In this document: positions 1-64,000 of the stretch, piece after piece
Position numbering within the stretch: the first letter of the stretch is position 1
Layout of the letters: every line of letters starts with the position of its first letter
Source of the DNA: Heloderma charlesbogerti
Taxonomy: Eukaryota > Chordata > Lepidosauria > Squamata > Helodermatidae
DNA length: 64,000 nt
Direction: 5' to 3'
NCBI GenBank assembly: GCA_026122225.1
Contig: JANEZZ010001408.1
Location: 170,613 to 234,612, forward strand
Translations under genes and position numbers: made by a program
Notes under the pieces: model-generated
Database searches by the model: none
What the model saw: the letters and a program-made list of their open reading frames with translations, nothing else
What the model was told of the DNA's origin: nothing

Positions 1-824
1 GGATTCTATGGCCAACCTTGGTGAAGATTTGAACGAGAGGTAGAGCTGCGTGTCATCTGCATACTGATGACACTGCACCCCAAACCTCCTGATGATAGCC
101 CCCAGCGGCTTCACGGAGATGTTAAATAGCATCAGGGAGAGGATGGAACCCTGTGGCACCCTACAAGTGATCGGCCATGGGTCCGAAACCTCCTCTCCCA
201 GCGCTACCCTCTGGTACCTGCCGGAGAAGAAGGACCGGAACCACTGCAATACAGTGTCTCCAATGCCCAACCCCTCCAGGCGGTCCAGGAGGATACCGTG
301 GTCAACGGTATCAAAAGCCGCTGAGAGGTCGAGGAAAACAAGGAAGGAGCATTCACCCCTATCCAGAGCCCTCCTCATATCATCTACCAAGGCGACCAAG
401 GCTGTTTCTGTCCCATGCCCAGGCCTGAAGCCTGACTGAAATGGATCTAGATAATCAGCTTCTTCCAAGTGTGCCTTCAACTGCATCGCCACCACCCGCT
501 CAATCACCTTGCCCAAAAAAGGCAGATTCGAGACTGGGCGAAAGTTGTTCAGAACTTGGGGATCCAAGGAGGGCTTCTTTAAGAGCGGTCTTATTGCTGC
601 CTCCTCGAGGGCTGATGGCATCACTCCCTCCTCAAGGGAGGCGTTCACCACCAAAGCTATAAAAGCTTTGGGAGTGGCCGCAATCCGGCACTATATAGCA
701 CAGCAGGGGGAGGTCTCAAGGGGGTCGTCCCTTCCTGGAGGGTTGAAGGAGCCCTATCAACAGTGGGGGTGCTGCTGCGGGGGGCTGCAAAGGGAGCAGG
801 ACTAGGCGAAAATTGCTACCACCA
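1..824 (-). mobile_element. L2-clade LINE, cut by window edge (left arm)
   Basis: Mirror of the first 0.8 kb of the element at 44775-46510. The minus strand encodes the N-terminal RT motifs. The remainder would lie left of base 1 if the palindrome continues. Confidence 0.85.
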
Positions 825-1009
825 ACCCACTTTCTGCCAGTGTGAGTGCTCTGAGTGGAATTTGGCTCAGTGATGCTCCCGCTGGCGGAGTAAGAACTCT
901 GGATCCAACCCGAGATGTGGAAAGTAATATGCAGACCTGGAGCTAAGTGGGGGAACTCAGCTGTCCACAGTGCTTTTAACCAGCTTAGGCTAGTGCGCCA
1001 GCTGCAGCC

Positions 1010-1500
1010 CTATCTGGAGATGGCGGGCCTTGCCTCACAGGTCTGTGCACTCATGACAACCATTGCTACAACATGCTGTATGTGGGGCTGCCATTAAAGA
1101 CAGTTCGGAATCTGCCACTGGTGTGGAATGTCACCATCCAAGTGCTGGTGGACACAAGGCGGTCAGTCATGTGATGCCGATACTGCACCAACTGCAATGG
1201 TTGCTGGTTCATTTCTGAATCTGAGCCCAGTTTAAAGTGCTGGTATAAACCTTTAAAGCCTTAAGAGTTGGGGCCAAGTGATCTGAAGAACTGCCTTCAC
1301 CTGTACCACCTTACCCACACCAATTTGCCCGCACTCTGAGGTTATCGGCCAAGGCTTTCTTTTCTGTCTGCCTCTCAGAACAATCAGACTGGTGGGGCTT
1401 TTTTGGTGGTGGCACCACGCTTATGGCTCATGATTTATTTTAATGTTTCTATTTGGGTGGTTTGAGTCTTACTGTTTGATTTGTACAAGGTATTAAGGGT
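1010..1500 (+). mobile_element. L2 3' fragment, left arm
   Basis: Degraded L2 C-terminal coding sequence (CTGTATGTGGGGCTGCC region onward) and 3' UTR. It is interrupted at 1501 by a small DNA element; its tail resumes at 1934-2050 with AAGCCACCTTGAGAGGG and AATAAATAA-like sequence. Confidence 0.7.
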
Positions 1501-1933
1501 GCAATCCTATCGAGACAGACGTCAGCCTCCGAACTTGGAGGCTGAGGCCTATCCAATGCAGGTCGGGCATAGCATGGAGGGGATCCTCTCCTCCATCCTC
1601 CAGCCGCCCTGCCTGTGCACCCACACAATCTCACACATCTAGCTGGGGCTTTGGAGGGGTGAGTGGGAACAGGGCTCGAGACCCCATAGGAAGCAACATA
1701 AAGGGGCTTCTGCAGTCCCCTCCCCTCCCCCAAGAACGCCCCCTTTTCACCCTCTCTGTACTCCATTTTACAAGCACAGAGAGGCAGCTGCAGTGGTTCT
1801 CCCCACACAGACTACGAGGGGGTGGGGGCAGGGAACACGGTTTCTTGTCTCTGAGCACTGTCTACAAGCTTGGAACCAGTAAACCAAAAAATCCTATGGC
1901 CCTCTAGACAGCGTTTAGCAGCCATAAGATTGC
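1501..1933 (-). mobile_element. Hairpin-rich non-autonomous DNA element A, left arm
   Basis: 433 bp with ends GCAATCCTAT and ATAAGATTGC forming short terminal inverted repeats. It is GC-rich inside AT-rich surroundings. It is related, in opposite orientation, to the 436-bp element at 9525-9960. It is inserted in an L2 3' UTR. Superfamily not recognised. Confidence 0.6.
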
Positions 1934-2054
1934 TCTCGAAGTCATTAACTGGATTTTAATTGTGTATTATTGATGTATTCATTTTGTAAGCCACCTTGAG
2001 AGGGCTCTTTTGCCCTATTGAGGCCTGTAAGAATCCATAAATAAATGTCTGAAA

Positions 2055-2769
2055 TGGCTGGGTTGAGTAAGGCAATTTCATTGCTCTCCAGTTCATTGTT
2101 GCTGATCATGGATTGATGGTATGCTATTGTGCTTCCCTTTCATTGGTTTTACTCCCCTTTTGACATGCATTTTATAGAAGGTTTTAAGAACATGTGCTTG
2201 GGAGATGGTTCTGGTATTATTTATTTATACTACTTATATATCTCTTGTAATCACCTGGGGAAAGCTGAGGGGACTCCAGTTACAGGTAGAAGGAAGTATA
2301 ATGTGAGGGACTGACATGCCAGATGAGGAGAAGAACTACTAGACATCTTATGCCTATTGCCTCTTCTGGTTTCTGTGGTTGCCTTACTAGCTTGTCCTCT
2401 GGTCTGCTTGTGCTGTGGTTAAATGCCAGGTTGGTCAGTAAGAAGGTCTCCTTCATCCATTATTTAATTGTGAATGAGAAGGTTGATCTGGTATAACTGT
2501 ATAACTGAGAAGTTGGGTTGGGAAGCTGAGGGTGGGGGGAGTTAGTCTCTTCTAGATATGCTGCTCTGGGTACTCAGTTCAGCACCAGAATCAATTAGAG
2601 GGTTGGGGAGGGGAAGTTACTGTGGTCTGTCAGAATTCCATCTCTCTCCTCAAGCCTTCCAGTACACTCATGTGCTAATACAGATTGGTTTTGGTTGTCT
2701 GGAACAGAGCAAGGATTCTCCTGGTGAATTCCACACACCACTGCCCATCAATCCCTGAGCCTTAGCTGA
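2055..2769. other. No recognised feature
   Basis: About 700 bp (mirror 42830-43544) in which I see no coding signal or recognisable repeat. It is 3' of gene 1 and may include its downstream flank. Confidence 0.5.
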
Positions 2770-2990
2770 CAGAGGTGGTCCTGGTCTTGGTGTTGAGGAC
2801 CAACATAAAGGGGGTTCTGGGGGACCTCAACATCCATGACAAAGCAGCCATGTCCAGGGCACCTCAGGACTTCATGACCACCACAAAAACCGTGGGGTTG
2901 TTCCAGCATGTGACTGGCCCAACAGAGGTAGCAGCAGGTCACACTCCAGAGTCATTTTTTCTCTATTGGACAGGAGGATACTAAAGCAAG
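2770..2990 (+). mobile_element. L2 endonuclease-end fragment, left arm
   Basis: The plus strand reads GDLNIHDKA, then a DFM...VGLFQHVTGPT pattern and GHTPESFF. This is the C-terminal end of an L2 apurinic endonuclease domain. Isolated fragment with no RT beside it. Confidence 0.75.
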
Positions 2991-3016
2991 AAGGAGCAAA
3001 CCAAACTGTATTGAAT

Positions 3017-3059
3017 CTAATGGAATGCTACTGCAGACATGGCTTGCAGCCACAAAGAA

Positions 3060-3095
<36 letters not shown>

Positions 3096-3220
3096 GTAGA
3101 ATGGACACAGAGAACAGCATACACAAACACACAAAAGAAAGCACAGGAACATACTAAGGCAACAAAGGGCAAACCAAACTGTACTGATGTAACCCAACAG
3201 AGCACTGTTGTGGACATAGC
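3017..3220 (-). CDS. Secretoglobin-like gene 1L, candidate exon 3
   Basis: Mirror of 42379-42582. It has the same missing stop after the cysteine codon and the same read-through into the tetranucleotide repeat, nine AGAC units on the plus strand at 3060-3095. The identical repeat number in both arms is notable because such tracts mutate fast. Confidence 0.48.
3060..3095. repeat. (AGAC)9 microsatellite, left arm
   Basis: Nine units, lying inside the read-through part of candidate exon 3 of gene 1L. Confidence 0.97.
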
Positions 3221-4390
3221 CTAAAAGAAACAAAGAGAGCTTAGCTATTTTTGATAGCTTCATATCCCCACTGGTGAAAAAAAGTAAAACATGAATAGAA
3301 TGGAATATACTGAACCAGTCAACAGATCTCACAATAAAAGTAAAACATGAAAACCCACTCATTTCCTATTTGTTTATTAAGAGAACAGTAAGTGAATTGA
3401 AAGAAGTATTTGGACATTCAAAATCTTGAAAACAGGATCATTTTTTAAAGTAATAAATGTTGAAGCAAATCATCTGATATATTTCTACAGGATGAAGATC
3501 AACACAAGGGAATCACATTCACAACCAATCAACAGCTTAAACGATCATCGTGGGTTCCTTAAAGCTCAAGAGGCACTAGTCCTTGTGCACACTTCAGCAG
3601 GATATTTTTCTGAAAGAGAGATTGCCAGTAAATAAGTATGAGTTGTACTGTATTAGTACATATGAGGCCTGGATAAAACATAGCTGTGAATAAACCTGTC
3701 ACATGTCACAGTGTGAACTCTGCATAGGTCACGTCTAGATTGGTCTAATCGTAGGAACCGTATGCACTTATGCAATGTCAGTGTGTGAGACGTTTCACCC
3801 TACACTACCACTCCACACCCTGACACACACACAGTGGTTCATGTAGGTGAATGTGACTTTTCTTCTCAGTGTTCATGTGCTAAGTGTAAAACTGCACACA
3901 TCTTTCCAACCCCAGAAAAAACATTCATATCCTTATATCGTAAGGACAGGACAACATGTGATCTTACAACATAGTGGATGTGATTCTATCACACAACTAT
4001 ATTACCTCAACCACGGTGAAGCCATGTGGCGGTGGTGTTTTTTCTAACACTGACCAAGTCCAGATCCAACCCATTGTTCTTGAGGTGGAGTGAGGAGATA
4101 CAGAGGTTCTAACCATGGTTTTTGCTCTTTTGTAGTTTATTCACACATGTATGCCACCACTTTATGCTGAAGTCATGAAGTGATAAGTAGGCATGTGTCA
4201 ATGAGCCCTCAGTGTTTGATGGTGGAACATTTGAAACGTGTTTCTGTGGTGTGAGGTGTTTGCTCTGTGATAGTTGCTCAGTCATACCGGTCCTTCCTTG
4301 GTGTGACGAATATGAATGGGCAAATTCACTCTTAGTTTGCCCCAACTCAGTAAATGCTCTTCACCCTCACCCAGCAAAAAGCACACTTAC

Positions 4391-4581
4391 AAACACTTTG
4401 GCATTCTCCAGTTGGACTGATATTGGGAGTCCAAGTACACATTGCTTCAAGTCAGATGTAGCTTGCTTCATTCTGAGTGTGGTTGCAAAAGGCTCAATCC
4501 CCTTCATGAAGTCATCATATGAGCCAACGAGGAATTTGGTGAGAAGTTCAATGAGAATAGGGCAGGAATCAGCAGGAGTAA
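4391..4581 (-). CDS. Secretoglobin-like gene 1L, exon 2
   Basis: Mirror of 41018-41208: same TTCCAG acceptor, 191-nt length, GTAAGT donor and both family cysteines. No difference between the two arms was seen in this exon. Intron 2 (3221-4390) contains no recognised gene; it is AT-rich unique-looking sequence. Confidence 0.8.
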
Positions 4582-4660
4582 CTGGAATGCAAATGTTTAG
4601 AATAGGGGGTCAGCATTTGCACATCCACATGCATAAAAGCCTTCACTAGAAACTCAGCCA

Positions 4661-5125
4661 GTGTTGGAACAACTTAGTCCATCCAGCCCCTGCCATGTGC
4701 CTTGCCTCCTGAATCTTGCCCTGTGATTGATGCTCTGTTTACTGACCTTCTGGACTGCCTAATGACCCTGCCTCTGGACTGTGTAATGTACCAGACTGAT
4801 TTACTGTGTTTGAGCTCTTGCTTGTTACCTTGACTACTCCTGCTGCGGCCTGATCCTCACTGCCTACCTGCCTGCCTGCGTTCTGACCTCTGCCTGGATT
4901 TTGACCACTCCTGCCTTAGCCGAAGCCTCCTTGGCCTGAAACCTGTGTGCTTGACCATTTGCTTGCCAACTTGACTATTCTATTGCATCACTCCCTGTAT
5001 TTGCTTACAAACAGCCAAGACTCAATCTAGAGCAGGGCAGTAGGTCAATAAACAGAGCATCAATCACAGGGCACAGTTCAGGAGATAAGGTACATGGCAG
5101 AGGCTGGATTGTTGTTCCAACACTG
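4661..5125. repeat. Element with ~95-bp inverted ends, left arm
   Basis: Starts TGTTGGAACAAC and ends GTTGTTCCAACA. The ends remain complementary for about 95 bp with mismatches, around a 280-bp middle. It lies in intron 1 of gene 1L just beyond exon 2. It could be a fold-back transposon or two facing LTR pieces; a polyadenylation-like AATAAA sits at 5048-5053. Confidence 0.6.
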
Positions 5126-5513
5126 GATGGGTTTCTGGTGTAGGCTCTTAAGCCCAAACCCAGCTGGACCCCACCCAGAGCTCAGCTGCAGCAATCAGAG
5201 CTGCTTTTCCAGAGCCTACTCCTGAGGAGTCCCTTTTTCCTAGGAAGACCTTTTCTGGATGCAAGCACCCCTTTCCACAGAATACCTACTAGCCTGTCAT
5301 TTGAGGCGATGACGCTCTCAGGGATCAGGGGGTGACTCAGCCTCTGCCTCAGAGGCAGAGTCCTTTTCTCCTGAGAGGAATGGCTCTGCAACCATTTCCT
5401 CTGAGTGTTCAGGCTCCTGTGGGTCTGGTGGCAGTCCCTGGTCTGGGGTACCCTGGGCTTCTGGGGCCTCTAGCTCCTCCTCTGAGGAGGACTCCTCCAG
5501 TCGGGGCATGACA
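5126..5513 (-). mobile_element. Possible solo LTR or LTR fragment with coding start, left arm
   Basis: On the minus strand it starts TGTCATGCCCC and opens a 63-codon frame (5509-5318) rich in Glu, Ser and Pro (LEESSSEEELEAPEAQG). This resembles the acidic stretch encoded at the start of the chromovirus LTR in this window, but the sequence differs. No internal region or second LTR is present. The outer limit is uncertain because it abuts the inverted-end element. Confidence 0.45.
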
Positions 5514-5613
5514 TAGAATCATAGAATCATAGTATAGTAGGGTTGGAAGGGGCCTAAAAGGCCATCGAGTCCAACCCCCTGCTCAGTGCAGGAATCCAAG
5601 TCAGAGCATCCCT
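5514..5613 (-). mobile_element. CR1 3' end, left arm
   Basis: The minus strand carries the conserved CR1 tail GGGGGTTGGACTCGATGGCC and ends in ATTCTATG octamers. Only the last 100 bp are present. Confidence 0.88.
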
Positions 5614-6017
5614 GAATATGCAAACCAAAGAGATGAAGGTGGGATCCAAGTATAAAACCAATAATAAATAAAAACAATAGTAGAAACACACATTAAAAAT
5701 AACATCCTGTATAAACAATTGAACATGACATACTTAACAGGGGTTCAGTCTCCCAAATTAAAAGCTCTCCTAATCGATACATCACTTGAGACATTTTGTT
5801 CAATGGCCACCTTTCAGAAACAATGGCCATGCCATGATCCAACAGAGTTATGGACATTGATTGAAATAGGGAAATTAAGCATATGCTTAATTTTCTCCAG
5901 TTGAAATCAGTGGGAAATTGCAGGCAAGTATCAAATCTAATTTTGGCTGAATTGTGCCCAATATGATTCCCCTGTGATATCAGCCAAGGAATCAGATACT
6001 TCAACAGTCACTCAAGA

Positions 6018-6150
6018 ACATAAGAAGAGCCATGTTGCATCAGATCAAGGGTCCATTGAGTCCAGCATTCCATTCACACAGTGGCCAACCAGCTGCCCAC
6101 CGGAAACCGACAAGGAGGACATGAGTGCAACAGCACCCTCTACTTGGGTT
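6018..6150 (-). repeat. Reptile interspersed repeat (GGTCCATT... type), left arm
   Basis: Contains the motif GTCCAGCATTCCATTCACAC and neighbouring GAACATAAGAAGAGCC. The same repeat occurs in the other orientation at 58851-58932. It is a common dispersed reptile sequence; I cannot assign the family with certainty. Mirror at 39449-39581. Confidence 0.6.
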
Positions 6151-6599
6151 TCCCAACAACCAGCATACAATCAGTTTCATGAGATGATCCTGTGTTCTAG
6201 TATTATGAGAGAGGGGAAAATATACCTCCTATCCACTTTCTCCACGCCATGCATAATTTTGTACACCTCTATCACATCTAGGGATGTCGCAAGTGCCTGG
6301 CTGGGTCTGGAAGCCCAGAGGTCTCCCCTCAGTCTTCCCCCGTGGGCCCCACTCACTGAGCCCCAGGGTTCAGAGAGTTGCTGGTGCCTGCCTCAAGCCT
6401 TCATGGGCTCCTTGCAAGAAAGGGAGAGAGCACAGTTGGTAGGTGACTCCTGCCCTCATGCCTGTCAAGCCTGCATGGTCTCCTTCTCTGGTTCTTCTTC
6501 CCTCCTTGCAAGCGGCAACAGGGACTCTGGCCGGCTCATGCAGCGGTCCAACTGCCTCCTTAAGCTGGTTTTTTGCTACTGATATATGTAGGTTCGCCT

Positions 6600-6802
6600 G
6601 GCACCTCCATGGTATTCCTTCCAGCACCAGTTGAAGACCTTTTTATTTTCCCAGGCATTTTAGCATTTTAGCTTCCTAGACTTTTAGCTTTGCTGTTTAA
6701 AATCTGTACTTTAAATCTCTGCATTGCTGCTAGGTTTTACTCTGGTTTTATTCTGGTTGTGTTGTTATATTGTGGTTTTAATGTTTTTATATTTTATATT
6801 GA
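6600..6802 (+). mobile_element. L2 3' UTR fragment, left arm
   Basis: A short L2 C-terminal coding remnant (GAAGACCTTTTTATTTTCCC) followed by the T-rich L2 tail. In intron 1 of gene 1L. Next to it, 6803-6875 carries a small repeat with CTGGGAGTTGTAGAAC, also seen at 62515-62580. Confidence 0.6.
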
Positions 6803-7050
6803 CTGGCTGGGGTATGCTGGGAGTTGTAGAACTTTTTTCTGTCTAAACATGCATAGAATTGCGTCCTTAGTGCTGGGCATGCCCTGGAGGATAACGACAT
6901 CATTTAAAGGGCCCACAAACTTTCGTGAGTGAGCAATCTCAATAGGTGGATAAAAGCTCTGTGTGAAGAAGGCATTTATATCCAGAGATGTAAGATTTTG
7001 CAGGGCTCCCAACCTGGGATTAAGCTCCAACCTGTAAGTTTGTAAAGGGT

Positions 7051-7089
7051 TATATATCCCAGAAAGGGAAACCCTTTCTGGGATATATA
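7051..7089. repeat. Perfect 18-bp hairpin, left arm
   Basis: Stem 7051-7068 (TATATATCCCAGAAAGGG) pairs perfectly with 7072-7089 around a 3-nt AAA loop. In intron 1 of gene 1L, 125 bp beyond the module edge. Confidence 0.95.
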
Positions 7090-7682
7090 GCCCCTTTTGT
7101 TTTGTCTTAGGTTTTGCTTCCACTGATGACGTATCAGTTTACATAATGATCTGAATGAATTTAAGAAATCAGTACATCAGTAACTAGCACTTACCTTCTC
7201 CTTGCACAGATGCATAACTCACTTGTCTGCTTAACTTTTTACCTTGATGCTTTGCCACTTAGGCTGAGATGCTTTGTCACAGGGGCTCCTCGTGCTTGGT
7301 GAGCGAAGCAAGCGGAACTTACTTGAGCAGTGCTTTGGATCCGAACCATAACGTGTAGCCCAGCCTTCCGCAACCTGGTGCCCTCTAGCAGTGTTGGACT
7401 GAAAAATCCCAGAATTCCCAGCCAACATGGCCATGCCCGGGTTGTGGAAGGCTGGTGTAGCTCATGAAATGACCTCTGTGCTATCTTCAGAAAGTTATTC
7501 CACACTGATTTGAGCAGCGTGGTACCTACAGTTTACAAATGTTAGGTGTTTAATAGAAAGGGTGTCTAGTACTATGCTGCCCACTTGTGGAACCCTTTTA
7601 TATGGAGGAGTGTACACTTCCCCAAATGGTCCGGTGAGTTCAGGAAGTATCATTTCTCTGAATAATGTGCTAAGCAACTCAC

Positions 7683-7737
7683 CTGAATAGCAGCAAATCA
7701 CCAGGGTGACTAGCAGAAGGCCAGTGGTCAGCTTCAT
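7683..7737 (-). CDS. Secretoglobin-like gene 1L, exon 1
   Basis: Minus-strand mirror of 37862-37916 with an identical signal-peptide sequence and donor site. Its TATA box is at 7811-7820. Exon 2 follows at 4581-4391 and candidate exon 3 at 3220-3017, so this arm has its own complete gene. If the palindrome is real, the genome carries two identical genes in divergent orientation about 30 kb apart. If it is an assembly fold-back, there is only one. Confidence 0.8.
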
Positions 7738-7999
7738 GGTGGAGGTGGTTGTCTACTGCGTACCAGATGGCAACAGGCAATGGACTTTCTTTGGAAACCA
7801 CGAACCAAACTTATATATGTGAGGCTGCTGGTTGTCTTCCACCCAATTGAGCCTATGCCAGTTTGCATAAATCCTTGAGAAATGTAATCCAAGCCATGTT
7901 TGCCCATGGAGTGGACCCCAAGAGGGGAACATGCAAATATGACTCGGTTCCTCTTTCCATGAGATTGGAGTGGTTCAAAGAATTTAGGCCCACTTGTTC
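7738..7999 (-). promoter_or_regulatory. Secretoglobin gene 1L promoter
   Basis: Mirror of 37600-37861, with TATA at 7811-7820 and the octamer-like site at 7931-7938 on the minus strand. No arm difference was seen. Confidence 0.62.
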
Positions 8000-8394
8000 C
8001 TGTTAAGCACAAACACAGGATAATGAGAAAAAATGTTGTTCATAAAAAGCAAATCATGTGTTTTCGGCTGAATTGATCCATACACTTCCCTTTTGCTGGC
8101 TGGTATCACAGAGACCTGGCTGGGTGAGACTGGGGGAGTAAATCTCTCCCAGTTTTGCTCACCTGGAGTCTTTTTGCTGCAGAAATACACAAATGTTCCC
8201 CTGTCCGACCTCTCACAATAAAACAGAAAGTTAATGCATAAGAAACCAGTAGATAGCAAAGAACTCCAATGTTAACATGAGTAAATATTATTGTTAAAAT
8301 GCTTAATAATTGCTTTTTGCCCGAAAGGGCCTCCAAGGCAATATGAAACCACAAAACTGTTTAATGAAACAGACCAAAACTACCTTTAAAACAA

Positions 8395-8760
8395 ACAGGA
8401 AAGCAAATTAATCCCATCTTAAAACCCATCAAAAGCCAAAGGGAGCAGAATAGTTACTGCAGCCTGCCTAAAGTTAGGCAGTCATGGGGCCAATATGAGG
8501 GAATACTCTCTTAGGGGGAGAATTCCACAGTTGGGTTGTTGACACAGAAAATGTCCTGTCCCGTGAACCAGCCAACCAAACCTCTCCTGTGGTGGGACAT
8601 TCAAGAGGGCCTCTGAAGAAAATCGTAGGTACAGTCAGGTTGTTGGGCAGGAGGCCATCTTAGTAGACAAAAGCAATCTGGCTGCCCACATTTTGCACCA
8701 GCTGCAGTTTCCAAACACCCTTCAAGGGCAGCCCCACATAGAGTACATTGGGAGATGGTT
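8395..8760 (-). mobile_element. L2 fragment, outer left module (with deletion)
   Basis: The minus strand shows degraded L2 C-terminal coding sequence (VWKLQLVQNV-like). It lacks about 124 bp near 8664 that the inner module retains at about 21190-21320. It lies head-to-head with the plus-strand L2 at 8995. Confidence 0.7.
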
Positions 8761-8994
8761 AACGCATTGATCATTGTGGCCAGATCCACCTTTGCCGGGA
8801 AGGGGCACAACTGGCACAGCAGTCAAAGGCACTCCTGGCCACAGCACCCACCTAAACCTCCAGGAGTAACGCCAGCTCCAGAAGCTGCATCCCTGATCCT
8901 TTAGAGGAAGTGGAGCCCCCACTCGGAGCAGGCTGTACCCCGGTCTTGGAACAGGAATACCGAGTCTCATGGTGTATATCCACAATCTGGATAT

Positions 8995-9524
8995 ACACCA
9001 TGATTACTGCAACGGCCACGGTGTGTGTGTGTGGGGGGGCTGCCCTTGAGGCTGGTCCGGAAGCTGGAGCTAGTGCAGAATGCAGCAGCTTGGCTGTTGT
9101 CAGGAGCTGCCCCTTTTCAGCATGTAACTCCTTTCCTGAGGGAACTGCACTGGCTGCCTATCCGCTACCGGGCCAGGCTTAAGGTATTAGTACTAGTGTA
9201 CAAAGCCCTAAACAACTTGGGACCGGTATACCTGAGAGAGTGCCTTCTTCCTTACCAACCTGCCTGGTCAATGAGGTCATTGGAGGGCTTGCTCCTGCTG
9301 CTTCCACATGGACCTATGGCCCGGTTGGAGTCCACCAGGAAGAGAGCCTTCAGTGTGGTGGCCCCCTCCCTGTGGAACTCCCTGCCTTTGGAGGTCAGGC
9401 AGGCGCCAACGTTGTGCTGCTTTTGGCGCCTCCTGGAGACGCTGTTATTCTGAGAGGCTTTGCCTGAGTGACCAGCCGCGGTTTATTATGTTCAGAATCT
9501 GTTCTTTTAAAATGTTGGGAGGGA
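8995..9524 (+). mobile_element. L2 C-terminal fragment, outer left module
   Basis: A 142-codon frame (9025-9453) gives the L2 C-terminal block: LVQNAAAWLLSG, ELHWLPIRYRARLKV, RAFSVVAPSLWNSLP. Its junction with the inverted L2 is a 13-bp hairpin, ATGGTGTATATCC against GGATATACACCAT (about 8969-9001). Arm difference at 9059 (Arg here, Gln in the mirror). Confidence 0.8.
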
Positions 9525-9960
9525 GCAATCCTATGGCCGCTAGTCAGCGACTAGACGGGCATAGGATATCTGGTTGTCCAGGAACCAACCTCAGAGCCCG
9601 TGCTCCGAGGTTGGTTCCTGGAGAACCGCCCCCCCTGCGCTGCCTCGCAAGCAGTGCAGAACAGCTCTGCACCCCATGTTCGGAAGAGGAGTGCGGAGCA
9701 GCCAAAACGGGGCATTCCGGGGGGCGTTCTGGGGTGGGGGAGGCGGAAATGCCGGTACGATACATCCTACGTGTTGTCCGGCAGCCTCCTCCCCTACTCC
9801 GCCTTCCTGCAGCTAGACAGCCGCAGTTGGCTGTCTAGCTGCAAATGCAGGGCAGGAGAAGCGCGGAGGGAATGATCCCCTCTGTGCTTCTCCTGCCGTG
9901 CGTTGGATAGGTGGTCACCTCTGAGTTTGGAGGCGGCCGCCTATCCCCATAGGATTGTGC
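9525..9960 (+). mobile_element. Hairpin-rich non-autonomous DNA element B, outer left
   Basis: 436 bp, ends GCAATCCTATGG and CCATAGGATTGTGC, inserted in the L2 3' UTR whose tail resumes at 9961-10065. Two strong internal hairpins: a 13-bp stem 9580-9592 with 9607-9619, and a 15-bp stem 9808-9822 with 9829-9843. CpG-rich. No coding capacity. Related to the element at 1501-1933. Confidence 0.7.
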
Positions 9961-10336
9961 CCTTAATTGTTTTAATTATGGGACTTTATTCTTTTATCTT
10001 GCTGTTCACCGCTCCGTAATCTTTTATGTGGAGTGGTATATAAATATTGTTAATAAATAAATAAATATGCTCAACACCTGTATGCCTGAGTCAAAGAAGA
10101 ATTTTATTTATATATAGGCTTACAATCTCTAATTGAATAGAGGGAGAAAACAGAGCAAGGGATAGAAGGGAAGGCAGGAGTAAGCGGGGGGGGGGATTTG
10201 TGACATCACATGCCATTACATTGTAGGCCAGGTTTGCACAACACGACAACACACCATGGGTAATCATCCATGGTGGGTTGTCCTGACATCCAAACTTGGC
10301 ATGGTTTCCACATGGCGGCTTATTTTCTGACTTGGA

Positions 10337-10420
10337 TTCCTGCATTGAGCAGGGGGTTGGACTCGATGGTCTTGTAGGCCCCTTCCAACCCTACTATTCT
10401 ATGATTCTATGATTCCACAA
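10337..10420 (+). mobile_element. CR1 3' end in outer left module
   Basis: CR1 tail GGGGGTTGGACTCGATGG with ATTCTATG octamers at the end. Copies at 19438-19517 (minus), 26081-26160 (plus) and 35178-35261 (minus). Beside each copy is a CAGACGACACAACAAGCC fold-back repeat. Confidence 0.85.
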
Positions 10421-10734
10421 ACAAGCCACCCTGAGAACATATGGCTTGTTGTTGGGTTGTTCAGAATGGCTTATTTTCAGGGTGGCTTGTTGTGTCGTCT
10501 GAACCCACCAGGGCAACTTTCATTGTGGGTTGTCAGGAAAGCATAAATAAATATGCTCAACACCTGTATGCCTGAATCAAAGAAGGACTTTATTTATATA
10601 TAGGCTTGCAATCTCTAATTGAATAGAGGGGAAAAACAGAGCAAAGGGAGAGAGGAAGGCAGGAGTAAGCGGGGGGGGGGTTGTCTGTGACATCACATGT
10701 CATTACATTGTCAGCCAGGTTGAGTCTATGCCAG

Positions 10735-10960
10735 TTTGCATAAATCCTTGAGAAATGTAATCCAGCCATGTTTGCCCATGAAGTGGACCCCAAGAGGGGA
10801 ACATGGAAGTATAACTCTCTGTTCCTCTTTCCATGAGATTCGAGTGGATGAAAGAATTTAGGCCCACTTGTTCCTGTTAAGCACAAACACAAGATAACAA
10901 GAAAAAATGTTGTCCATGAAATGTAGATCATGTGTTCTCGGTTGAATTGATCCATACTGT
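10735..10960 (-). promoter_or_regulatory. Truncated third promoter copy, left arm
   Basis: Read on the minus strand this matches the distal part of the gene 1 promoter (positions equivalent to 7855-8085) but stops before the TATA box. There it joins repeat sequence that also occurs near 10190. No exon 1 follows. It lies in the spacer between the two modules and marks an additional, older partial duplication. Confidence 0.7.
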
Positions 10961-11164
10961 GGGAACAAATCTCTCCCAGCTTTGCCCACCTGGGTTCTCT
11001 GTGCTACCGCATGCAAGACCTGGGGGCCAGGGAGGCAGAACTGTGGTGGTCTATTGTGATTCTGTTCCTTGGACCATGTTACAGTTTTCCAGTTTTGAGT
11101 GTGTGTATCTGAAGGTGGGTGCTCAGGACAGAATTGGGATGCTTGAGGGTGGTGCTTGAGTCCT

Positions 11165-11440
11165 CCTAACTTGTTCTGGTGGGGGACCAACAGATATGCA
11201 AAGACCACCCAGGCGGGAGTGGCTCAGGACTTCATGGTCTCTATGGCAACCATTGGTCTGTCCCAAATTGTATCTGGCCCCGCTCATTCTGCACACACCT
11301 TAGATCCGTTTTTTTGTGTTGGGTGGTAGGATGGTGATCTTGGGGTGGAGGAACTCACTGTAGTTCTGTTGTCATGGAGAGATCACTACTTGGTGGCCTG
11401 TAGATTTACTGGGGCTCAAAGCCTCTGCAGGTGTGGGGGA
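11165..11440 (+). mobile_element. L2 endonuclease-end fragment in spacer, left arm
   Basis: Broken frame reading AQDFMVSMATIGLSQIVSGP and then a WRDHYLV-type block, typical of the end of L2 endonuclease. 11441-11820 beyond it is AT-rich with no recognised feature up to the LTR element. Mirror at 34158-34433. Confidence 0.7.
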
Positions 11441-11820
11441 CTGATTAAGATGGGCTACTCCAGGAGGCTGATGGTCCAAGTGGTTTTCATATGTCTCTTG
11501 GGGACAGGGCCACCCAGAGGAATCTAGGGGCCTGAGGCAATGGAATTTTCAGGATGGGGTGGCCTGTCACACAAAAATTACAGTCATTTTGAAAAATATA
11601 TATAATTGAAATACCATAAATCCAATAAACCACATATACAATAAATTCAACATATATACAACATATTGAATGAAAAAAAACTAATGTGCCTGGTCATCTG
11701 GTCAGGAAAACTAAAAACTAAACCAAAAATACATATAAATACCTACATAATTAAAAAGTAACTATCAGAATATTTTTACCTAAGAACTAATTATTATTAC
11801 GTTTAACCTTTCTTCAACAG

Positions 11821-12350
11821 TGTCAGGGTGGACACTGAGCCCATAGAATCCCAGAGTAGTTCTGATTCTGAGGAAGAGCAGTCGCTCCTGGGAGAGGAGC
11901 GCGCTCCTCTTTCCCAGGGCCTGCAGCTGACAGAGATTCCTCCCACCCGCATTCCTAGATTAGAAAGCAGTCCAGGGAGTGATCGCGCACGGGAAGCAGT
12001 CTTGGTGGACGCGCGACGCCGACGCAGTGAGAGGCGCCAAATGGAGGGCGCAGAAAGGAGGCGTAGTGCCCGGTTGGCGCGCAGACAACGGCTGCGCCCC
12101 GAGGATCCAAGGGAAAAGGGGAGGGACTCTCCCTAGTCTTTAAGTTCAGAGGTCTGCCAGTAATTCCCTTTCAAACGGGGACCAACCGTTCCAACTTAGG
12201 GCACAGGTATTCTGCTGCTCAGATCTAGTTGCTACCTGTAGAGTTGTTAAGTTGTAAAAGAAGAATAAAGCTTTGAAAAGAATCCCTTTGTCTGTGTCTG
12301 GACTTGGCTACTGGATTAGACTGAGAGAGCCCTCCAAGGAGCCCTTGACA
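11821..12350 (+). repeat. 5' LTR of chromovirus, left arm
   Basis: 530 bp, TG...CA ends, polyadenylation signal AATAAA at 12264-12269. The first 310 bp form an open coding stretch, as in the 3' LTR (see integrase-chromodomain entry). A possible primer-binding site begins TGGTCCCC at 12354; I cannot assign the tRNA. Confidence 0.92.
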
Positions 12351-12479
12351 GCTTGGTCCCCGTTCCTCTTTTTTTTCTCTCTCGCCTCTCTCTCTCCCTT
12401 CTCCGATTGCCTTATGGAGGGTGCCGGGGACCCAGCGTTGTAAGCTCTGGCGCAAGAGAACCAGATACTCCGTGATCAG

Positions 12480-12799
12480 ATGGCTCAACTGACGGCTGCC
12501 GTGCAGAATCTACAGGCAGCGTTTCAATCCCCCCCCCACCTCCGATTCCCCCACACCGCAAGTGCCCGGTGGCGTTGCCAGAGACGTTTTCTGGTGAGAA
12601 AGGACTTTTTCAGATTTTCAGGGCCCAATCAGGGCTGTACATGCATCTTAGACCTGAGGATTTCCAGACGGAACAGGTTCGTGTGGGTTTCATCATTAAC
12701 CTACTGTCAGGCATGGCAGCTAAATGGGCTAAATCCACGGCTCCGTTGACTCCTCCTCCTCTCCTTCCCCCTCCTCCTCCTCCTCGTCCCCAGGCTTGA
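12480..12799 (+). pseudogene. Chromovirus Gag fragment, left arm
   Basis: A coiled-coil-like N-terminus, then after a frame change the Ty3-type capsid pattern: FSGEKGLFQIF, a Tyr, and a downstream LLSGMAAKWA helix. It runs into a proline-rich tract and stops. No CCHC zinc knuckle is present, so the C-terminal part is lost. Confidence 0.7.
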
Positions 12800-12833
12800 C
12801 TAGACTGCCCCCCAAGCTTGTTGGGGGCCTCCA

Positions 12834-13300
12834 GTGTGGGGGTCAGCTCCGCACCGGGTGGGTGCCTTCCCCAACCCCCCCGCACCCTCCCATCTGCGGT
12901 TGCATGTTCACCTCCGCTCCTCACAGCGGGGTGGGGTGGAGGCCCTAGCTTTAGTGGACTCGGGGGCTACGACTAGTTTCATGGATGAGACCTTCGCCTT
13001 CTTCCACAGAATTCCTACCCTGCCCCTTTCTGCCCCCTTCGCAGTGCAGACCATTGATGGGCGTCCTCTCTCTTCGGGCGAGGTGACCCGTATTACAGTT
13101 CCGCTCACTCTGCGCACCCAGTCCCACGTTGAGCAGATTCAATTTCACTTAGCCAACGTTCCCTTATACCCAATTGTGCTGGGTTTTTCCTGGCTCTCTA
13201 AGTACAACCCTCAGATTTCTTGGGGGCTTCGGCAAGTGGAGTTTGCATCTCCCTACTGCCGGGAGCATTGCCTCATGGAGGAGGCGCCAGTCCCGGCCCA
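12834..13300 (+). pseudogene. Chromovirus retropepsin region, left arm
   Basis: Contains the aspartic protease active-site motif LVDSGAT (about 12950-12970) and the downstream hydrophobic ILG-like motif IVLGFSWL with the usual KYNP after it. The frame continues as a nonsense shadow after about 13300, because the pol frame shifts there. Confidence 0.8.
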
Positions 13301-13366
13301 GGCATTAACCCTTCCCCCCCCTCCTTCTCTGCTTCTGGCAGTCCTTCAGCTACTGTCATCCTCCCA

Positions 13367-13872
13367 GAGAACTATGCAGTTTTTCGGAATGTATTTGACA
13401 AGAAGGAGGCTGACCGGCATCCCCGCCAAGGCCTGGCGGCAGCTGCGGTGCCTCATTCTTGGGAGGAGCTCCTTCTCTCTGCACAGGCTCAGGATGCTTT
13501 TGTTCGCACAAAGGTGGAGGAATTGGGGATAGCCTCTGCCGCCCCCCACTCTACCCCCTTTTCTTTGCGAGGTGGCCTGCTTTACCATTCCGGCCGGGTC
13601 TATGTGCCTTCTAAACCCCTCCGCGAGAGGGTCCTCCATCAGTGCCACGACTCCCCCACAGCGGGGCATTTTGGTGTCGCCAAGACCCTGCATGGAGTGA
13701 CGAGGGATTTTTGGTAGCCTCGTGTGTGTCAGGATGTCAAGTCCTATGTCGCCTCCTGCCCAACCTACCAGTGGGCGAAGGCCCCCTCAGGCAAGCCCAC
13801 AGGCTTGCTTCACCCCCTGCCTACCCCCTCAGGACCTTGGAAACTGCTCTCCCTTGACTTCATCACTGACTA
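13367..13872 (+). pseudogene. Chromovirus pre-RT stub and integrase N-terminus, left arm
   Basis: Begins with the conserved stretch that precedes RT (YAVFRNVFDKKEAD). It jumps near 13422 to sequence normally found after RNase H. It then gives the integrase zinc-binding module with HQCHDSPTAGH and two later Cys. In-frame TAG stops lie at 13715-13717 and 13870-13872; the second immediately follows the first catalytic Asp region LDFITD. Confidence 0.75.
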
Positions 13873-13903
13873 GCCTCCCTCACACGGTAAGACCACTATT
13901 CTG

Positions 13904-15256
13904 GTGGTGGTGGATTTGTTTTCTAAGATGGCCCATTTCATCCCCTGCTCGGGGTTGCCCACAGCCAGGGAGACGGCGGAGCTGTTCGTGACGCATGTTT
14001 TCCGCCTCCACGGATGGCCCGAGGGCCTCATTTCCGATAGGGGGGCCCAATTCACTGCCCATTTCTGGAGGGAGCTACTGGCGTTGCTCCATGTGACACT
14101 CCGTCTTTCCTCCGCCCACCATCCACAGACGGACGGTCAGACCGAGCGCACCAATGCACCTCTGGAGCAGTATTTGCGCTTTTATGTCTATTACCAGCAA
14201 GATGACTGGTTTTCCTTGCTGCCTCTCGCAGAATTTGCTTATAACAATGCCTGCCATGCTTCCACCCGCCAAACTCCATTTTTTGCCAATTTTGGTTACC
14301 ACCCCAAGGCCTTCCCGTCCACCCTAGCTCCCTCTTCAGTGCCAGCGGCCCAGGACTTTTTAGCGGAGTTGCGAGCGGTACACCACCTCTTACGGGACTC
14401 CCTCGAGCAAGCCAAGACAGCCTACAAGGCCTCTGCAGACTGGCGGCGCCAGCCGGGTCCGTCTCTGCAACCGGTGGACTGGGTTTGGTTGTCCACCCAA
14501 TACCTCCCCTCTCACTCGCCCGCAAGGAAGCTCGCGCCTCGCCGCACGGGACCTTTCCAGGTTACAGCCCAAATTAATCCTGTTGCTTTTCGCCTGGCTC
14601 TCCCCCCCTCCATGAAGATTCATCCTGTTTTTCACCGGTCCTTGCTGTCCCCCCTGGTTTCTGGTGACCCTCATCGCTCAGTCGGCTCCCCACCACCACC
14701 AGTGCTGGTGGAGGGGGAGGAGGAGTTTGAGATCGTGGAGATTCTGGACTCCCGCCTTTCTCGTGGCTGCTTGCAATATCTGGTGGACTGGAAGGGGTAC
14801 AGGCCTGATGAGCGATCCTGGGAACCCGCAGAAAATGTGCATACTCCGTTGCTGCTGAGGCGCTTCCACCAGCTGTACCCTCACAAGCCCGGGGCCCCAG
14901 GGGAGGAGCATGAGGGGGGGCCTCATGGGAGCGGGGATGATGTCAGGGTGGACACTGAGCCCATAGAATCCCAGAGTAGTTCTGATTCTGAGGAAGAGCA
15001 GTCGCTCCTGGGAGAGGAGCGCGCTCCTCTTTCCCAGGGCCTGCAGCTGACAGAGATTCCTCCCACCAGCATTCCTAGATTAGAAAGCAGTCCAGGGAGT
15101 GATCGAGCGCGGGAAGCAGTCTTGGTGGACGCGCGACGCCGACACAGTGAGCGGCGCCAAATGGAGGGCACAGAAAGGAGGCGTAGTGCCCGGTTGGCAC
15201 GCAGACAACGGCTGCGCCCAGAGGATCCAAGGGAAAAGAGGAGGGACTCTCCCTAG
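13904..15256 (+). pseudogene. Chromovirus integrase core, chromodomain and LTR-encoded tail, left arm
   Basis: 450 codons are open. The integrase core shows the second catalytic Asp in LISDRGAQF and the catalytic Glu in DGQTERTN. A C-terminal chromodomain lies at about residues 278-335, with aromatic and acidic positions in EFEIVEILDSR and YLVDWKGY. From residue 346 the frame is inside the 3' LTR. There it encodes an acidic Ser/Glu patch (SSSDSEEEQ) followed by a strongly basic Arg-rich end. The chromodomain is thought to steer integration to marked chromatin in this group. The copy is upstream-interrupted and so is called a pseudogene. Confidence 0.88.
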
Positions 15257-15470
15257 TCTTTAAGTTCAGGGGTCTGCCAGTAATTCCCTTTCAAACGGGG
15301 ACCAACCGTTCCAACTTAGGGCACAGGTATTCTGCTGCTCAGATCTAGTTGCTACCTGTAGAGTTGTTAAGTTGTAAAAGAAGAATAAAGCTTTGAAAAG
15401 AATCCCTTTGTCTGTGTCTGGACTTGGCTACTGGATGAGACTGAGAGAGCCCTCCAAGGAGCCCTTGACA
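14941..15470 (+). repeat. 3' LTR of chromovirus, left arm
   Basis: 530 bp, polyadenylation signal at 15384-15389. The pol frame runs into it and stops at 15256, so about 105 residues are LTR-encoded. Most of the differences from the 5' LTR are G/A or C/A changes, many at CpG sites. Confidence 0.92.
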
Positions 15471-15475
15471 AACAG

Positions 15476-16284
15476 GTAATTAAAAATATTTCAGACCTAA
15501 TGTTAAAGTGGGGTGGGAGAGCAGCATCCCCTCTGTTCTTGGGCCGAGTATGTTCATGTTTAAATATAAGTTGTTTATCTCTTACAAACTGACAAGTTTT
15601 AAGGACATTTTGGTGAAAAAAAATGTTTTAAATGTCCTATTTTGATTTAGTTAAAATTTAAGATTCCATATCAGGTGCATCCTGAGTAACTTGGTGACAA
15701 AGTTTTATGGGGCACTCCGACCCTACTGTAGAACGCTGTCATTGTTACAGGAGCAAACAGGACGGTGTCGGCGCGTCAGGGAGATGGGTCCCGTTCGCTA
15801 CCCAGGCAATCACAATAAATCGGGTTTGGGGGGCCCTTTACACATTTTTTTTACTTTCACTTTTTATTTTGTAAGTTAAGAACTGGAAATAAAAGATGGG
15901 GCCCTTACATACAAATGAGCAAAAGTGACTGGGGATGGCCAATGCACCTCAAGCTCGAGGTGGATAAGGAGTCCCTACCGGTCCGGAGCGGCCCAGGCCC
16001 CAATGCTCTCAGTCTGCCATAGGTATGTTTTCAGAATCAATGCTGGATCAGATCCAGATGCGGTGCTAACATGAAATGGAAACGGAAACAAAAAAATCAA
16101 ATAAAGCCTTTTTAACAATATTTAACAGCAACATTTCCTAAAATAAAATTATAGGATATCCACCCCTCCCCCGCCTCCATACTGCTATACTAATCCACCA
16201 CTAACAATGAGTAGGTAAACGTAATTTTCCTTTGTGTTTTTCTTTTGTTTTTAATAGTTACAAGATGGTACTTACTTGTTCATG
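15476..16284. other. No recognised feature
   Basis: AT-rich spacer after the LTR element. I see no gene. A GC-richer patch at 15690-15840 is unexplained. Mirror 29314-30122. Confidence 0.5.
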
Positions 16285-16390
16285 GACCTGAGCACGCTCC
16301 GGGAGAGAGCGCAGGACAGGAAGGCCTGGCGTGCTATGGTCCATGGGGTCACGAAGAGTCGGACACGACTGAACGACTGAACAACAACTT
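16285..16390 (+). mobile_element. Bov-B (or Sauria SINE) 3' end, left arm
   Basis: Contains the Bov-B C-terminal/3' tail signature CACGAAGAGTCGGACACGAC and ends ACAACAAC. Squamate Sauria SINEs share this tail, so a SINE remnant cannot be excluded. 16391-17009 beyond it shows nothing recognisable except an L2-like T-rich end. Confidence 0.75.
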
Positions 16391-17009
16391 ACTTGTTCAT
16401 TGTTTTATCCTCAATAGGCTCAATCCATGAATACTTTTTTAAACAGATTAATATTGACTGAAACTGAACGCATAACAGATTGTTGTATACAGTGAAAATT
16501 GGAACCTGAACTGTGTACATAGATGGAATTAGGGAGATTTGAGGAAAAAAACAAAAACCCAGGGACTTCTTTGAGTTCTAGGAAAATCGATGAAAGGGTA
16601 GTTATAGAGTGTCTGGCTTCAAGGAACATAATCACATGCTAAAGTGGAAATTTTTACCTTTAACAAAATGATTTTTTTTTAAATCCTCAGGGTTTTTTTT
16701 AGTTTTTTAAAAAATGCTCTCCTTGTCTCGCTTCTTGTGAATGGCTCGCATTTTATTTTTTTTGAAAAAGCTTGCCAGCCCCGCAGCCTCCCCGCTGTGC
16801 AGGGGCCTGGGGCAAACAAACTGCCCCATTGGCTTCCCCCTCTGGGCAGGCCTGCTTGGGGATTTTCCTGTCATGGTGGCAGCCAATTCTGTCAAAGCCC
16901 TGCTTGACATCTGGAATGAAGAAATGGCCCAGGTGTTATTGTTGTGTTTTAATTGTGTTTTAATGTATTTGTTTTATTATGCTTTTTATCAAGTTTTCTT
17001 TTCGATAGT

Positions 17010-17640
17010 AAGCCACCTTGAGTGCCATTTTTCTTGGTAGAAAGGTGGGGAACTAAATCAATCAGTCAATCAGTCAGTAAAATCACTCACATCCATGCTG
17101 ATTTGGATGCCATATTTGATGGATGTCTGGGGGATGTAATTTTGGCCTCTGCTTGTTCACTTATAATTTATACCTTTCAATTGCCCAGGGCCGATTGCAT
17201 GGAGCACGTGATTCCCTTGTTACAACCACTTCACTGGCTATTGGTCTGTTTCCAGGCACAGTTCAAAGTGCTGCTTATGACCTGCGAAGCCCTCCATGGC
17301 TTGGGACTGGGCTACCTCAAAGACCACCTTCTCCCCTATGAGCCTGCCCAGGTTTTCCAGGGTGCCCTTCTCTCAATCCCGCCACCCTCAGAGGCACATT
17401 TGGGTGGGGATGCAAGAAAGAGCTGTCTTTGGGGCTTCTCCCAGGCTCTGGAACTCCCTGTCACGGGAGGGTAGAGTGGCTCCCTCTCTGGTGTCCTTCT
17501 GCCAGCCTTTTTTAACCAGGCAAGCCTTTGGCATGTAAGCTGGTCTGTTGCCGAAGCAGGTTTTATGGGGTTGGGTGCTGTTTTTATTTCTTTTAGTGCT
17601 GTGGTTTGAATTGTGTTTTAATCTATTTAAATTAGGTTAA
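17010..17640 (+). mobile_element. L2 3' fragments in spacer, left arm
   Basis: An L2 tail (AAGCCACCTTGAGTGCC) at 17010-17060. A second, more diverged L2 C-terminal block follows at 17180-17540 (LLQPLHWLLVCFQAQFKVLL pattern). Mirror at 27958-28588. Confidence 0.65.
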
Positions 17641-19311
17641 TGTAAACAGAGCACACACCTTGTTTTAAAGCAAAATGGCCCTCCCGGAAGCCCTAGGGGA
17701 GTGCCCCCAGAACAGCCTGTTCTAAAGGGGAAATTTGGAGGTGTCAAATGCGATGGTGTGGTGGCAGTTTCAGGCTTGGTGGGTGTGTGGCCACGGTAGG
17801 TCCCAGGGTGGGGGGAATTGGCCCCTGGATGGCTGGAAGTTGCCCACCCCGGCTTTAAGCCTTCCACTTTTTAGGAAGGGGAGGAATCTGAGACGAGGCT
17901 TCTGGACTGACCCATAAAGCCTGGGTTCAGAGCTTGTTGGAGCACGGGGCTCACTAGGAGTGCTCCTAGGTGCAACCTTGCTGCACTGAGCCCAGAGGCT
18001 CCTGCTTTAGCCCAGAATATGACACAAAGGGGTGGAAGGGTGGGGATGTTGCATGATCAGAGAGAAAATAAGCCACCATGGCTTTCCTCCCCATGCATGC
18101 CAGTTATGCGCCACCTAATTAACATAATTACCCTTGCTGGGCACAGCTTGTCATGATGCCCGAATCCAGTGGGGGTGGCTGGCTGGGCTGATTTACAAAT
18201 CTCCCAGCAACCCTAGAACAAGCCATGGATTTCGGGGTGGTTTGCAAAGCCTCACCGGGTGCTAGCATCACAACAACCCATGCCCAGAAAGGGTGGCTTA
18301 TTTTCCTTCAGTGATTGTGTGAGTGAGTAGGCGAGTTTGCACGTCACACTAAGCCACCTTGAGAATAAGCCACTATGGGTTGGTTGTTCGCTTGTTAACC
18401 CCACAGACAATTAGGTGCTTTGTGGCTTTCCATGGCTTGTTTTCCCCCTTGGTCCTCCCATTAGCGCCCAGCATGTAACCCAGGTGCCTTTGCAGCAGAA
18501 CTCCTAATTTCCTCTGTCCCTACATCAGCACCCTTTCTGCAATTGGTCCAATGGTAACTCACTGGTAACTCAGCTGGTAACTGAGGGAACACTCCCTGCA
18601 TGAGATCACCAAATGGACTTAGTTTTCTGTGTCATTATGAACGCAGTAAGGCATTCACAAACGGTTTTAAAAAACACGTGTGTGTGCGTGTGTTGCCCAA
18701 CTGTGCAGGAACTCAAGACCGCCTGTCAACTATTTAGACCACTGTACTGATATCTCCCTCTTTTCAATATCCTTGTCACTCTCATCCTCCGCTTCAGCAC
18801 TTGCCTTGCTAACAAACGGCTTTTTTTCCTTAAAGGCTGCTTACCTACTACCGATGACACCCACCCAAAAAGCTCCTTCTCCTGCAGCCACTAGCTGCTT
18901 TTCTCTCCCCCCACTCCCTGCTTGTCACTTCCCTCCACTGATCTCCATTGTCAGCTGTGAGATATATATATGGGTTACAGAACAGTGATGGGATCAGTAA
19001 AGATATGCAAATTTCAAGGCAGACAAGTGAAGGGGATCAGTAATATATGGACATTGCATGGGAGACTAATGAAGCAGAGGGGGAAGTTACACAAATTTCA
19101 TTACAGTGGCATTCGGATATGCGCACTTGCACAAGACCATTTTTTAAAGGTTGGGAATGAATTCAGGCCACTCTCTGGTGTCCTTTCTTCTCGATTTTTA
19201 GGAGCACAGGGTGGAGGACACTGAGAAGGGATGAGGGAGGATGGTGGTGGCACTAGCGAGAATACAAGGAGTGGCAGGGATTTTCGCCGCTCTTGCTGGG
19301 TGGTTCTCTAG
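17641..19311. other. Spacer without genes; fold-back repeat remnants
   Basis: No coding signal. 18040-18420 holds repeated AATAAGCCACCATGG-like fragments in both orientations, related to the repeats around 10420-10530 and 19340-19440. They look like remnants of a small fold-back DNA element. Mirror 26287-27957. Confidence 0.45.
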
Positions 19312-19437
19312 CCTTTCCTGACAACCCACAATGAAGTTGCCCTGGTGGGTTCAGACGACACAACAAGCCACCCTGAAAATAAGCCATTCTGAACAACCCA
19401 ACAACAAGCCATATGTTCTCAGGGTGGCTTGTTTGTG

Positions 19438-19517
19438 GAATCATAGAATCATAGAATAGTAGGGTTGGAAGGGGCCTACAAGACCATCGAGTCCAACCCC
19501 CTGCTCAATGCAGGAAT
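19438..19517 (-). mobile_element. CR1 3' end in inner left module
   Basis: Inverted paralogue of 10337-10420. Confidence 0.85.
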
Positions 19518-19892
19518 CCAAGTCAGAAAATAAGCCGCCATGTGGAAACCATGCCAAGTTTGGATGTCAGGACAACCCACCATGGATGATTACCCATGGT
19601 GTGTTGTCGTGTTGTGCAAACCTGGCCTACAATGTAATGGCATGTGATGTCACAAATCCCCCCCCCCGCTTACTCCTGCCTTCCCTTCTATCCCTTGCTC
19701 TGTTTTCTCCCTCTATTCAATTAGAGATTGTAAGCCTATATATAAATAAAATTCTTCTTTGACTCAGGCATACAGGTGTTGAGCATATTTATTTATTTAT
19801 TAACAATATTTATATACCACTCCACATAAAAGATTGCGGAGCGGTGAACAGCAAGATAAAAGAATAAAGTCCCACAATTAAAACAATTAAGG

Positions 19893-20328
19893 GCACAATC
19901 CTATGGGTATAGGCGGCCGCCGCCGAACTCAGAGGCGACCACCTATCCAACGCACGGCAGGAGAAGCACAGAGGGGATCGTTCCCTCCGCGCTTCTCCTA
20001 CCCTGCATTTGCAGCTAGACAGCCAACTGCGGCTGTCTAGCTGCAGGAAGGCGGAGTAGGGGAGGAGGCTGCCGGACAACACGTAGGATGTATCGTACCG
20101 GCATTTCCGCCTCCCCCACCCCAGAACGCCCCCCGGAATGCCCCGTTTTGGCTGCTCCGCACTCCTCTTCCGAACATGGGGTGCAGAGCTGTTCTGCACT
20201 GCTTGAGAGGCAGCGCAGGGGGGGCGGTTCTCCGGGAACCAACCTCGGAGCACGGGCTCTGAGGTTGGTTCCTGCACAACCAGATATCCTATGCCCGTCT
20301 AGTCGCTGACTAGCGGCCATAGGATTGC
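19893..20328 (-). mobile_element. Hairpin-rich DNA element B, inner left
   Basis: Inverted copy of 9525-9960 carried by the inner module; same length, some substitutions. Confidence 0.7.
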
Positions 20329-20329
20329 T

Positions 20330-20870
20330 CCCTCCAACATTTTAAAAGAACAGATTCTGAACATAATAAACTGCGGCTGGTCACTCAGGCAAAGCCTCTC
20401 AGAATAACAGCGTCTCCAGGAGGCGCCAAAAGCAGCACAACATTGGCACCTGCCTGACCTCCAAAGGCAGGGAGTTCCACAGGGAGGGGGCCACCACACT
20501 GAAGGCTCTCTTCCTGGTGGACTCTAACCGGGCCATAGGTCCATGTGGAAGCAGCAGGAGCAAGCCCTCCAATGACCTCATTGACCAGGCAGGTTGGTAA
20601 GGAAGAAGGCACTCTCTCAGGTATCCCGGTCCCAAGTTGTTTAGGGCTTTGTACACTAGTACTAACACCTTAAGCCTGGCCCGGTAGCGGATAGGCAGCC
20701 AGTGCAGTTCCCTCAGGAAAGGAGTTACATGCAGAAAAGGGGCAGCTCCTGACAACAGCCAAGCTGCTGCATTCTGCACTAGCTCCAGCTTCCGGACCAG
20801 CCTCAAGGGCAGCCCCCCCCACACACACACCGTGGCCGTTGCAGTAATCATGGTGTATATCCAGATTGCG
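20330..20870 (-). mobile_element. L2 C-terminal fragment, inner left module
   Basis: Inverted paralogue of 8995-9524. The relic protein differs at several residues (for example GPGYLREC for GPVYLREC), showing divergence between inner and outer modules that is absent between arms. Mirror at 24728-25268. Confidence 0.8.
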
Positions 20871-21094
20871 GATATACACCATGAGACTCGGTATTCCTGT
20901 TCCAAGACCGGGGTACAGCCTGCTCCGAGTGGGGGCTCCACTTCCTCTAAAGGATCAGGGATGCAGCTTCTGGAGCTGGCGTTACTCCTGGAGGTTTAGG
21001 TGGGTGCTGTGGCCAGGAGTGCCTTTGACTGCTGTGCCAGTTGTGCCCCTTCCCGGCAAAGGTGGATCTGGCCACAATGATCAATGCATTAACC

Positions 21095-21595
21095 ATCTCC
21101 CAATGTACTCTATGTGGGGCTGCCCTTGAAGGGTGTTTGGAAACTGCAGCTGGTGCAAAATGTGGGCAGCCAGATTGCTTTTGTCTACGTGCTTTGTAGA
21201 CCCTGTCACTCCAGTCTTATACATATTGCACAGTCTTCCAATTTGTTTCCAGGCCCAATTCAAGTGCTGGTTCTTACCTGTCAAGCCCTAAATGGTTTGA
21301 GGCCCAGATATCTGGAAGACGGCCTCCTGCCCAACAACCTGACTGTACCTACGATTTTCTTCAGAGGCCCTCTTGAATGTCCCACCACAGGAGAGGTTTG
21401 GTTGGCTGGTTCACGGGACAGGACATTTTCTGTGTCAACAACCCAACTGTGGAATTCTCCCCCTAAGAGAGTATTCCCTCATATTGGCCCCATGACTGCC
21501 TAACTTTAGGCAGGCTGCAGTAACTATTCTGCTCCCTTTGGCTTTTGATGGGTTTTAAGATGGGATTAATTTGCTTTCCTGTTTGTTTTAAAGGT
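21095..21595 (+). mobile_element. L2 fragment, inner left module (undeleted)
   Basis: A 129-codon relic frame (21114-21503) with KLQLVQNVGS and later ALNGLRPRYLEDGLLP. It contains the segment missing from the outer copies and so represents the ancestral state. Mirror at 24003-24503. Confidence 0.75.
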
Positions 21596-21976
21596 AGTTT
21601 TGGTCTGTTTCATTAAACAGTTTTGTGGTTTCATATTGCCTTGGAGGCCCTTTCGGGCAAAAAGCAATTATTAAGCATTTTAACAATAATATTTACTCAT
21701 GTTAACATTGGAGTTCTTTGCTATCTACTGGTTTCTTATGCATTAACTTTCTGTTTTATTGTGGGAGGTCGGACAGGGAACATTTGTGTATTTCTGCAGC
21801 AAAAAGACTCCAGGTGAGCAAAACTGGGAGAGATTTACTCCCCCAGTCTCACCCAGCCAGGTCTCTGTGATACCAGCCAGCAAAAGGGAAGTGTATGGAT
21901 CAATTCAGCCGAAAACACATGATTTGCTTTTTATGAACAACATTTTTTCTCATTATCCTGTGTTTGTGCTTAACAG

Positions 21977-22238
21977 GAACAAGTGGGCCTAAATTCTTTG
22001 AACCACTCCAATCTCATGGAAAGAGGAACCGAGTCATATTTGCATGTTCCCCTCTTGGGGTCCACTCCATGGGCAAACATGGCTTGGATTACATTTCTCA
22101 AGGATTTATGCAAACTGGCATAGGCTCAATTGGGTGGAAGACAACCAGCAGCCTCACATATATAAGTTTGGTTCGTGGTTTCCAAAGAAAGTCCATTGCC
22201 TGTTGCCATCTGGTACGCAGTAGACAACCACCTCCACC
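21977..22238 (+). promoter_or_regulatory. Promoter of orphan exon 1, inner left
   Basis: Near-identical to the gene 1 promoter, TATA at 22158-22165, octamer-like site retained. Its exon has no partner exon 2. Confidence 0.55.
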
Positions 22239-22293
22239 ATGAAGCTGACCACTGGCCTTCTGCTAGTCACCCTGGTGATTTGCTGCTATTCAG
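22239..22293 (+). pseudogene. Orphan secretoglobin exon 1, inner left
   Basis: Same 18-codon signal peptide, donor and promoter as gene 1 (TATA at 22158-22165). Only about 500 bp of intron follow before the palindrome axis. Beyond the axis the sequence is the antisense of another exon-1 copy, so no exon 2 exists in this direction until unrelated repeats. It cannot make a secretoglobin by ordinary splicing. The promoter is intact by eye and could fire antisense or non-coding transcripts (inference). Confidence 0.85.
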
Positions 22294-22796
22294 GTGAGTT
22301 GCTTAGCACATTATTCAGAGAAATGATACTTCCTGAACTCACCGGACCATTTGGGGAAGTGTACACTCCTCCATATAAAAGGGTTCCACAAGTGGGCAGC
22401 ATAGTACTAGACACCCTTTCTATTAAACACCTAACATTTGTAAACTGTAGGTACCACGCTGCTCAAATCAGTGTGGAATAACTTTCTGAAGATAGCACAG
22501 AGGTCATTTCATGAGCTACACCAGCCTTCCACAACCCGGTCATGGCCATGTTGGCTGGGAATTCTGGGATTTTTCAGTCCAACACTGCTAGAGGGCACCA
22601 GGTTGCGGAAGGCTGGGCTACACGTTATGGTTCGGATCCAAAGCACTGCTCAAGTAAGTTCCGCTTGCCTCGCTCACCAAGCACTAGGAGCCCCTGTGAC
22701 AAAGCATCTCAGCCTAAGTGGCAAAGCATCAAGGTAAAAAGTTAAGCAGACAAGCGAGTTATGCATCCGTGCAAGGAGAAGGTAAGTGCTACTTAC

Positions 22797-22801
22797 GATC
22801 A
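22797..22801. other. Palindrome axis
   Basis: The two arms are separated only by GATCA. Reading outward, CTTAC at 22792-22796 pairs with GTAAG at 22802-22806, and pairing then continues for about 22.8 kb. Adding one T before the G would give a zero-spacer palindrome centred on TGATCA. The outer module copy at 7176 onward continues past this point into unrelated sequence, so the inner copies are cut exactly at the axis. Confidence 0.95.
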
Positions 22802-23304
22802 GTAAGTAGCACTTACCTTCTCCTTGCACGGATGCATAACTCGCTTGTCTGCTTAACTTTTTACCTTGATGCTTTGCCACTTAGGCTGAGATGCTTTGTC
22901 ACAGGGGCTCCTAGTGCTTGGTGAGCGAGGCAAGCGGAACTTACTTGAGCAGTGCTTTGGATCCGAACCATAACGTGTAGCCCAGCCTTCCGCAACCTGG
23001 TGCCCTCTAGCAGTGTTGGACTGAAAAATCCCAGAATTCCCAGCCAACATGGCCATGACCGGGTTGTGGAAGGCTGGTGTAGCTCATGAAATGACCTCTG
23101 TGCTATCTTCAGAAAGTTATTCCACACTGATTTGAGCAGCGTGGTACCTACAGTTTACAAATGTTAGGTGTTTAATAGAAAGGGTGTCTAGTACTATGCT
23201 GCCCACTTGTGGAACCCTTTTATATGGAGGAGTGTACACTTCCCCAAATGGTCCGGTGAGTTCAGGAAGTATCATTTCTCTGAATAATGTGCTAAGCAAC
23301 TCAC

Positions 23305-23359
23305 CTGAATAGCAGCAAATCACCAGGGTGACTAGCAGAAGGCCAGTGGTCAGCTTCAT
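23305..23359 (-). pseudogene. Orphan secretoglobin exon 1, inner right
   Basis: Mirror of 22239-22293, with TATA at 23433-23440. It converges with the other inner copy across the axis. Transcripts from the two would be perfectly complementary over about 1 kb and could form double-stranded RNA if both promoters work (inference). Confidence 0.85.
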
Positions 23360-23621
23360 GGTGGAGGTGGTTGTCTACTGCGTACCAGATGGCAACAGGC
23401 AATGGACTTTCTTTGGAAACCACGAACCAAACTTATATATGTGAGGCTGCTGGTTGTCTTCCACCCAATTGAGCCTATGCCAGTTTGCATAAATCCTTGA
23501 GAAATGTAATCCAAGCCATGTTTGCCCATGGAGTGGACCCCAAGAGGGGAACATGCAAATATGACTCGGTTCCTCTTTCCATGAGATTGGAGTGGTTCAA
23601 AGAATTTAGGCCCACTTGTTC
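23360..23621 (-). promoter_or_regulatory. Promoter of orphan exon 1, inner right
   Basis: Mirror of 21977-22238. TATA at 23433-23440. Confidence 0.55.
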
Positions 23622-24002
23622 CTGTTAAGCACAAACACAGGATAATGAGAAAAAATGTTGTTCATAAAAAGCAAATCATGTGTTTTCGGCTGAATTGATC
23701 CATACACTTCCCTTTTGCTGGCTGGTATCACAGAGACCTGGCTGGGTGAGACTGGGGGAGTAAATCTCTCCCAGTTTTGCTCACCTGGAGTCTTTTTGCT
23801 GCAGAAATACACAAATGTTCCCCTGTCCGACCTCCCACAATAAAACAGAAAGTTAATGCATAAGAAACCAGTAGATAGCAAAGAACTCCAATGTTAACAT
23901 GAGTAAATATTATTGTTAAAATGCTTAATAATTGCTTTTTGCCCGAAAGGGCCTCCAAGGCAATATGAAACCACAAAACTGTTTAATGAAACAGACCAAA
24001 AC

Positions 24003-24503
24003 TACCTTTAAAACAAACAGGAAAGCAAATTAATCCCATCTTAAAACCCATCAAAAGCCAAAGGGAGCAGAATAGTTACTGCAGCCTGCCTAAAGTTAGG
24101 CAGTCATGGGGCCAATATGAGGGAATACTCTCTTAGGGGGAGAATTCCACAGTTGGGTTGTTGACACAGAAAATGTCCTGTCCCGTGAACCAGCCAACCA
24201 AACCTCTCCTGTGGTGGGACATTCAAGAGGGCCTCTGAAGAAAATCGTAGGTACAGTCAGGTTGTTGGGCAGGAGGCCGTCTTCCAGATATCTGGGCCTC
24301 AAACCATTTAGGGCTTGACAGGTAAGAACCAGCACTTGAATTGGGCCTGGAAACAAATTGGAAGACTGTGCAATATGTATAAGACTGGAGTGACAGGGTC
24401 TACAAAGCACGTAGACAAAAGCAATCTGGCTGCCCACATTTTGCACCAGCTGCAGTTTCCAAACACCCTTCAAGGGCAGCCCCACATAGAGTACATTGGG
24501 AGA
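24003..24503 (-). mobile_element. L2 fragment, inner right module (undeleted)
   Basis: Mirror of 21095-21595. Confidence 0.75.
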
Positions 24504-24727
24504 TGGTTAATGCATTGATCATTGTGGCCAGATCCACCTTTGCCGGGAAGGGGCACAACTGGCACAGCAGTCAAAGGCACTCCTGGCCACAGCACCCACC
24601 TAAACCTCCAGGAGTAACGCCAGCTCCAGAAGCTGCATCCCTGATCCTTTAGAGGAAGTGGAGCCCCCACTCGGAGCAGGCTGTACCCCGGTCTTGGAAC
24701 AGGAATACCGAGTCTCATGGTGTATAT

Positions 24728-25268
24728 CCGCAATCTGGATATACACCATGATTACTGCAACGGCCACGGTGTGTGTGTGGGGGGGCTGCCCTTGAGGCTG
24801 GTCCGGAAGCTGGAGCTAGTGCAGAATGCAGCAGCTTGGCTGTTGTCAGGAGCTGCCCCTTTTCTGCATGTAACTCCTTTCCTGAGGGAACTGCACTGGC
24901 TGCCTATCCGCTACCGGGCCAGGCTTAAGGTGTTAGTACTAGTGTACAAAGCCCTAAACAACTTGGGACCGGGATACCTGAGAGAGTGCCTTCTTCCTTA
25001 CCAACCTGCCTGGTCAATGAGGTCATTGGAGGGCTTGCTCCTGCTGCTTCCACATGGACCTATGGCCCGGTTAGAGTCCACCAGGAAGAGAGCCTTCAGT
25101 GTGGTGGCCCCCTCCCTGTGGAACTCCCTGCCTTTGGAGGTCAGGCAGGTGCCAATGTTGTGCTGCTTTTGGCGCCTCCTGGAGACGCTGTTATTCTGAG
25201 AGGCTTTGCCTGAGTGACCAGCCGCAGTTTATTATGTTCAGAATCTGTTCTTTTAAAATGTTGGAGGG
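24728..25268 (+). mobile_element. L2 C-terminal fragment, inner right module
   Basis: Mirror of 20330-20870. Confidence 0.8.
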
Positions 25269-25269
25269 A

Positions 25270-25705
25270 GCAATCCTATGGCCGCTAGTCAGCGACTAGA
25301 CGGGCATAGGATATCTGGTTGTGCAGGAACCAACCTCAGAGCCCGTGCTCCGAGGTTGGTTCCCGGAGAACCGCCCCCCCTGCGCTGCCTCTCAAGCAGT
25401 GCAGAACAGCTCTGCACCCCATGTTCGGAAGAGGAGTGCGGAGCAGCCAAAACGGGGCATTCCGGGGGGCGTTCTGGGGTGGGGGAGGCGGAAATGCCGG
25501 TATGATACATCCTACGTGTTGTCCGGCAGCCTCCTCCCCTACTCCGCCTTCCTGCAGCTAGACAGCCGCAGTTGGCTGTCTAGCTGCAAATGCAGGGTAG
25601 GAGAAGCGCGGAGGGAACGATCCCCTCTGTGCTTCTCCTGCCGTGCGTTGGATAGGTGGTCGCCTCTGAGTTCGGCGGCGGCCGCCTATACCCATAGGAT
25701 TGTGC
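25270..25705 (+). mobile_element. Hairpin-rich DNA element B, inner right
   Basis: Mirror of 19893-20328. One base differs from it: T at 25502 where the inner left complement predicts C, giving Met for Thr in an overlapping frame. Confidence 0.65.
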
Positions 25706-26080
25706 CCTTAATTGTTTTAATTGTGGGACTTTATTCTTTTATCTTGCTGTTCACCGCTCCGCAATCTTTTATGTGGAGTGGTATATAAATATTGTTAATA
25801 AATAAATAAATATGCTCAACACCTGTATGCCTGAGTCAAAGAAGAATTTTATTTATATATAGGCTTACAATCTCTAATTGAATAGAGGGAGAAAACAGAG
25901 CAAGGGATAGAAGGGAAGGCAGGAGTAAGCGGGGGGGGGGATTTGTGACATCACATGCCATTACATTGTAGGCCAGGTTTGCACAACACGACAACACACC
26001 ATGGGTAATCATCCATGGTGGGTTGTCCTGACATCCAAACTTGGCATGGTTTCCACATGGCGGCTTATTTTCTGACTTGG

Positions 26081-26160
26081 ATTCCTGCATTGAGCAGGGG
26101 GTTGGACTCGATGGTCTTGTAGGCCCCTTCCAACCCTACTATTCTATGATTCTATGATTC
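26081..26160 (+). mobile_element. CR1 3' end in inner right module
   Basis: Mirror of 19438-19517. Confidence 0.85.
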
Positions 26161-26286
26161 CACAAACAAGCCACCCTGAGAACATATGGCTTGTTGTTGG
26201 GTTGTTCAGAATGGCTTATTTTCAGGGTGGCTTGTTGTGTCGTCTGAACCCACCAGGGCAACTTCATTGTGGGTTGTCAGGAAAGG

Positions 26287-27957
26287 CTAGAGAACCACCC
26301 AGCAAGAGCGGCGAAAATCCCTGCCACTCCTTGTATTCTCGCTAGTGCCACCACCATCCTCCCTCATCCCTTCTCAGTGTCCTCCACCCTGTGCTCCTAA
26401 AAATCGAGAAGAAAGGACACCAGAGAGTGGCCTGAATTCATTCCCAACCTTTAAAAAATGGTCTTGTGCAAGTGCGCATATCCGAATGCCACTGTAATGA
26501 AATTTGTGTAACTTCCCCCTCTGCTTCATTAGTCTCCCATGCAATGTCCATATATTACTGATCCCCTTCACTTGTCTGCCTTGAAATTTGCATATCTTTA
26601 CTGATCCCATCACTGTTCTGTAACCCATATATATATCTCACAGCTGACAATGGAGATCAGTGGAGGGAAGTGACAAGCAGGGAGTGGGGGGAGAGAAAAG
26701 CAGCTAGTGGCTGCAGGAGAAGGAGCTTTTTGGGTGGGTGTCATCGGTAGTAGGTAAGCAGCCTTTAAGGAAAAAAAGCCGTTTGTTAGCAAGGCAAGTG
26801 CTGAAGCGGAGGATGAGAGTGACAAGGATATTGAAAAGAGGGAGATATCAGTACAGTGGTCTAAATAGTTGACAGGCGGTCTTGAGTTCCTGCACAGTTG
26901 GGCAACACACGCACACACACGTGTTTTTTAAAACCGTTTGTGAATGCCTTACTGCGTTCATAATGACACAGAAAACTAAGTCCATTTGGTGATCTCATGC
27001 AGGGAGTGTTCCCTCAGTTACCAGCTGAGTTACCAGTGAGTTACCATTGGACCAATTGCAGAAAGGGTGCTGATGTAGGGACAGAGGAAATTAGGAGTTC
27101 TGCTGCAAAGGCACCTGGGTTACATGCTGGGCGCTAATGGGAGGACCAAGGGGGAAAACAAGCCATGGAAAGCCACAAAGCACCTAATTGTCTGTGGGGT
27201 TAACAAGCGAACAACCAACCCATAGTGGCTTATTCTCAAGGTGGCTTAGTGTGACGTGCAAACTCGCCTACTCACTCACACAATCACTGAAGGAAAATAA
27301 GCCACCCTTTCTGGGCATGGGTTGTTGTGATGCTAGCACCCGGTGAGGCTTTGCAAACCACCCCGAAATCCATGGCTTGTTCTAGGGTTGCTGGGAGATT
27401 TGTAAATCAGCCCAGCCAGCCACCCCCACTGGATTCGGGCATCATGACAAGCTGTGCCCAGCAAGGGTAATTATGTTAATTAGGTGGCGCATAACTGGCA
27501 TGCATGGGGAGGAAAGCCATGGTGGCTTATTTTCTCTCTGATCATGCAACATCCCCACCCTTCCACCCCTTTGTGTCATATTCTGGGCTAAAGCAGGAGC
27601 CTCTGGGCTCAGTGCAGCAAGGTTGCACCTAGGAGCACTCCTAGTGAGCCCCGTGCTCCAACAAGCTCTGAACCCAGGCTTTATGGGTCAGTCCAGAAGC
27701 CTCGTCTCAGATTCCTCCCCTTCCTAAAAAGTGGAAGGCTTAAAGCCGGGGTGGGCAACTTCCAGCCATCCAGGGGCCAATTCCCCCCACCCTGGGACCT
27801 ACCGTGGCCACACACCCACCAAGCCTGAAACTGCCACCACACCATCGCATTTGACACCTCCAAATTTCCCCTTTAGAACAGGCTGTTCTGGGGGCACTCC
27901 CCTAGGGCTTCCGGGAGGGCCATTTTGCTTTAAAACAAGGTGTGTGCTCTGTTTACA
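26287..27957. other. Spacer without genes, right arm
   Basis: Mirror of 17641-19311. Confidence 0.45.
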
Positions 27958-28588
27958 TTAACCTAATTTAAATAGATTAAAACACAATTCAAACCACAGC
28001 ACTAAAAGAAATAAAAACAGCACCCAACCCCATAAAACCTGCTTCGGCAACAGACCAGCTTACATGCCAAAGGCTTGCCTGGTTAAAAAAGGCTGGCAGA
28101 AGGACACCAGAGAGGGAGCCACTCTACCCTCCCGTGACAGGGAGTTCCAGAGCCTGGGAGAAGCCCCAAAGACAGCTCTTTCTTGCATCCCCACCCAAAT
28201 GTGCCTCTGAGGGTGGCGGGATTGAGAGAAGGGCACCCTGGAAAACCTGGGCAGGCTCATAGGGGAGAAGGTGGTCTTTGAGGTAGCCCAGTCCCAAGCC
28301 ATGGAGGGCTTCGCAGGTCATAAGCAGCACTTTGAACTGTGCCTGGAAACAGACCAATAGCCAGTGAAGTGGTTGTAACAAGGGAATCACGTGCTCCATG
28401 CAATCGGCCCTGGGCAATTGAAAGGTATAAATTATAAGTGAACAAGCAGAGGCCAAAATTACATCCCCCAGACATCCATCAAATATGGCATCCAAATCAG
28501 CATGGATGTGAGTGATTTTACTGACTGATTGACTGATTGATTTAGTTCCCCACCTTTCTACCAAGAAAAATGGCACTCAAGGTGGCTT
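27958..28588 (-). mobile_element. L2 3' fragments in spacer, right arm
   Basis: Mirror of 17010-17640. Confidence 0.65.
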
Positions 28589-29207
28589 ACTATCGAAAAG
28601 AAAACTTGATAAAAAGCATAATAAAACAAATACATTAAAACACAATTAAAACACAACAATAACACCTGGGCCATTTCTTCATTCCAGATGTCAAGCAGGG
28701 CTTTGACAGAATTGGCTGCCACCATGACAGGAAAATCCCCAAGCAGGCCTGCCCAGAGGGGGAAGCCAATGGGGCAGTTTGTTTGCCCCAGGCCCCTGCA
28801 CAGCGGGGAGGCTGCGGGGCTGGCAAGCTTTTTCAAAAAAAATAAAATGCGAGCCATTCACAAGAAGCGAGACAAGGAGAGCATTTTTTAAAAAACTAAA
28901 AAAAACCCTGAGGATTTAAAAAAAAATCATTTTGTTAAAGGTAAAAATTTCCACTTTAGCATGTGATTATGTTCCTTGAAGCCAGACACTCTATAACTAC
29001 CCTTTCATCGATTTTCCTAGAACTCAAAGAAGTCCCTGGGTTTTTGTTTTTTTCCTCAAATCTCCCTAATTCCATCTATGTACACAGTTCAGGTTCCAAT
29101 TTTCACTGTATACAACAATCTGTTATGCGTTCAGTTTCAGTCAATATTAATCTGTTTAAAAAAGTATTCATGGATTGAGCCTATTGAGGATAAAACAATG
29201 AACAAGT

Positions 29208-29313
29208 AAGTTGTTGTTCAGTCGTTCAGTCGTGTCCGACTCTTCGTGACCCCATGGACCATAGCACGCCAGGCCTTCCTGTCCTGCGCTCTCTCCCGGA
29301 GCGTGCTCAGGTC
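29208..29313 (-). mobile_element. Bov-B (or Sauria SINE) 3' end, right arm
   Basis: Mirror of 16285-16390. Confidence 0.75.
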
Positions 29314-30127
29314 CATGAACAAGTAAGTACCATCTTGTAACTATTAAAAACAAAAGAAAAACACAAAGGAAAATTACGTTTACCTACTCATTGTTAGTGG
29401 TGGATTAGTATAGCAGTATGGAGGCGGGGGAGGGGTGGATATCCTATAATTTTATTTTAGGAAATGTTGCTGTTAAATATTGTTAAAAAGGCTTTATTTG
29501 ATTTTTTTGTTTCCGTTTCCATTTCATGTTAGCACCGCATCTGGATCTGATCCAGCATTGATTCTGAAAACATACCTATGGCAGACTGAGAGCATTGGGG
29601 CCTGGGCCGCTCCGGACCGGTAGGGACTCCTTATCCACCTCGAGCTTGAGGTGCATTGGCCATCCCCAGTCACTTTTGCTCATTTGTATGTAAGGGCCCC
29701 ATCTTTTATTTCCAGTTCTTAACTTACAAAATAAAAAGTGAAAGTAAAAAAAATGTGTAAAGGGCCCCCCAAACCCGATTTATTGTGATTGCCTGGGTAG
29801 CGAACGGGACCCATCTCCCTGACGCGCCGACACCGTCCTGTTTGCTCCTGTAACAATGACAGCGTTCTACAGTAGGGTCGGAGTGCCCCATAAAACTTTG
29901 TCACCAAGTTACTCAGGATGCACCTGATATGGAATCTTAAATTTTAACTAAATCAAAATAGGACATTTAAAACATTTTTTTTCACCAAAATGTCCTTAAA
30001 ACTTGTCAGTTTGTAAGAGATAAACAACTTATATTTAAACATGAACATACTCGGCCCAAGAACAGAGGGGATGCTGCTCTCCCACCCCACTTTAACATTA
30101 GGTCTGAAATATTTTTAATTACCTGTT

Positions 30128-30657
30128 TGTCAAGGGCTCCTTGGAGGGCTCTCTCAGTCTCATCCAGTAGCCAAGTCCAGACACAGACAAAGGGATTCTT
30201 TTCAAAGCTTTATTCTTCTTTTACAACTTAACAACTCTACAGGTAGCAACTAGATCTGAGCAGCAGAATACCTGTGCCCTAAGTTGGAACGGTTGGTCCC
30301 CGTTTGAAAGGGAATTACTGGCAGACCCCTGAACTTAAAGACTAGGGAGAGTCCCTCCTCTTTTCCCTTGGATCCTCTGGGCGCAGCCGTTGTCTGCGTG
30401 CCAACCGGGCACTACGCCTCCTTTCTGTGCCCTCCATTTGGCGCCGCTCACTGTGTCGGCGTCGCGCGTCCACCAAGACTGCTTCCCGCGCTCGATCACT
30501 CCCTGGACTGCTTTCTAATCTAGGAATGCTGGTGGGAGGAATCTCTGTCAGCTGCAGGCCCTGGGAAAGAGGAGCGCGCTCCTCTCCCAGGAGCGACTGC
30601 TCTTCCTCAGAATCAGAACTACTCTGGGATTCTATGGGCTCAGTGTCCACCCTGACA
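30128..30657 (-). repeat. 3' LTR of chromovirus, right arm
   Basis: Mirror of 14941-15470. Confidence 0.9.
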
Positions 30658-31694
30658 TCATCCCCGCTCCCATGAGGCCCCCCCTCATGCTCCTCCCCTG
30701 GGGCCCCGGGCTTGTGAGGGTACAGCTGGTGGAAGCGCCTCAGCAGCAACGGAGTATGCACATTTTCTGCGGGTTCCCAGGATCGCTCATCAGGCCTGTA
30801 CCCCTTCCAGTCCACCAGATATTGCAAGCAGCCACGAGAAAGGCGGGAGTCCAGAATCTCCACGATCTCAAACTCCTCCTCCCCCTCCACCAGCACTGGT
30901 GGTGGTGGGGAGCCGACTGAGCGATGAGGGTCACCAGAAACCAGGGGGGACAGCAAGGACCGGTGAAAAACAGGATGAATCTTCATGGAGGGGGGGAGAG
31001 CCAGGCGAAAAGCAACAGGATTAATTTGGGCTGTAACCTGGAAAGGTCCCGTGCGGCGAGGCGCGAGCTTCCTTGCGGGCGAGTGAGAGGGGAGGTATTG
31101 GGTGGACAACCAAACCCAGTCCACCGGTTGCAGAGACGGACCCGGCTGGCGCCGCCAGTCTGCAGAGGCCTTGTAGGCTGTCTTGGCTTGCTCGAGGGAG
31201 TCCCGTAAGAGGTGGTGTACCGCTCGCAACTCCGCTAAAAAGTCCTGGGCCGCTGGCACTGAAGAGGGAGCTAGGGTGGACGGGAAGGCCTTGGGGTGGT
31301 AACCAAAATTGGCAAAAAATGGAGTTTGGCGGGTGGAAGCATGGCAGGCATTGTTATAAGCAAATTCTGCGAGAGGCAGCAAGGAAAACCAGTCATCTTG
31401 CTGGTAATAGACATAAAAGCGCAAATACTGCTCCAGAGGTGCATTGGTGCGCTCGGTCTGACCGTCCGTCTGTGGATGGTGGGCGGAGGAAAGACGGAGT
31501 GTCACATGGAGCAACGCCAGTAGCTCCCTCCAGAAATGGGCAGTGAATTGGGCCCCCCTATCGGAAATGAGGCCCTCGGGCCATCCGTGGAGGCGGAAAA
31601 CATGCGTCACGAACAGCTCCGCCGTCTCCCTGGCTGTGGGCAACCCCGAGCAGGGGATGAAATGGGCCATCTTAGAAAACAAATCCACCACCAC
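30342..31694 (-). pseudogene. Chromovirus integrase core, chromodomain and LTR-encoded tail, right arm
   Basis: Mirror of 13904-15256; the 450-codon translation is identical. Confidence 0.88.
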
Positions 31695-31725
31695 CAGAAT
31701 AGTGGTCTTACCGTGTGAGGGAGGC

Positions 31726-32231
31726 TAGTCAGTGATGAAGTCAAGGGAGAGCAGTTTCCAAGGTCCTGAGGGGGTAGGCAGGGGGTGAAGCAAGCCTGTG
31801 GGCTTGCCTGAGGGGGCCTTCGCCCACTGGTAGGTTGGGCAGGAGGCGACATAGGACTTGACATCCTGACACACACGAGGCTACCAAAAATCCCTCGTCA
31901 CTCCATGCAGGGTCTTGGCGACACCAAAATGCCCCGCTGTGGGGGAGTCGTGGCACTGATGGAGGACCCTCTCGCGGAGGGGTTTAGAAGGCACATAGAC
32001 CCGGCCGGAATGGTAAAGCAGGCCACCTCGCAAAGAAAAGGGGGTAGAGTGGGGGGCGGCAGAGGCTATCCCCAATTCCTCCACCTTTGTGCGAACAAAA
32101 GCATCCTGAGCCTGTGCAGAGAGAAGGAGCTCCTCCCAAGAATGAGGCACCGCAGCTGCCGCCAGGCCTTGGCGGGGATGCCGGTCAGCCTCCTTCTTGT
32201 CAAATACATTCCGAAAAACTGCATAGTTCTC
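31726..32231 (-). pseudogene. Chromovirus pre-RT stub and integrase N-terminus, right arm
   Basis: Mirror of 13367-13872 with the same two in-frame TAG stops. Confidence 0.75.
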
Positions 32232-32297
32232 TGGGAGGATGACAGTAGCTGAAGGACTGCCAGAAGCAGAGAAGGAGGGGGGGGAAGGGTTAATGCC

Positions 32298-32764
32298 TGG
32301 GCCGGGACTGGCGCCTCCTCCATGAGGCAATGCTCCCGGCAGTAGGGAGATGCAAACTCCACTTGCCGAAGCCCCCAAGAAATCTGAGGGTTGTACTTAG
32401 AGAGCCAGGAAAAACCCAGCACAATTGGGTATAAGGGAACGTTGGCTAAGTGAAATTGAATCTGCTCAACGTGGGACTGGGTGCGCAGAGTGAGCGGAAC
32501 TGTAATACGGGTCACCTCGCCCGAAGAGAGAGGACGCCCATCAATGGTCTGCACTGCGAAGGGGGCAGAAAGGGGCAGGGTAGGAATTCTGTGGAAGAAG
32601 GCGAAGGTCTCATCCATGAAACTAGTCGTAGCCCCCGAGTCCACTAAAGCTAGGGCCTCCACCCCACCCCGCTGTGAGGAGCGGAGGTGAACATGCAACC
32701 GCAGATGGGAGGGTGCGGGGGGGTTGGGGAAGGCACCCACCCGGTGCGGAGCTGACCCCCACAC
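32298..32764 (-). pseudogene. Chromovirus retropepsin region, right arm
   Basis: Mirror of 12834-13300, active-site motif LVDSGAT retained. Confidence 0.8.
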
Positions 32765-32798
32765 TGGAGGCCCCCAACAAGCTTGGGGGGCAGTCTAG

Positions 32799-33118
32799 TC
32801 AAGCCTGGGGACGAGGAGGAGGAGGAGGGGGAAGGAGAGGAGGAGGAGTCAACGGAGCCGTGGATTTAGCCCATTTAGCTGCCATGCCTGACAGTAGGTT
32901 AATGATGAAACCCACACGAACCTGTTCCGTCTGGAAATCCTCAGGTCTAAGATGCATGTACAGCCCTGATTGGGCCCTGAAAATCTGAAAAAGTCCTTTC
33001 TCACCAGAAAACGTCTCTGGCAACGCCACCGGGCACTTGCGGTGTGGGGGAATCGGAGGTGGGGGGGGGATTGAAACGCTGCCTGTAGATTCTGCACGGC
33101 AGCCGTCAGTTGAGCCAT
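32799..33118 (-). pseudogene. Chromovirus Gag fragment, right arm
   Basis: Mirror of 12480-12799, identical translation. Confidence 0.7.
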
Positions 33119-33247
33119 CTGATCACGGAGTATCTGGTTCTCTTGCGCCAGAGCTTACAACGCTGGGTCCCCGGCACCCTCCATAAGGCAATCGGAGAAG
33201 GGAGAGAGAGAGGCGAGAGAGAAAAAAAAGAGGAACGGGGACCAAGC

Positions 33248-33777
33248 TGTCAAGGGCTCCTTGGAGGGCTCTCTCAGTCTAATCCAGTAGCCAAGTCCAG
33301 ACACAGACAAAGGGATTCTTTTCAAAGCTTTATTCTTCTTTTACAACTTAACAACTCTACAGGTAGCAACTAGATCTGAGCAGCAGAATACCTGTGCCCT
33401 AAGTTGGAACGGTTGGTCCCCGTTTGAAAGGGAATTACTGGCAGACCTCTGAACTTAAAGACTAGGGAGAGTCCCTCCCCTTTTCCCTTGGATCCTCGGG
33501 GCGCAGCCGTTGTCTGCGCGCCAACCGGGCACTACGCCTCCTTTCTGCGCCCTCCATTTGGCGCCTCTCACTGCGTCGGCGTCGCGCGTCCACCAAGACT
33601 GCTTCCCGTGCGCGATCACTCCCTGGACTGCTTTCTAATCTAGGAATGCGGGTGGGAGGAATCTCTGTCAGCTGCAGGCCCTGGGAAAGAGGAGCGCGCT
33701 CCTCTCCCAGGAGCGACTGCTCTTCCTCAGAATCAGAACTACTCTGGGATTCTATGGGCTCAGTGTCCACCCTGACA
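33248..33777 (-). repeat. 5' LTR of chromovirus, right arm
   Basis: Mirror of 11821-12350. Confidence 0.9.
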
Positions 33778-34157
33778 CTGTTGAAGAAAGGTTAAACGTA
33801 ATAATAATTAGTTCTTAGGTAAAAATATTCTGATAGTTACTTTTTAATTATGTAGGTATTTATATGTATTTTTGGTTTAGTTTTTAGTTTTCCTGACCAG
33901 ATGACCAGGCACATTAGTTTTTTTTCATTCAATATGTTGTATATATGTTGAATTTATTGTATATGTGGTTTATTGGATTTATGGTATTTCAATTATATAT
34001 ATTTTTCAAAATGACTGTAATTTTTGTGTGACAGGCCACCCCATCCTGAAAATTCCATTGCCTCAGGCCCCTAGATTCCTCTGGGTGGCCCTGTCCCCAA
34101 GAGACATATGAAAACCACTTGGACCATCAGCCTCCTGGAGTAGCCCATCTTAATCAG

Positions 34158-34433
34158 TCCCCCACACCTGCAGAGGCTTTGAGCCCCAGTAAATCTACAG
34201 GCCACCAAGTAGTGATCTCTCCATGACAACAGAACTACAGTGAGTTCCTCCACCCCAAGATCACCATCCTACCACCCAACACAAAAAAACGGATCTAAGG
34301 TGTGTGCAGAATGAGCGGGGCCAGATACAATTTGGGACAGACCAATGGTTGCCATAGAGACCATGAAGTCCTGAGCCACTCCCGCCTGGGTGGTCTTTGC
34401 ATATCTGTTGGTCCCCCACCAGAACAAGTTAGG
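34158..34433 (-). mobile_element. L2 endonuclease-end fragment in spacer, right arm
   Basis: Mirror of 11165-11440. Confidence 0.7.
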
Positions 34434-34637
34434 AGGACTCAAGCACCACCCTCAAGCATCCCAATTCTGTCCTGAGCACCCACCTTCAGATACACACACT
34501 CAAAACTGGAAAACTGTAACATGGTCCAAGGAACAGAATCACAATAGACCACCACAGTTCTGCCTCCCTGGCCCCCAGGTCTTGCATGCGGTAGCACAGA
34601 GAACCCAGGTGGGCAAAGCTGGGAGAGATTTGTTCCC

Positions 34638-34863
34638 ACAGTATGGATCAATTCAACCGAGAACACATGATCTACATTTCATGGACAACATTTTTTCTTG
34701 TTATCTTGTGTTTGTGCTTAACAGGAACAAGTGGGCCTAAATTCTTTCATCCACTCGAATCTCATGGAAAGAGGAACAGAGAGTTATACTTCCATGTTCC
34801 CCTCTTGGGGTCCACTTCATGGGCAAACATGGCTGGATTACATTTCTCAAGGATTTATGCAAA
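34638..34863 (+). promoter_or_regulatory. Truncated third promoter copy, right arm
   Basis: Mirror of 10735-10960, again without TATA box or exon 1. Confidence 0.7.
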
Positions 34864-35177
34864 CTGGCATAGACTCAACCTGGCTGACAATGTAATGACA
34901 TGTGATGTCACAGACAACCCCCCCCCCGCTTACTCCTGCCTTCCTCTCTCCCTTTGCTCTGTTTTTCCCCTCTATTCAATTAGAGATTGCAAGCCTATAT
35001 ATAAATAAAGTCCTTCTTTGATTCAGGCATACAGGTGTTGAGCATATTTATTTATGCTTTCCTGACAACCCACAATGAAAGTTGCCCTGGTGGGTTCAGA
35101 CGACACAACAAGCCACCCTGAAAATAAGCCATTCTGAACAACCCAACAACAAGCCATATGTTCTCAGGGTGGCTTGT

Positions 35178-35261
35178 TTGTGGAATCATAGAATCATAGA
35201 ATAGTAGGGTTGGAAGGGGCCTACAAGACCATCGAGTCCAACCCCCTGCTCAATGCAGGAA
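35178..35261 (-). mobile_element. CR1 3' end in outer right module
   Basis: Mirror of 10337-10420. Confidence 0.85.
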
Positions 35262-35638
35262 TCCAAGTCAGAAAATAAGCCGCCATGTGGAAACCATGCC
35301 AAGTTTGGATGTCAGGACAACCCACCATGGATGATTACCCATGGTGTGTTGTCGTGTTGTGCAAACCTGGCCTACAATGTAATGGCATGTGATGTCACAA
35401 ATCCCCCCCCCCTGCTTACTCCTGCCTTCCCTTCTATCCCTTGCTCTGTTTTCTCCCTCTATTCAATTAGAGATTGTAAGCCTATATATAAATAAAATTC
35501 TTCTTTGACTCAGGCATACAGGTGTTGAGCATATTTATTTATTTATTAACAATATTTATATACCACTCCACATAAAAGATTACGGAGCGGTGAACAGCAA
35601 GATAAAAGAATAAAGTCCCATAATTAAAACAATTAAGG

Positions 35639-36074
35639 GCACAATCCTATGGGGATAGGCGGCCGCCTCCAAACTCAGAGGTGACCACCTATCCAACGCA
35701 CGGCAGGAGAAGCACAGAGGGGATCATTCCCTCCGCGCTTCTCCTGCCCTGCATTTGCAGCTAGACAGCCAACTGCGGCTGTCTAGCTGCAGGAAGGCGG
35801 AGTAGGGGAGGAGGCTGCCGGACAACACGTAGGATGTATCGTACCGGCATTTCCGCCTCCCCCACCCCAGAACGCCCCCCGGAATGCCCCGTTTTGGCTG
35901 CTCCGCACTCCTCTTCCGAACATGGGGTGCAGAGCTGTTCTGCACTGCTTGCGAGGCAGCGCAGGGGGGGCGGTTCTCCAGGAACCAACCTCGGAGCACG
36001 GGCTCTGAGGTTGGTTCCTGGACAACCAGATATCCTATGCCCGTCTAGTCGCTGACTAGCGGCCATAGGATTGC
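35639..36074 (-). mobile_element. Hairpin-rich DNA element B, outer right
   Basis: Mirror of 9525-9960. Confidence 0.7.
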
Positions 36075-36604
36075 TCCCTCCCAACATTTTAAAAGAACAG
36101 ATTCTGAACATAATAAACCGCGGCTGGTCACTCAGGCAAAGCCTCTCAGAATAACAGCGTCTCCAGGAGGCGCCAAAAGCAGCACAACGTTGGCGCCTGC
36201 CTGACCTCCAAAGGCAGGGAGTTCCACAGGGAGGGGGCCACCACACTGAAGGCTCTCTTCCTGGTGGACTCCAACCGGGCCATAGGTCCATGTGGAAGCA
36301 GCAGGAGCAAGCCCTCCAATGACCTCATTGACCAGGCAGGTTGGTAAGGAAGAAGGCACTCTCTCAGGTATACCGGTCCCAAGTTGTTTAGGGCTTTGTA
36401 CACTAGTACTAATACCTTAAGCCTGGCCCGGTAGCGGATAGGCAGCCAGTGCAGTTCCCTCAGGAAAGGAGTTACATGCTGAAAAGGGGCAGCTCCTGAC
36501 AACAGCCAAGCTGCTGCATTCTGCACTAGCTCCAGCTTCTGGACCAGCCTCAAGGGCAGCCCCCCCACACACACACACCGTGGCCGTTGCAGTAATCATG
36601 GTGT
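36075..36604 (-). mobile_element. L2 C-terminal fragment, outer right module
   Basis: Mirror of 8995-9524, with one substitution at 36540 changing Arg to Gln in the relic protein. Confidence 0.8.
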
Positions 36605-36838
36605 ATATCCAGATTGTGGATATACACCATGAGACTCGGTATTCCTGTTCCAAGACCGGGGTACAGCCTGCTCCGAGTGGGGGCTCCACTTCCTCTAAAG
36701 GATCAGGGATGCAGCTTCTGGAGCTGGCGTTACTCCTGGAGGTTTAGGTGGGTGCTGTGGCCAGGAGTGCCTTTGACTGCTGTGCCAGTTGTGCCCCTTC
36801 CCGGCAAAGGTGGATCTGGCCACAATGATCAATGCGTT

Positions 36839-37204
36839 AACCATCTCCCAATGTACTCTATGTGGGGCTGCCCTTGAAGGGTGTTTGGAAACTGCAGCTG
36901 GTGCAAAATGTGGGCAGCCAGATTGCTTTTGTCTACTAAGATGGCCTCCTGCCCAACAACCTGACTGTACCTACGATTTTCTTCAGAGGCCCTCTTGAAT
37001 GTCCCACCACAGGAGAGGTTTGGTTGGCTGGTTCACGGGACAGGACATTTTCTGTGTCAACAACCCAACTGTGGAATTCTCCCCCTAAGAGAGTATTCCC
37101 TCATATTGGCCCCATGACTGCCTAACTTTAGGCAGGCTGCAGTAACTATTCTGCTCCCTTTGGCTTTTGATGGGTTTTAAGATGGGATTAATTTGCTTTC
37201 CTGT
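36839..37204 (+). mobile_element. L2 fragment, outer right module (with deletion)
   Basis: Mirror of 8395-8760, same 124-bp deletion. Confidence 0.7.
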
Positions 37205-37599
37205 TTGTTTTAAAGGTAGTTTTGGTCTGTTTCATTAAACAGTTTTGTGGTTTCATATTGCCTTGGAGGCCCTTTCGGGCAAAAAGCAATTATTAAGCAT
37301 TTTAACAATAATATTTACTCATGTTAACATTGGAGTTCTTTGCTATCTACTGGTTTCTTATGCATTAACTTTCTGTTTTATTGTGAGAGGTCGGACAGGG
37401 GAACATTTGTGTATTTCTGCAGCAAAAAGACTCCAGGTGAGCAAAACTGGGAGAGATTTACTCCCCCAGTCTCACCCAGCCAGGTCTCTGTGATACCAGC
37501 CAGCAAAAGGGAAGTGTATGGATCAATTCAGCCGAAAACACATGATTTGCTTTTTATGAACAACATTTTTTCTCATTATCCTGTGTTTGTGCTTAACAG

Positions 37600-37861
37600 G
37601 AACAAGTGGGCCTAAATTCTTTGAACCACTCCAATCTCATGGAAAGAGGAACCGAGTCATATTTGCATGTTCCCCTCTTGGGGTCCACTCCATGGGCAAA
37701 CATGGCTTGGATTACATTTCTCAAGGATTTATGCAAACTGGCATAGGCTCAATTGGGTGGAAGACAACCAGCAGCCTCACATATATAAGTTTGGTTCGTG
37801 GTTTCCAAAGAAAGTCCATTGCCTGTTGCCATCTGGTACGCAGTAGACAACCACCTCCACC
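37600..37861 (+). promoter_or_regulatory. Secretoglobin gene 1R promoter
   Basis: TATA element ATATATAA within 37779-37788, about 75 bp before the ATG, placing transcription start near 37815. An octamer-like ATTTGCAT lies at 37661-37668. The block from the TATA box to the ATG is conserved in genes 2 and 3, which supports function. Mirror promoter: 7738-7999 on the minus strand. Confidence 0.65.
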
Positions 37862-37916
37862 ATGAAGCTGACCACTGGCCTTCTGCTAGTCACCCTGGTG
37901 ATTTGCTGCTATTCAG
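37862..37916 (+). CDS. Secretoglobin-like gene 1R, exon 1 (signal peptide)
   Basis: Exon 1 encodes a classic short signal peptide: start Met, Lys, a hydrophobic core LLLVTLVI, then CCYS. It ends TCA G before a consensus GTGAG donor (intron phase 1). Mammalian uteroglobin/secretoglobin genes have the same arrangement, with one exon for the signal peptide and a Met-Lys-Leu start. A TATA box lies at 37779-37788 and the ATG context is CCACCATG. Four near-identical copies exist in the window; this and its mirror are the only ones with exons 2 and 3 downstream in the same orientation. The product should be a small secreted dimer-forming helical protein. Ligand and tissue cannot be told from sequence. 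Confidence 0.82.
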
Positions 37917-38509
37917 GTGAGTTGCTTAGCACATTATTCAGAGAAATGATACTTCCTGAACTCACCGGACCATTTGGGGAAGTGTACACTCCTCCATATA
38001 AAAGGGTTCCACAAGTGGGCAGCATAGTACTAGACACCCTTTCTATTAAACACCTAACATTTGTAAACTGTAGGTACCACGCTGCTCAAATCAGTGTGGA
38101 ATAACTTTCTGAAGATAGCACAGAGGTCATTTCATGAGCTACACCAGCCTTCCACAACCCGGTCATGGCCATGTTGGCTGGGAATTCTGGGATTTTTCAG
38201 TCCAACACTGCTAGAGGGCACCAGGTTGCGGAAGGCTGGGCTACACGTTATGGTTCGGATCCAAAGCACTGCTCAAGTAAGTTCCGCTTGCTTCGCTCAC
38301 CAAGCACGAGGAGCCCCTGTGACAAAGCATCTCAGCCTAAGTGGCAAAGCATCAAGGTAAAAAGTTAAGCAGACAAGTGAGTTATGCATCTGTGCAAGGA
38401 GAAGGTAAGTGCTAGTTACTGATGTACTGATTTCTTAAATTCATTCAGATCATTATGTAAACTGATACGTCATCAGTGGAAGCAAAACCTAAGACAAAAC
38501 AAAAGGGGC

Positions 38510-38548
38510 TATATATCCCAGAAAGGGTTTCCCTTTCTGGGATATATA
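38510..38548. repeat. Perfect 18-bp hairpin, right arm
   Basis: Mirror of 7051-7089. Confidence 0.95.
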
Positions 38549-38796
38549 ACCCTTTACAAACTTACAGGTTGGAGCTTAATCCCAGGTTGGGAGCCCTGCA
38601 AAATCTTACATCTCTGGATATAAATGCCTTCTTCACACAGAGCTTTTATCCACCTATTGAGATTGCTCACTCACGAAAGTTTGTGGGCCCTTTAAATGAT
38701 GTCGTTATCCTCCAGGGCATGCCCAGCACTAAGGACGCAATTCTATGCATGTTTAGACAGAAAAAAGTTCTACAACTCCCAGCATACCCCAGCCAG

Positions 38797-38999
38797 TCAA
38801 TATAAAATATAAAAACATTAAAACCACAATATAACAACACAACCAGAATAAAACCAGAGTAAAACCTAGCAGCAATGCAGAGATTTAAAGTACAGATTTT
38901 AAACAGCAAAGCTAAAAGTCTAGGAAGCTAAAATGCTAAAATGCCTGGGAAAATAAAAAGGTCTTCAACTGGTGCTGGAAGGAATACCATGGAGGTGCC
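38797..38999 (-). mobile_element. L2 3' UTR fragment, right arm
   Basis: Mirror of 6600-6802. Confidence 0.6.
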
Positions 39000-39448
39000 A
39001 GGCGAACCTACATATATCAGTAGCAAAAAACCAGCTTAAGGAGGCAGTTGGACCGCTGCATGAGCCGGCCAGAGTCCCTGTTGCCGCTTGCAAGGAGGGA
39101 AGAAGAACCAGAGAAGGAGACCATGCAGGCTTGACAGGCATGAGGGCAGGAGTCACCTACCAACTGTGCTCTCTCCCTTTCTTGCAAGGAGCCCATGAAG
39201 GCTTGAGGCAGGCACCAGCAACTCTCTGAACCCTGGGGCTCAGTGAGTGGGGCCCACGGGGGAAGACTGAGGGGAGACCTCTGGGCTTCCAGACCCAGCC
39301 AGGCACTTGCGACATCCCTAGATGTGATAGAGGTGTACAAAATTATGCATGGCGTGGAGAAAGTGGATAGGAGGTATATTTTCCCCTCTCTCATAATACT
39401 AGAACACAGGATCATCTCATGAAACTGATTGTATGCTGGTTGTTGGGA

Positions 39449-39581
39449 AACCCAAGTAGAGGGTGCTGTTGCACTCATGTCCTCCTTGTCGGTTTCCGGT
39501 GGGCAGCTGGTTGGCCACTGTGTGAATGGAATGCTGGACTCAATGGACCCTTGATCTGATGCAACATGGCTCTTCTTATGT
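39449..39581 (+). repeat. Reptile interspersed repeat, right arm
   Basis: Mirror of 6018-6150. Confidence 0.6.
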
Positions 39582-39985
39582 TCTTGAGTGACTGTTGAAG
39601 TATCTGATTCCTTGGCTGATATCACAGGGGAATCATATTGGGCACAATTCAGCCAAAATTAGATTTGATACTTGCCTGCAATTTCCCACTGATTTCAACT
39701 GGAGAAAATTAAGCATATGCTTAATTTCCCTATTTCAATCAATGTCCATAACTCTGTTGGATCATGGCATGGCCATTGTTTCTGAAAGGTGGCCATTGAA
39801 CAAAATGTCTCAAGTGATGTATCGATTAGGAGAGCTTTTAATTTGGGAGACTGAACCCCTGTTAAGTATGTCATGTTCAATTGTTTATACAGGATGTTAT
39901 TTTTAATGTGTGTTTCTACTATTGTTTTTATTTATTATTGGTTTTATACTTGGATCCCACCTTCATCTCTTTGGTTTGCATATTC

Positions 39986-40085
39986 AGGGATGCTCTGACT
40001 TGGATTCCTGCACTGAGCAGGGGGTTGGACTCGATGGCCTTTTAGGCCCCTTCCAACCCTACTATACTATGATTCTATGATTCTA
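39986..40085 (+). mobile_element. CR1 3' end, right arm
   Basis: Mirror of 5514-5613. Confidence 0.88.
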
Positions 40086-40473
40086 TGTCATGCCCCGACT
40101 GGAGGAGTCCTCCTCAGAGGAGGAGCTAGAGGCCCCAGAAGCCCAGGGTACCCCAGACCAGGGACTGCCACCAGACCCACAGGAGCCTGAACACTCAGAG
40201 GAAATGGTTGCAGAGCCATTCCTCTCAGGAGAAAAGGACTCTGCCTCTGAGGCAGAGGCTGAGTCACCCCCTGATCCCTGAGAGCGTCATCGCCTCAAAT
40301 GACAGGCTAGTAGGTATTCTGTGGAAAGGGGTGCTTGCATCCAGAAAAGGTCTTCCTAGGAAAAAGGGACTCCTCAGGAGTAGGCTCTGGAAAAGCAGCT
40401 CTGATTGCTGCAGCTGAGCTCTGGGTGGGGTCCAGCTGGGTTTGGGCTTAAGAGCCTACACCAGAAACCCATC
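40086..40473 (+). mobile_element. Possible solo LTR or LTR fragment with coding start, right arm
   Basis: Mirror of 5126-5513; coding stretch at 40090-40281. It directly follows a CR1 3' end. Confidence 0.45.
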
Positions 40474-40938
40474 CAGTGTTGGAACAACAATCCAGCCTCT
40501 GCCATGTACCTTATCTCCTGAACTGTGCCCTGTGATTGATGCTCTGTTTATTGACCTACTGCCCTGCTCTAGATTGAGTCTTGGCTGTTTGTAAGCAAAT
40601 ACAGGGAGTGATGCAATAGAATAGTCAAGTTGGCAAGCAAATGGTCAAGCACACAGGTTTCAGGCCAAGGAGGCTTCGGCTAAGGCAGGAGTGGTCAAAA
40701 TCCAGGCAGAGGTCAGAACGCAGGCAGGCAGGTAGGCAGTGAGGATCAGGCCGCAGCAGGAGTAGTCAAGGTAACAAGCAAGAGCTCAAACACAGTAAAT
40801 CAGTCTGGTACATTACACAGTCCAGAGGCAGGGTCATTAGGCAGTCCAGAAGGTCAGTAAACAGAGCATCAATCACAGGGCAAGATTCAGGAGGCAAGGC
40901 ACATGGCAGGGGCTGGATGGACTAAGTTGTTCCAACAC
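40474..40938. repeat. Element with ~95-bp inverted ends, right arm
   Basis: Mirror of 4661-5125, in intron 1 of gene 1R. Confidence 0.6.
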
Positions 40939-41017
40939 TGGCTGAGTTTCTAGTGAAGGCTTTTATGCATGTGGATGTGCAAATGCTGACCCCCTATTCT
41001 AAACATTTGCATTCCAG

Positions 41018-41208
41018 TTACTCCTGCTGATTCCTGCCCTATTCTCATTGAACTTCTCACCAAATTCCTCGTTGGCTCATATGATGACTTCATGAAGGGG
41101 ATTGAGCCTTTTGCAACCACACTCAGAATGAAGCAAGCTACATCTGACTTGAAGCAATGTGTACTTGGACTCCCAATATCAGTCCAACTGGAGAATGCCA
41201 AAGTGTTT
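41018..41208 (+). CDS. Secretoglobin-like gene 1R, exon 2 (mature chain)
   Basis: A TTCCAG acceptor opens a 191-nt exon (2 nt plus 63 codons) that joins exon 1 in phase and ends at a GTAAGT donor in phase 0. This size is close to the second exon of known uteroglobin genes. The translation has the family pattern: an early Cys in DSCPILIELL, an amphipathic helical run with YDDFMKGIEPF, and a second Cys in DLKQCV. Spacing from that Cys to the expected C-terminal Cys in exon 3 is 23 residues, close to Fel d 1/uteroglobin-type chains. No stop or frameshift interrupts it. Intron 1 is 3.1 kb and filled with L2, CR1 and other repeats. The frame is too short and too split to stand out in an ORF scan. 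Confidence 0.82.
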
Positions 41209-42378
41209 GTAAGTGTGCTTTTTGCTGGGTGAGGGTGAAGAGCATTTACTGAGTTGGGGCAAACTAAGAGTGAATTTGCCCATTCATATTCGTCACACCA
41301 AGGAAGGACCGGTATGACTGAGCAACTATCACAGAGCAAACACCTCACACCACAGAAACACGTTTCAAATGTTCCACCATCAAACACTGAGGGCTCATTG
41401 ACACATGCCTACTTATCACTTCATGACTTCAGCATAAAGTGGTGGCATACATGTGTGAATAAACTACAAAAGAGCAAAAACCATGGTTAGAACCTCTGTA
41501 TCTCCTCACTCCACCTCAAGAACAATGGGTTGGATCTGGACTTGGTCAGTGTTAGAAAAAACACCACCGCCACATGGCTTCACCGTGGTTGAGGTAATAT
41601 AGTTGTGTGATAGAATCACATCCACTATGTTGTAAGATCACATGTTGTCCTGTCCTTACGATATAAGGATATGAATGTTTTTTCTGGGGTTGGAAAGATG
41701 TGTGCAGTTTTACACTTAGCACATGAACACTGAGAAGAAAAGTCACATTCACCTACATGAACCACTGTGTGTGTGTCAGGGTGTGGAGTGGTAGTGTAGG
41801 GTGAAACGTCTCACACACTGACATTGCATAAGTGCATACGGTTCCTACGATTAGACCAATCTAGACGTGACCTATGCAGAGTTCACACTGTGACATGTGA
41901 CAGGTTTATTCACAGCTATGTTTTATCCAGGCCTCATATGTACTAATACAGTACAACTCATACTTATTTACTGGCAATCTCTCTTTCAGAAAAATATCCT
42001 GCTGAAGTGTGCACAAGGACTAGTGCCTCTTGAGCTTTAAGGAACCCACGATGATCGTTTAAGCTGTTGATTGGTTGTGAATGTGATTCCCTTGTGTTGA
42101 TCTTCATCCTGTAGAAATATATCAGATGATTTGCTTCAACATTTATTACTTTAAAAAATGATCCTGTTTTCAAGATTTTGAATGTCCAAATACTTCTTTC
42201 AATTCACTTACTGTTCTCTTAATAAACAAATAGGAAATGAGTGGGTTTTCATGTTTTACTTTTATTGTGAGATCTGTTGACTGGTTCAGTATATTCCATT
42301 CTATTCATGTTTTACTTTTTTTCACCAGTGGGGATATGAAGCTATCAAAAATAGCTAAGCTCTCTTTGTTTCTTTTAG

Positions 42379-42503
42379 GCTATGTCCACAACAGTGCTCT
42401 GTTGGGTTACATCAGTACAGTTTGGTTTGCCCTTTGTTGCCTTAGTATGTTCCTGTGCTTTCTTTTGTGTGTTTGTGTATGCTGTTCTCTGTGTCCATTC
42501 TAC

Positions 42504-42539
<36 letters not shown>

Positions 42540-42582
42540 TTCTTTGTGGCTGCAAGCCATGTCTGCAGTAGCATTCCATTAG
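42379..42582 (+). CDS. Secretoglobin-like gene 1R, candidate exon 3 with read-through tail
   Basis: A strong polypyrimidine tract and TTTTAG acceptor precede GCT ATG TCC, which continues exon 2 in phase 0. The first eight residues, AMSTTVLC, supply the C-terminal cysteine at family spacing. Family members normally stop within a few codons of this Cys. Here TGG follows, and the frame runs on for about 60 codons through a nine-copy GTCT microsatellite (42504-42539, read as repeating VCLS) to a TAG at 42580. I infer loss of the original stop. Alternatively, the true exon 3 lies elsewhere. Exon assignment is by splice signals and cysteine spacing only. Confidence 0.5.
42504..42539. repeat. (GTCT)9 microsatellite, right arm
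   Basis: Nine units, the same number as its mirror at 3060-3095. Confidence 0.97.
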
Positions 42583-42608
42583 ATTCAATACAGTTTGGTT
42601 TGCTCCTT

Positions 42609-42829
42609 CTTGCTTTAGTATCCTCCTGTCCAATAGAGAAAAAATGACTCTGGAGTGTGACCTGCTGCTACCTCTGTTGGGCCAGTCACATGCTGGAACA
42701 ACCCCACGGTTTTTGTGGTGGTCATGAAGTCCTGAGGTGCCCTGGACATGGCTGCTTTGTCATGGATGTTGAGGTCCCCCAGAACCCCCTTTATGTTGGT
42801 CCTCAACACCAAGACCAGGACCACCTCTG
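42609..42829 (-). mobile_element. L2 endonuclease-end fragment, right arm
   Basis: Mirror of 2770-2990. It starts just beyond the candidate exon 3 of gene 1R. Confidence 0.75.
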
Positions 42830-43665
42830 TCAGCTAAGGCTCAGGGATTGATGGGCAGTGGTGTGTGGAATTCACCAGGAGAATCCTTGCTCTGTTCCAG
42901 ACAACCAAAACCAATCTGTATTAGCACATGAGTGTACTGGAAGGCTTGAGGAGAGAGATGGAATTCTGACAGACCACAGTAACTTCCCCTCCCCAACCCT
43001 CTAATTGATTCTGGTGCTGAACTGAGTACCCAGAGCAGCATATCTAGAAGAGACTAACTCCCCCCACCCTCAGCTTCCCAACCCAACTTCTCAGTTATAC
43101 AGTTATACCAGATCAACCTTCTCATTCACAATTAAATAATGGATGAAGGAGACCTTCTTACTGACCAACCTGGCATTTAACCACAGCACAAGCAGACCAG
43201 AGGACAAGCTAGTAAGGCAACCACAGAAACCAGAAGAGGCAATAGGCATAAGATGTCTAGTAGTTCTTCTCCTCATCTGGCATGTCAGTCCCTCACATTA
43301 TACTTCCTTCTACCTGTAACTGGAGTCCCCTCAGCTTTCCCCAGGTGATTACAAGAGATATATAAGTAGTATAAATAAATAATACCAGAACCATCTCCCA
43401 AGCACATGTTCTTAAAACCTTCTATAAAATGCATGTCAAAAGGGGAGTAAAACCAATGAAAGGGAAGCACAATAGCATACCATCAATCCATGATCAGCAA
43501 CAATGAACTGGAGAGCAATGAAATTGCCTTACTCAACCCAGCCATTTCAGACATTTATTTATGGATTCTTACAGGCCTCAATAGGGCAAAAGAGCCCTCT
43601 CAAGGTGGCTTACAAAATGAATACATCAATAATACACAATTAAAATCCAGTTAATGACTTCGAGA

Positions 43666-44098
43666 GCAATCTTATGGCTGCTAAACGCTGTCTAGAGGGC
43701 CATAGGATTTTTTGGTTTACTGGTTCCAAGCTTGTAGACAGTGCTCAGAGACAAGAAACCGTGTTCCCTGCCCCCACCCCCTCGTAGTCTGTGTGGGGAG
43801 AACCACTGCAGCTGCCTCTCTGTGCTTGTAAAATGGAGTACAGAGAGGGTGAAAAGGGGGCGTTCTTGGGGGAGGGGAGGGGACTGCAGAAGCCCCTTTA
43901 TGTTGCTTCCTATGGGGTCTCGAGCCCTGTTCCCACTCACCCCTCCAAAGCCCCAGCTAGATGTGTGAGATTGTGTGGGTGCACAGGCAGGGCGGCTGGA
44001 GGATGGAGGAGAGGATCCCCTCCATGCTATGCCCGACCTGCATTGGATAGGCCTCAGCCTCCAAGTTCGGAGGCTGACGTCTGTCTCGATAGGATTGC
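43666..44098 (+). mobile_element. Hairpin-rich non-autonomous DNA element A, right arm
   Basis: Mirror of 1501-1933. Confidence 0.6.
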
Positions 44099-44589
44099 AC
44101 CCTTAATACCTTGTACAAATCAAACAGTAAGACTCAAACCACCCAAATAGAAACATTAAAATAAATCATGAGCCATAAGCGTGGTGCCACCACCAAAAAA
44201 GCCCCACCAGTCTGATTGTTCTGAGAGGCAGACAGAAAAGAAAGCCTTGGCCGATAACCTCAGAGTGCGGGCAAATTGGTGTGGGTAAGGTGGTACAGGT
44301 GAAGGCAGTTCTTCAGATCACTTGGCCCCAACTCTTAAGGCTTTAAAGGTTTATACCAGCACTTTAAACTGGGCTCAGATTCAGAAATGAACCAGCAACC
44401 ATTGCAGTTGGTGCAGTATCGGCATCACATGACTGACCGCCTTGTGTCCACCAGCACTTGGATGGTGACATTCCACACCAGTGGCAGATTCCGAACTGTC
44501 TTTAATGGCAGCCCCACATACAGCATGTTGTAGCAATGGTTGTCATGAGTGCACAGACCTGTGAGGCAAGGCCCGCCATCTCCAGATAG
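44099..44589 (-). mobile_element. L2 3' fragment, right arm
   Basis: Mirror of 1010-1500; its tail lies at 43549-43665. Confidence 0.7.
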
Positions 44590-44774
44590 GGCTGCAGCTG
44601 GCGCACTAGCCTAAGCTGGTTAAAAGCACTGTGGACAGCTGAGTTCCCCCACTTAGCTCCAGGTCTGCATATTACTTTCCACATCTCGGGTTGGATCCAG
44701 AGTTCTTACTCCGCCAGCGGGAGCATCACTGAGCCAAATTCCACTCAGAGCACTCACACTGGCAGAAAGTGGGT

Positions 44775-46510
44775 TGGTGGTAGCAATTTTCGCCTAGTCC
44801 TGCTCCCTTTGCAGCCCCCCGCAGCAGCACCCCCACTGTTGATAGGGCTCCTTCAACCCTCCAGGAAGGGACGACCCCCTTGAGACCTCCCCCTGCTGTG
44901 CTATATAGTGCCGGATTGCGGCCACTCCCAAAGCTTTTATAGCTTTGGTGGTGAACGCCTCCCTTGAGGAGGGAGTGATGCCATCAGCCCTCGAGGAGGC
45001 AGCAATAAGACCGCTCTTAAAGAAGCCCTCCTTGGATCCCCAAGTTCTGAACAACTTTCGCCCAGTCTCGAATCTGCCTTTTTTGGGCAAGGTGATTGAG
45101 CGGGTGGTGGCGATGCAGTTGAAGGCACACTTGGAAGAAGCTGATTATCTAGATCCATTTCAGTCAGGCTTCAGGCCTGGGCATGGGACAGAAACAGCCT
45201 TGGTCGCCTTGGTAGATGATATGAGGAGGGCTCTGGATAGGGGTGAATGCTCCTTCCTTGTTTTCCTCGACCTCTCAGCGGCTTTTGATACCGTTGACCA
45301 CGGTATCCTCCTGGACCGCCTGGAGGGGTTGGGCATTGGAGACACTGTATTGCAGTGGTTCCGGTCCTTCTTCTCCGGCAGGTACCAGAGGGTAGCGCTG
45401 GGAGAGGAGGTTTCGGACCCATGGCCGATCACTTGTAGGGTGCCACAGGGTTCCATCCTCTCCCTGATGCTATTTAACATCTCCGTGAAGCCGCTGGGGG
45501 CTATCATCAGGAGGTTTGGGGTGCAGTGTCATCAGTATGCAGATGACACGCAGCTCTACCTCTCGTTCAAATCTTCACCAAGGTTGGCCATAGAATCCCT
45601 GTCCAAATGTCTGGAGACGGTGAGTGGCTGGATGGGGAGGAATAAGCTGAATATGAACCCTGACAAGACCGAGGTACTTTTGGTGGGAGACAAGAGGAAG
45701 TTTGAGGATGTTGACCTGGTGTTGAATGGGGTACGGTTACCCTTGAAAGACCAGGTCCGCAGCTTGGGGGTCATCTTAGACTCCCAGCTGTCCATGGAGG
45801 CTCAGGTGTCAGCTGTGAGCCGGACAGCACTGTACCAACTCCATCTGATACTGCGGCTGCACCCCTACCTTCCCGACCATCTGCTCCCATCGGTAGTACA
45901 TGCCCTGGTCTCCTCTCGTTTAGACTACTGTAATGCACTCTACGTGGGGTTACCCTTGAAGACGGTTTGGAAGCTGCAGCTGGTACAGAACGCGGCGGCT
46001 CACCTGATTAAAGGCGGCTGCTGGCAAGATCACATCACTCCAGTGCTGAAGGAGCTGCACTGGCTACCAGTTGTTTTCCGGGCCAAATTCAAGGTGTTGG
46101 TTTTGACCTTTAAAACCCTATAAGGTTCCGGCCCAGCCTATCTCAAGGAGCGCCTCCAGCAACACCAGATAGGCCGCTCAACAAGATCAGCCTCGGATGG
46201 CCTTCTCTCTGTCCCATCAGCCAGGACAGCTAGGCTGGTGAGGACGAGGGAGAGGGCCTTCTTTGTGGTGGTCCCCACTCTGTGGAACTCCCTCCCTAGG
46301 GAACTCCGCCATGCTCCCTCTTTAATGAGCTTCCGCCATGCATTAAAAACATGGTTGTTCAGGCAGGCATTAGGGGTGGGCTAGGGTAATTTTAGAAATG
46401 TGATGTTTTTAATGTTGAATTTTATTGTATAAACTGTTTTTATTGGTGTACATCGCCCAGAGTGGCTGCATGATTGGCCAGATGGGCGATTAATAAATTT
46501 AATTAATAAA
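44775..46510 (+). mobile_element. L2-clade LINE, RT portion and 3' tail
   Basis: A 392-codon frame (44945-46123) carries the reverse-transcriptase domain. It has FRPVSNLPFLGKVIERV near the start, LDLSAAFDTVDH, VPQGSIL, and the catalytic QYADDTQLYL. The usual L2 C-terminal motif LVQNAAAHL...ELHWLPV follows. A single TAA at 46121-46123 interrupts the C-terminal extension, which continues in the same frame for about 85 codons. The element ends in an AT-rich TAATAAAT tail at about 46500. It spans the outer limit of the visible palindrome; its mirror is cut by the window edge. The 5' part, including endonuclease, is missing. Confidence 0.88.
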
Positions 46511-47689
46511 TTAATAAATAAATTAAATAGCTATATAGCAGAGGAGAAGGAGCACACAATTCCAAGGCTTCTCACATGCCTTATTTTCTCCTCCAAGATA
46601 CTTACCATAGCTGTCAAGGCTTTTGGCAGGTTAATTCCCTCTCTTCCTCTGCCCTCCATTAGTTACCAAGATTTCTCTTCAGGTCTGAAAGTGTGTTTTG
46701 TTGACATCTTACAGTGCAATTGTATGCATGTCTACTCAGATGTAAACTCATCTAAGTTCAGTGGAACTTGCTCCCAGTTAAGTGTAACATTTTTGACAGC
46801 AGCCATAAATGTGCAAAGTCAAAAGTAAATTACTTTCAAGACGTTTCATAGACTTCTAAAAGACAGCTCAAGAGTTCGTGGCATCTCTACTCCTGCCTAA
46901 AAGAACAAGGGCAGTACTTCATCTCTGGCAGGGGAGTTGTGCAGAGTCTGATATGAGAACCCTTTGCTCACTGAGGGATTTGCAAGCTTGTTCTTGAAAC
47001 TCCGTGGTGAAGGAAAGGCCACTATGCTGCCTCCCTTATTTTAAACACCTCACACTGCAATTACAAATCAGCTCTGGCATAAATCCTGATAAACCTTGGC
47101 TGAAATGAAGATCAAGATAAAACTGTCACACATAAAGACATAACTATTTTTGAGGAACTATCATGCGATCGTCAGTGTTCCATCTTGTATGGTCAAGTGA
47201 CAACTTTTGAAATGCTGTATTCTCAAGTCTGCCCCTTCAGTCACATAGCGAAGAACCATCAAAATGCCTCCTCATTGCCTTCTTTAAATCCTTCTGCAGG
47301 ACAAGGGCATACTCTGCACCAAAAACCATGTCTATAGTTATATTACTATTGGTATTACTAGCTGGTAAAACACTTTAAATAAACTAAGTGCTTTCCATAG
47401 TATTAATCAGATATGTCTTTGATTGATGGATTACAATCCACCCCCCGCACCCCCCAAAACACATACTCCCACAAGACACAGGGAGGATGGGAGGGCAGAA
47501 AGGGGATTAGAGAAGTGAGGTAATGAAGTACAGCCCTTTATAAGAATGGGCAATCAGTACTGCTTTCCTGATTGTTGCTGGTGGTGGTGGTGCAGTTGAA
47601 GTGAGGGCAGGTTGACAGTACAACAAAATACAGGGTCAGCCAAACCACTGATTTCCAGACTCTTCTGGCCCCTGGTAGTTGATGCAATT
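46511..47689. other. Intergenic, no gene recognised
   Basis: First sequence outside the palindrome on the right. 46710-46790 holds a small dispersed repeat (CTACTCAGATGTAAACTCAT) common in squamates; related pieces occur at 56110-56200 and 63510-63570. Confidence 0.5.
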
Positions 47690-48604
47690 TGAAGCATCTC
47701 TCGCTACATGGAAAGGGACAAAGGAGCTACAGGTGTTCTCAGGGGCTGGTGGATAAACCAGTGTGCCAGGTCTGCCCTCAGAGTCACTTGGCTGCAAAGA
47801 AAAACACAGGTGCTGGAGACAAAACGCTCAGCCAGACTAATCCATTGAGATGGTGGGGCTTTGTACTATTATTTCTGCAAAAATTCTATCTGCTTGCTTC
47901 AGAAACAAACTCCCAACTAGACATGGATGAATCTGTACATTTTGGTTTCTCTCACTTTCTCATTTTTTGGCTCGTAGGTTTTGTGCACATTTCTCTTTTT
48001 GTACACACATTGCCTAATATACACATTTTATTGCCGAATATACACATTTTCCACATAATTTTCCTAAGACAATGCATTTTTAACATCATTTTCACTAATA
48101 TAAAGATTTTGTATGTATTTTCCCCTAATACTTGCATGGTTGTATGCATTTGGTGATTGGAGAACTCCATTGCAAAATTTGGAGATGTGCAAGTTTTGAA
48201 GGATAATTGAGTTTTGCTTTGCATAGTGGTTCGAGATTGTGAAATTACGTAAATTCATATTAACATGTGGACAAAATGTGGACACGACCACCCTCTGCCC
48301 AGTGCCAGCATAGAAGGCCAAGAAAGGGTTGCAAATTGACCAGGGGTAAGAAAGAAATCCTTCTACCCTGAGACTTGGCCCTTCATCTGCTCTACCATAA
48401 ATGATCTGAATACAGGTTTATCTACAGGTTTCTTACAAAGATGCTTAACATTCAACAGTGAGATGTTTGACAAGTGAACATTCATGTATAAATGGTGGGT
48501 CTTCCTACAATTGTATGAATTAATTTAGATGAGCATATATTAGTTGCTTTGTCTGCAAACTATCTTTTCTCATTATCTTGTGTTTGTGCATAATACAAAT
48601 AAGT

Positions 48605-48870
48605 GAGCCTAAGTCCTTTGGGCCACTCCATTCTCAAGGAAACAAGAACAAAGACATATAGTCGTCATTGTTTTCTTCCTCTTCTTGGGATCCAGTTCAT
48701 GGGGAAATGTGGTTTGGATTGCATTTCTGAAGAATGTATGTCTTCTGGTATAGATTCTGAGGGGTGGGACACTAGCAGCCACCCATATATATTTAGGCTC
48801 TGTCCATGAGTTTCCAAAGTGAGTCCATTAAGTGTTGCCATCTGATACACAGTAAACAACCACTTTCACC
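48605..48870 (+). promoter_or_regulatory. Secretoglobin gene 2 promoter
   Basis: Aligns with the gene 1 promoter from GGCCACTCCA through the TATA box (48784-48795) to the ATG. It lacks the octamer-like site at the aligned position. Confidence 0.55.
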
Positions 48871-48925
48871 ATGAAGCTGACAGCTGTCCTTCCGTTAGTC
48901 ACCCTGATGATTTGCTGCTATTCAG
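48871..48925 (+). CDS. Secretoglobin-like gene 2, exon 1
   Basis: A diverged paralogue of gene 1 exon 1: a Met-Lys-Leu-Thr start, hydrophobic core, CCYS end, and TCA G followed by GTGAG. The upstream region 48605-48870 aligns with the gene 1 promoter, including a TATA box at about 48784-48795 and the AACAACCAC leader just before the ATG. Exon 2 lies 7.7 kb downstream because intron 1 has been filled by CR1, a hairpin-rich DNA element cluster, a tandem repeat and Bov-B. Confidence 0.78.
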
Positions 48926-49724
48926 GTGAGTTGCTTAGCACATGGGGGTAAGTATACATTCTTCCATATAAAAGAATTTCACAACTGGACAATTTAGTAT
49001 TCTACACTCTTCACAAATACCTAACATTTAGGTATTACCCATAGGTATCATGCTGCTCAAATTAGTGTGCAATAATAATATGAAGCTACCACAGAATACA
49101 TCATTTCATGGGCCTGAATATACAGACTTTCATACATCAAAGAATGAACCCAAATAAGGTTCCCCAGCCCAATTTCTGGCATGTAAAATGTATACATTGC
49201 ACTTTGGAAAGCACTGTGAGCAGGTAGTAGGTTCTGAGTAGGTTTCCCATCCAATAGCATGTAGGTCAGGATCTATTTAGCTTGAGATTTGGGACTACAT
49301 CATCAGTTTCCTTCTGAATATCATTCTCTGAGTGAATTTGAGAAGGGCATGAAGTGTCAGACTAGAAGTGGGAAGACATATCTTCAAATCCTTGCTGAGT
49401 CATGAAGCTTTGTGGGTGACCTTGGCCAACAGTATCTGTCAGCTTAACCTTCCTCTTGGGGTTATCGGGATGATAAAATGTGTGTATGCGTGACAATAGA
49501 TACTGCCCTGAGGCCCATAGAGTCTAGGCATATACTTGCTCTTCAGATGTGATTCTTTTCATTTGAGACGTTTCCTGATGATAAGAGAAGTGGCTTTAAA
49601 CAAGTAGGAACGTAGGATGCTGCCATAGACCAGGCCCAGCCATTTGTTCATCTGGCCCGTTCCTGTCTATTTTGATGAGCAGAGGCCGTAAGGCAGAGCT
49701 CTTTCACACCATCTGCCACCTGAC

Positions 49725-50970
49725 CGAAGCCAACATGGATTTGTCAAGAACAAATCCTGCCAGACTAATCTGATCTCATTTTTTTGACCAAGTCACCTCC
49801 CTTGTGGACTGTGGGAATGCTGTAGACATAATATACCTCGACTTCAGCAAAGCTTTCGACAAAGTGCCCCATGATATCCTGATGAGCAAACTAGCTCAAA
49901 GTGGGCTAGATGCAGCAACGATCCGGTGGATCCACAGTTGGCTACAGAATCGGACTCAAAGAGTGCTTATCAATGGGATCTTCTCAAACTGGGGAGAGGT
50001 AACGAGTGGGGTACTGCAGGGCTCACTCCTGGGCCCAGTGCTCTTCAACATTTTTATTAATGACTTGGAGGAGGAGGTGCAAGGGATGCTTATCAAATTT
50101 GCAGATGACAAAAAATTGGGCAGGATAGCTAATACTTTGGAAGACAGAAACAAAATTCAAAGTGATCTTGATAGACTGGAGCACTGGGCAGGAAACAACA
50201 GAATGTCATTTAATAAGAATAAATGCCAAGTTCTGCACCTAGGAAAAAGAAACCAAATGCACAGTTACAAGATGAGGGATACGTGGCTCAACAACACTAC
50301 AAGCGAGAAGGATCTTGGAATTGTCGATCACAAGCTGAATATGAGCCAACAATGTGATGTGGCTGCAAAAAAGGCCAATGCTATTTTGGACTGCATTAAT
50401 AGAAGCATAGCTTCCAAATCTCGGGAAGTACTAGTTCCCCTATACTCAGCACTGGTTAGGCCTCATCTGGAGTACCGTGTCCAGTTCTGGGCACCGCACT
50501 TTAAGAAGGATGCAGACAAGGTTCAGAGGAGGGCAATGAAGATGATCAAGGGACTGGAAACAAAGCCCTATGAAGAGAGACAGAAAGAACTGGGCATGTT
50601 TAGCCTTGAGAAGAGAAGACTGAGGGGAGATATGATAGCGCTGTTCAAGTACTTGAAAGGTTGTCACAGAGAGGAAGGCCAGGATCTCTTCTCGATCATC
50701 CCAGAGTGCAGGACATGGAATAATGGGCTCACGTTACAGGAAACCAGATTCCGGCTGAACATCAGGAAAAACTTCCTGACTGTTAGAGCAATATGACAAT
50801 GGAACCAATGACCTAGGGAGGTGGTGGGCTCTCCCACACTGGAGGCATTCAAGATGAGGCTGGACAGCCATCTGTCAGAGATGCTCTGACTTGGATTCCT
50901 GTGTTGAGCAGGGGGTTGGACTCGATGGCCTTGTAGGCCCCTTCCAACCCTACTGTTCTATGATTCTATG
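49725..50970 (+). mobile_element. CR1 LINE, 5'-truncated
   Basis: A 330-codon frame (49804-50796) encodes the CR1 RT. It has YLDFSKAFDKVPHDIL, an LQGSLLGPVLFNIF motif, and the catalytic region reading FADDKKLG. The CR1 C-terminal block [15 protein letters not shown] follows. A TGA at 50794-50796 and a TGA soon after break the last 35 codons. The 3' UTR ends in ATTCTATG octamers. Length and open frame suggest a fairly young copy. It is absent from the gene 3 segment. Confidence 0.92.
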
Positions 50971-51963
50971 ACCAGTGGTGTAGTGGAGTCAGGGCTCACA
51001 GGGTCAAAGCACCTGGACATTTTGATTAGCAGGGACAGTCATATCATCTGTTTTAGATTTCCCTATCCCCTTCGTTGCAATCCTCACAGTATTTTCCCAG
51101 CAAGAATATATTGTTGCGAGCTACTCCTGTTGTAGTGCAAAGCATTTTGGGGTGACTTGGTCTTGAATGGGCAATAAAGACCCATTCACTTTATAAAAAA
51201 ATTGCTCCTTGTGGAGATGAAAACTGCTAGAGCTGGTTTGTTGATGTGGATCAACACAGCTGCCTGGATTTTTGGAGTCTCCTTGAGGGTGCGGCTCTGG
51301 GGACCATCAGGATGAGTGCCTGCACTTCAGCAGTCACCACTGCACCTGGCCCTTTTGAGATGCCAGGGACTGAATCTGGGACCTTCTTCTGCAAGACCTT
51401 CTTCTCAGCTCTACCACTGAGCTATGGTCCCTCCACTAATAGCAAATCTCAAGGCACTTGACATCCCTATACATTCATTTATTTCTTAAGTTTATATCCC
51501 ACCCAAAGTAGCTTAAAGTAACTAACAACAATAATACAAATACGATACGTTGATACAACAATGCAATCCTATTGGATACAATCCAGTCAATGTTACATTT
51601 GACACACGTTTTCACTTTTTTATTTTAGTGGTACATGAGGTGCCTAGAATTTCCAAAATGAGATAAAGGTGTTAACTTTCAAAATAAAAATGCAGAGATA
51701 AATATTACTTGTTGGAACTCACATCCATCCCCTTTAGTTGCATATGCTGCTCTCTCTACTGGAGTGGGACCATATGTGTGGCAGTGAACAAATGACCTAC
51801 TTTGACAGCCTTAATTACCTGTTTCTGACCGGGTGGGGTGACATCCAGTCTCTATTTCCTCCTTATAAATGGCCAGGGGCAATGTATGTGGATGATTTAG
51901 TGTGAAGTGAGATCACATCATGGTCGCTCATGATAGATGATCTTGTCGCCAGTCTGCAGGAAC

Positions 51964-53395
51964 TAGGGATGTACGAAACCCCTATCTGGCTCCATGCCAG
52001 GCAATCCGCGGTGGGGGGGAGGCACTCCGTCCCTCCCCCCAGAATCGTCCCCGGCCGGCTTCGCTCCGCGGTGGCTCTGTGGAGCCACCGGCCGGGGTTG
52101 GATGCAGCCACAAATGGCGGCTGTCGTAGCAGCTGCCATTTGCATCCTTGCATTAAGCTGTGATAGGCTACGTAAGTATTTATTTGCGTGGCTGCCTTTT
52201 GCCATGATAGGCTACGTAAATACTTACATAGCCTATCACGGCAAAGAGAAGGGGCGCAAATGGTGTAGTGGCCGCCATTTGTGCCCCTGCTCTTTGCTGT
52301 GATAGGCTAAGTAAATATTTACGTAGCCTATCATGAACGAAGCCAGCCATGCAAATGGCAGCCGCTACGACCGCCGCCATTTTCAGCCGCAGCAGCCCGG
52401 CAGCAGCTGGGAGTAGGGATGTACGAATCCCTTACCTTGCTCCGCTGAGGGGCATCAGTGGTGGGGGGGAGGCGCTCTGTCCCTCCCCCTGGAATCCTGC
52501 CCGGCTGGCTCCGCTCCGCGGCCAAGCTGCGGAGCCGCCGGCTGGCTCCAGCCGCCCGCAGCCAGACATCCGGCCGCTGGGCAGCCCTGCAGGGATGCAA
52601 ATGGCAGCTGTCGTAGCCGCCACCATTTGTGTCTCTGTATTGAGCTGTGATAGGCTACGTAAATATTTACGTAGCCTATCACGGCAGGGGGGAAAACCCC
52701 AGCTTATGCAAATGGCGGCGGCTACCGCTATTTGTGTAAGCTGGGTTTTTTTCCCCCCTGCCGTGATAGGCTATGTAAGTATTTACGTAGCCTATCATGG
52801 CAGGGGGGAAAAAACCCCAGTGTACGCAAATGGCGGTAGCCGCCGCCATTTGCGTATGCTGGGTTTCCCCCCCCCCGCCCTGATAGGGTATGTAAATACT
52901 TACGTAGCCTATCACGGCCTCCGCAGGGATGCAAATGGTGTCCCTGCGTTAGCCGTGATAGGCTACGTAAGTATTTATGTAGCCTATGACTGCTTGAAGA
53001 GGAGGAAGTGAATGGTGGCCGCAGGACGGCCGCCATTCGCAAAGCAGCGCGGACGGGAGCAGGTAAGTGCTCCGTTTCGCCACCTTTCGTGGGGTGGGGC
53101 GGCGGGGGCTTCGTTCCACGACTGATTTCGGAGGGCTGAATGCACTGGCATTCGGCCTCACCGACATCCATCGCAGAATTCTCTGACATCCCTAGCTGGG
53201 AGACCAGCTGGAGCCGTTGCATCCGCCACTGCCAGAGCCACTGGAGCCGCCGCATCTGCCGCCAGGTACGCTCTGTCCAGGGGGGGATTCCGCAGGGTGG
53301 CGGGGGGGGCATTCCACCACGGATTCCGGGGGGGGCGGATTCTAAAGAATCTGGCCTCACTGGAGTCCGTGGCGGAATTCTCTGACATTCCTAGC
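51964..53395. mobile_element. Cluster of hairpin-rich non-autonomous DNA elements (hAT-like ends)
   Basis: Terminal motif TAGGGATGT at 51964 and 52414, with its complement ACATCCCTAG at 53187-53196 and a variant at 53384-53394, suggest nested copies with short inverted ends. Inside are at least six 36-bp palindromes of the form GTGATAGGCTACGTAA plus its complement: 52204-52239, 52299-52334, 52647-52682 (perfect), 52763-52798, 52880-52915 and 52955-52990. They alternate with a second palindrome class built on GCAAATGGCGG and CCGCCATTTGC. CpG-rich. No protein motif. Present in gene 2 intron 1 only. Confidence 0.75.
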
Positions 53396-53669
53396 AGGAA
53401 CCCCACAGCTTCCCTCTGGAAAAGGTGCATTTTTAGAAAGTCCTTTTAGTGCATCTTTTTTCCTTAAATGTGGCTCCCGTGCGGTTCTGCTGCAGTGCAC
53501 CCTGTTCCCCTGCATTAAATCCTGGGCGTGCCTCTGTGACCTGGCTGTGACCAGGCAGTGATGTGGTCAGGGGTGGGGGAGTAAATTCCCTCTTTACCCC
53601 CATTTGCAGTAGGGTGCTTTTGGATGAAGTCTTCCTTTCCCACTTAACACTATTGTGTGCTGTTTCATC

Positions 53670-53990
53670 CTTTCACTGTATTGCAGTAGTGTTGTTTTCC
53701 CATTCACAATATGTAGCCTAGCACAGTAGCCACTTTATTCATTTGCAGTATACAGCCTTCTTTCCCATTTATAATTGTGCAGTAGTGCTATTTCAGTCAT
53801 TCAGAATAGTGCAGTAGCCGCTTTACCCATTCACAGTATACAGCCTGTTTTTCCCATTCATGATAGCACAGTAGCACTGTGTCAAGCATTCACAATAGCG
53901 CAGTAGCTGCTTTACCCATTCAGATTATGTAGCCTGTTTTTCCCATTCACAATAGCACAGTATCTTTTAATCTTTCACAATATCCCAAAG
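53670..53990. repeat. 89-bp tandem repeat
   Basis: About 3.5 degenerate units. The marker AGCCT(G/T)TTTTTCCCATT recurs at 53753, 53842 and 53931, exactly 89 bp apart. Within each unit are shorter CACAATAGCACAGTAGC-like sub-repeats. 53396-53669 before it shows nothing recognisable. Confidence 0.85.
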
Positions 53991-54215
53991 GTGGATGAGA
54001 GGGGAGAGGTGTGGGGCAAAGTCCAGGGGCTTAATACAGCACTTTCATTACACTTTCCTGAGCAGGGGAGCATGGACAGGGGTGGGGAACAAGCCTTTCC
54101 CATTTGCTAAGCAGCACCTACACTGTGGTGACATTCAGTTCTACTTGCTGGACTCCACCCACCCAAGCCCCAAGTATAGCAGCTCCAAGTGCTGTTTGAC
54201 CTGTGAAGCGGGTTT

Positions 54216-55742
54216 TTAGGCACTCCAGACATCCTGAAGAGTGAGGTTGAATGGGCCCTAAGAAGCATTGCTAATAACAAGGCAGCAGGAGATGACGGTA
54301 TCCCAGCTGAACTGTTTAAAATCTTGCAAGATGATGCTGTCAAGGTGATGCATGCCATATGCCAGCAAATTTGGAAAACACAAGAATGGCCACCAGATTG
54401 GAAAAGATCAACTTATATCCCCATACCAAAAAAGGGAAGCACCAAAGAATGTTCAAACTATCGAACAGTGGAACTTATTTCACATGCCAGTAAGGTAATG
54501 CTCAAGATCTTGCAAGGTAGACTCCAGCAATTCATGGAATGAGAATTGCCAGATGTACAAGCTGGGTTTCGAAAAGGCAGAGGAACTAGAGACCAAATTG
54601 CAAATATCCGCTGGATAATGGAGAAAGCCAGGGAGTTTCAGAAAAACATCTATTTCTGTTTTATTGACTATTCTAAAGCCTTTGACTGTGTGGATCATAA
54701 CAAACTGTGGCAAGTTCTTGGGGGTATGGGGATACCAAGTCATCTTGTCTGCCTCCTGAGGAATCTGTAACGACCAAGTAGCAACCGTAAGAACAGACCA
54801 CGGAACAACGGATTGGTTAAGATTGGGAAAGGAGTACGGCAGGGTTGTATACTCTCACCCTACCTATTCAACCTGTACGCAGAACACATCATGCAACGTG
54901 CTGGGCTTGAGGAAGCCAAGGCTGGAGTTAAAATTGCTGGAAGAAACATTAACAATCTCAGATATGCAGATGATACCACTTTGATGGCTGAAAGCGAGGA
55001 GGAGCTGAGGAACCTCATGACAAAGGTGAAAGAAGAAAGTGCAAAAGCTGGGTTGCAGTTAAACCTCAAAAAAACCAAGATTATGGCAACCAGCTGGACT
55101 GAGAACTGGCAAATAGAGGGAGAAAACGTGGAGGAAGTGACAGACTTTGTCTTTCTAGGCGCAAAGATTACTGTAGACACTGACTGCAGCCAAGAAATCA
55201 GAAGACGTTTACTTCTTGGGAGGAGAGCAATGACAAATCTTGATAAAATAGTGAAGAGCAGAGACATCACACTGACAACAAAGGTCCGCATAGTTAAAGC
55301 AATGGTATTCCCCGTAATAACCTATGGCTGCGAGAGCTGGACCATAAGGAAGGCTGAGCGAAGGAAGATAGATGCTTTTGAACTGTGGCGCTGGAGGAAA
55401 ATTCTGAGAGTGCCTTGGACTGCAAGAAGATCAAACCAGTCCATACTCCAGGAAATAGAGCCAGACTGCTCACTTGAGGGAAGGATATTAAAGGCAAAAC
55501 TGAAGTACTTTGGCCACATAATGAGAAGAAAGGATACCCTGGAGAAGATGCTGATGCTAGGGAAAGTGGGAGGCAAAAGGAAGAGGGGCCGACCAAGGGC
55601 AAGATGGATGGATGATATTCTGGAGGTGACGGACTCGACCTTGGGGAGCTGGGGGTGGCGATGACCAACAGGAAGCTCTGGCGTGGGCTGGTCCATGAAG
55701 TCATGAAGAGTCGGAAGCGACTGACCGAATAAACAACAACAA
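54216..55742 (+). mobile_element. Bov-B (RTE) LINE, broken
   Basis: Encodes the RTE reverse transcriptase in pieces. N-terminal part 54216-54541 (NNKAAGDDGIPAELFK) ends at TGA 54541-54543. The middle, 54546-54770, has AGFRKGRGTRDQIANIRWIM and FIDYSKAFDCVDH. After frameshifts around 54771-54812 a 283-codon frame (54813-55664) carries GKGVRQGCILSP and the catalytic RYADDTTLMAES. The C-terminal DAFELWRWRKILRVPWTARR block and a CACAACAAC-like 3' end follow. Bov-B is a LINE known for horizontal transfer among vertebrates including squamates. This copy is 5'-truncated and inactive. Confidence 0.95.
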
Positions 55743-55767
55743 ATTATATATTTGGTTTTTTTCATAT

Positions 55768-55808
55768 AATCGTGTGCGCGCGCGTGTGCGCGCGTGCGTA
55801 TGTGTATA
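55768..55808. repeat. Alternating purine-pyrimidine tract
   Basis: GTGTGCGCGCGCGTGTGCGCGCGTGCGTATGTG follows directly after the Bov-B tail; such alternating CG/TG tracts favour Z-DNA (established knowledge). Confidence 0.9.
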
Positions 55809-56224
55809 GTGAAAGAAAACCCTGCCTCTGTGATCTCTAGCCTCTGCTAATCTGAATACATAGGTTGAAACTATGCTACACCACATCATAGGGGAACATA
55901 GGGGTGGTGGGGAGCAAATAGAGAGAGTGGGCGGGGCAGCAAATCCCCTTATTTGGTGTTTCTTCATAATTATGCTAGGCTTTGCAGAACCCTAGGAATC
56001 TGCTCTCTGCCTTAGTAGGTACATTAGGATAGAAAACCAGAGGGTGTCTCAGTGGCCACTTAAGCATAAATGGTTTTGGGAAAGGGATGGTTAAAAGGGT
56101 AGACCTACAATCCCATCCACATTTCCTTGGGTGTGATCCCCTTTGAATTAATGAGATTTACTTATGAGTAAACATGCAGGGGATTGCATTATTAGGGGCT
56201 TTATAGCAAGGCTGTGGGGCCTAT

Positions 56225-56327
56225 GCCCCTCTAGATATTGTTGGACTACAACTCCCATCATCCCTGGCCATTGGGTATGCTGGCTCATGCTGATGGGAGT
56301 TGTAGTTCAACAACATCCAAAGGGCCA
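56225..56327. mobile_element. Small inverted-repeat element (ACTACAACTCCCATCA type)
   Basis: The left half has TTGTTGGACTACAACTCCCA and the right half has the complementary TGGGAGTTGTAGTTCAACAA, with flanking CCCCTCT and AAAGGGC. A miniature DNA element of a kind widespread in reptiles. Family not assigned. Confidence 0.7.
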
Positions 56328-56400
56328 CAAGTGCCCCAGATCTGCTTTTTAACCAAAACTTCCCATCACACTCCACATGGTGACAGTGGCAGGCAGCAGG

Positions 56401-56430
56401 GTGTGTGTGTGTGTGTGTGTATGTGTGTGA
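56401..56430. repeat. (GT)n microsatellite
   Basis: About 15 GT units with one interruption, 220 bp before gene 2 exon 2. The paralogous position in the gene 3 segment is the GT tract at 63969-64000. Confidence 0.95.
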
Positions 56431-56651
56431 ACTCTGTGATGGTTTGAGAACCTGGTGAAGGAGCATAGTTTCCAAAGCTGTGTTTTTCCATGTAATCTTA
56501 ACCTCTTCAAAGCGTGATAACTTTATGACATCACTTCAGGTTTTCTCACTCAAAATCTCAGCAAATGGACAAAGAATTTTTTTTAGGCAAAGGCAGGTAT
56601 GTATGTGGAAATGCTGCTGCTGACCTCTTATTTCAAACATTTGCATTCCAG

Positions 56652-56842
56652 CTACTGCTGCTGAGGTTCGCCCTCTTCTTGGTGACATACTCAATGTGTT
56701 CTGTGACCAAGAACTTGCTGAATATATGCAGAAGCTCTCTCCCTTTGCAACCACCTGTCTTACGAGAGAAGCTTCTACTCTTGTGAAGAAATATGCACTT
56801 GATCTTCTGGAGCTGTTTCGAGTAGCACTCAGCAGATTGGTG
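56652..56842 (+). CDS. Secretoglobin-like gene 2, exon 2 with both family cysteines lost
   Basis: Exactly 191 nt, same phases as gene 1 exon 2, open throughout. The flanking intron sequence on both sides aligns with gene 1 (TTTGCATTCCAG before it, a GTAATT donor after it). The shared core PFATT sits at the same codon position. The early Cys codon TGC is CGC (Arg, in VRPLL) and the central Cys codon TGT is TAT (Tyr, in VKKYAL). New cysteines appear at codons 17 and 35 of the exon. Secretoglobins use the conserved cysteines for inter-chain bridges, so this chain must pair differently, or it is decaying. The exon is otherwise intact, which argues against long neutrality. Confidence 0.75.
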
Positions 56843-56854
56843 GTAATTCTTTTC

Positions 56855-56880
56855 ACACACACACACACACACACACACAC
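56855..56880. repeat. (CA)n microsatellite
   Basis: Starts 12 bp after the gene 2 exon 2 donor, so repeat length changes could affect splicing (inference). Confidence 0.95.
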
Positions 56881-56949
56881 CAACCTTTCAATACCAGTTT
56901 GGGGTCAACTCAGAGCAAATTCACACATTCAAGGCTTGAGGATTTCGAA

Positions 56950-57345
56950 TTTTGGGCTCAGAGTTTTAGAGCTGGAAGGGGCTGGAGATCATGTAGTCTG
57001 ACCCTTACTCAGTGCAGGAATCTTGCACTACAGCATCCCTAAAAGAGGGCTGCCCAGCCACTGCTTAAACTCCCCCAGGAATGGAGAACACACTACCTCC
57101 TGAGGCAGCCTGTTCATCTGTCAAATAGCTTACCATCAATATTTAGCTAAAATCTGCTTCCTTGCCGTTTCTGGCCTCCTTCTGCTCCTGCCCTCTGGGG
57201 CAACAGAAAACAAGTCTTGTCCAATTTCTGAATAAAAGCTCTTCAGATATTTGAAGACTGCTATCATGTCTCCCCTTATCCTGTTCTCTTCTCCAGGCTT
57301 AATATGCCCAGCTCTTTCAATAATTCCTCACAGGACTTGGTTTCA
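56950..57345 (-). mobile_element. Older CR1 3' fragment
   Basis: The minus strand reads as a diverged CR1 3' end, with GGAGAAGAG, ATGATAGCAGTCTTC and a GAGCTGGAAGGGGCTGGAGA-type tail in complement. No ATTCTATG octamer array remains. Confidence 0.7.
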
Positions 57346-57453
57346 GACTTCATTTATTTATTTTCAGATTTCTTAACCAAGCCCTCACAAGGTAGTGTAC
57401 AAACAGTAATCAGAACATAATAATATAATAATACAAATATAAAATCACCATTC

Positions 57454-57522
57454 TCTATATCTATATCTATATCTATATCTATATCTATATCTATATCTAT
57501 ATCTATATCTATATCTATATCT
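57454..57522. repeat. (CTATAT)n microsatellite
   Basis: About 11 hexamer units, perfect by eye. Confidence 0.95.
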
Positions 57523-57736
57523 GTCTGGAATAGGCATGAGAGATATCTAAATTCTTATCAAAACCAAACTGAAATGAACTTCTCTCCCATCCCTAGGTCC
57601 TAGTCCACATGTCAGTAGCCCCCAACAGCACAAAGCCTCTGTTATCCACAAGACATCTGCGAAATTTTCCCCAGCTTATTCTTGGCTCTGTTCAGCTCCC
57701 TCCAGCCTGGTTTCTTCAGCTCTCTCTGACTGGGTT

Positions 57737-58046
57737 CAAACAACACAATAGCAAGGTTCACACACAGTTGTTGAACTGTGGGGTGTTGTTGAAATGTGGG
57801 TTATTGTGTTGTCTGAACCCAGTTGTGCTAACAAACCATGGTTTGTTAACCACGAACAACCCATGAAGAGAACCCATGGTTTGGGTTGTAAACTGTTGGT
57901 TGTTTGTGGTTAACAAACCATGGTTTCTTACCATGGCTGGATTCAGACAACACGATAACCATGTTTCAACAACAACACATGGTTCAACGACAACCCACAC
58001 TCAACCCATACTCAACCTTTGAGTGTGGGTTATCATGTAGTGTGAA
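57737..58046. repeat. Fold-back repeat rich in AACAACCCA/TGGGTTGTT
   Basis: Starts with TTCAAACAACACAATAGCAA and contains many complementary pieces (ACAAACCATGGTTTGTTAAC is itself palindromic). Same general type as repeats around 10420-10530 and 18040-18420. Confidence 0.6.
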
Positions 58047-58051
58047 CCTAG

Positions 58052-58076
58052 TCTCTCTCTCTCTCTCTCTCTCTCA
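58052..58076. repeat. (TC)n microsatellite
   Basis: Pure TC tract between the fold-back repeat and candidate exon 3 of gene 2. Confidence 0.9.
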
Positions 58077-58514
58077 TTCTCTGTGTCATTTCTACCCATC
58101 CTTCCCTCTGATGTTCACTGAGCGCTCTCAATCCCTGCAAGCCATAGAAGCCCTTCAGCGGAGCATTCATTTGGCCCATATCTGTCTACAAGATATGGGC
58201 AAAAAAGTGTGGGTGGGTGGGGTGGGGAGTGGGGGGACAAGGAATGTCACATCATTCTGTCTTTCTCAGGCAATTCATTGAGCACTAAAGCATCAAACCA
58301 TAAGCAAGAAAAATCCTCCCTGGTAATATAGCAACAAAGCAGGCAGCCTTATACTGAGTCAGACAATTGGTCCATCTGGCTCAGTACTGTTGACGGCTCT
58401 CCAGAGTTTCAAACCAGAATATTTAATGTTCCTACAAACCTTCAGTATAAACAGAGAGAAGGATCTCATTGTTGAACATCAGCAGTATTACCTTTCTTTC
58501 TATTTTTCTTTTAG

Positions 58515-58586
58515 ACTGTGTGTATCTTTCTCACACTCTTACCCACACACACACTCTATTCACACGTACAAACAGTCAAATTTTGA
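58515..58586 (+). CDS. Secretoglobin-like gene 2, candidate exon 3
   Basis: The acceptor tract TTTTTCTTTTAG resembles that of gene 1 exon 3. It opens a 23-codon phase-0 frame beginning T-V-C and ending at TGA. One cysteine is present near the start. The call rests on acceptor similarity and order only; the sequence beyond the first few codons does not align with gene 1. An alternative last exon or an untranscribed gene is possible. Confidence 0.35.
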   Translation, partial: TVCIFLTLLPTHTLYSHVQTVKF

Positions 58587-58850
58587 CAGATGAATAGCTA
58601 AGCAAACAGAAGAGAAGCGTACGCAGAGAAATGACAGAAGATAGCCAGACAGGTTCAGGAAGCTCTCGGTTTACCTCTTGTTTAACTCATAGCCAGCACG
58701 AGCACCTGGCAACTTAGTTGCATTGATTTGCAGGGGCTTCTGGCCCTTAGTTGCAGTTGAAGTTTCTCGCTCTACATGGAAAGAGCTGCAGGTGTTATCA
58801 GAGGCTGGCGGATAAACCCTAAGGCCTCCCGTGGCGCAGTGTGCCAGGTC

Positions 58851-58932
58851 TGGTTGGCCACTGTGTGAACAGAATGCTGGACTAGATGGACCCTTGGTCT
58901 GATCCAGCAGGGCTCTGCTTATGTTCTTATGT
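58851..58932 (+). repeat. Reptile interspersed repeat in gene 3 segment
   Basis: GTTGGCCACTGTGTGAACAG followed by GACCCTTGGTCTGATCCAGC and TTATGTTCTTATG. It interrupts sequence that is continuous in the paralogous gene 2 segment near 47775, so it inserted after that duplication. Confidence 0.75.
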
Positions 58933-59321
58933 CTGCCTACGGAGTCTCTTGGCTGCAAAGAAAAACACAGGTGCTGCTGACATAATGCTCAGTCAGACCA
59001 ACACGCTGAGACGGTCATGGATTGTATTGTTTCTGCAAAAACAATCTTCTGCTGAGAAGCATGAAAAAGCAAACAGGCAGCATACAAGGCCAAGATAGTG
59101 TTGCAAACTGATTAACCCCCCCCCCATCCCGCCCCGCTTCTATGTAGAAATCAACAGATCAGGCTTGATATGACATAGTGGATAAGTTGTATCAGCTGCT
59201 AATATCAGCAGAGAGCCAACATATTGCATTTATTATTATTACTATGTATTATGGGACTTACATGCTACCCAATAGGACAGGCTCTCGGAGCAGCTATCAA
59301 AGCACAAAATAATATCAAAAG

Positions 59322-59477
59322 CAGTGGAGGCTGGTGGCTCCAATGTCAGTGGGGTACTAAATCTGTTCCAGGTCTCAGTTGCACCTTGGATAGCTCTTTT
59401 AGAGTTCTGACTGGTTCTGACTGAAACCCAGAGTGGATTTACTATCCCACTGACATTGGAACCACCAGCCTCCACTG
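59322..59477. mobile_element. 156-bp MITE, hAT-like
   Basis: Terminal inverted repeats of about 42 bp start CAGTGGAGGCTGGTGG and differ at only a few positions. 8-bp target-site duplications flank it: ATCAAAAG (59314-59321) and ATTAAAAG (59478-59485), one mismatch. Target length and CAG...CTG ends fit hAT. Confidence 0.88.
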
Positions 59478-59614
59478 ATTAAAAGTGTAGGGGATTTTGA
59501 AAGAACTATGTTTTCCTATAATTGTTCGAATCGATTCACTTGAGTACATATCATTTACCTAGTCTGCAAAATGTTATTATTTTGCATTATGTTTGTGCAG
59601 AACAGGAACTGGTA

Positions 59615-59882
59615 TGTCTAAATTCTTTGGGCCACTCCATTCTCAAGGAACAGCAACAAAAGAGTTATAGTCGTCCTTGTTTCCTTCCTCCACTTGGAGT
59701 CCACTTCATGGGCAAATAAGGCTTACACTGGATTTCTGAAGAAATTATGTATATTGGCAGAGACTCAGTTGGGTGGATCACAACCTGTACCCTCCTATAT
59801 ATATTTAAGCTCAGTCCATGAGGTTCCTAAGTGAGTCCATTGCCTGTTCCCATCTGGTATGCAATAAACATCCATTTCCACC
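59615..59882 (+). promoter_or_regulatory. Secretoglobin gene 3 promoter
   Basis: Same architecture as genes 1 and 2, with a TATA stretch at 59795-59808 and a TTCCACCATG start context. Most similar to gene 2. Confidence 0.55.
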
Positions 59883-59937
59883 ATGAAACTGACAACTGTC
59901 CTTCTGCTAGTCGCTCTGATGCTTGGCTGCTATTCAG
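59883..59937 (+). CDS. Secretoglobin-like gene 3, exon 1
   Basis: Third paralogue: a Met-Lys-Leu-Thr-Thr start, hydrophobic core LLLVALML, then GCYS and the same G-GTGAG donor. A TATA box lies at about 59795-59808. Downstream sequence aligns with gene 2 intron 1 (for example 61025-61400 with 49275-49620, 62330-62530 with 51560-51770, and 63350-63490 with 55930-56080). Projecting that alignment puts exon 2 roughly 200 bp beyond the right edge, so the gene is cut by the window and not necessarily broken. Confidence 0.75.
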
Positions 59938-60179
59938 GTGAGTCGCTTGAAGGAACGTTACTTTCTGAAGTCACTGGATCATCTGTGGGTAAGCATATGC
60001 TCCTCCATATAACAGAGCTCCACAACCAGAGAATTTAGTATTCAAAACTGTCTTTGAATACCTAACATTTGTAACTCTTAAATGCTGCTCAAATTAGCTA
60101 ATAATCATAAGGTCTGTGTACTGGATTCCTACAACATCCAAAGCCCAAGGAGAATCCGGCCACTTCACTCTGGTTCTGT

Positions 60180-61024
60180 TAGGTGACAAGGCAAATCAGG
60201 CTTCCCTTCAAAGCAAACACAAGTGAAGCTGCTCCAGAATGCAGCTGTGCTGGTGACCCGTGTTTCAGATACGATGCACACCCACAGACTGTGTGTCTCC
60301 AAGCAGTGTCTTTTGCTTTCTTTAAGTGCTGATGAAGGGAGAGGAAGGAGGGAATGGGGTTGACTGATTTACAGGTCCACCTTCTACTCCTAGAGCACAT
60401 TTTAGCATGGGCTGCAATCACGGTGCTTTGCAGGAGGGCAAGGATGGAACCGTGAGATGGCCATTCTTCTAATGCCACCATGCTACACTATGAAAAAGCC
60501 ATGAACTGGTTTTCAAGCATCATAACACCCTATCCTCTGCACCCATCCTTCTGAAACATTGTGGGTTTATTGCCTTGGGATATCTCTAGGATGTGTGCCA
60601 TTTTCATACAAATTGACCAAAACAATCATGGGGAGTTGGAGGCGGGAATGGTAGTGGAAGTGAATTACTTCCCCTGCAAAATAGGAGAATTCTCCTTCTA
60701 CATGAACCGCTGCATCTATCCTTCTGAAAATCTCCAGATTTCTTATTTAGGACACCTCTAGGCTGCCCATAATTTTCAGAACAATGGTCCACAAGGAACA
60801 TAGGAGGATAAACAAGTCCTCTTTTGGAGACCCTCAAAATGTACAGGTTCCCCTTGCACAAAGTCCCCTGTGGATATCATTCTAAAATTTTGCAGGCCTG
60901 ATCCACCTGAATAGAAGGGGCAACTATTACAGATATGTTTATCCAGTTCTGCCAAAAAAATTAAAAACAAAATTGCCAGTTCTTTAAAAATAAATTAGAA
61001 TAACAGCACATAGGTTGAGATGTA
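60180..61024. other. Gene 3 intron, no recognised feature
   Basis: No repeat family or coding signal seen. 60300-60480 is slightly GC-richer but has no open frame with homology. Confidence 0.45.
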
Positions 61025-61675
61025 TTTGGCTTGAGAAACATTATCAGTTTTCTTCTCAATATCATTTGCTGAACCACTTTGAGTAGGGCATAAAGTGTCA
61101 GACTAGAAGTGGGGAGACTCATCTTGAAATCTCTGCTCACCCATGAAGCTATTTGGGTGACCATGGTGAACAGTATCTCTCAGCTGAACATCCCACATGA
61201 GGTTATTGAGATGATAAAATTGGCTGTGTGCGCTTGACAATAGATACTGCCTTGAGCCCCATAGAATCTAGGCATATACTTGACCTTCAAATGTTATTCT
61301 TTTCATTTGAGATGTTTCCTGATGATAAGACAAGTGGCTTTAAGCAAGTAGGAAAGCAGGATGCTGTCTCATTCCAGGCATGTCTACTTCTTCGTCTTAC
61401 TAATTCCTGCCTACCTTGACTGGCAAAGGGTCTCCAGGGTCCCAAGGCAGAGGTCTTTCCCACCAGCTGCCACACAACCCTTCTCACTAGATTTGCTAGG
61501 CATCGAATCCAGTACCTTCAGCAGGCACTGTATGTGCTCTATGATTGAACTATGGACCCACCCCAAATAGGAAATATCAAGACACTTGACATCTTTATTT
61601 ATGCATTCACTGATTTATTTATGTAGTTGTATCCCACCTTTCCACCAAATGTGCTCAAGGCAGCTAAGGATGAAG

Positions 61676-62330
61676 ATAGAATCATAGAATAGTAGGGTTG
61701 GAAGGGGCCTATAAGACCATTGAGTCCAACCCCCTGCTCAATGCAGGAATCCACATCAGAGCTTCCCCGACATAGAATCATAGAATAGTAGGGGTGGAAG
61801 GGGCCTACAAGACCATCGGGTCCAACCCCCTGCTCAGTGCAGGAATCCAAGTCAAAGCATCCCTGACAGATGGCTGTCCAGCCTCATCTTGAATGCCTCC
61901 AATGTGGGAGAGCCCATCACCTCCCTAGGTAATTGGTTCCATTGTCGTATTGCTCTAACAGTCAGGACGTTTTTCCTGATGTTCAGCCAGAATCTGGCTT
62001 CCTGTAACTTGAGCCCATTATTCCGTGTCCTGCGCTCTGGGATGATCAAAAAGAGATGCTGGCCTTCCTCTCTGTGACAACCTTTCAAGTACTTGAAGAG
62101 CGCTATCATATCTCCCCTCAGTCTTCTCAAGGCTAAATATGCCCAGTTCTTTCAGTCTCTCTTCATAGTGCTTTGTTTCCAGTCCGCTGATCATCTTTGC
62201 TGCCCTCCTCTGAACCCTCTCCAGCTTGTCTGCATCCTTCAGACAAGACGTTTTTCCTGATGTTCAGCCAGAATCTGGCTTCCTGTAACTTGAGCCCATT
62301 ATTCCATGTCCTGCATTCACAGACACCACA
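61676..62330 (-). mobile_element. CR1 3' ends, two copies
   Basis: 61676-61775 is a CR1 tail. 61773-62330 is a second, longer CR1 end whose minus strand encodes [20 protein letters not shown] and the following 3' UTR. A piece of the second (62240-62330) repeats 61960-62040, a short internal duplication. Confidence 0.88.
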
Positions 62331-62783
62331 ATGACATTACATTGGGTACAATCCAGCCAAAGTTACATCTGACACATGTTTTTAATTGTTGGGTGTAGCA
62401 GTACATCTGCATCATCGAATTTCCAAAATTAGGTAGGGCATTGCATTTTAAAATAAAAATACATAAATACCCCTTGTTAGATCCTGCATCCATTTCCTTG
62501 GGTAGCATACACAGCTGTCTGGGGCATGCTGGGAGTTGTAGGACAATTTTATGTCTAAATATGCATAGGATTGCACCCTTAATTACCTGTTTGGGACAAT
62601 GGATATTAAATCTAGTCTCATGTGTGAATTTGCACATGTGTTCATTTTTGCACCTACTCTTGATTGTTCTATCTGTACTTGCCATGGTAAAATATACTGT
62701 ACCCCACAAGAAATCTGAGCCATTCTAATACTGTTATTGGCAATGTTTTGTTTTACACTCAGTGATCAGTTCACACATCATGG

Positions 62784-62819
62784 CTGCAATTCCTGGGTTT
62801 TTTATCCCAGGAATTGCAG
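62784..62819. repeat. Perfect 14-bp hairpin
   Basis: CTGCAATTCCTGGG (62784-62797) pairs with 62806-62819 around an 8-nt T-rich loop. It lies inside a repeat of CCTGGGTT/CAGGAATTG motifs spanning about 62750-63010. Confidence 0.9.
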
Positions 62820-63966
62820 GGATGAGCAGAGTGTGCAAGCCACATGCACTTTGTTCCTGGGTTGTTTCATGAAGTGTGAACCCAGAAACTCTGGGGTGTT
62901 TAACAGGAAGGGGGCATTTCTGGGTTGTTAATTAAAAGCAGAAACAACAAGCAAAAATGTCTGCATGTCCACACAATTCCTGAGTTTTGTCCACACAACA
63001 ATCCAGGAATTGCCACCCATGTGCAAACCAGGTCTCTTTATGTTTAGAGGCTAGCCTAAAGCAGCTGTACTGGATTATTTGGAGAGATCATCTCAGTCAA
63101 AGCAGAGAGGATGTCCATAGGCATGTAAATAGCTTCAGTCTTTTGTTATTTCAGTGGATCTACTTGAGGGAGAGGGTGGGAGCTCACATTACCCAAAGGA
63201 AGTCTCCAAAAGCTTGTGTCTTTTAAAGAAAAATTCATGCTGTGTGGTCTCTAGTCTCTGCTAACTTGAATTTACCAGTTTAAGCTATACTACAGATATA
63301 GAATCATGGAAATATAGGGGTGAGGATAACATTTGTAGGGAGCAAATACCATTCTTTGATGCTTTTGTATAATTTTGCTAAGCTTGCAGGGACCCCAGGA
63401 ACATTACTTCTGCCCCTGCAGATATATTAGGAGAGAAAAGCAGAGGGTGCCTCAGGGGCCACTGAAACATAAATGTTCTGGACAGAGGGATCAACAATAA
63501 AATAATACATTTACTTGAGAGCAAACCCCTTTGAACCTAATGGGATTTGCTTTTGAGTAAAAATGCAAGTGATTGAGTTATTAGAGCTTCAGCCTGAGGG
63601 CCAAATTCCATTTTGGAGAAGCTCCTAGGGGCCACATTCCAGTGGAGGGTGGGGCCAAAGTAAAAAAGGGTGGGGCCAACCCCCCTAAAATCCTATCATA
63701 TTTTAGCTTGAAGATTTTACTGCCAGGAAAGGCATCTCAACCTTTCAAAGTGGAAAGAAAACCTGCACAAAAGCTAGAAAAGTACCAATCAGTGGTTGAG
63801 GGAAAGGGGGCAAAGCCTTCTGGATACATTCTGATTGCCAGACCTGGAAGGCTGGATTTGGCCCCCGCGCCTGAGGTTCTGCACCTCTGCTTTTACTTGA
63901 AAGGTTCCAGTTGGACTCCTAGTGGTAGCAGTGGGGATTGCAATCAGCAGGATGTATGTGTGAGTG

Positions 63967-63968
<2 letters not shown>

Positions 63969-64000
<32 letters not shown>
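63969..64000. repeat. (TG)n microsatellite at right edge
   Basis: TG tract continuing to the window end, at the position equivalent to 56401-56430 in the gene 2 segment. Confidence 0.95.

Follow-up and report, generated by a model that had tools for sequence, protein, structure and literature searches.

The palindromes of mammalian sex chromosomes have long inverted arms that are more than 99% identical (PMC8981503, PMC3723533), and the portion of the literature considered here gives arm identities above 99.9% for human Y palindromes (PMC3723533). Fold-back inverted duplications of human and yeast genomes have a short core and possibly a short inverted microhomology (PMC3907307, PMC7467729); the relevant parts of these reports describe inverted microhomology of 2-8 bp at 13 sequenced human inverted-duplication junctions (PMC3907307) and, in yeast, fold-back inversions mediated by short-loop hairpins with stems down to 4 bp (PMC7467729). 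Near-perfect inverted copies with almost no sequence at the fold are also produced as long-read fold-back artefacts or false duplications (PMC12870357, PMC13141652, PMC9516828). As outlined in one of these sources, some 0.55-0.6% of genomic reads from ONT fold back, searchable sequence at the fold is present in fewer than half of these, and such reads can tangle assembly graphs (PMC12870357). In the mouse Abp cluster, as excerpted, several secretoglobin genes of two subunit kinds are arranged in <Abpbg-Abpa> modules (PMC3669608).

The window, which is the whole stretch of 64,000 nucleotides analysed here, is C1237:170613-234612, which makes up the final 64 kb of the 234,612-bp contig C1237, and its right edge is the contig end. 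Like the long-read artefacts, the locus combines a near-perfect inverted copy and almost no fold sequence with an unfolded version elsewhere in the data and likely false extra gene copies, although its return is long, at 41 kb, and it is known from the assembly alone. It resembles the sex-chromosome palindromes in having long inverted arms more than 99% identical, here with members of a gene family, but in C1237 the right arm reaches the contig end without an outer flank, and a second contig of the same assembly, C747, contradicts the axis. A short core and a possible short inverted microhomology are shared with the human and yeast fold-back duplications; unlike in those, the terminal position on the contig explains the inverted copy, and the rearrangement is likewise known only as assembled. 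Several secretoglobin genes are present, as in the Abp cluster, with genes b and a pointing apart and, in contrast to the two subunit kinds of the Abp modules, near-identical at promoter and exon 1. It is highly likely that the palindrome is an assembly error, in which 41.2 kb of C1237 is repeated in reverse as far as the final base of the contig. Although the sequence does contain the palindrome, the chromosome very probably does not.

Structure of the palindrome

A blastn comparison of the window with itself gave a single inverted match, 1-45598, at 99.97% identity and far beyond chance, in agreement with a preliminary description of this DNA, which had reported a near-perfect palindrome of at least 45.6 kb. 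The same description had the structure extending past the window, which proved correct on the left, to -18399, and incorrect on the right, where the window edge is the contig end. The complete palindrome measures 82.4 kb (C1237:152213-234612, window -18399..64000), with arms of 41.2 kb that are 99.98% identical. Its axis lies between 22799 and 22800, within an asymmetric 5-bp core, GATCA (22797-22801).

Outside the core, the arms differ at seven small places over the full palindrome. Six are within the window, where three had been counted previously: three substitutions (left/right arm 20095/25503, 9059/36540 and 7436/38163), two of them at CpG sites, and three indels of one base each, located in C or G runs or next to them (21775/23823, 20813/24786 and 10185/35413). 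The seventh, outside the window, is an indel in a TC repeat (-12475/58074). Six of the seven, including all three substitutions, are in the R repeats (R1 and R2; 6.85 of the 41.2 kb), and the other ~34 kb holds one microsatellite indel as its only arm difference, and zero substitutions. Differences so nearly confined to R are what polishing of both arms with the same reads would give.

The three substitutions between the arms, two at CpG, are what real mutations or alleles would also give, which is a point against a simple assembly error. If haplotype 1 had been joined to reversed haplotype 2 at a contig break, the result would still be an artefact, the arms would be alleles, and their differences would be heterozygous sites. 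However, alleles should spread their substitutions along the arms rather than hold them all in R, and C747 has the right-arm state at 25503 and the left-arm state at 23823, so that no consistent phase is obtained; such an inter-haplotype join is very improbable.

Outer ends of the two arms

The right arm stops at C1237:234612, inside a (TG)n repeat and without an independent outer flank, as a fold-back copy at a contig end would. At the same point the (TG)n of the left arm is longer and passes without a seam into other sequence, and the arm continues unbroken from gene d exon 1 to exon 2. A 1.4-kb query over the outer edge of the left arm found one full-length place among the 40 candidates scored out of 1,351, and only the last 100 bases of the right end of C1237 matched this query. 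The left arm is therefore likely to be the genuine copy and the right arm the false one.

A fixed ampliconic palindrome, in which gene conversion between the arms, as on mammalian sex chromosomes, would hold them at more than 99.9% identity, would have two different outer flanks, but C1237 has the left flank only. The 41.2-kb arms at 99.98% do resemble those of known palindromes, being well within the >99% identity typical of them, and the arm length also fits. Nevertheless, an unfolded axis is present in the same assembly (C747), which largely refutes this reading, the right arm has no flank, and nothing but the fold and the contig end truncates genes a and d; an ampliconic palindrome is thus extremely improbable.

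Six contig starts (C1237, C747, C100, C1060, C2020 and C2820; 6 kb each) were sampled for terminal fold-back, and none folded back, so a proneness of this assembly to such errors was not demonstrated, which counts against the artefact. One of the six starts had an inverted match of 280 bp at 76%.

An unfolded axis in contig C747

An unfolded version of the axis, as expected if the palindrome is a fold-back artefact, was found in the same data. The axis-proximal 7.6 kb (window 22794-30386) aligned with C747:200066-207656 at 99.93% identity, and C747 goes on past the axis point without folding, first into intron 1 and then into exon 2 of gene a. Three full-length places, one in each arm and one in C747, were obtained with a 1.8-kb query from spacer S among the 40 candidates scored out of 9,954. 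Over the 7.6 kb, three substitutions separate C747 from both arms; it is possible, against the artefact, that C747 is the other haplotype and not the neighbour of C1237.

C747 ends inside S, and its last ~2.2 kb is poor sequence. In this tail, four pieces (71-85% identity, 35-103 bits) follow the order of S from window 30389 to 31894, while 30 shuffled tails reached a maximum of 29.7 bits. In 300-base windows, two of eight beat their shuffles and most of the tail was unalignable; a comparison with the whole window at E 0.1 listed the best of the four pieces and none of the others. The tail is of the quality that noisy reads and an unpolished contig end would give, and the rest of it may be an unrelated or chimeric end. 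The last 2.2 kb was also considered as a true junction, that is, a third copy; this was unsupported, as the four pieces follow S and beat the 30 shuffles.

These observations also bear on a real, recent heterozygous fold-back inverted duplication of at least 82 kb, in which C1237 would be the folded and C747 the unfolded haplotype; a broken end in gene a intron 1 would have folded on a short hairpin and been copied outward. The three substitutions that separate C747 from the arms would suit it, as would the two CpG substitutions between the arms and, in the unfolded strand, 3 bp of inverted microhomology around a 4-nt loop. However, there is no second flank beyond the right arm, which stops where the contig does; the sequence of the left outer edge has the single full-length place given above; C747 breaks off in poor sequence within S, where a full second haplotype would continue; and the arm differences are almost only in R. 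A heterozygous duplication is improbable; if true, it would be a one-step doubling of a secretoglobin cluster from an intron hairpin.

The core of the axis

The palindrome is 99.98% identical over 82.4 kb with little or no sequence at the fold, as in a fold-back artefact. The core GATCA is one base from a blunt fold of the unfolded (C747) strand at CTTACTGA. The microhomology at the axis of the unfolded strand (R1, C747) is TAC/GTA, of a kind equalled at 3.6% of positions, and a fold-back inside the cell could use it too, which weakens the case for the artefact. The observed core calls for one further base under the hairpin model (right-arm reading) and is one base short for a blunt fold; being off by one base for both models, it is not decisive.

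A real fold-back through a hairpin with a 5-nt loop, with the right arm as the parent, was also considered, since TGAT is common to R1 and to the core in its right-arm reading. This polarity was dropped, because C747 leads to a blunt fold minus one base and gene d to a genuine left arm. That R2 ends exactly at the axis was likewise rejected as a mechanistic clue: R2 matches R1 only to the axis because the fold cuts R2, and in C747 the R2-R1 match goes on for ~350 bp beyond the axis at lower identity, then fades.

Proposed origin of the palindrome

Of the two readings offered in the preliminary description, the artefact is supported because the right arm ends at the contig end, C747 is unfolded, and genes a and d are completed where expected. 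The real palindrome or inverted duplication gained little: the evidence on its side, the 3-bp microhomology and the few substitutions, is weak. The simplest account, which we propose, is that a fold-back long read (one strand, then its complement) probably turned the assembly path at a contig break in gene a intron 1, and that the assembler would then have walked back over its own locus until the (TG)n repeat. The true order would be C1237:1-193411, followed by C747 backwards from 200066. A return of 41.2 kb is more than would be expected of a single fold-back read, unless others lengthened the path.

At face value, C1237 adds likely false copies of four secretoglobin genes (a-d, two of them truncated) and a giant palindrome. 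Copy number in the secretoglobin family is often read as adaptation. The analysis sets C1237 beside C747. It also points to cheap checks on sequence that separate an assembly fold-back from a real palindrome: whether an arm stops at a contig end, whether another contig runs through the axis, and whether truncated genes are completed there.

Secretoglobin genes and repeats

Secretoglobin genes have three exons, the first and last of which are short. Exon 1 here has 55 coding bases and exon 2 has 191 bases (b and c), with splice signals present. Scans for exon 3 by splice sites and homology gave no convincing candidate. The joined exons 1 and 2 scored 59.9 (b), 42.5 (c), 52.9 (a) and 67.1 (d) bits against Uteroglobin PF01099, whose Pfam gathering cut-off is 24.8 bits, which bears out the earlier identification of the genes as secretoglobins. 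A protein search with gene b turned up no candidate with enough words in common, in a database that may not cover such animals, and carries no weight here. The claim of one such gene on each arm was right but incomplete: the arms within the window both carry exons 1 and 2 of b and exon 1 of a, and the right arm carries in addition exons 1 and 2 of c and exon 1 of d. Genes a and d are truncated only at the fold and at the contig end, and are completed in C747 and in the left flank, respectively (Table 1). Literature listings for lizard or squamate secretoglobins contained nothing of use.

Table 1. Features of the palindrome, in window coordinates unless a contig is named
Feature	Position	Strand	Remarks
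Left arm (likely genuine)	1..22799, continuing to -18399 (= C1237:152213)	+	self-blastn 99.97-99.98%; unbroken into flank with gene d exon 2
Right arm (likely false), mirror of left, to last base of C1237	22800..64000	+	self-match -18399..64000
Gene b exon 1, left arm	7683..7737	-	
Gene b exon 2, left arm	4391..4581	-	joined exons: Uteroglobin PF01099 E 3.2e-16
Gene b exon 1, mirror copy	37862..37916	+	
Gene b exon 2, mirror copy	41018..41208	+	
Gene a exon 1, left arm	22239..22293	+	exon 2 in C747:197409-197209
Gene a exon 1, mirror copy	23305..23359	-	
Gene c exon 1, mirror copy	48871..48925	+	left-arm copy at -3272
Gene c exon 2, mirror copy	56652..56842	+	joined exons: PF01099 E 8.6e-11
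Gene d exon 1, mirror copy	59883..59937	+	separated from exon 2 by the contig end; left-arm copy -14282, exon 2 -18606
R1: gene b promoter, exon 1, intron 1 start	7176..10541	+	older inverted near-copy of R2
R2: gene a promoter, exon 1, intron 1 start	19313..22799	-	match to R1 cut at axis
R2 mirror copy	22800..26285	+	unfolded in C747, within 200066-203555
R1 mirror copy	35057..38423	-	self-blastn
Ty3-type LTR retrotransposon in spacer S	30128..33777	.	mirror of 11821-15470

The doubled secretoglobin genes are probably false copies. The real content of the locus is a secretoglobin cluster, <e <d <c <b a>, and not a gene-bearing palindrome. A real, smaller feature is thereby exposed: a head-to-head pair, genes a and b, with near-identical promoter and exon 1 and a tract of ~3.5 kb in common at ~99% identity. 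The Ty3-type element in S has 530-bp LTRs that differ at 11 of 530 sites, and it encodes chromo, integrase and protease domains.

Palindrome geometry and differences between the arms

Self-comparison of the window yielded one inverted match, in which positions 1-45598 were 99.97% identical to their own reverse complement around a core of 5 bp, GATCA. With 60 kb of left flank joined on, the whole palindrome measured 82.4 kb, with arms of 41.2 kb. Inside the window the arms differed by three substitutions and three one-base indels, the latter within or next to homopolymers of C or G, and an indel in a TC repeat was the seventh difference between the full arms.

All six differences within the window were located in R1 and R2, an older inverted pair of near-copies holding exon 1 of secretoglobin genes b and a, respectively. 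R1 and R2 differ by 29 substitutions over 3,361 aligned bases, a 126-bp indel and a few one-base indels, and because these differences are common to both arms, save for the arm differences themselves, the outer mirror is younger than the inner one. The divergence of the pair is uneven, with some 900 bases around exon 1 lacking any difference fixed in both arms and another stretch holding many, a pattern that either a conversion tract or constraint could produce.

Coordinates of features (window positions unless a contig is named; negative positions lie to the left)
Feature	Position	Remark
Palindrome	-18399 to 64000	Axis between 22799 and 22800
R1	7176-10541	
R2	19313-22799	
R1/R2, no fixed difference	7307-8213	
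R1/R2, many fixed differences	9100-10020	
126 bp in R2	21190-21315	Absent from R1; either inserted into R2 or deleted from R1
Ty3-type LTR retrotransposon	11821-15470 and 30128-33777	Spacer S, between genes a and b; LTRs differ at 11 of 530 sites
Gene a exon 2	C747:197409-197209	
Gene a, near-identical tract	C747:199999-203555	
Gene b, near-identical tract	35057-38500	
Gene c intron 1, tandem arrays	52647-52918 and 53719-53962	Units of 117 bp and 89 bp
Gene c exon 2	56652-56842	
Gene d, left arm	-14282 (exon 1), -18606 (exon 2)	
Exon 1-like match	C1237 near 114343 (window -56269)	Minus strand; MKPTTVLLLVTLMLGCYS
C747 tail	C747:207657-209828	Low-quality, C-rich

Secretoglobin genes of the cluster

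Searches by tblastn, first with secretoglobin probes and subsequently with exons taken from the window itself, identified exons 1 and 2 of gene b on each arm and a single exon 1 of gene a to either side of the axis; they also located gene c and the first exon of gene d. Genes b and c matched Pfam Uteroglobin. Exon 1 of gene a is directed toward the axis and no exon 2 of this gene was found in the window, so that the fold sits within the first intron of gene a. We infer <e <d <c <b a> as the true order of the cluster, in which b and a are arranged head to head. Farther left, one more secretoglobin-like exon 1 was observed, and on this single match the cluster likely extends as gene e.

By eye, Arg and Tyr replace two aligned cysteines of genes a, b and d in exon 2 of gene c, which has cysteines at other positions; gene c may represent a subunit that has decayed or changed. 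The 117-bp tandem unit in its first intron seemingly contains inverted repeats.

The unfolded locus in a second contig

A query over the axis also found C747 (209,828 bases), a second contig of the same assembly, in which positions 200066-207656 were 99.93% identical to window 22794-30386, with three substitutions relative to both arms. At the axis point C747 is unfolded and runs on into the intron of gene a and then exon 2, and the joined exons matched Uteroglobin. A 1.8-kb piece of spacer S had three full-length places, both arms and C747, among the 40 candidates that were scored out of 9,954.

In the final 2.2 kb or so of C747, four pieces followed S in order (window 30389-31894; 71-85% identity, 35 to 103 bits), all scoring above the best of 30 shuffled tails (29.7 bits). 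No alignment was obtained for the tail outside these pieces, and individually only two of eight 300-base pieces beat their own shuffles. This is how an unpolished contig end would look if noisy long reads were, as we infer, the sequencing technology.

The contig end and the origin of the palindrome

The assembly comprises 2.30 Gb in 3,246 contigs. LINE and CR1-like repeats would point to a squamate reptile as its source. The contig carrying the palindrome, C1237, has 234,612 bases and the window spans its positions 170613-234612; therefore, the right edge of the window is the contig end. The right arm terminates within (TG)n at the final base, and at the matching point the (TG)n of the left arm is longer and gives way to different sequence. 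On the right arm, gene d is interrupted downstream of exon 1; on the left arm its exon 2 lies about 200 bases past the mirror of the contig end, and the joined exons matched Uteroglobin. A 1.4-kb query over the outer edge of the left arm had one full-length place among the 40 candidates that were scored out of 1,351; of the other matches among these, the contig end covered only the last 100 bases and the remainder were partial and weaker. Together, the continuity of the left arm, the completion of gene d and the single full-length match indicate an intact locus in the left arm with its flank, and in the right arm a copy that just stops.

Every feature of the palindrome very probably traces back to a fold-back read located where the contig breaks. 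Such a read would place a mirror copy at a contig end without a second flank, and would account for C747 running unfolded through the axis, for two genes cut by the fold and by the contig end, each completed elsewhere, and for arms identical save in the ambiguous R repeats and one microsatellite. A real, heterozygous fold-back event in the animal keeps a slim chance, because allelic variation could account for the three substitutions between the arms, two of them at CpG sites, and for the three that separate C747 from the arms. Fold-back was found at none of six contig starts sampled from this assembly, two of them those of C1237 and C747. In PMC12870357, about 0.55-0.6% of ONT genomic reads are given as fold-back, and such reads were virtually absent in the PacBio HiFi set studied there; inverted-repeat reads are put at 0.18-7.33% for ligation libraries in PMC13141652, and false duplications inflating gene families are documented for vertebrate assemblies in PMC9516828.

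The fold point

At the axis the unfolded strand in C747 reads CTTACTGATGTACTG. A blunt fold after CTTACTGA would join CTTACTGA to TCAGTAAG, one base longer than the observed core. In the right-arm reading, a hairpin recognized by eye (stem TAC/GTA, loop TGAT) is likewise one base off, and it was absent from the best eight folds of the computed comparison, which was made in left-arm orientation. Since 3.6% of positions offer a microhomology of at least 3 around a loop of 4 or 5 nt, its presence at the axis is weak evidence for an event in the cell.

Near-identity of genes a and b

Genes a and b were about 99% identical across some 3.5 kb comprising promoter, exon 1 and early intron (96-100% in 250-column pieces, window 35.1-38.5 kb), and beyond this tract they diverged to about 75-80% identity around exon 2. 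This pattern fits recent gene conversion in which the promoter and first exon of one gene were matched to those of the other, and a partial duplication could alternatively have produced the tract.
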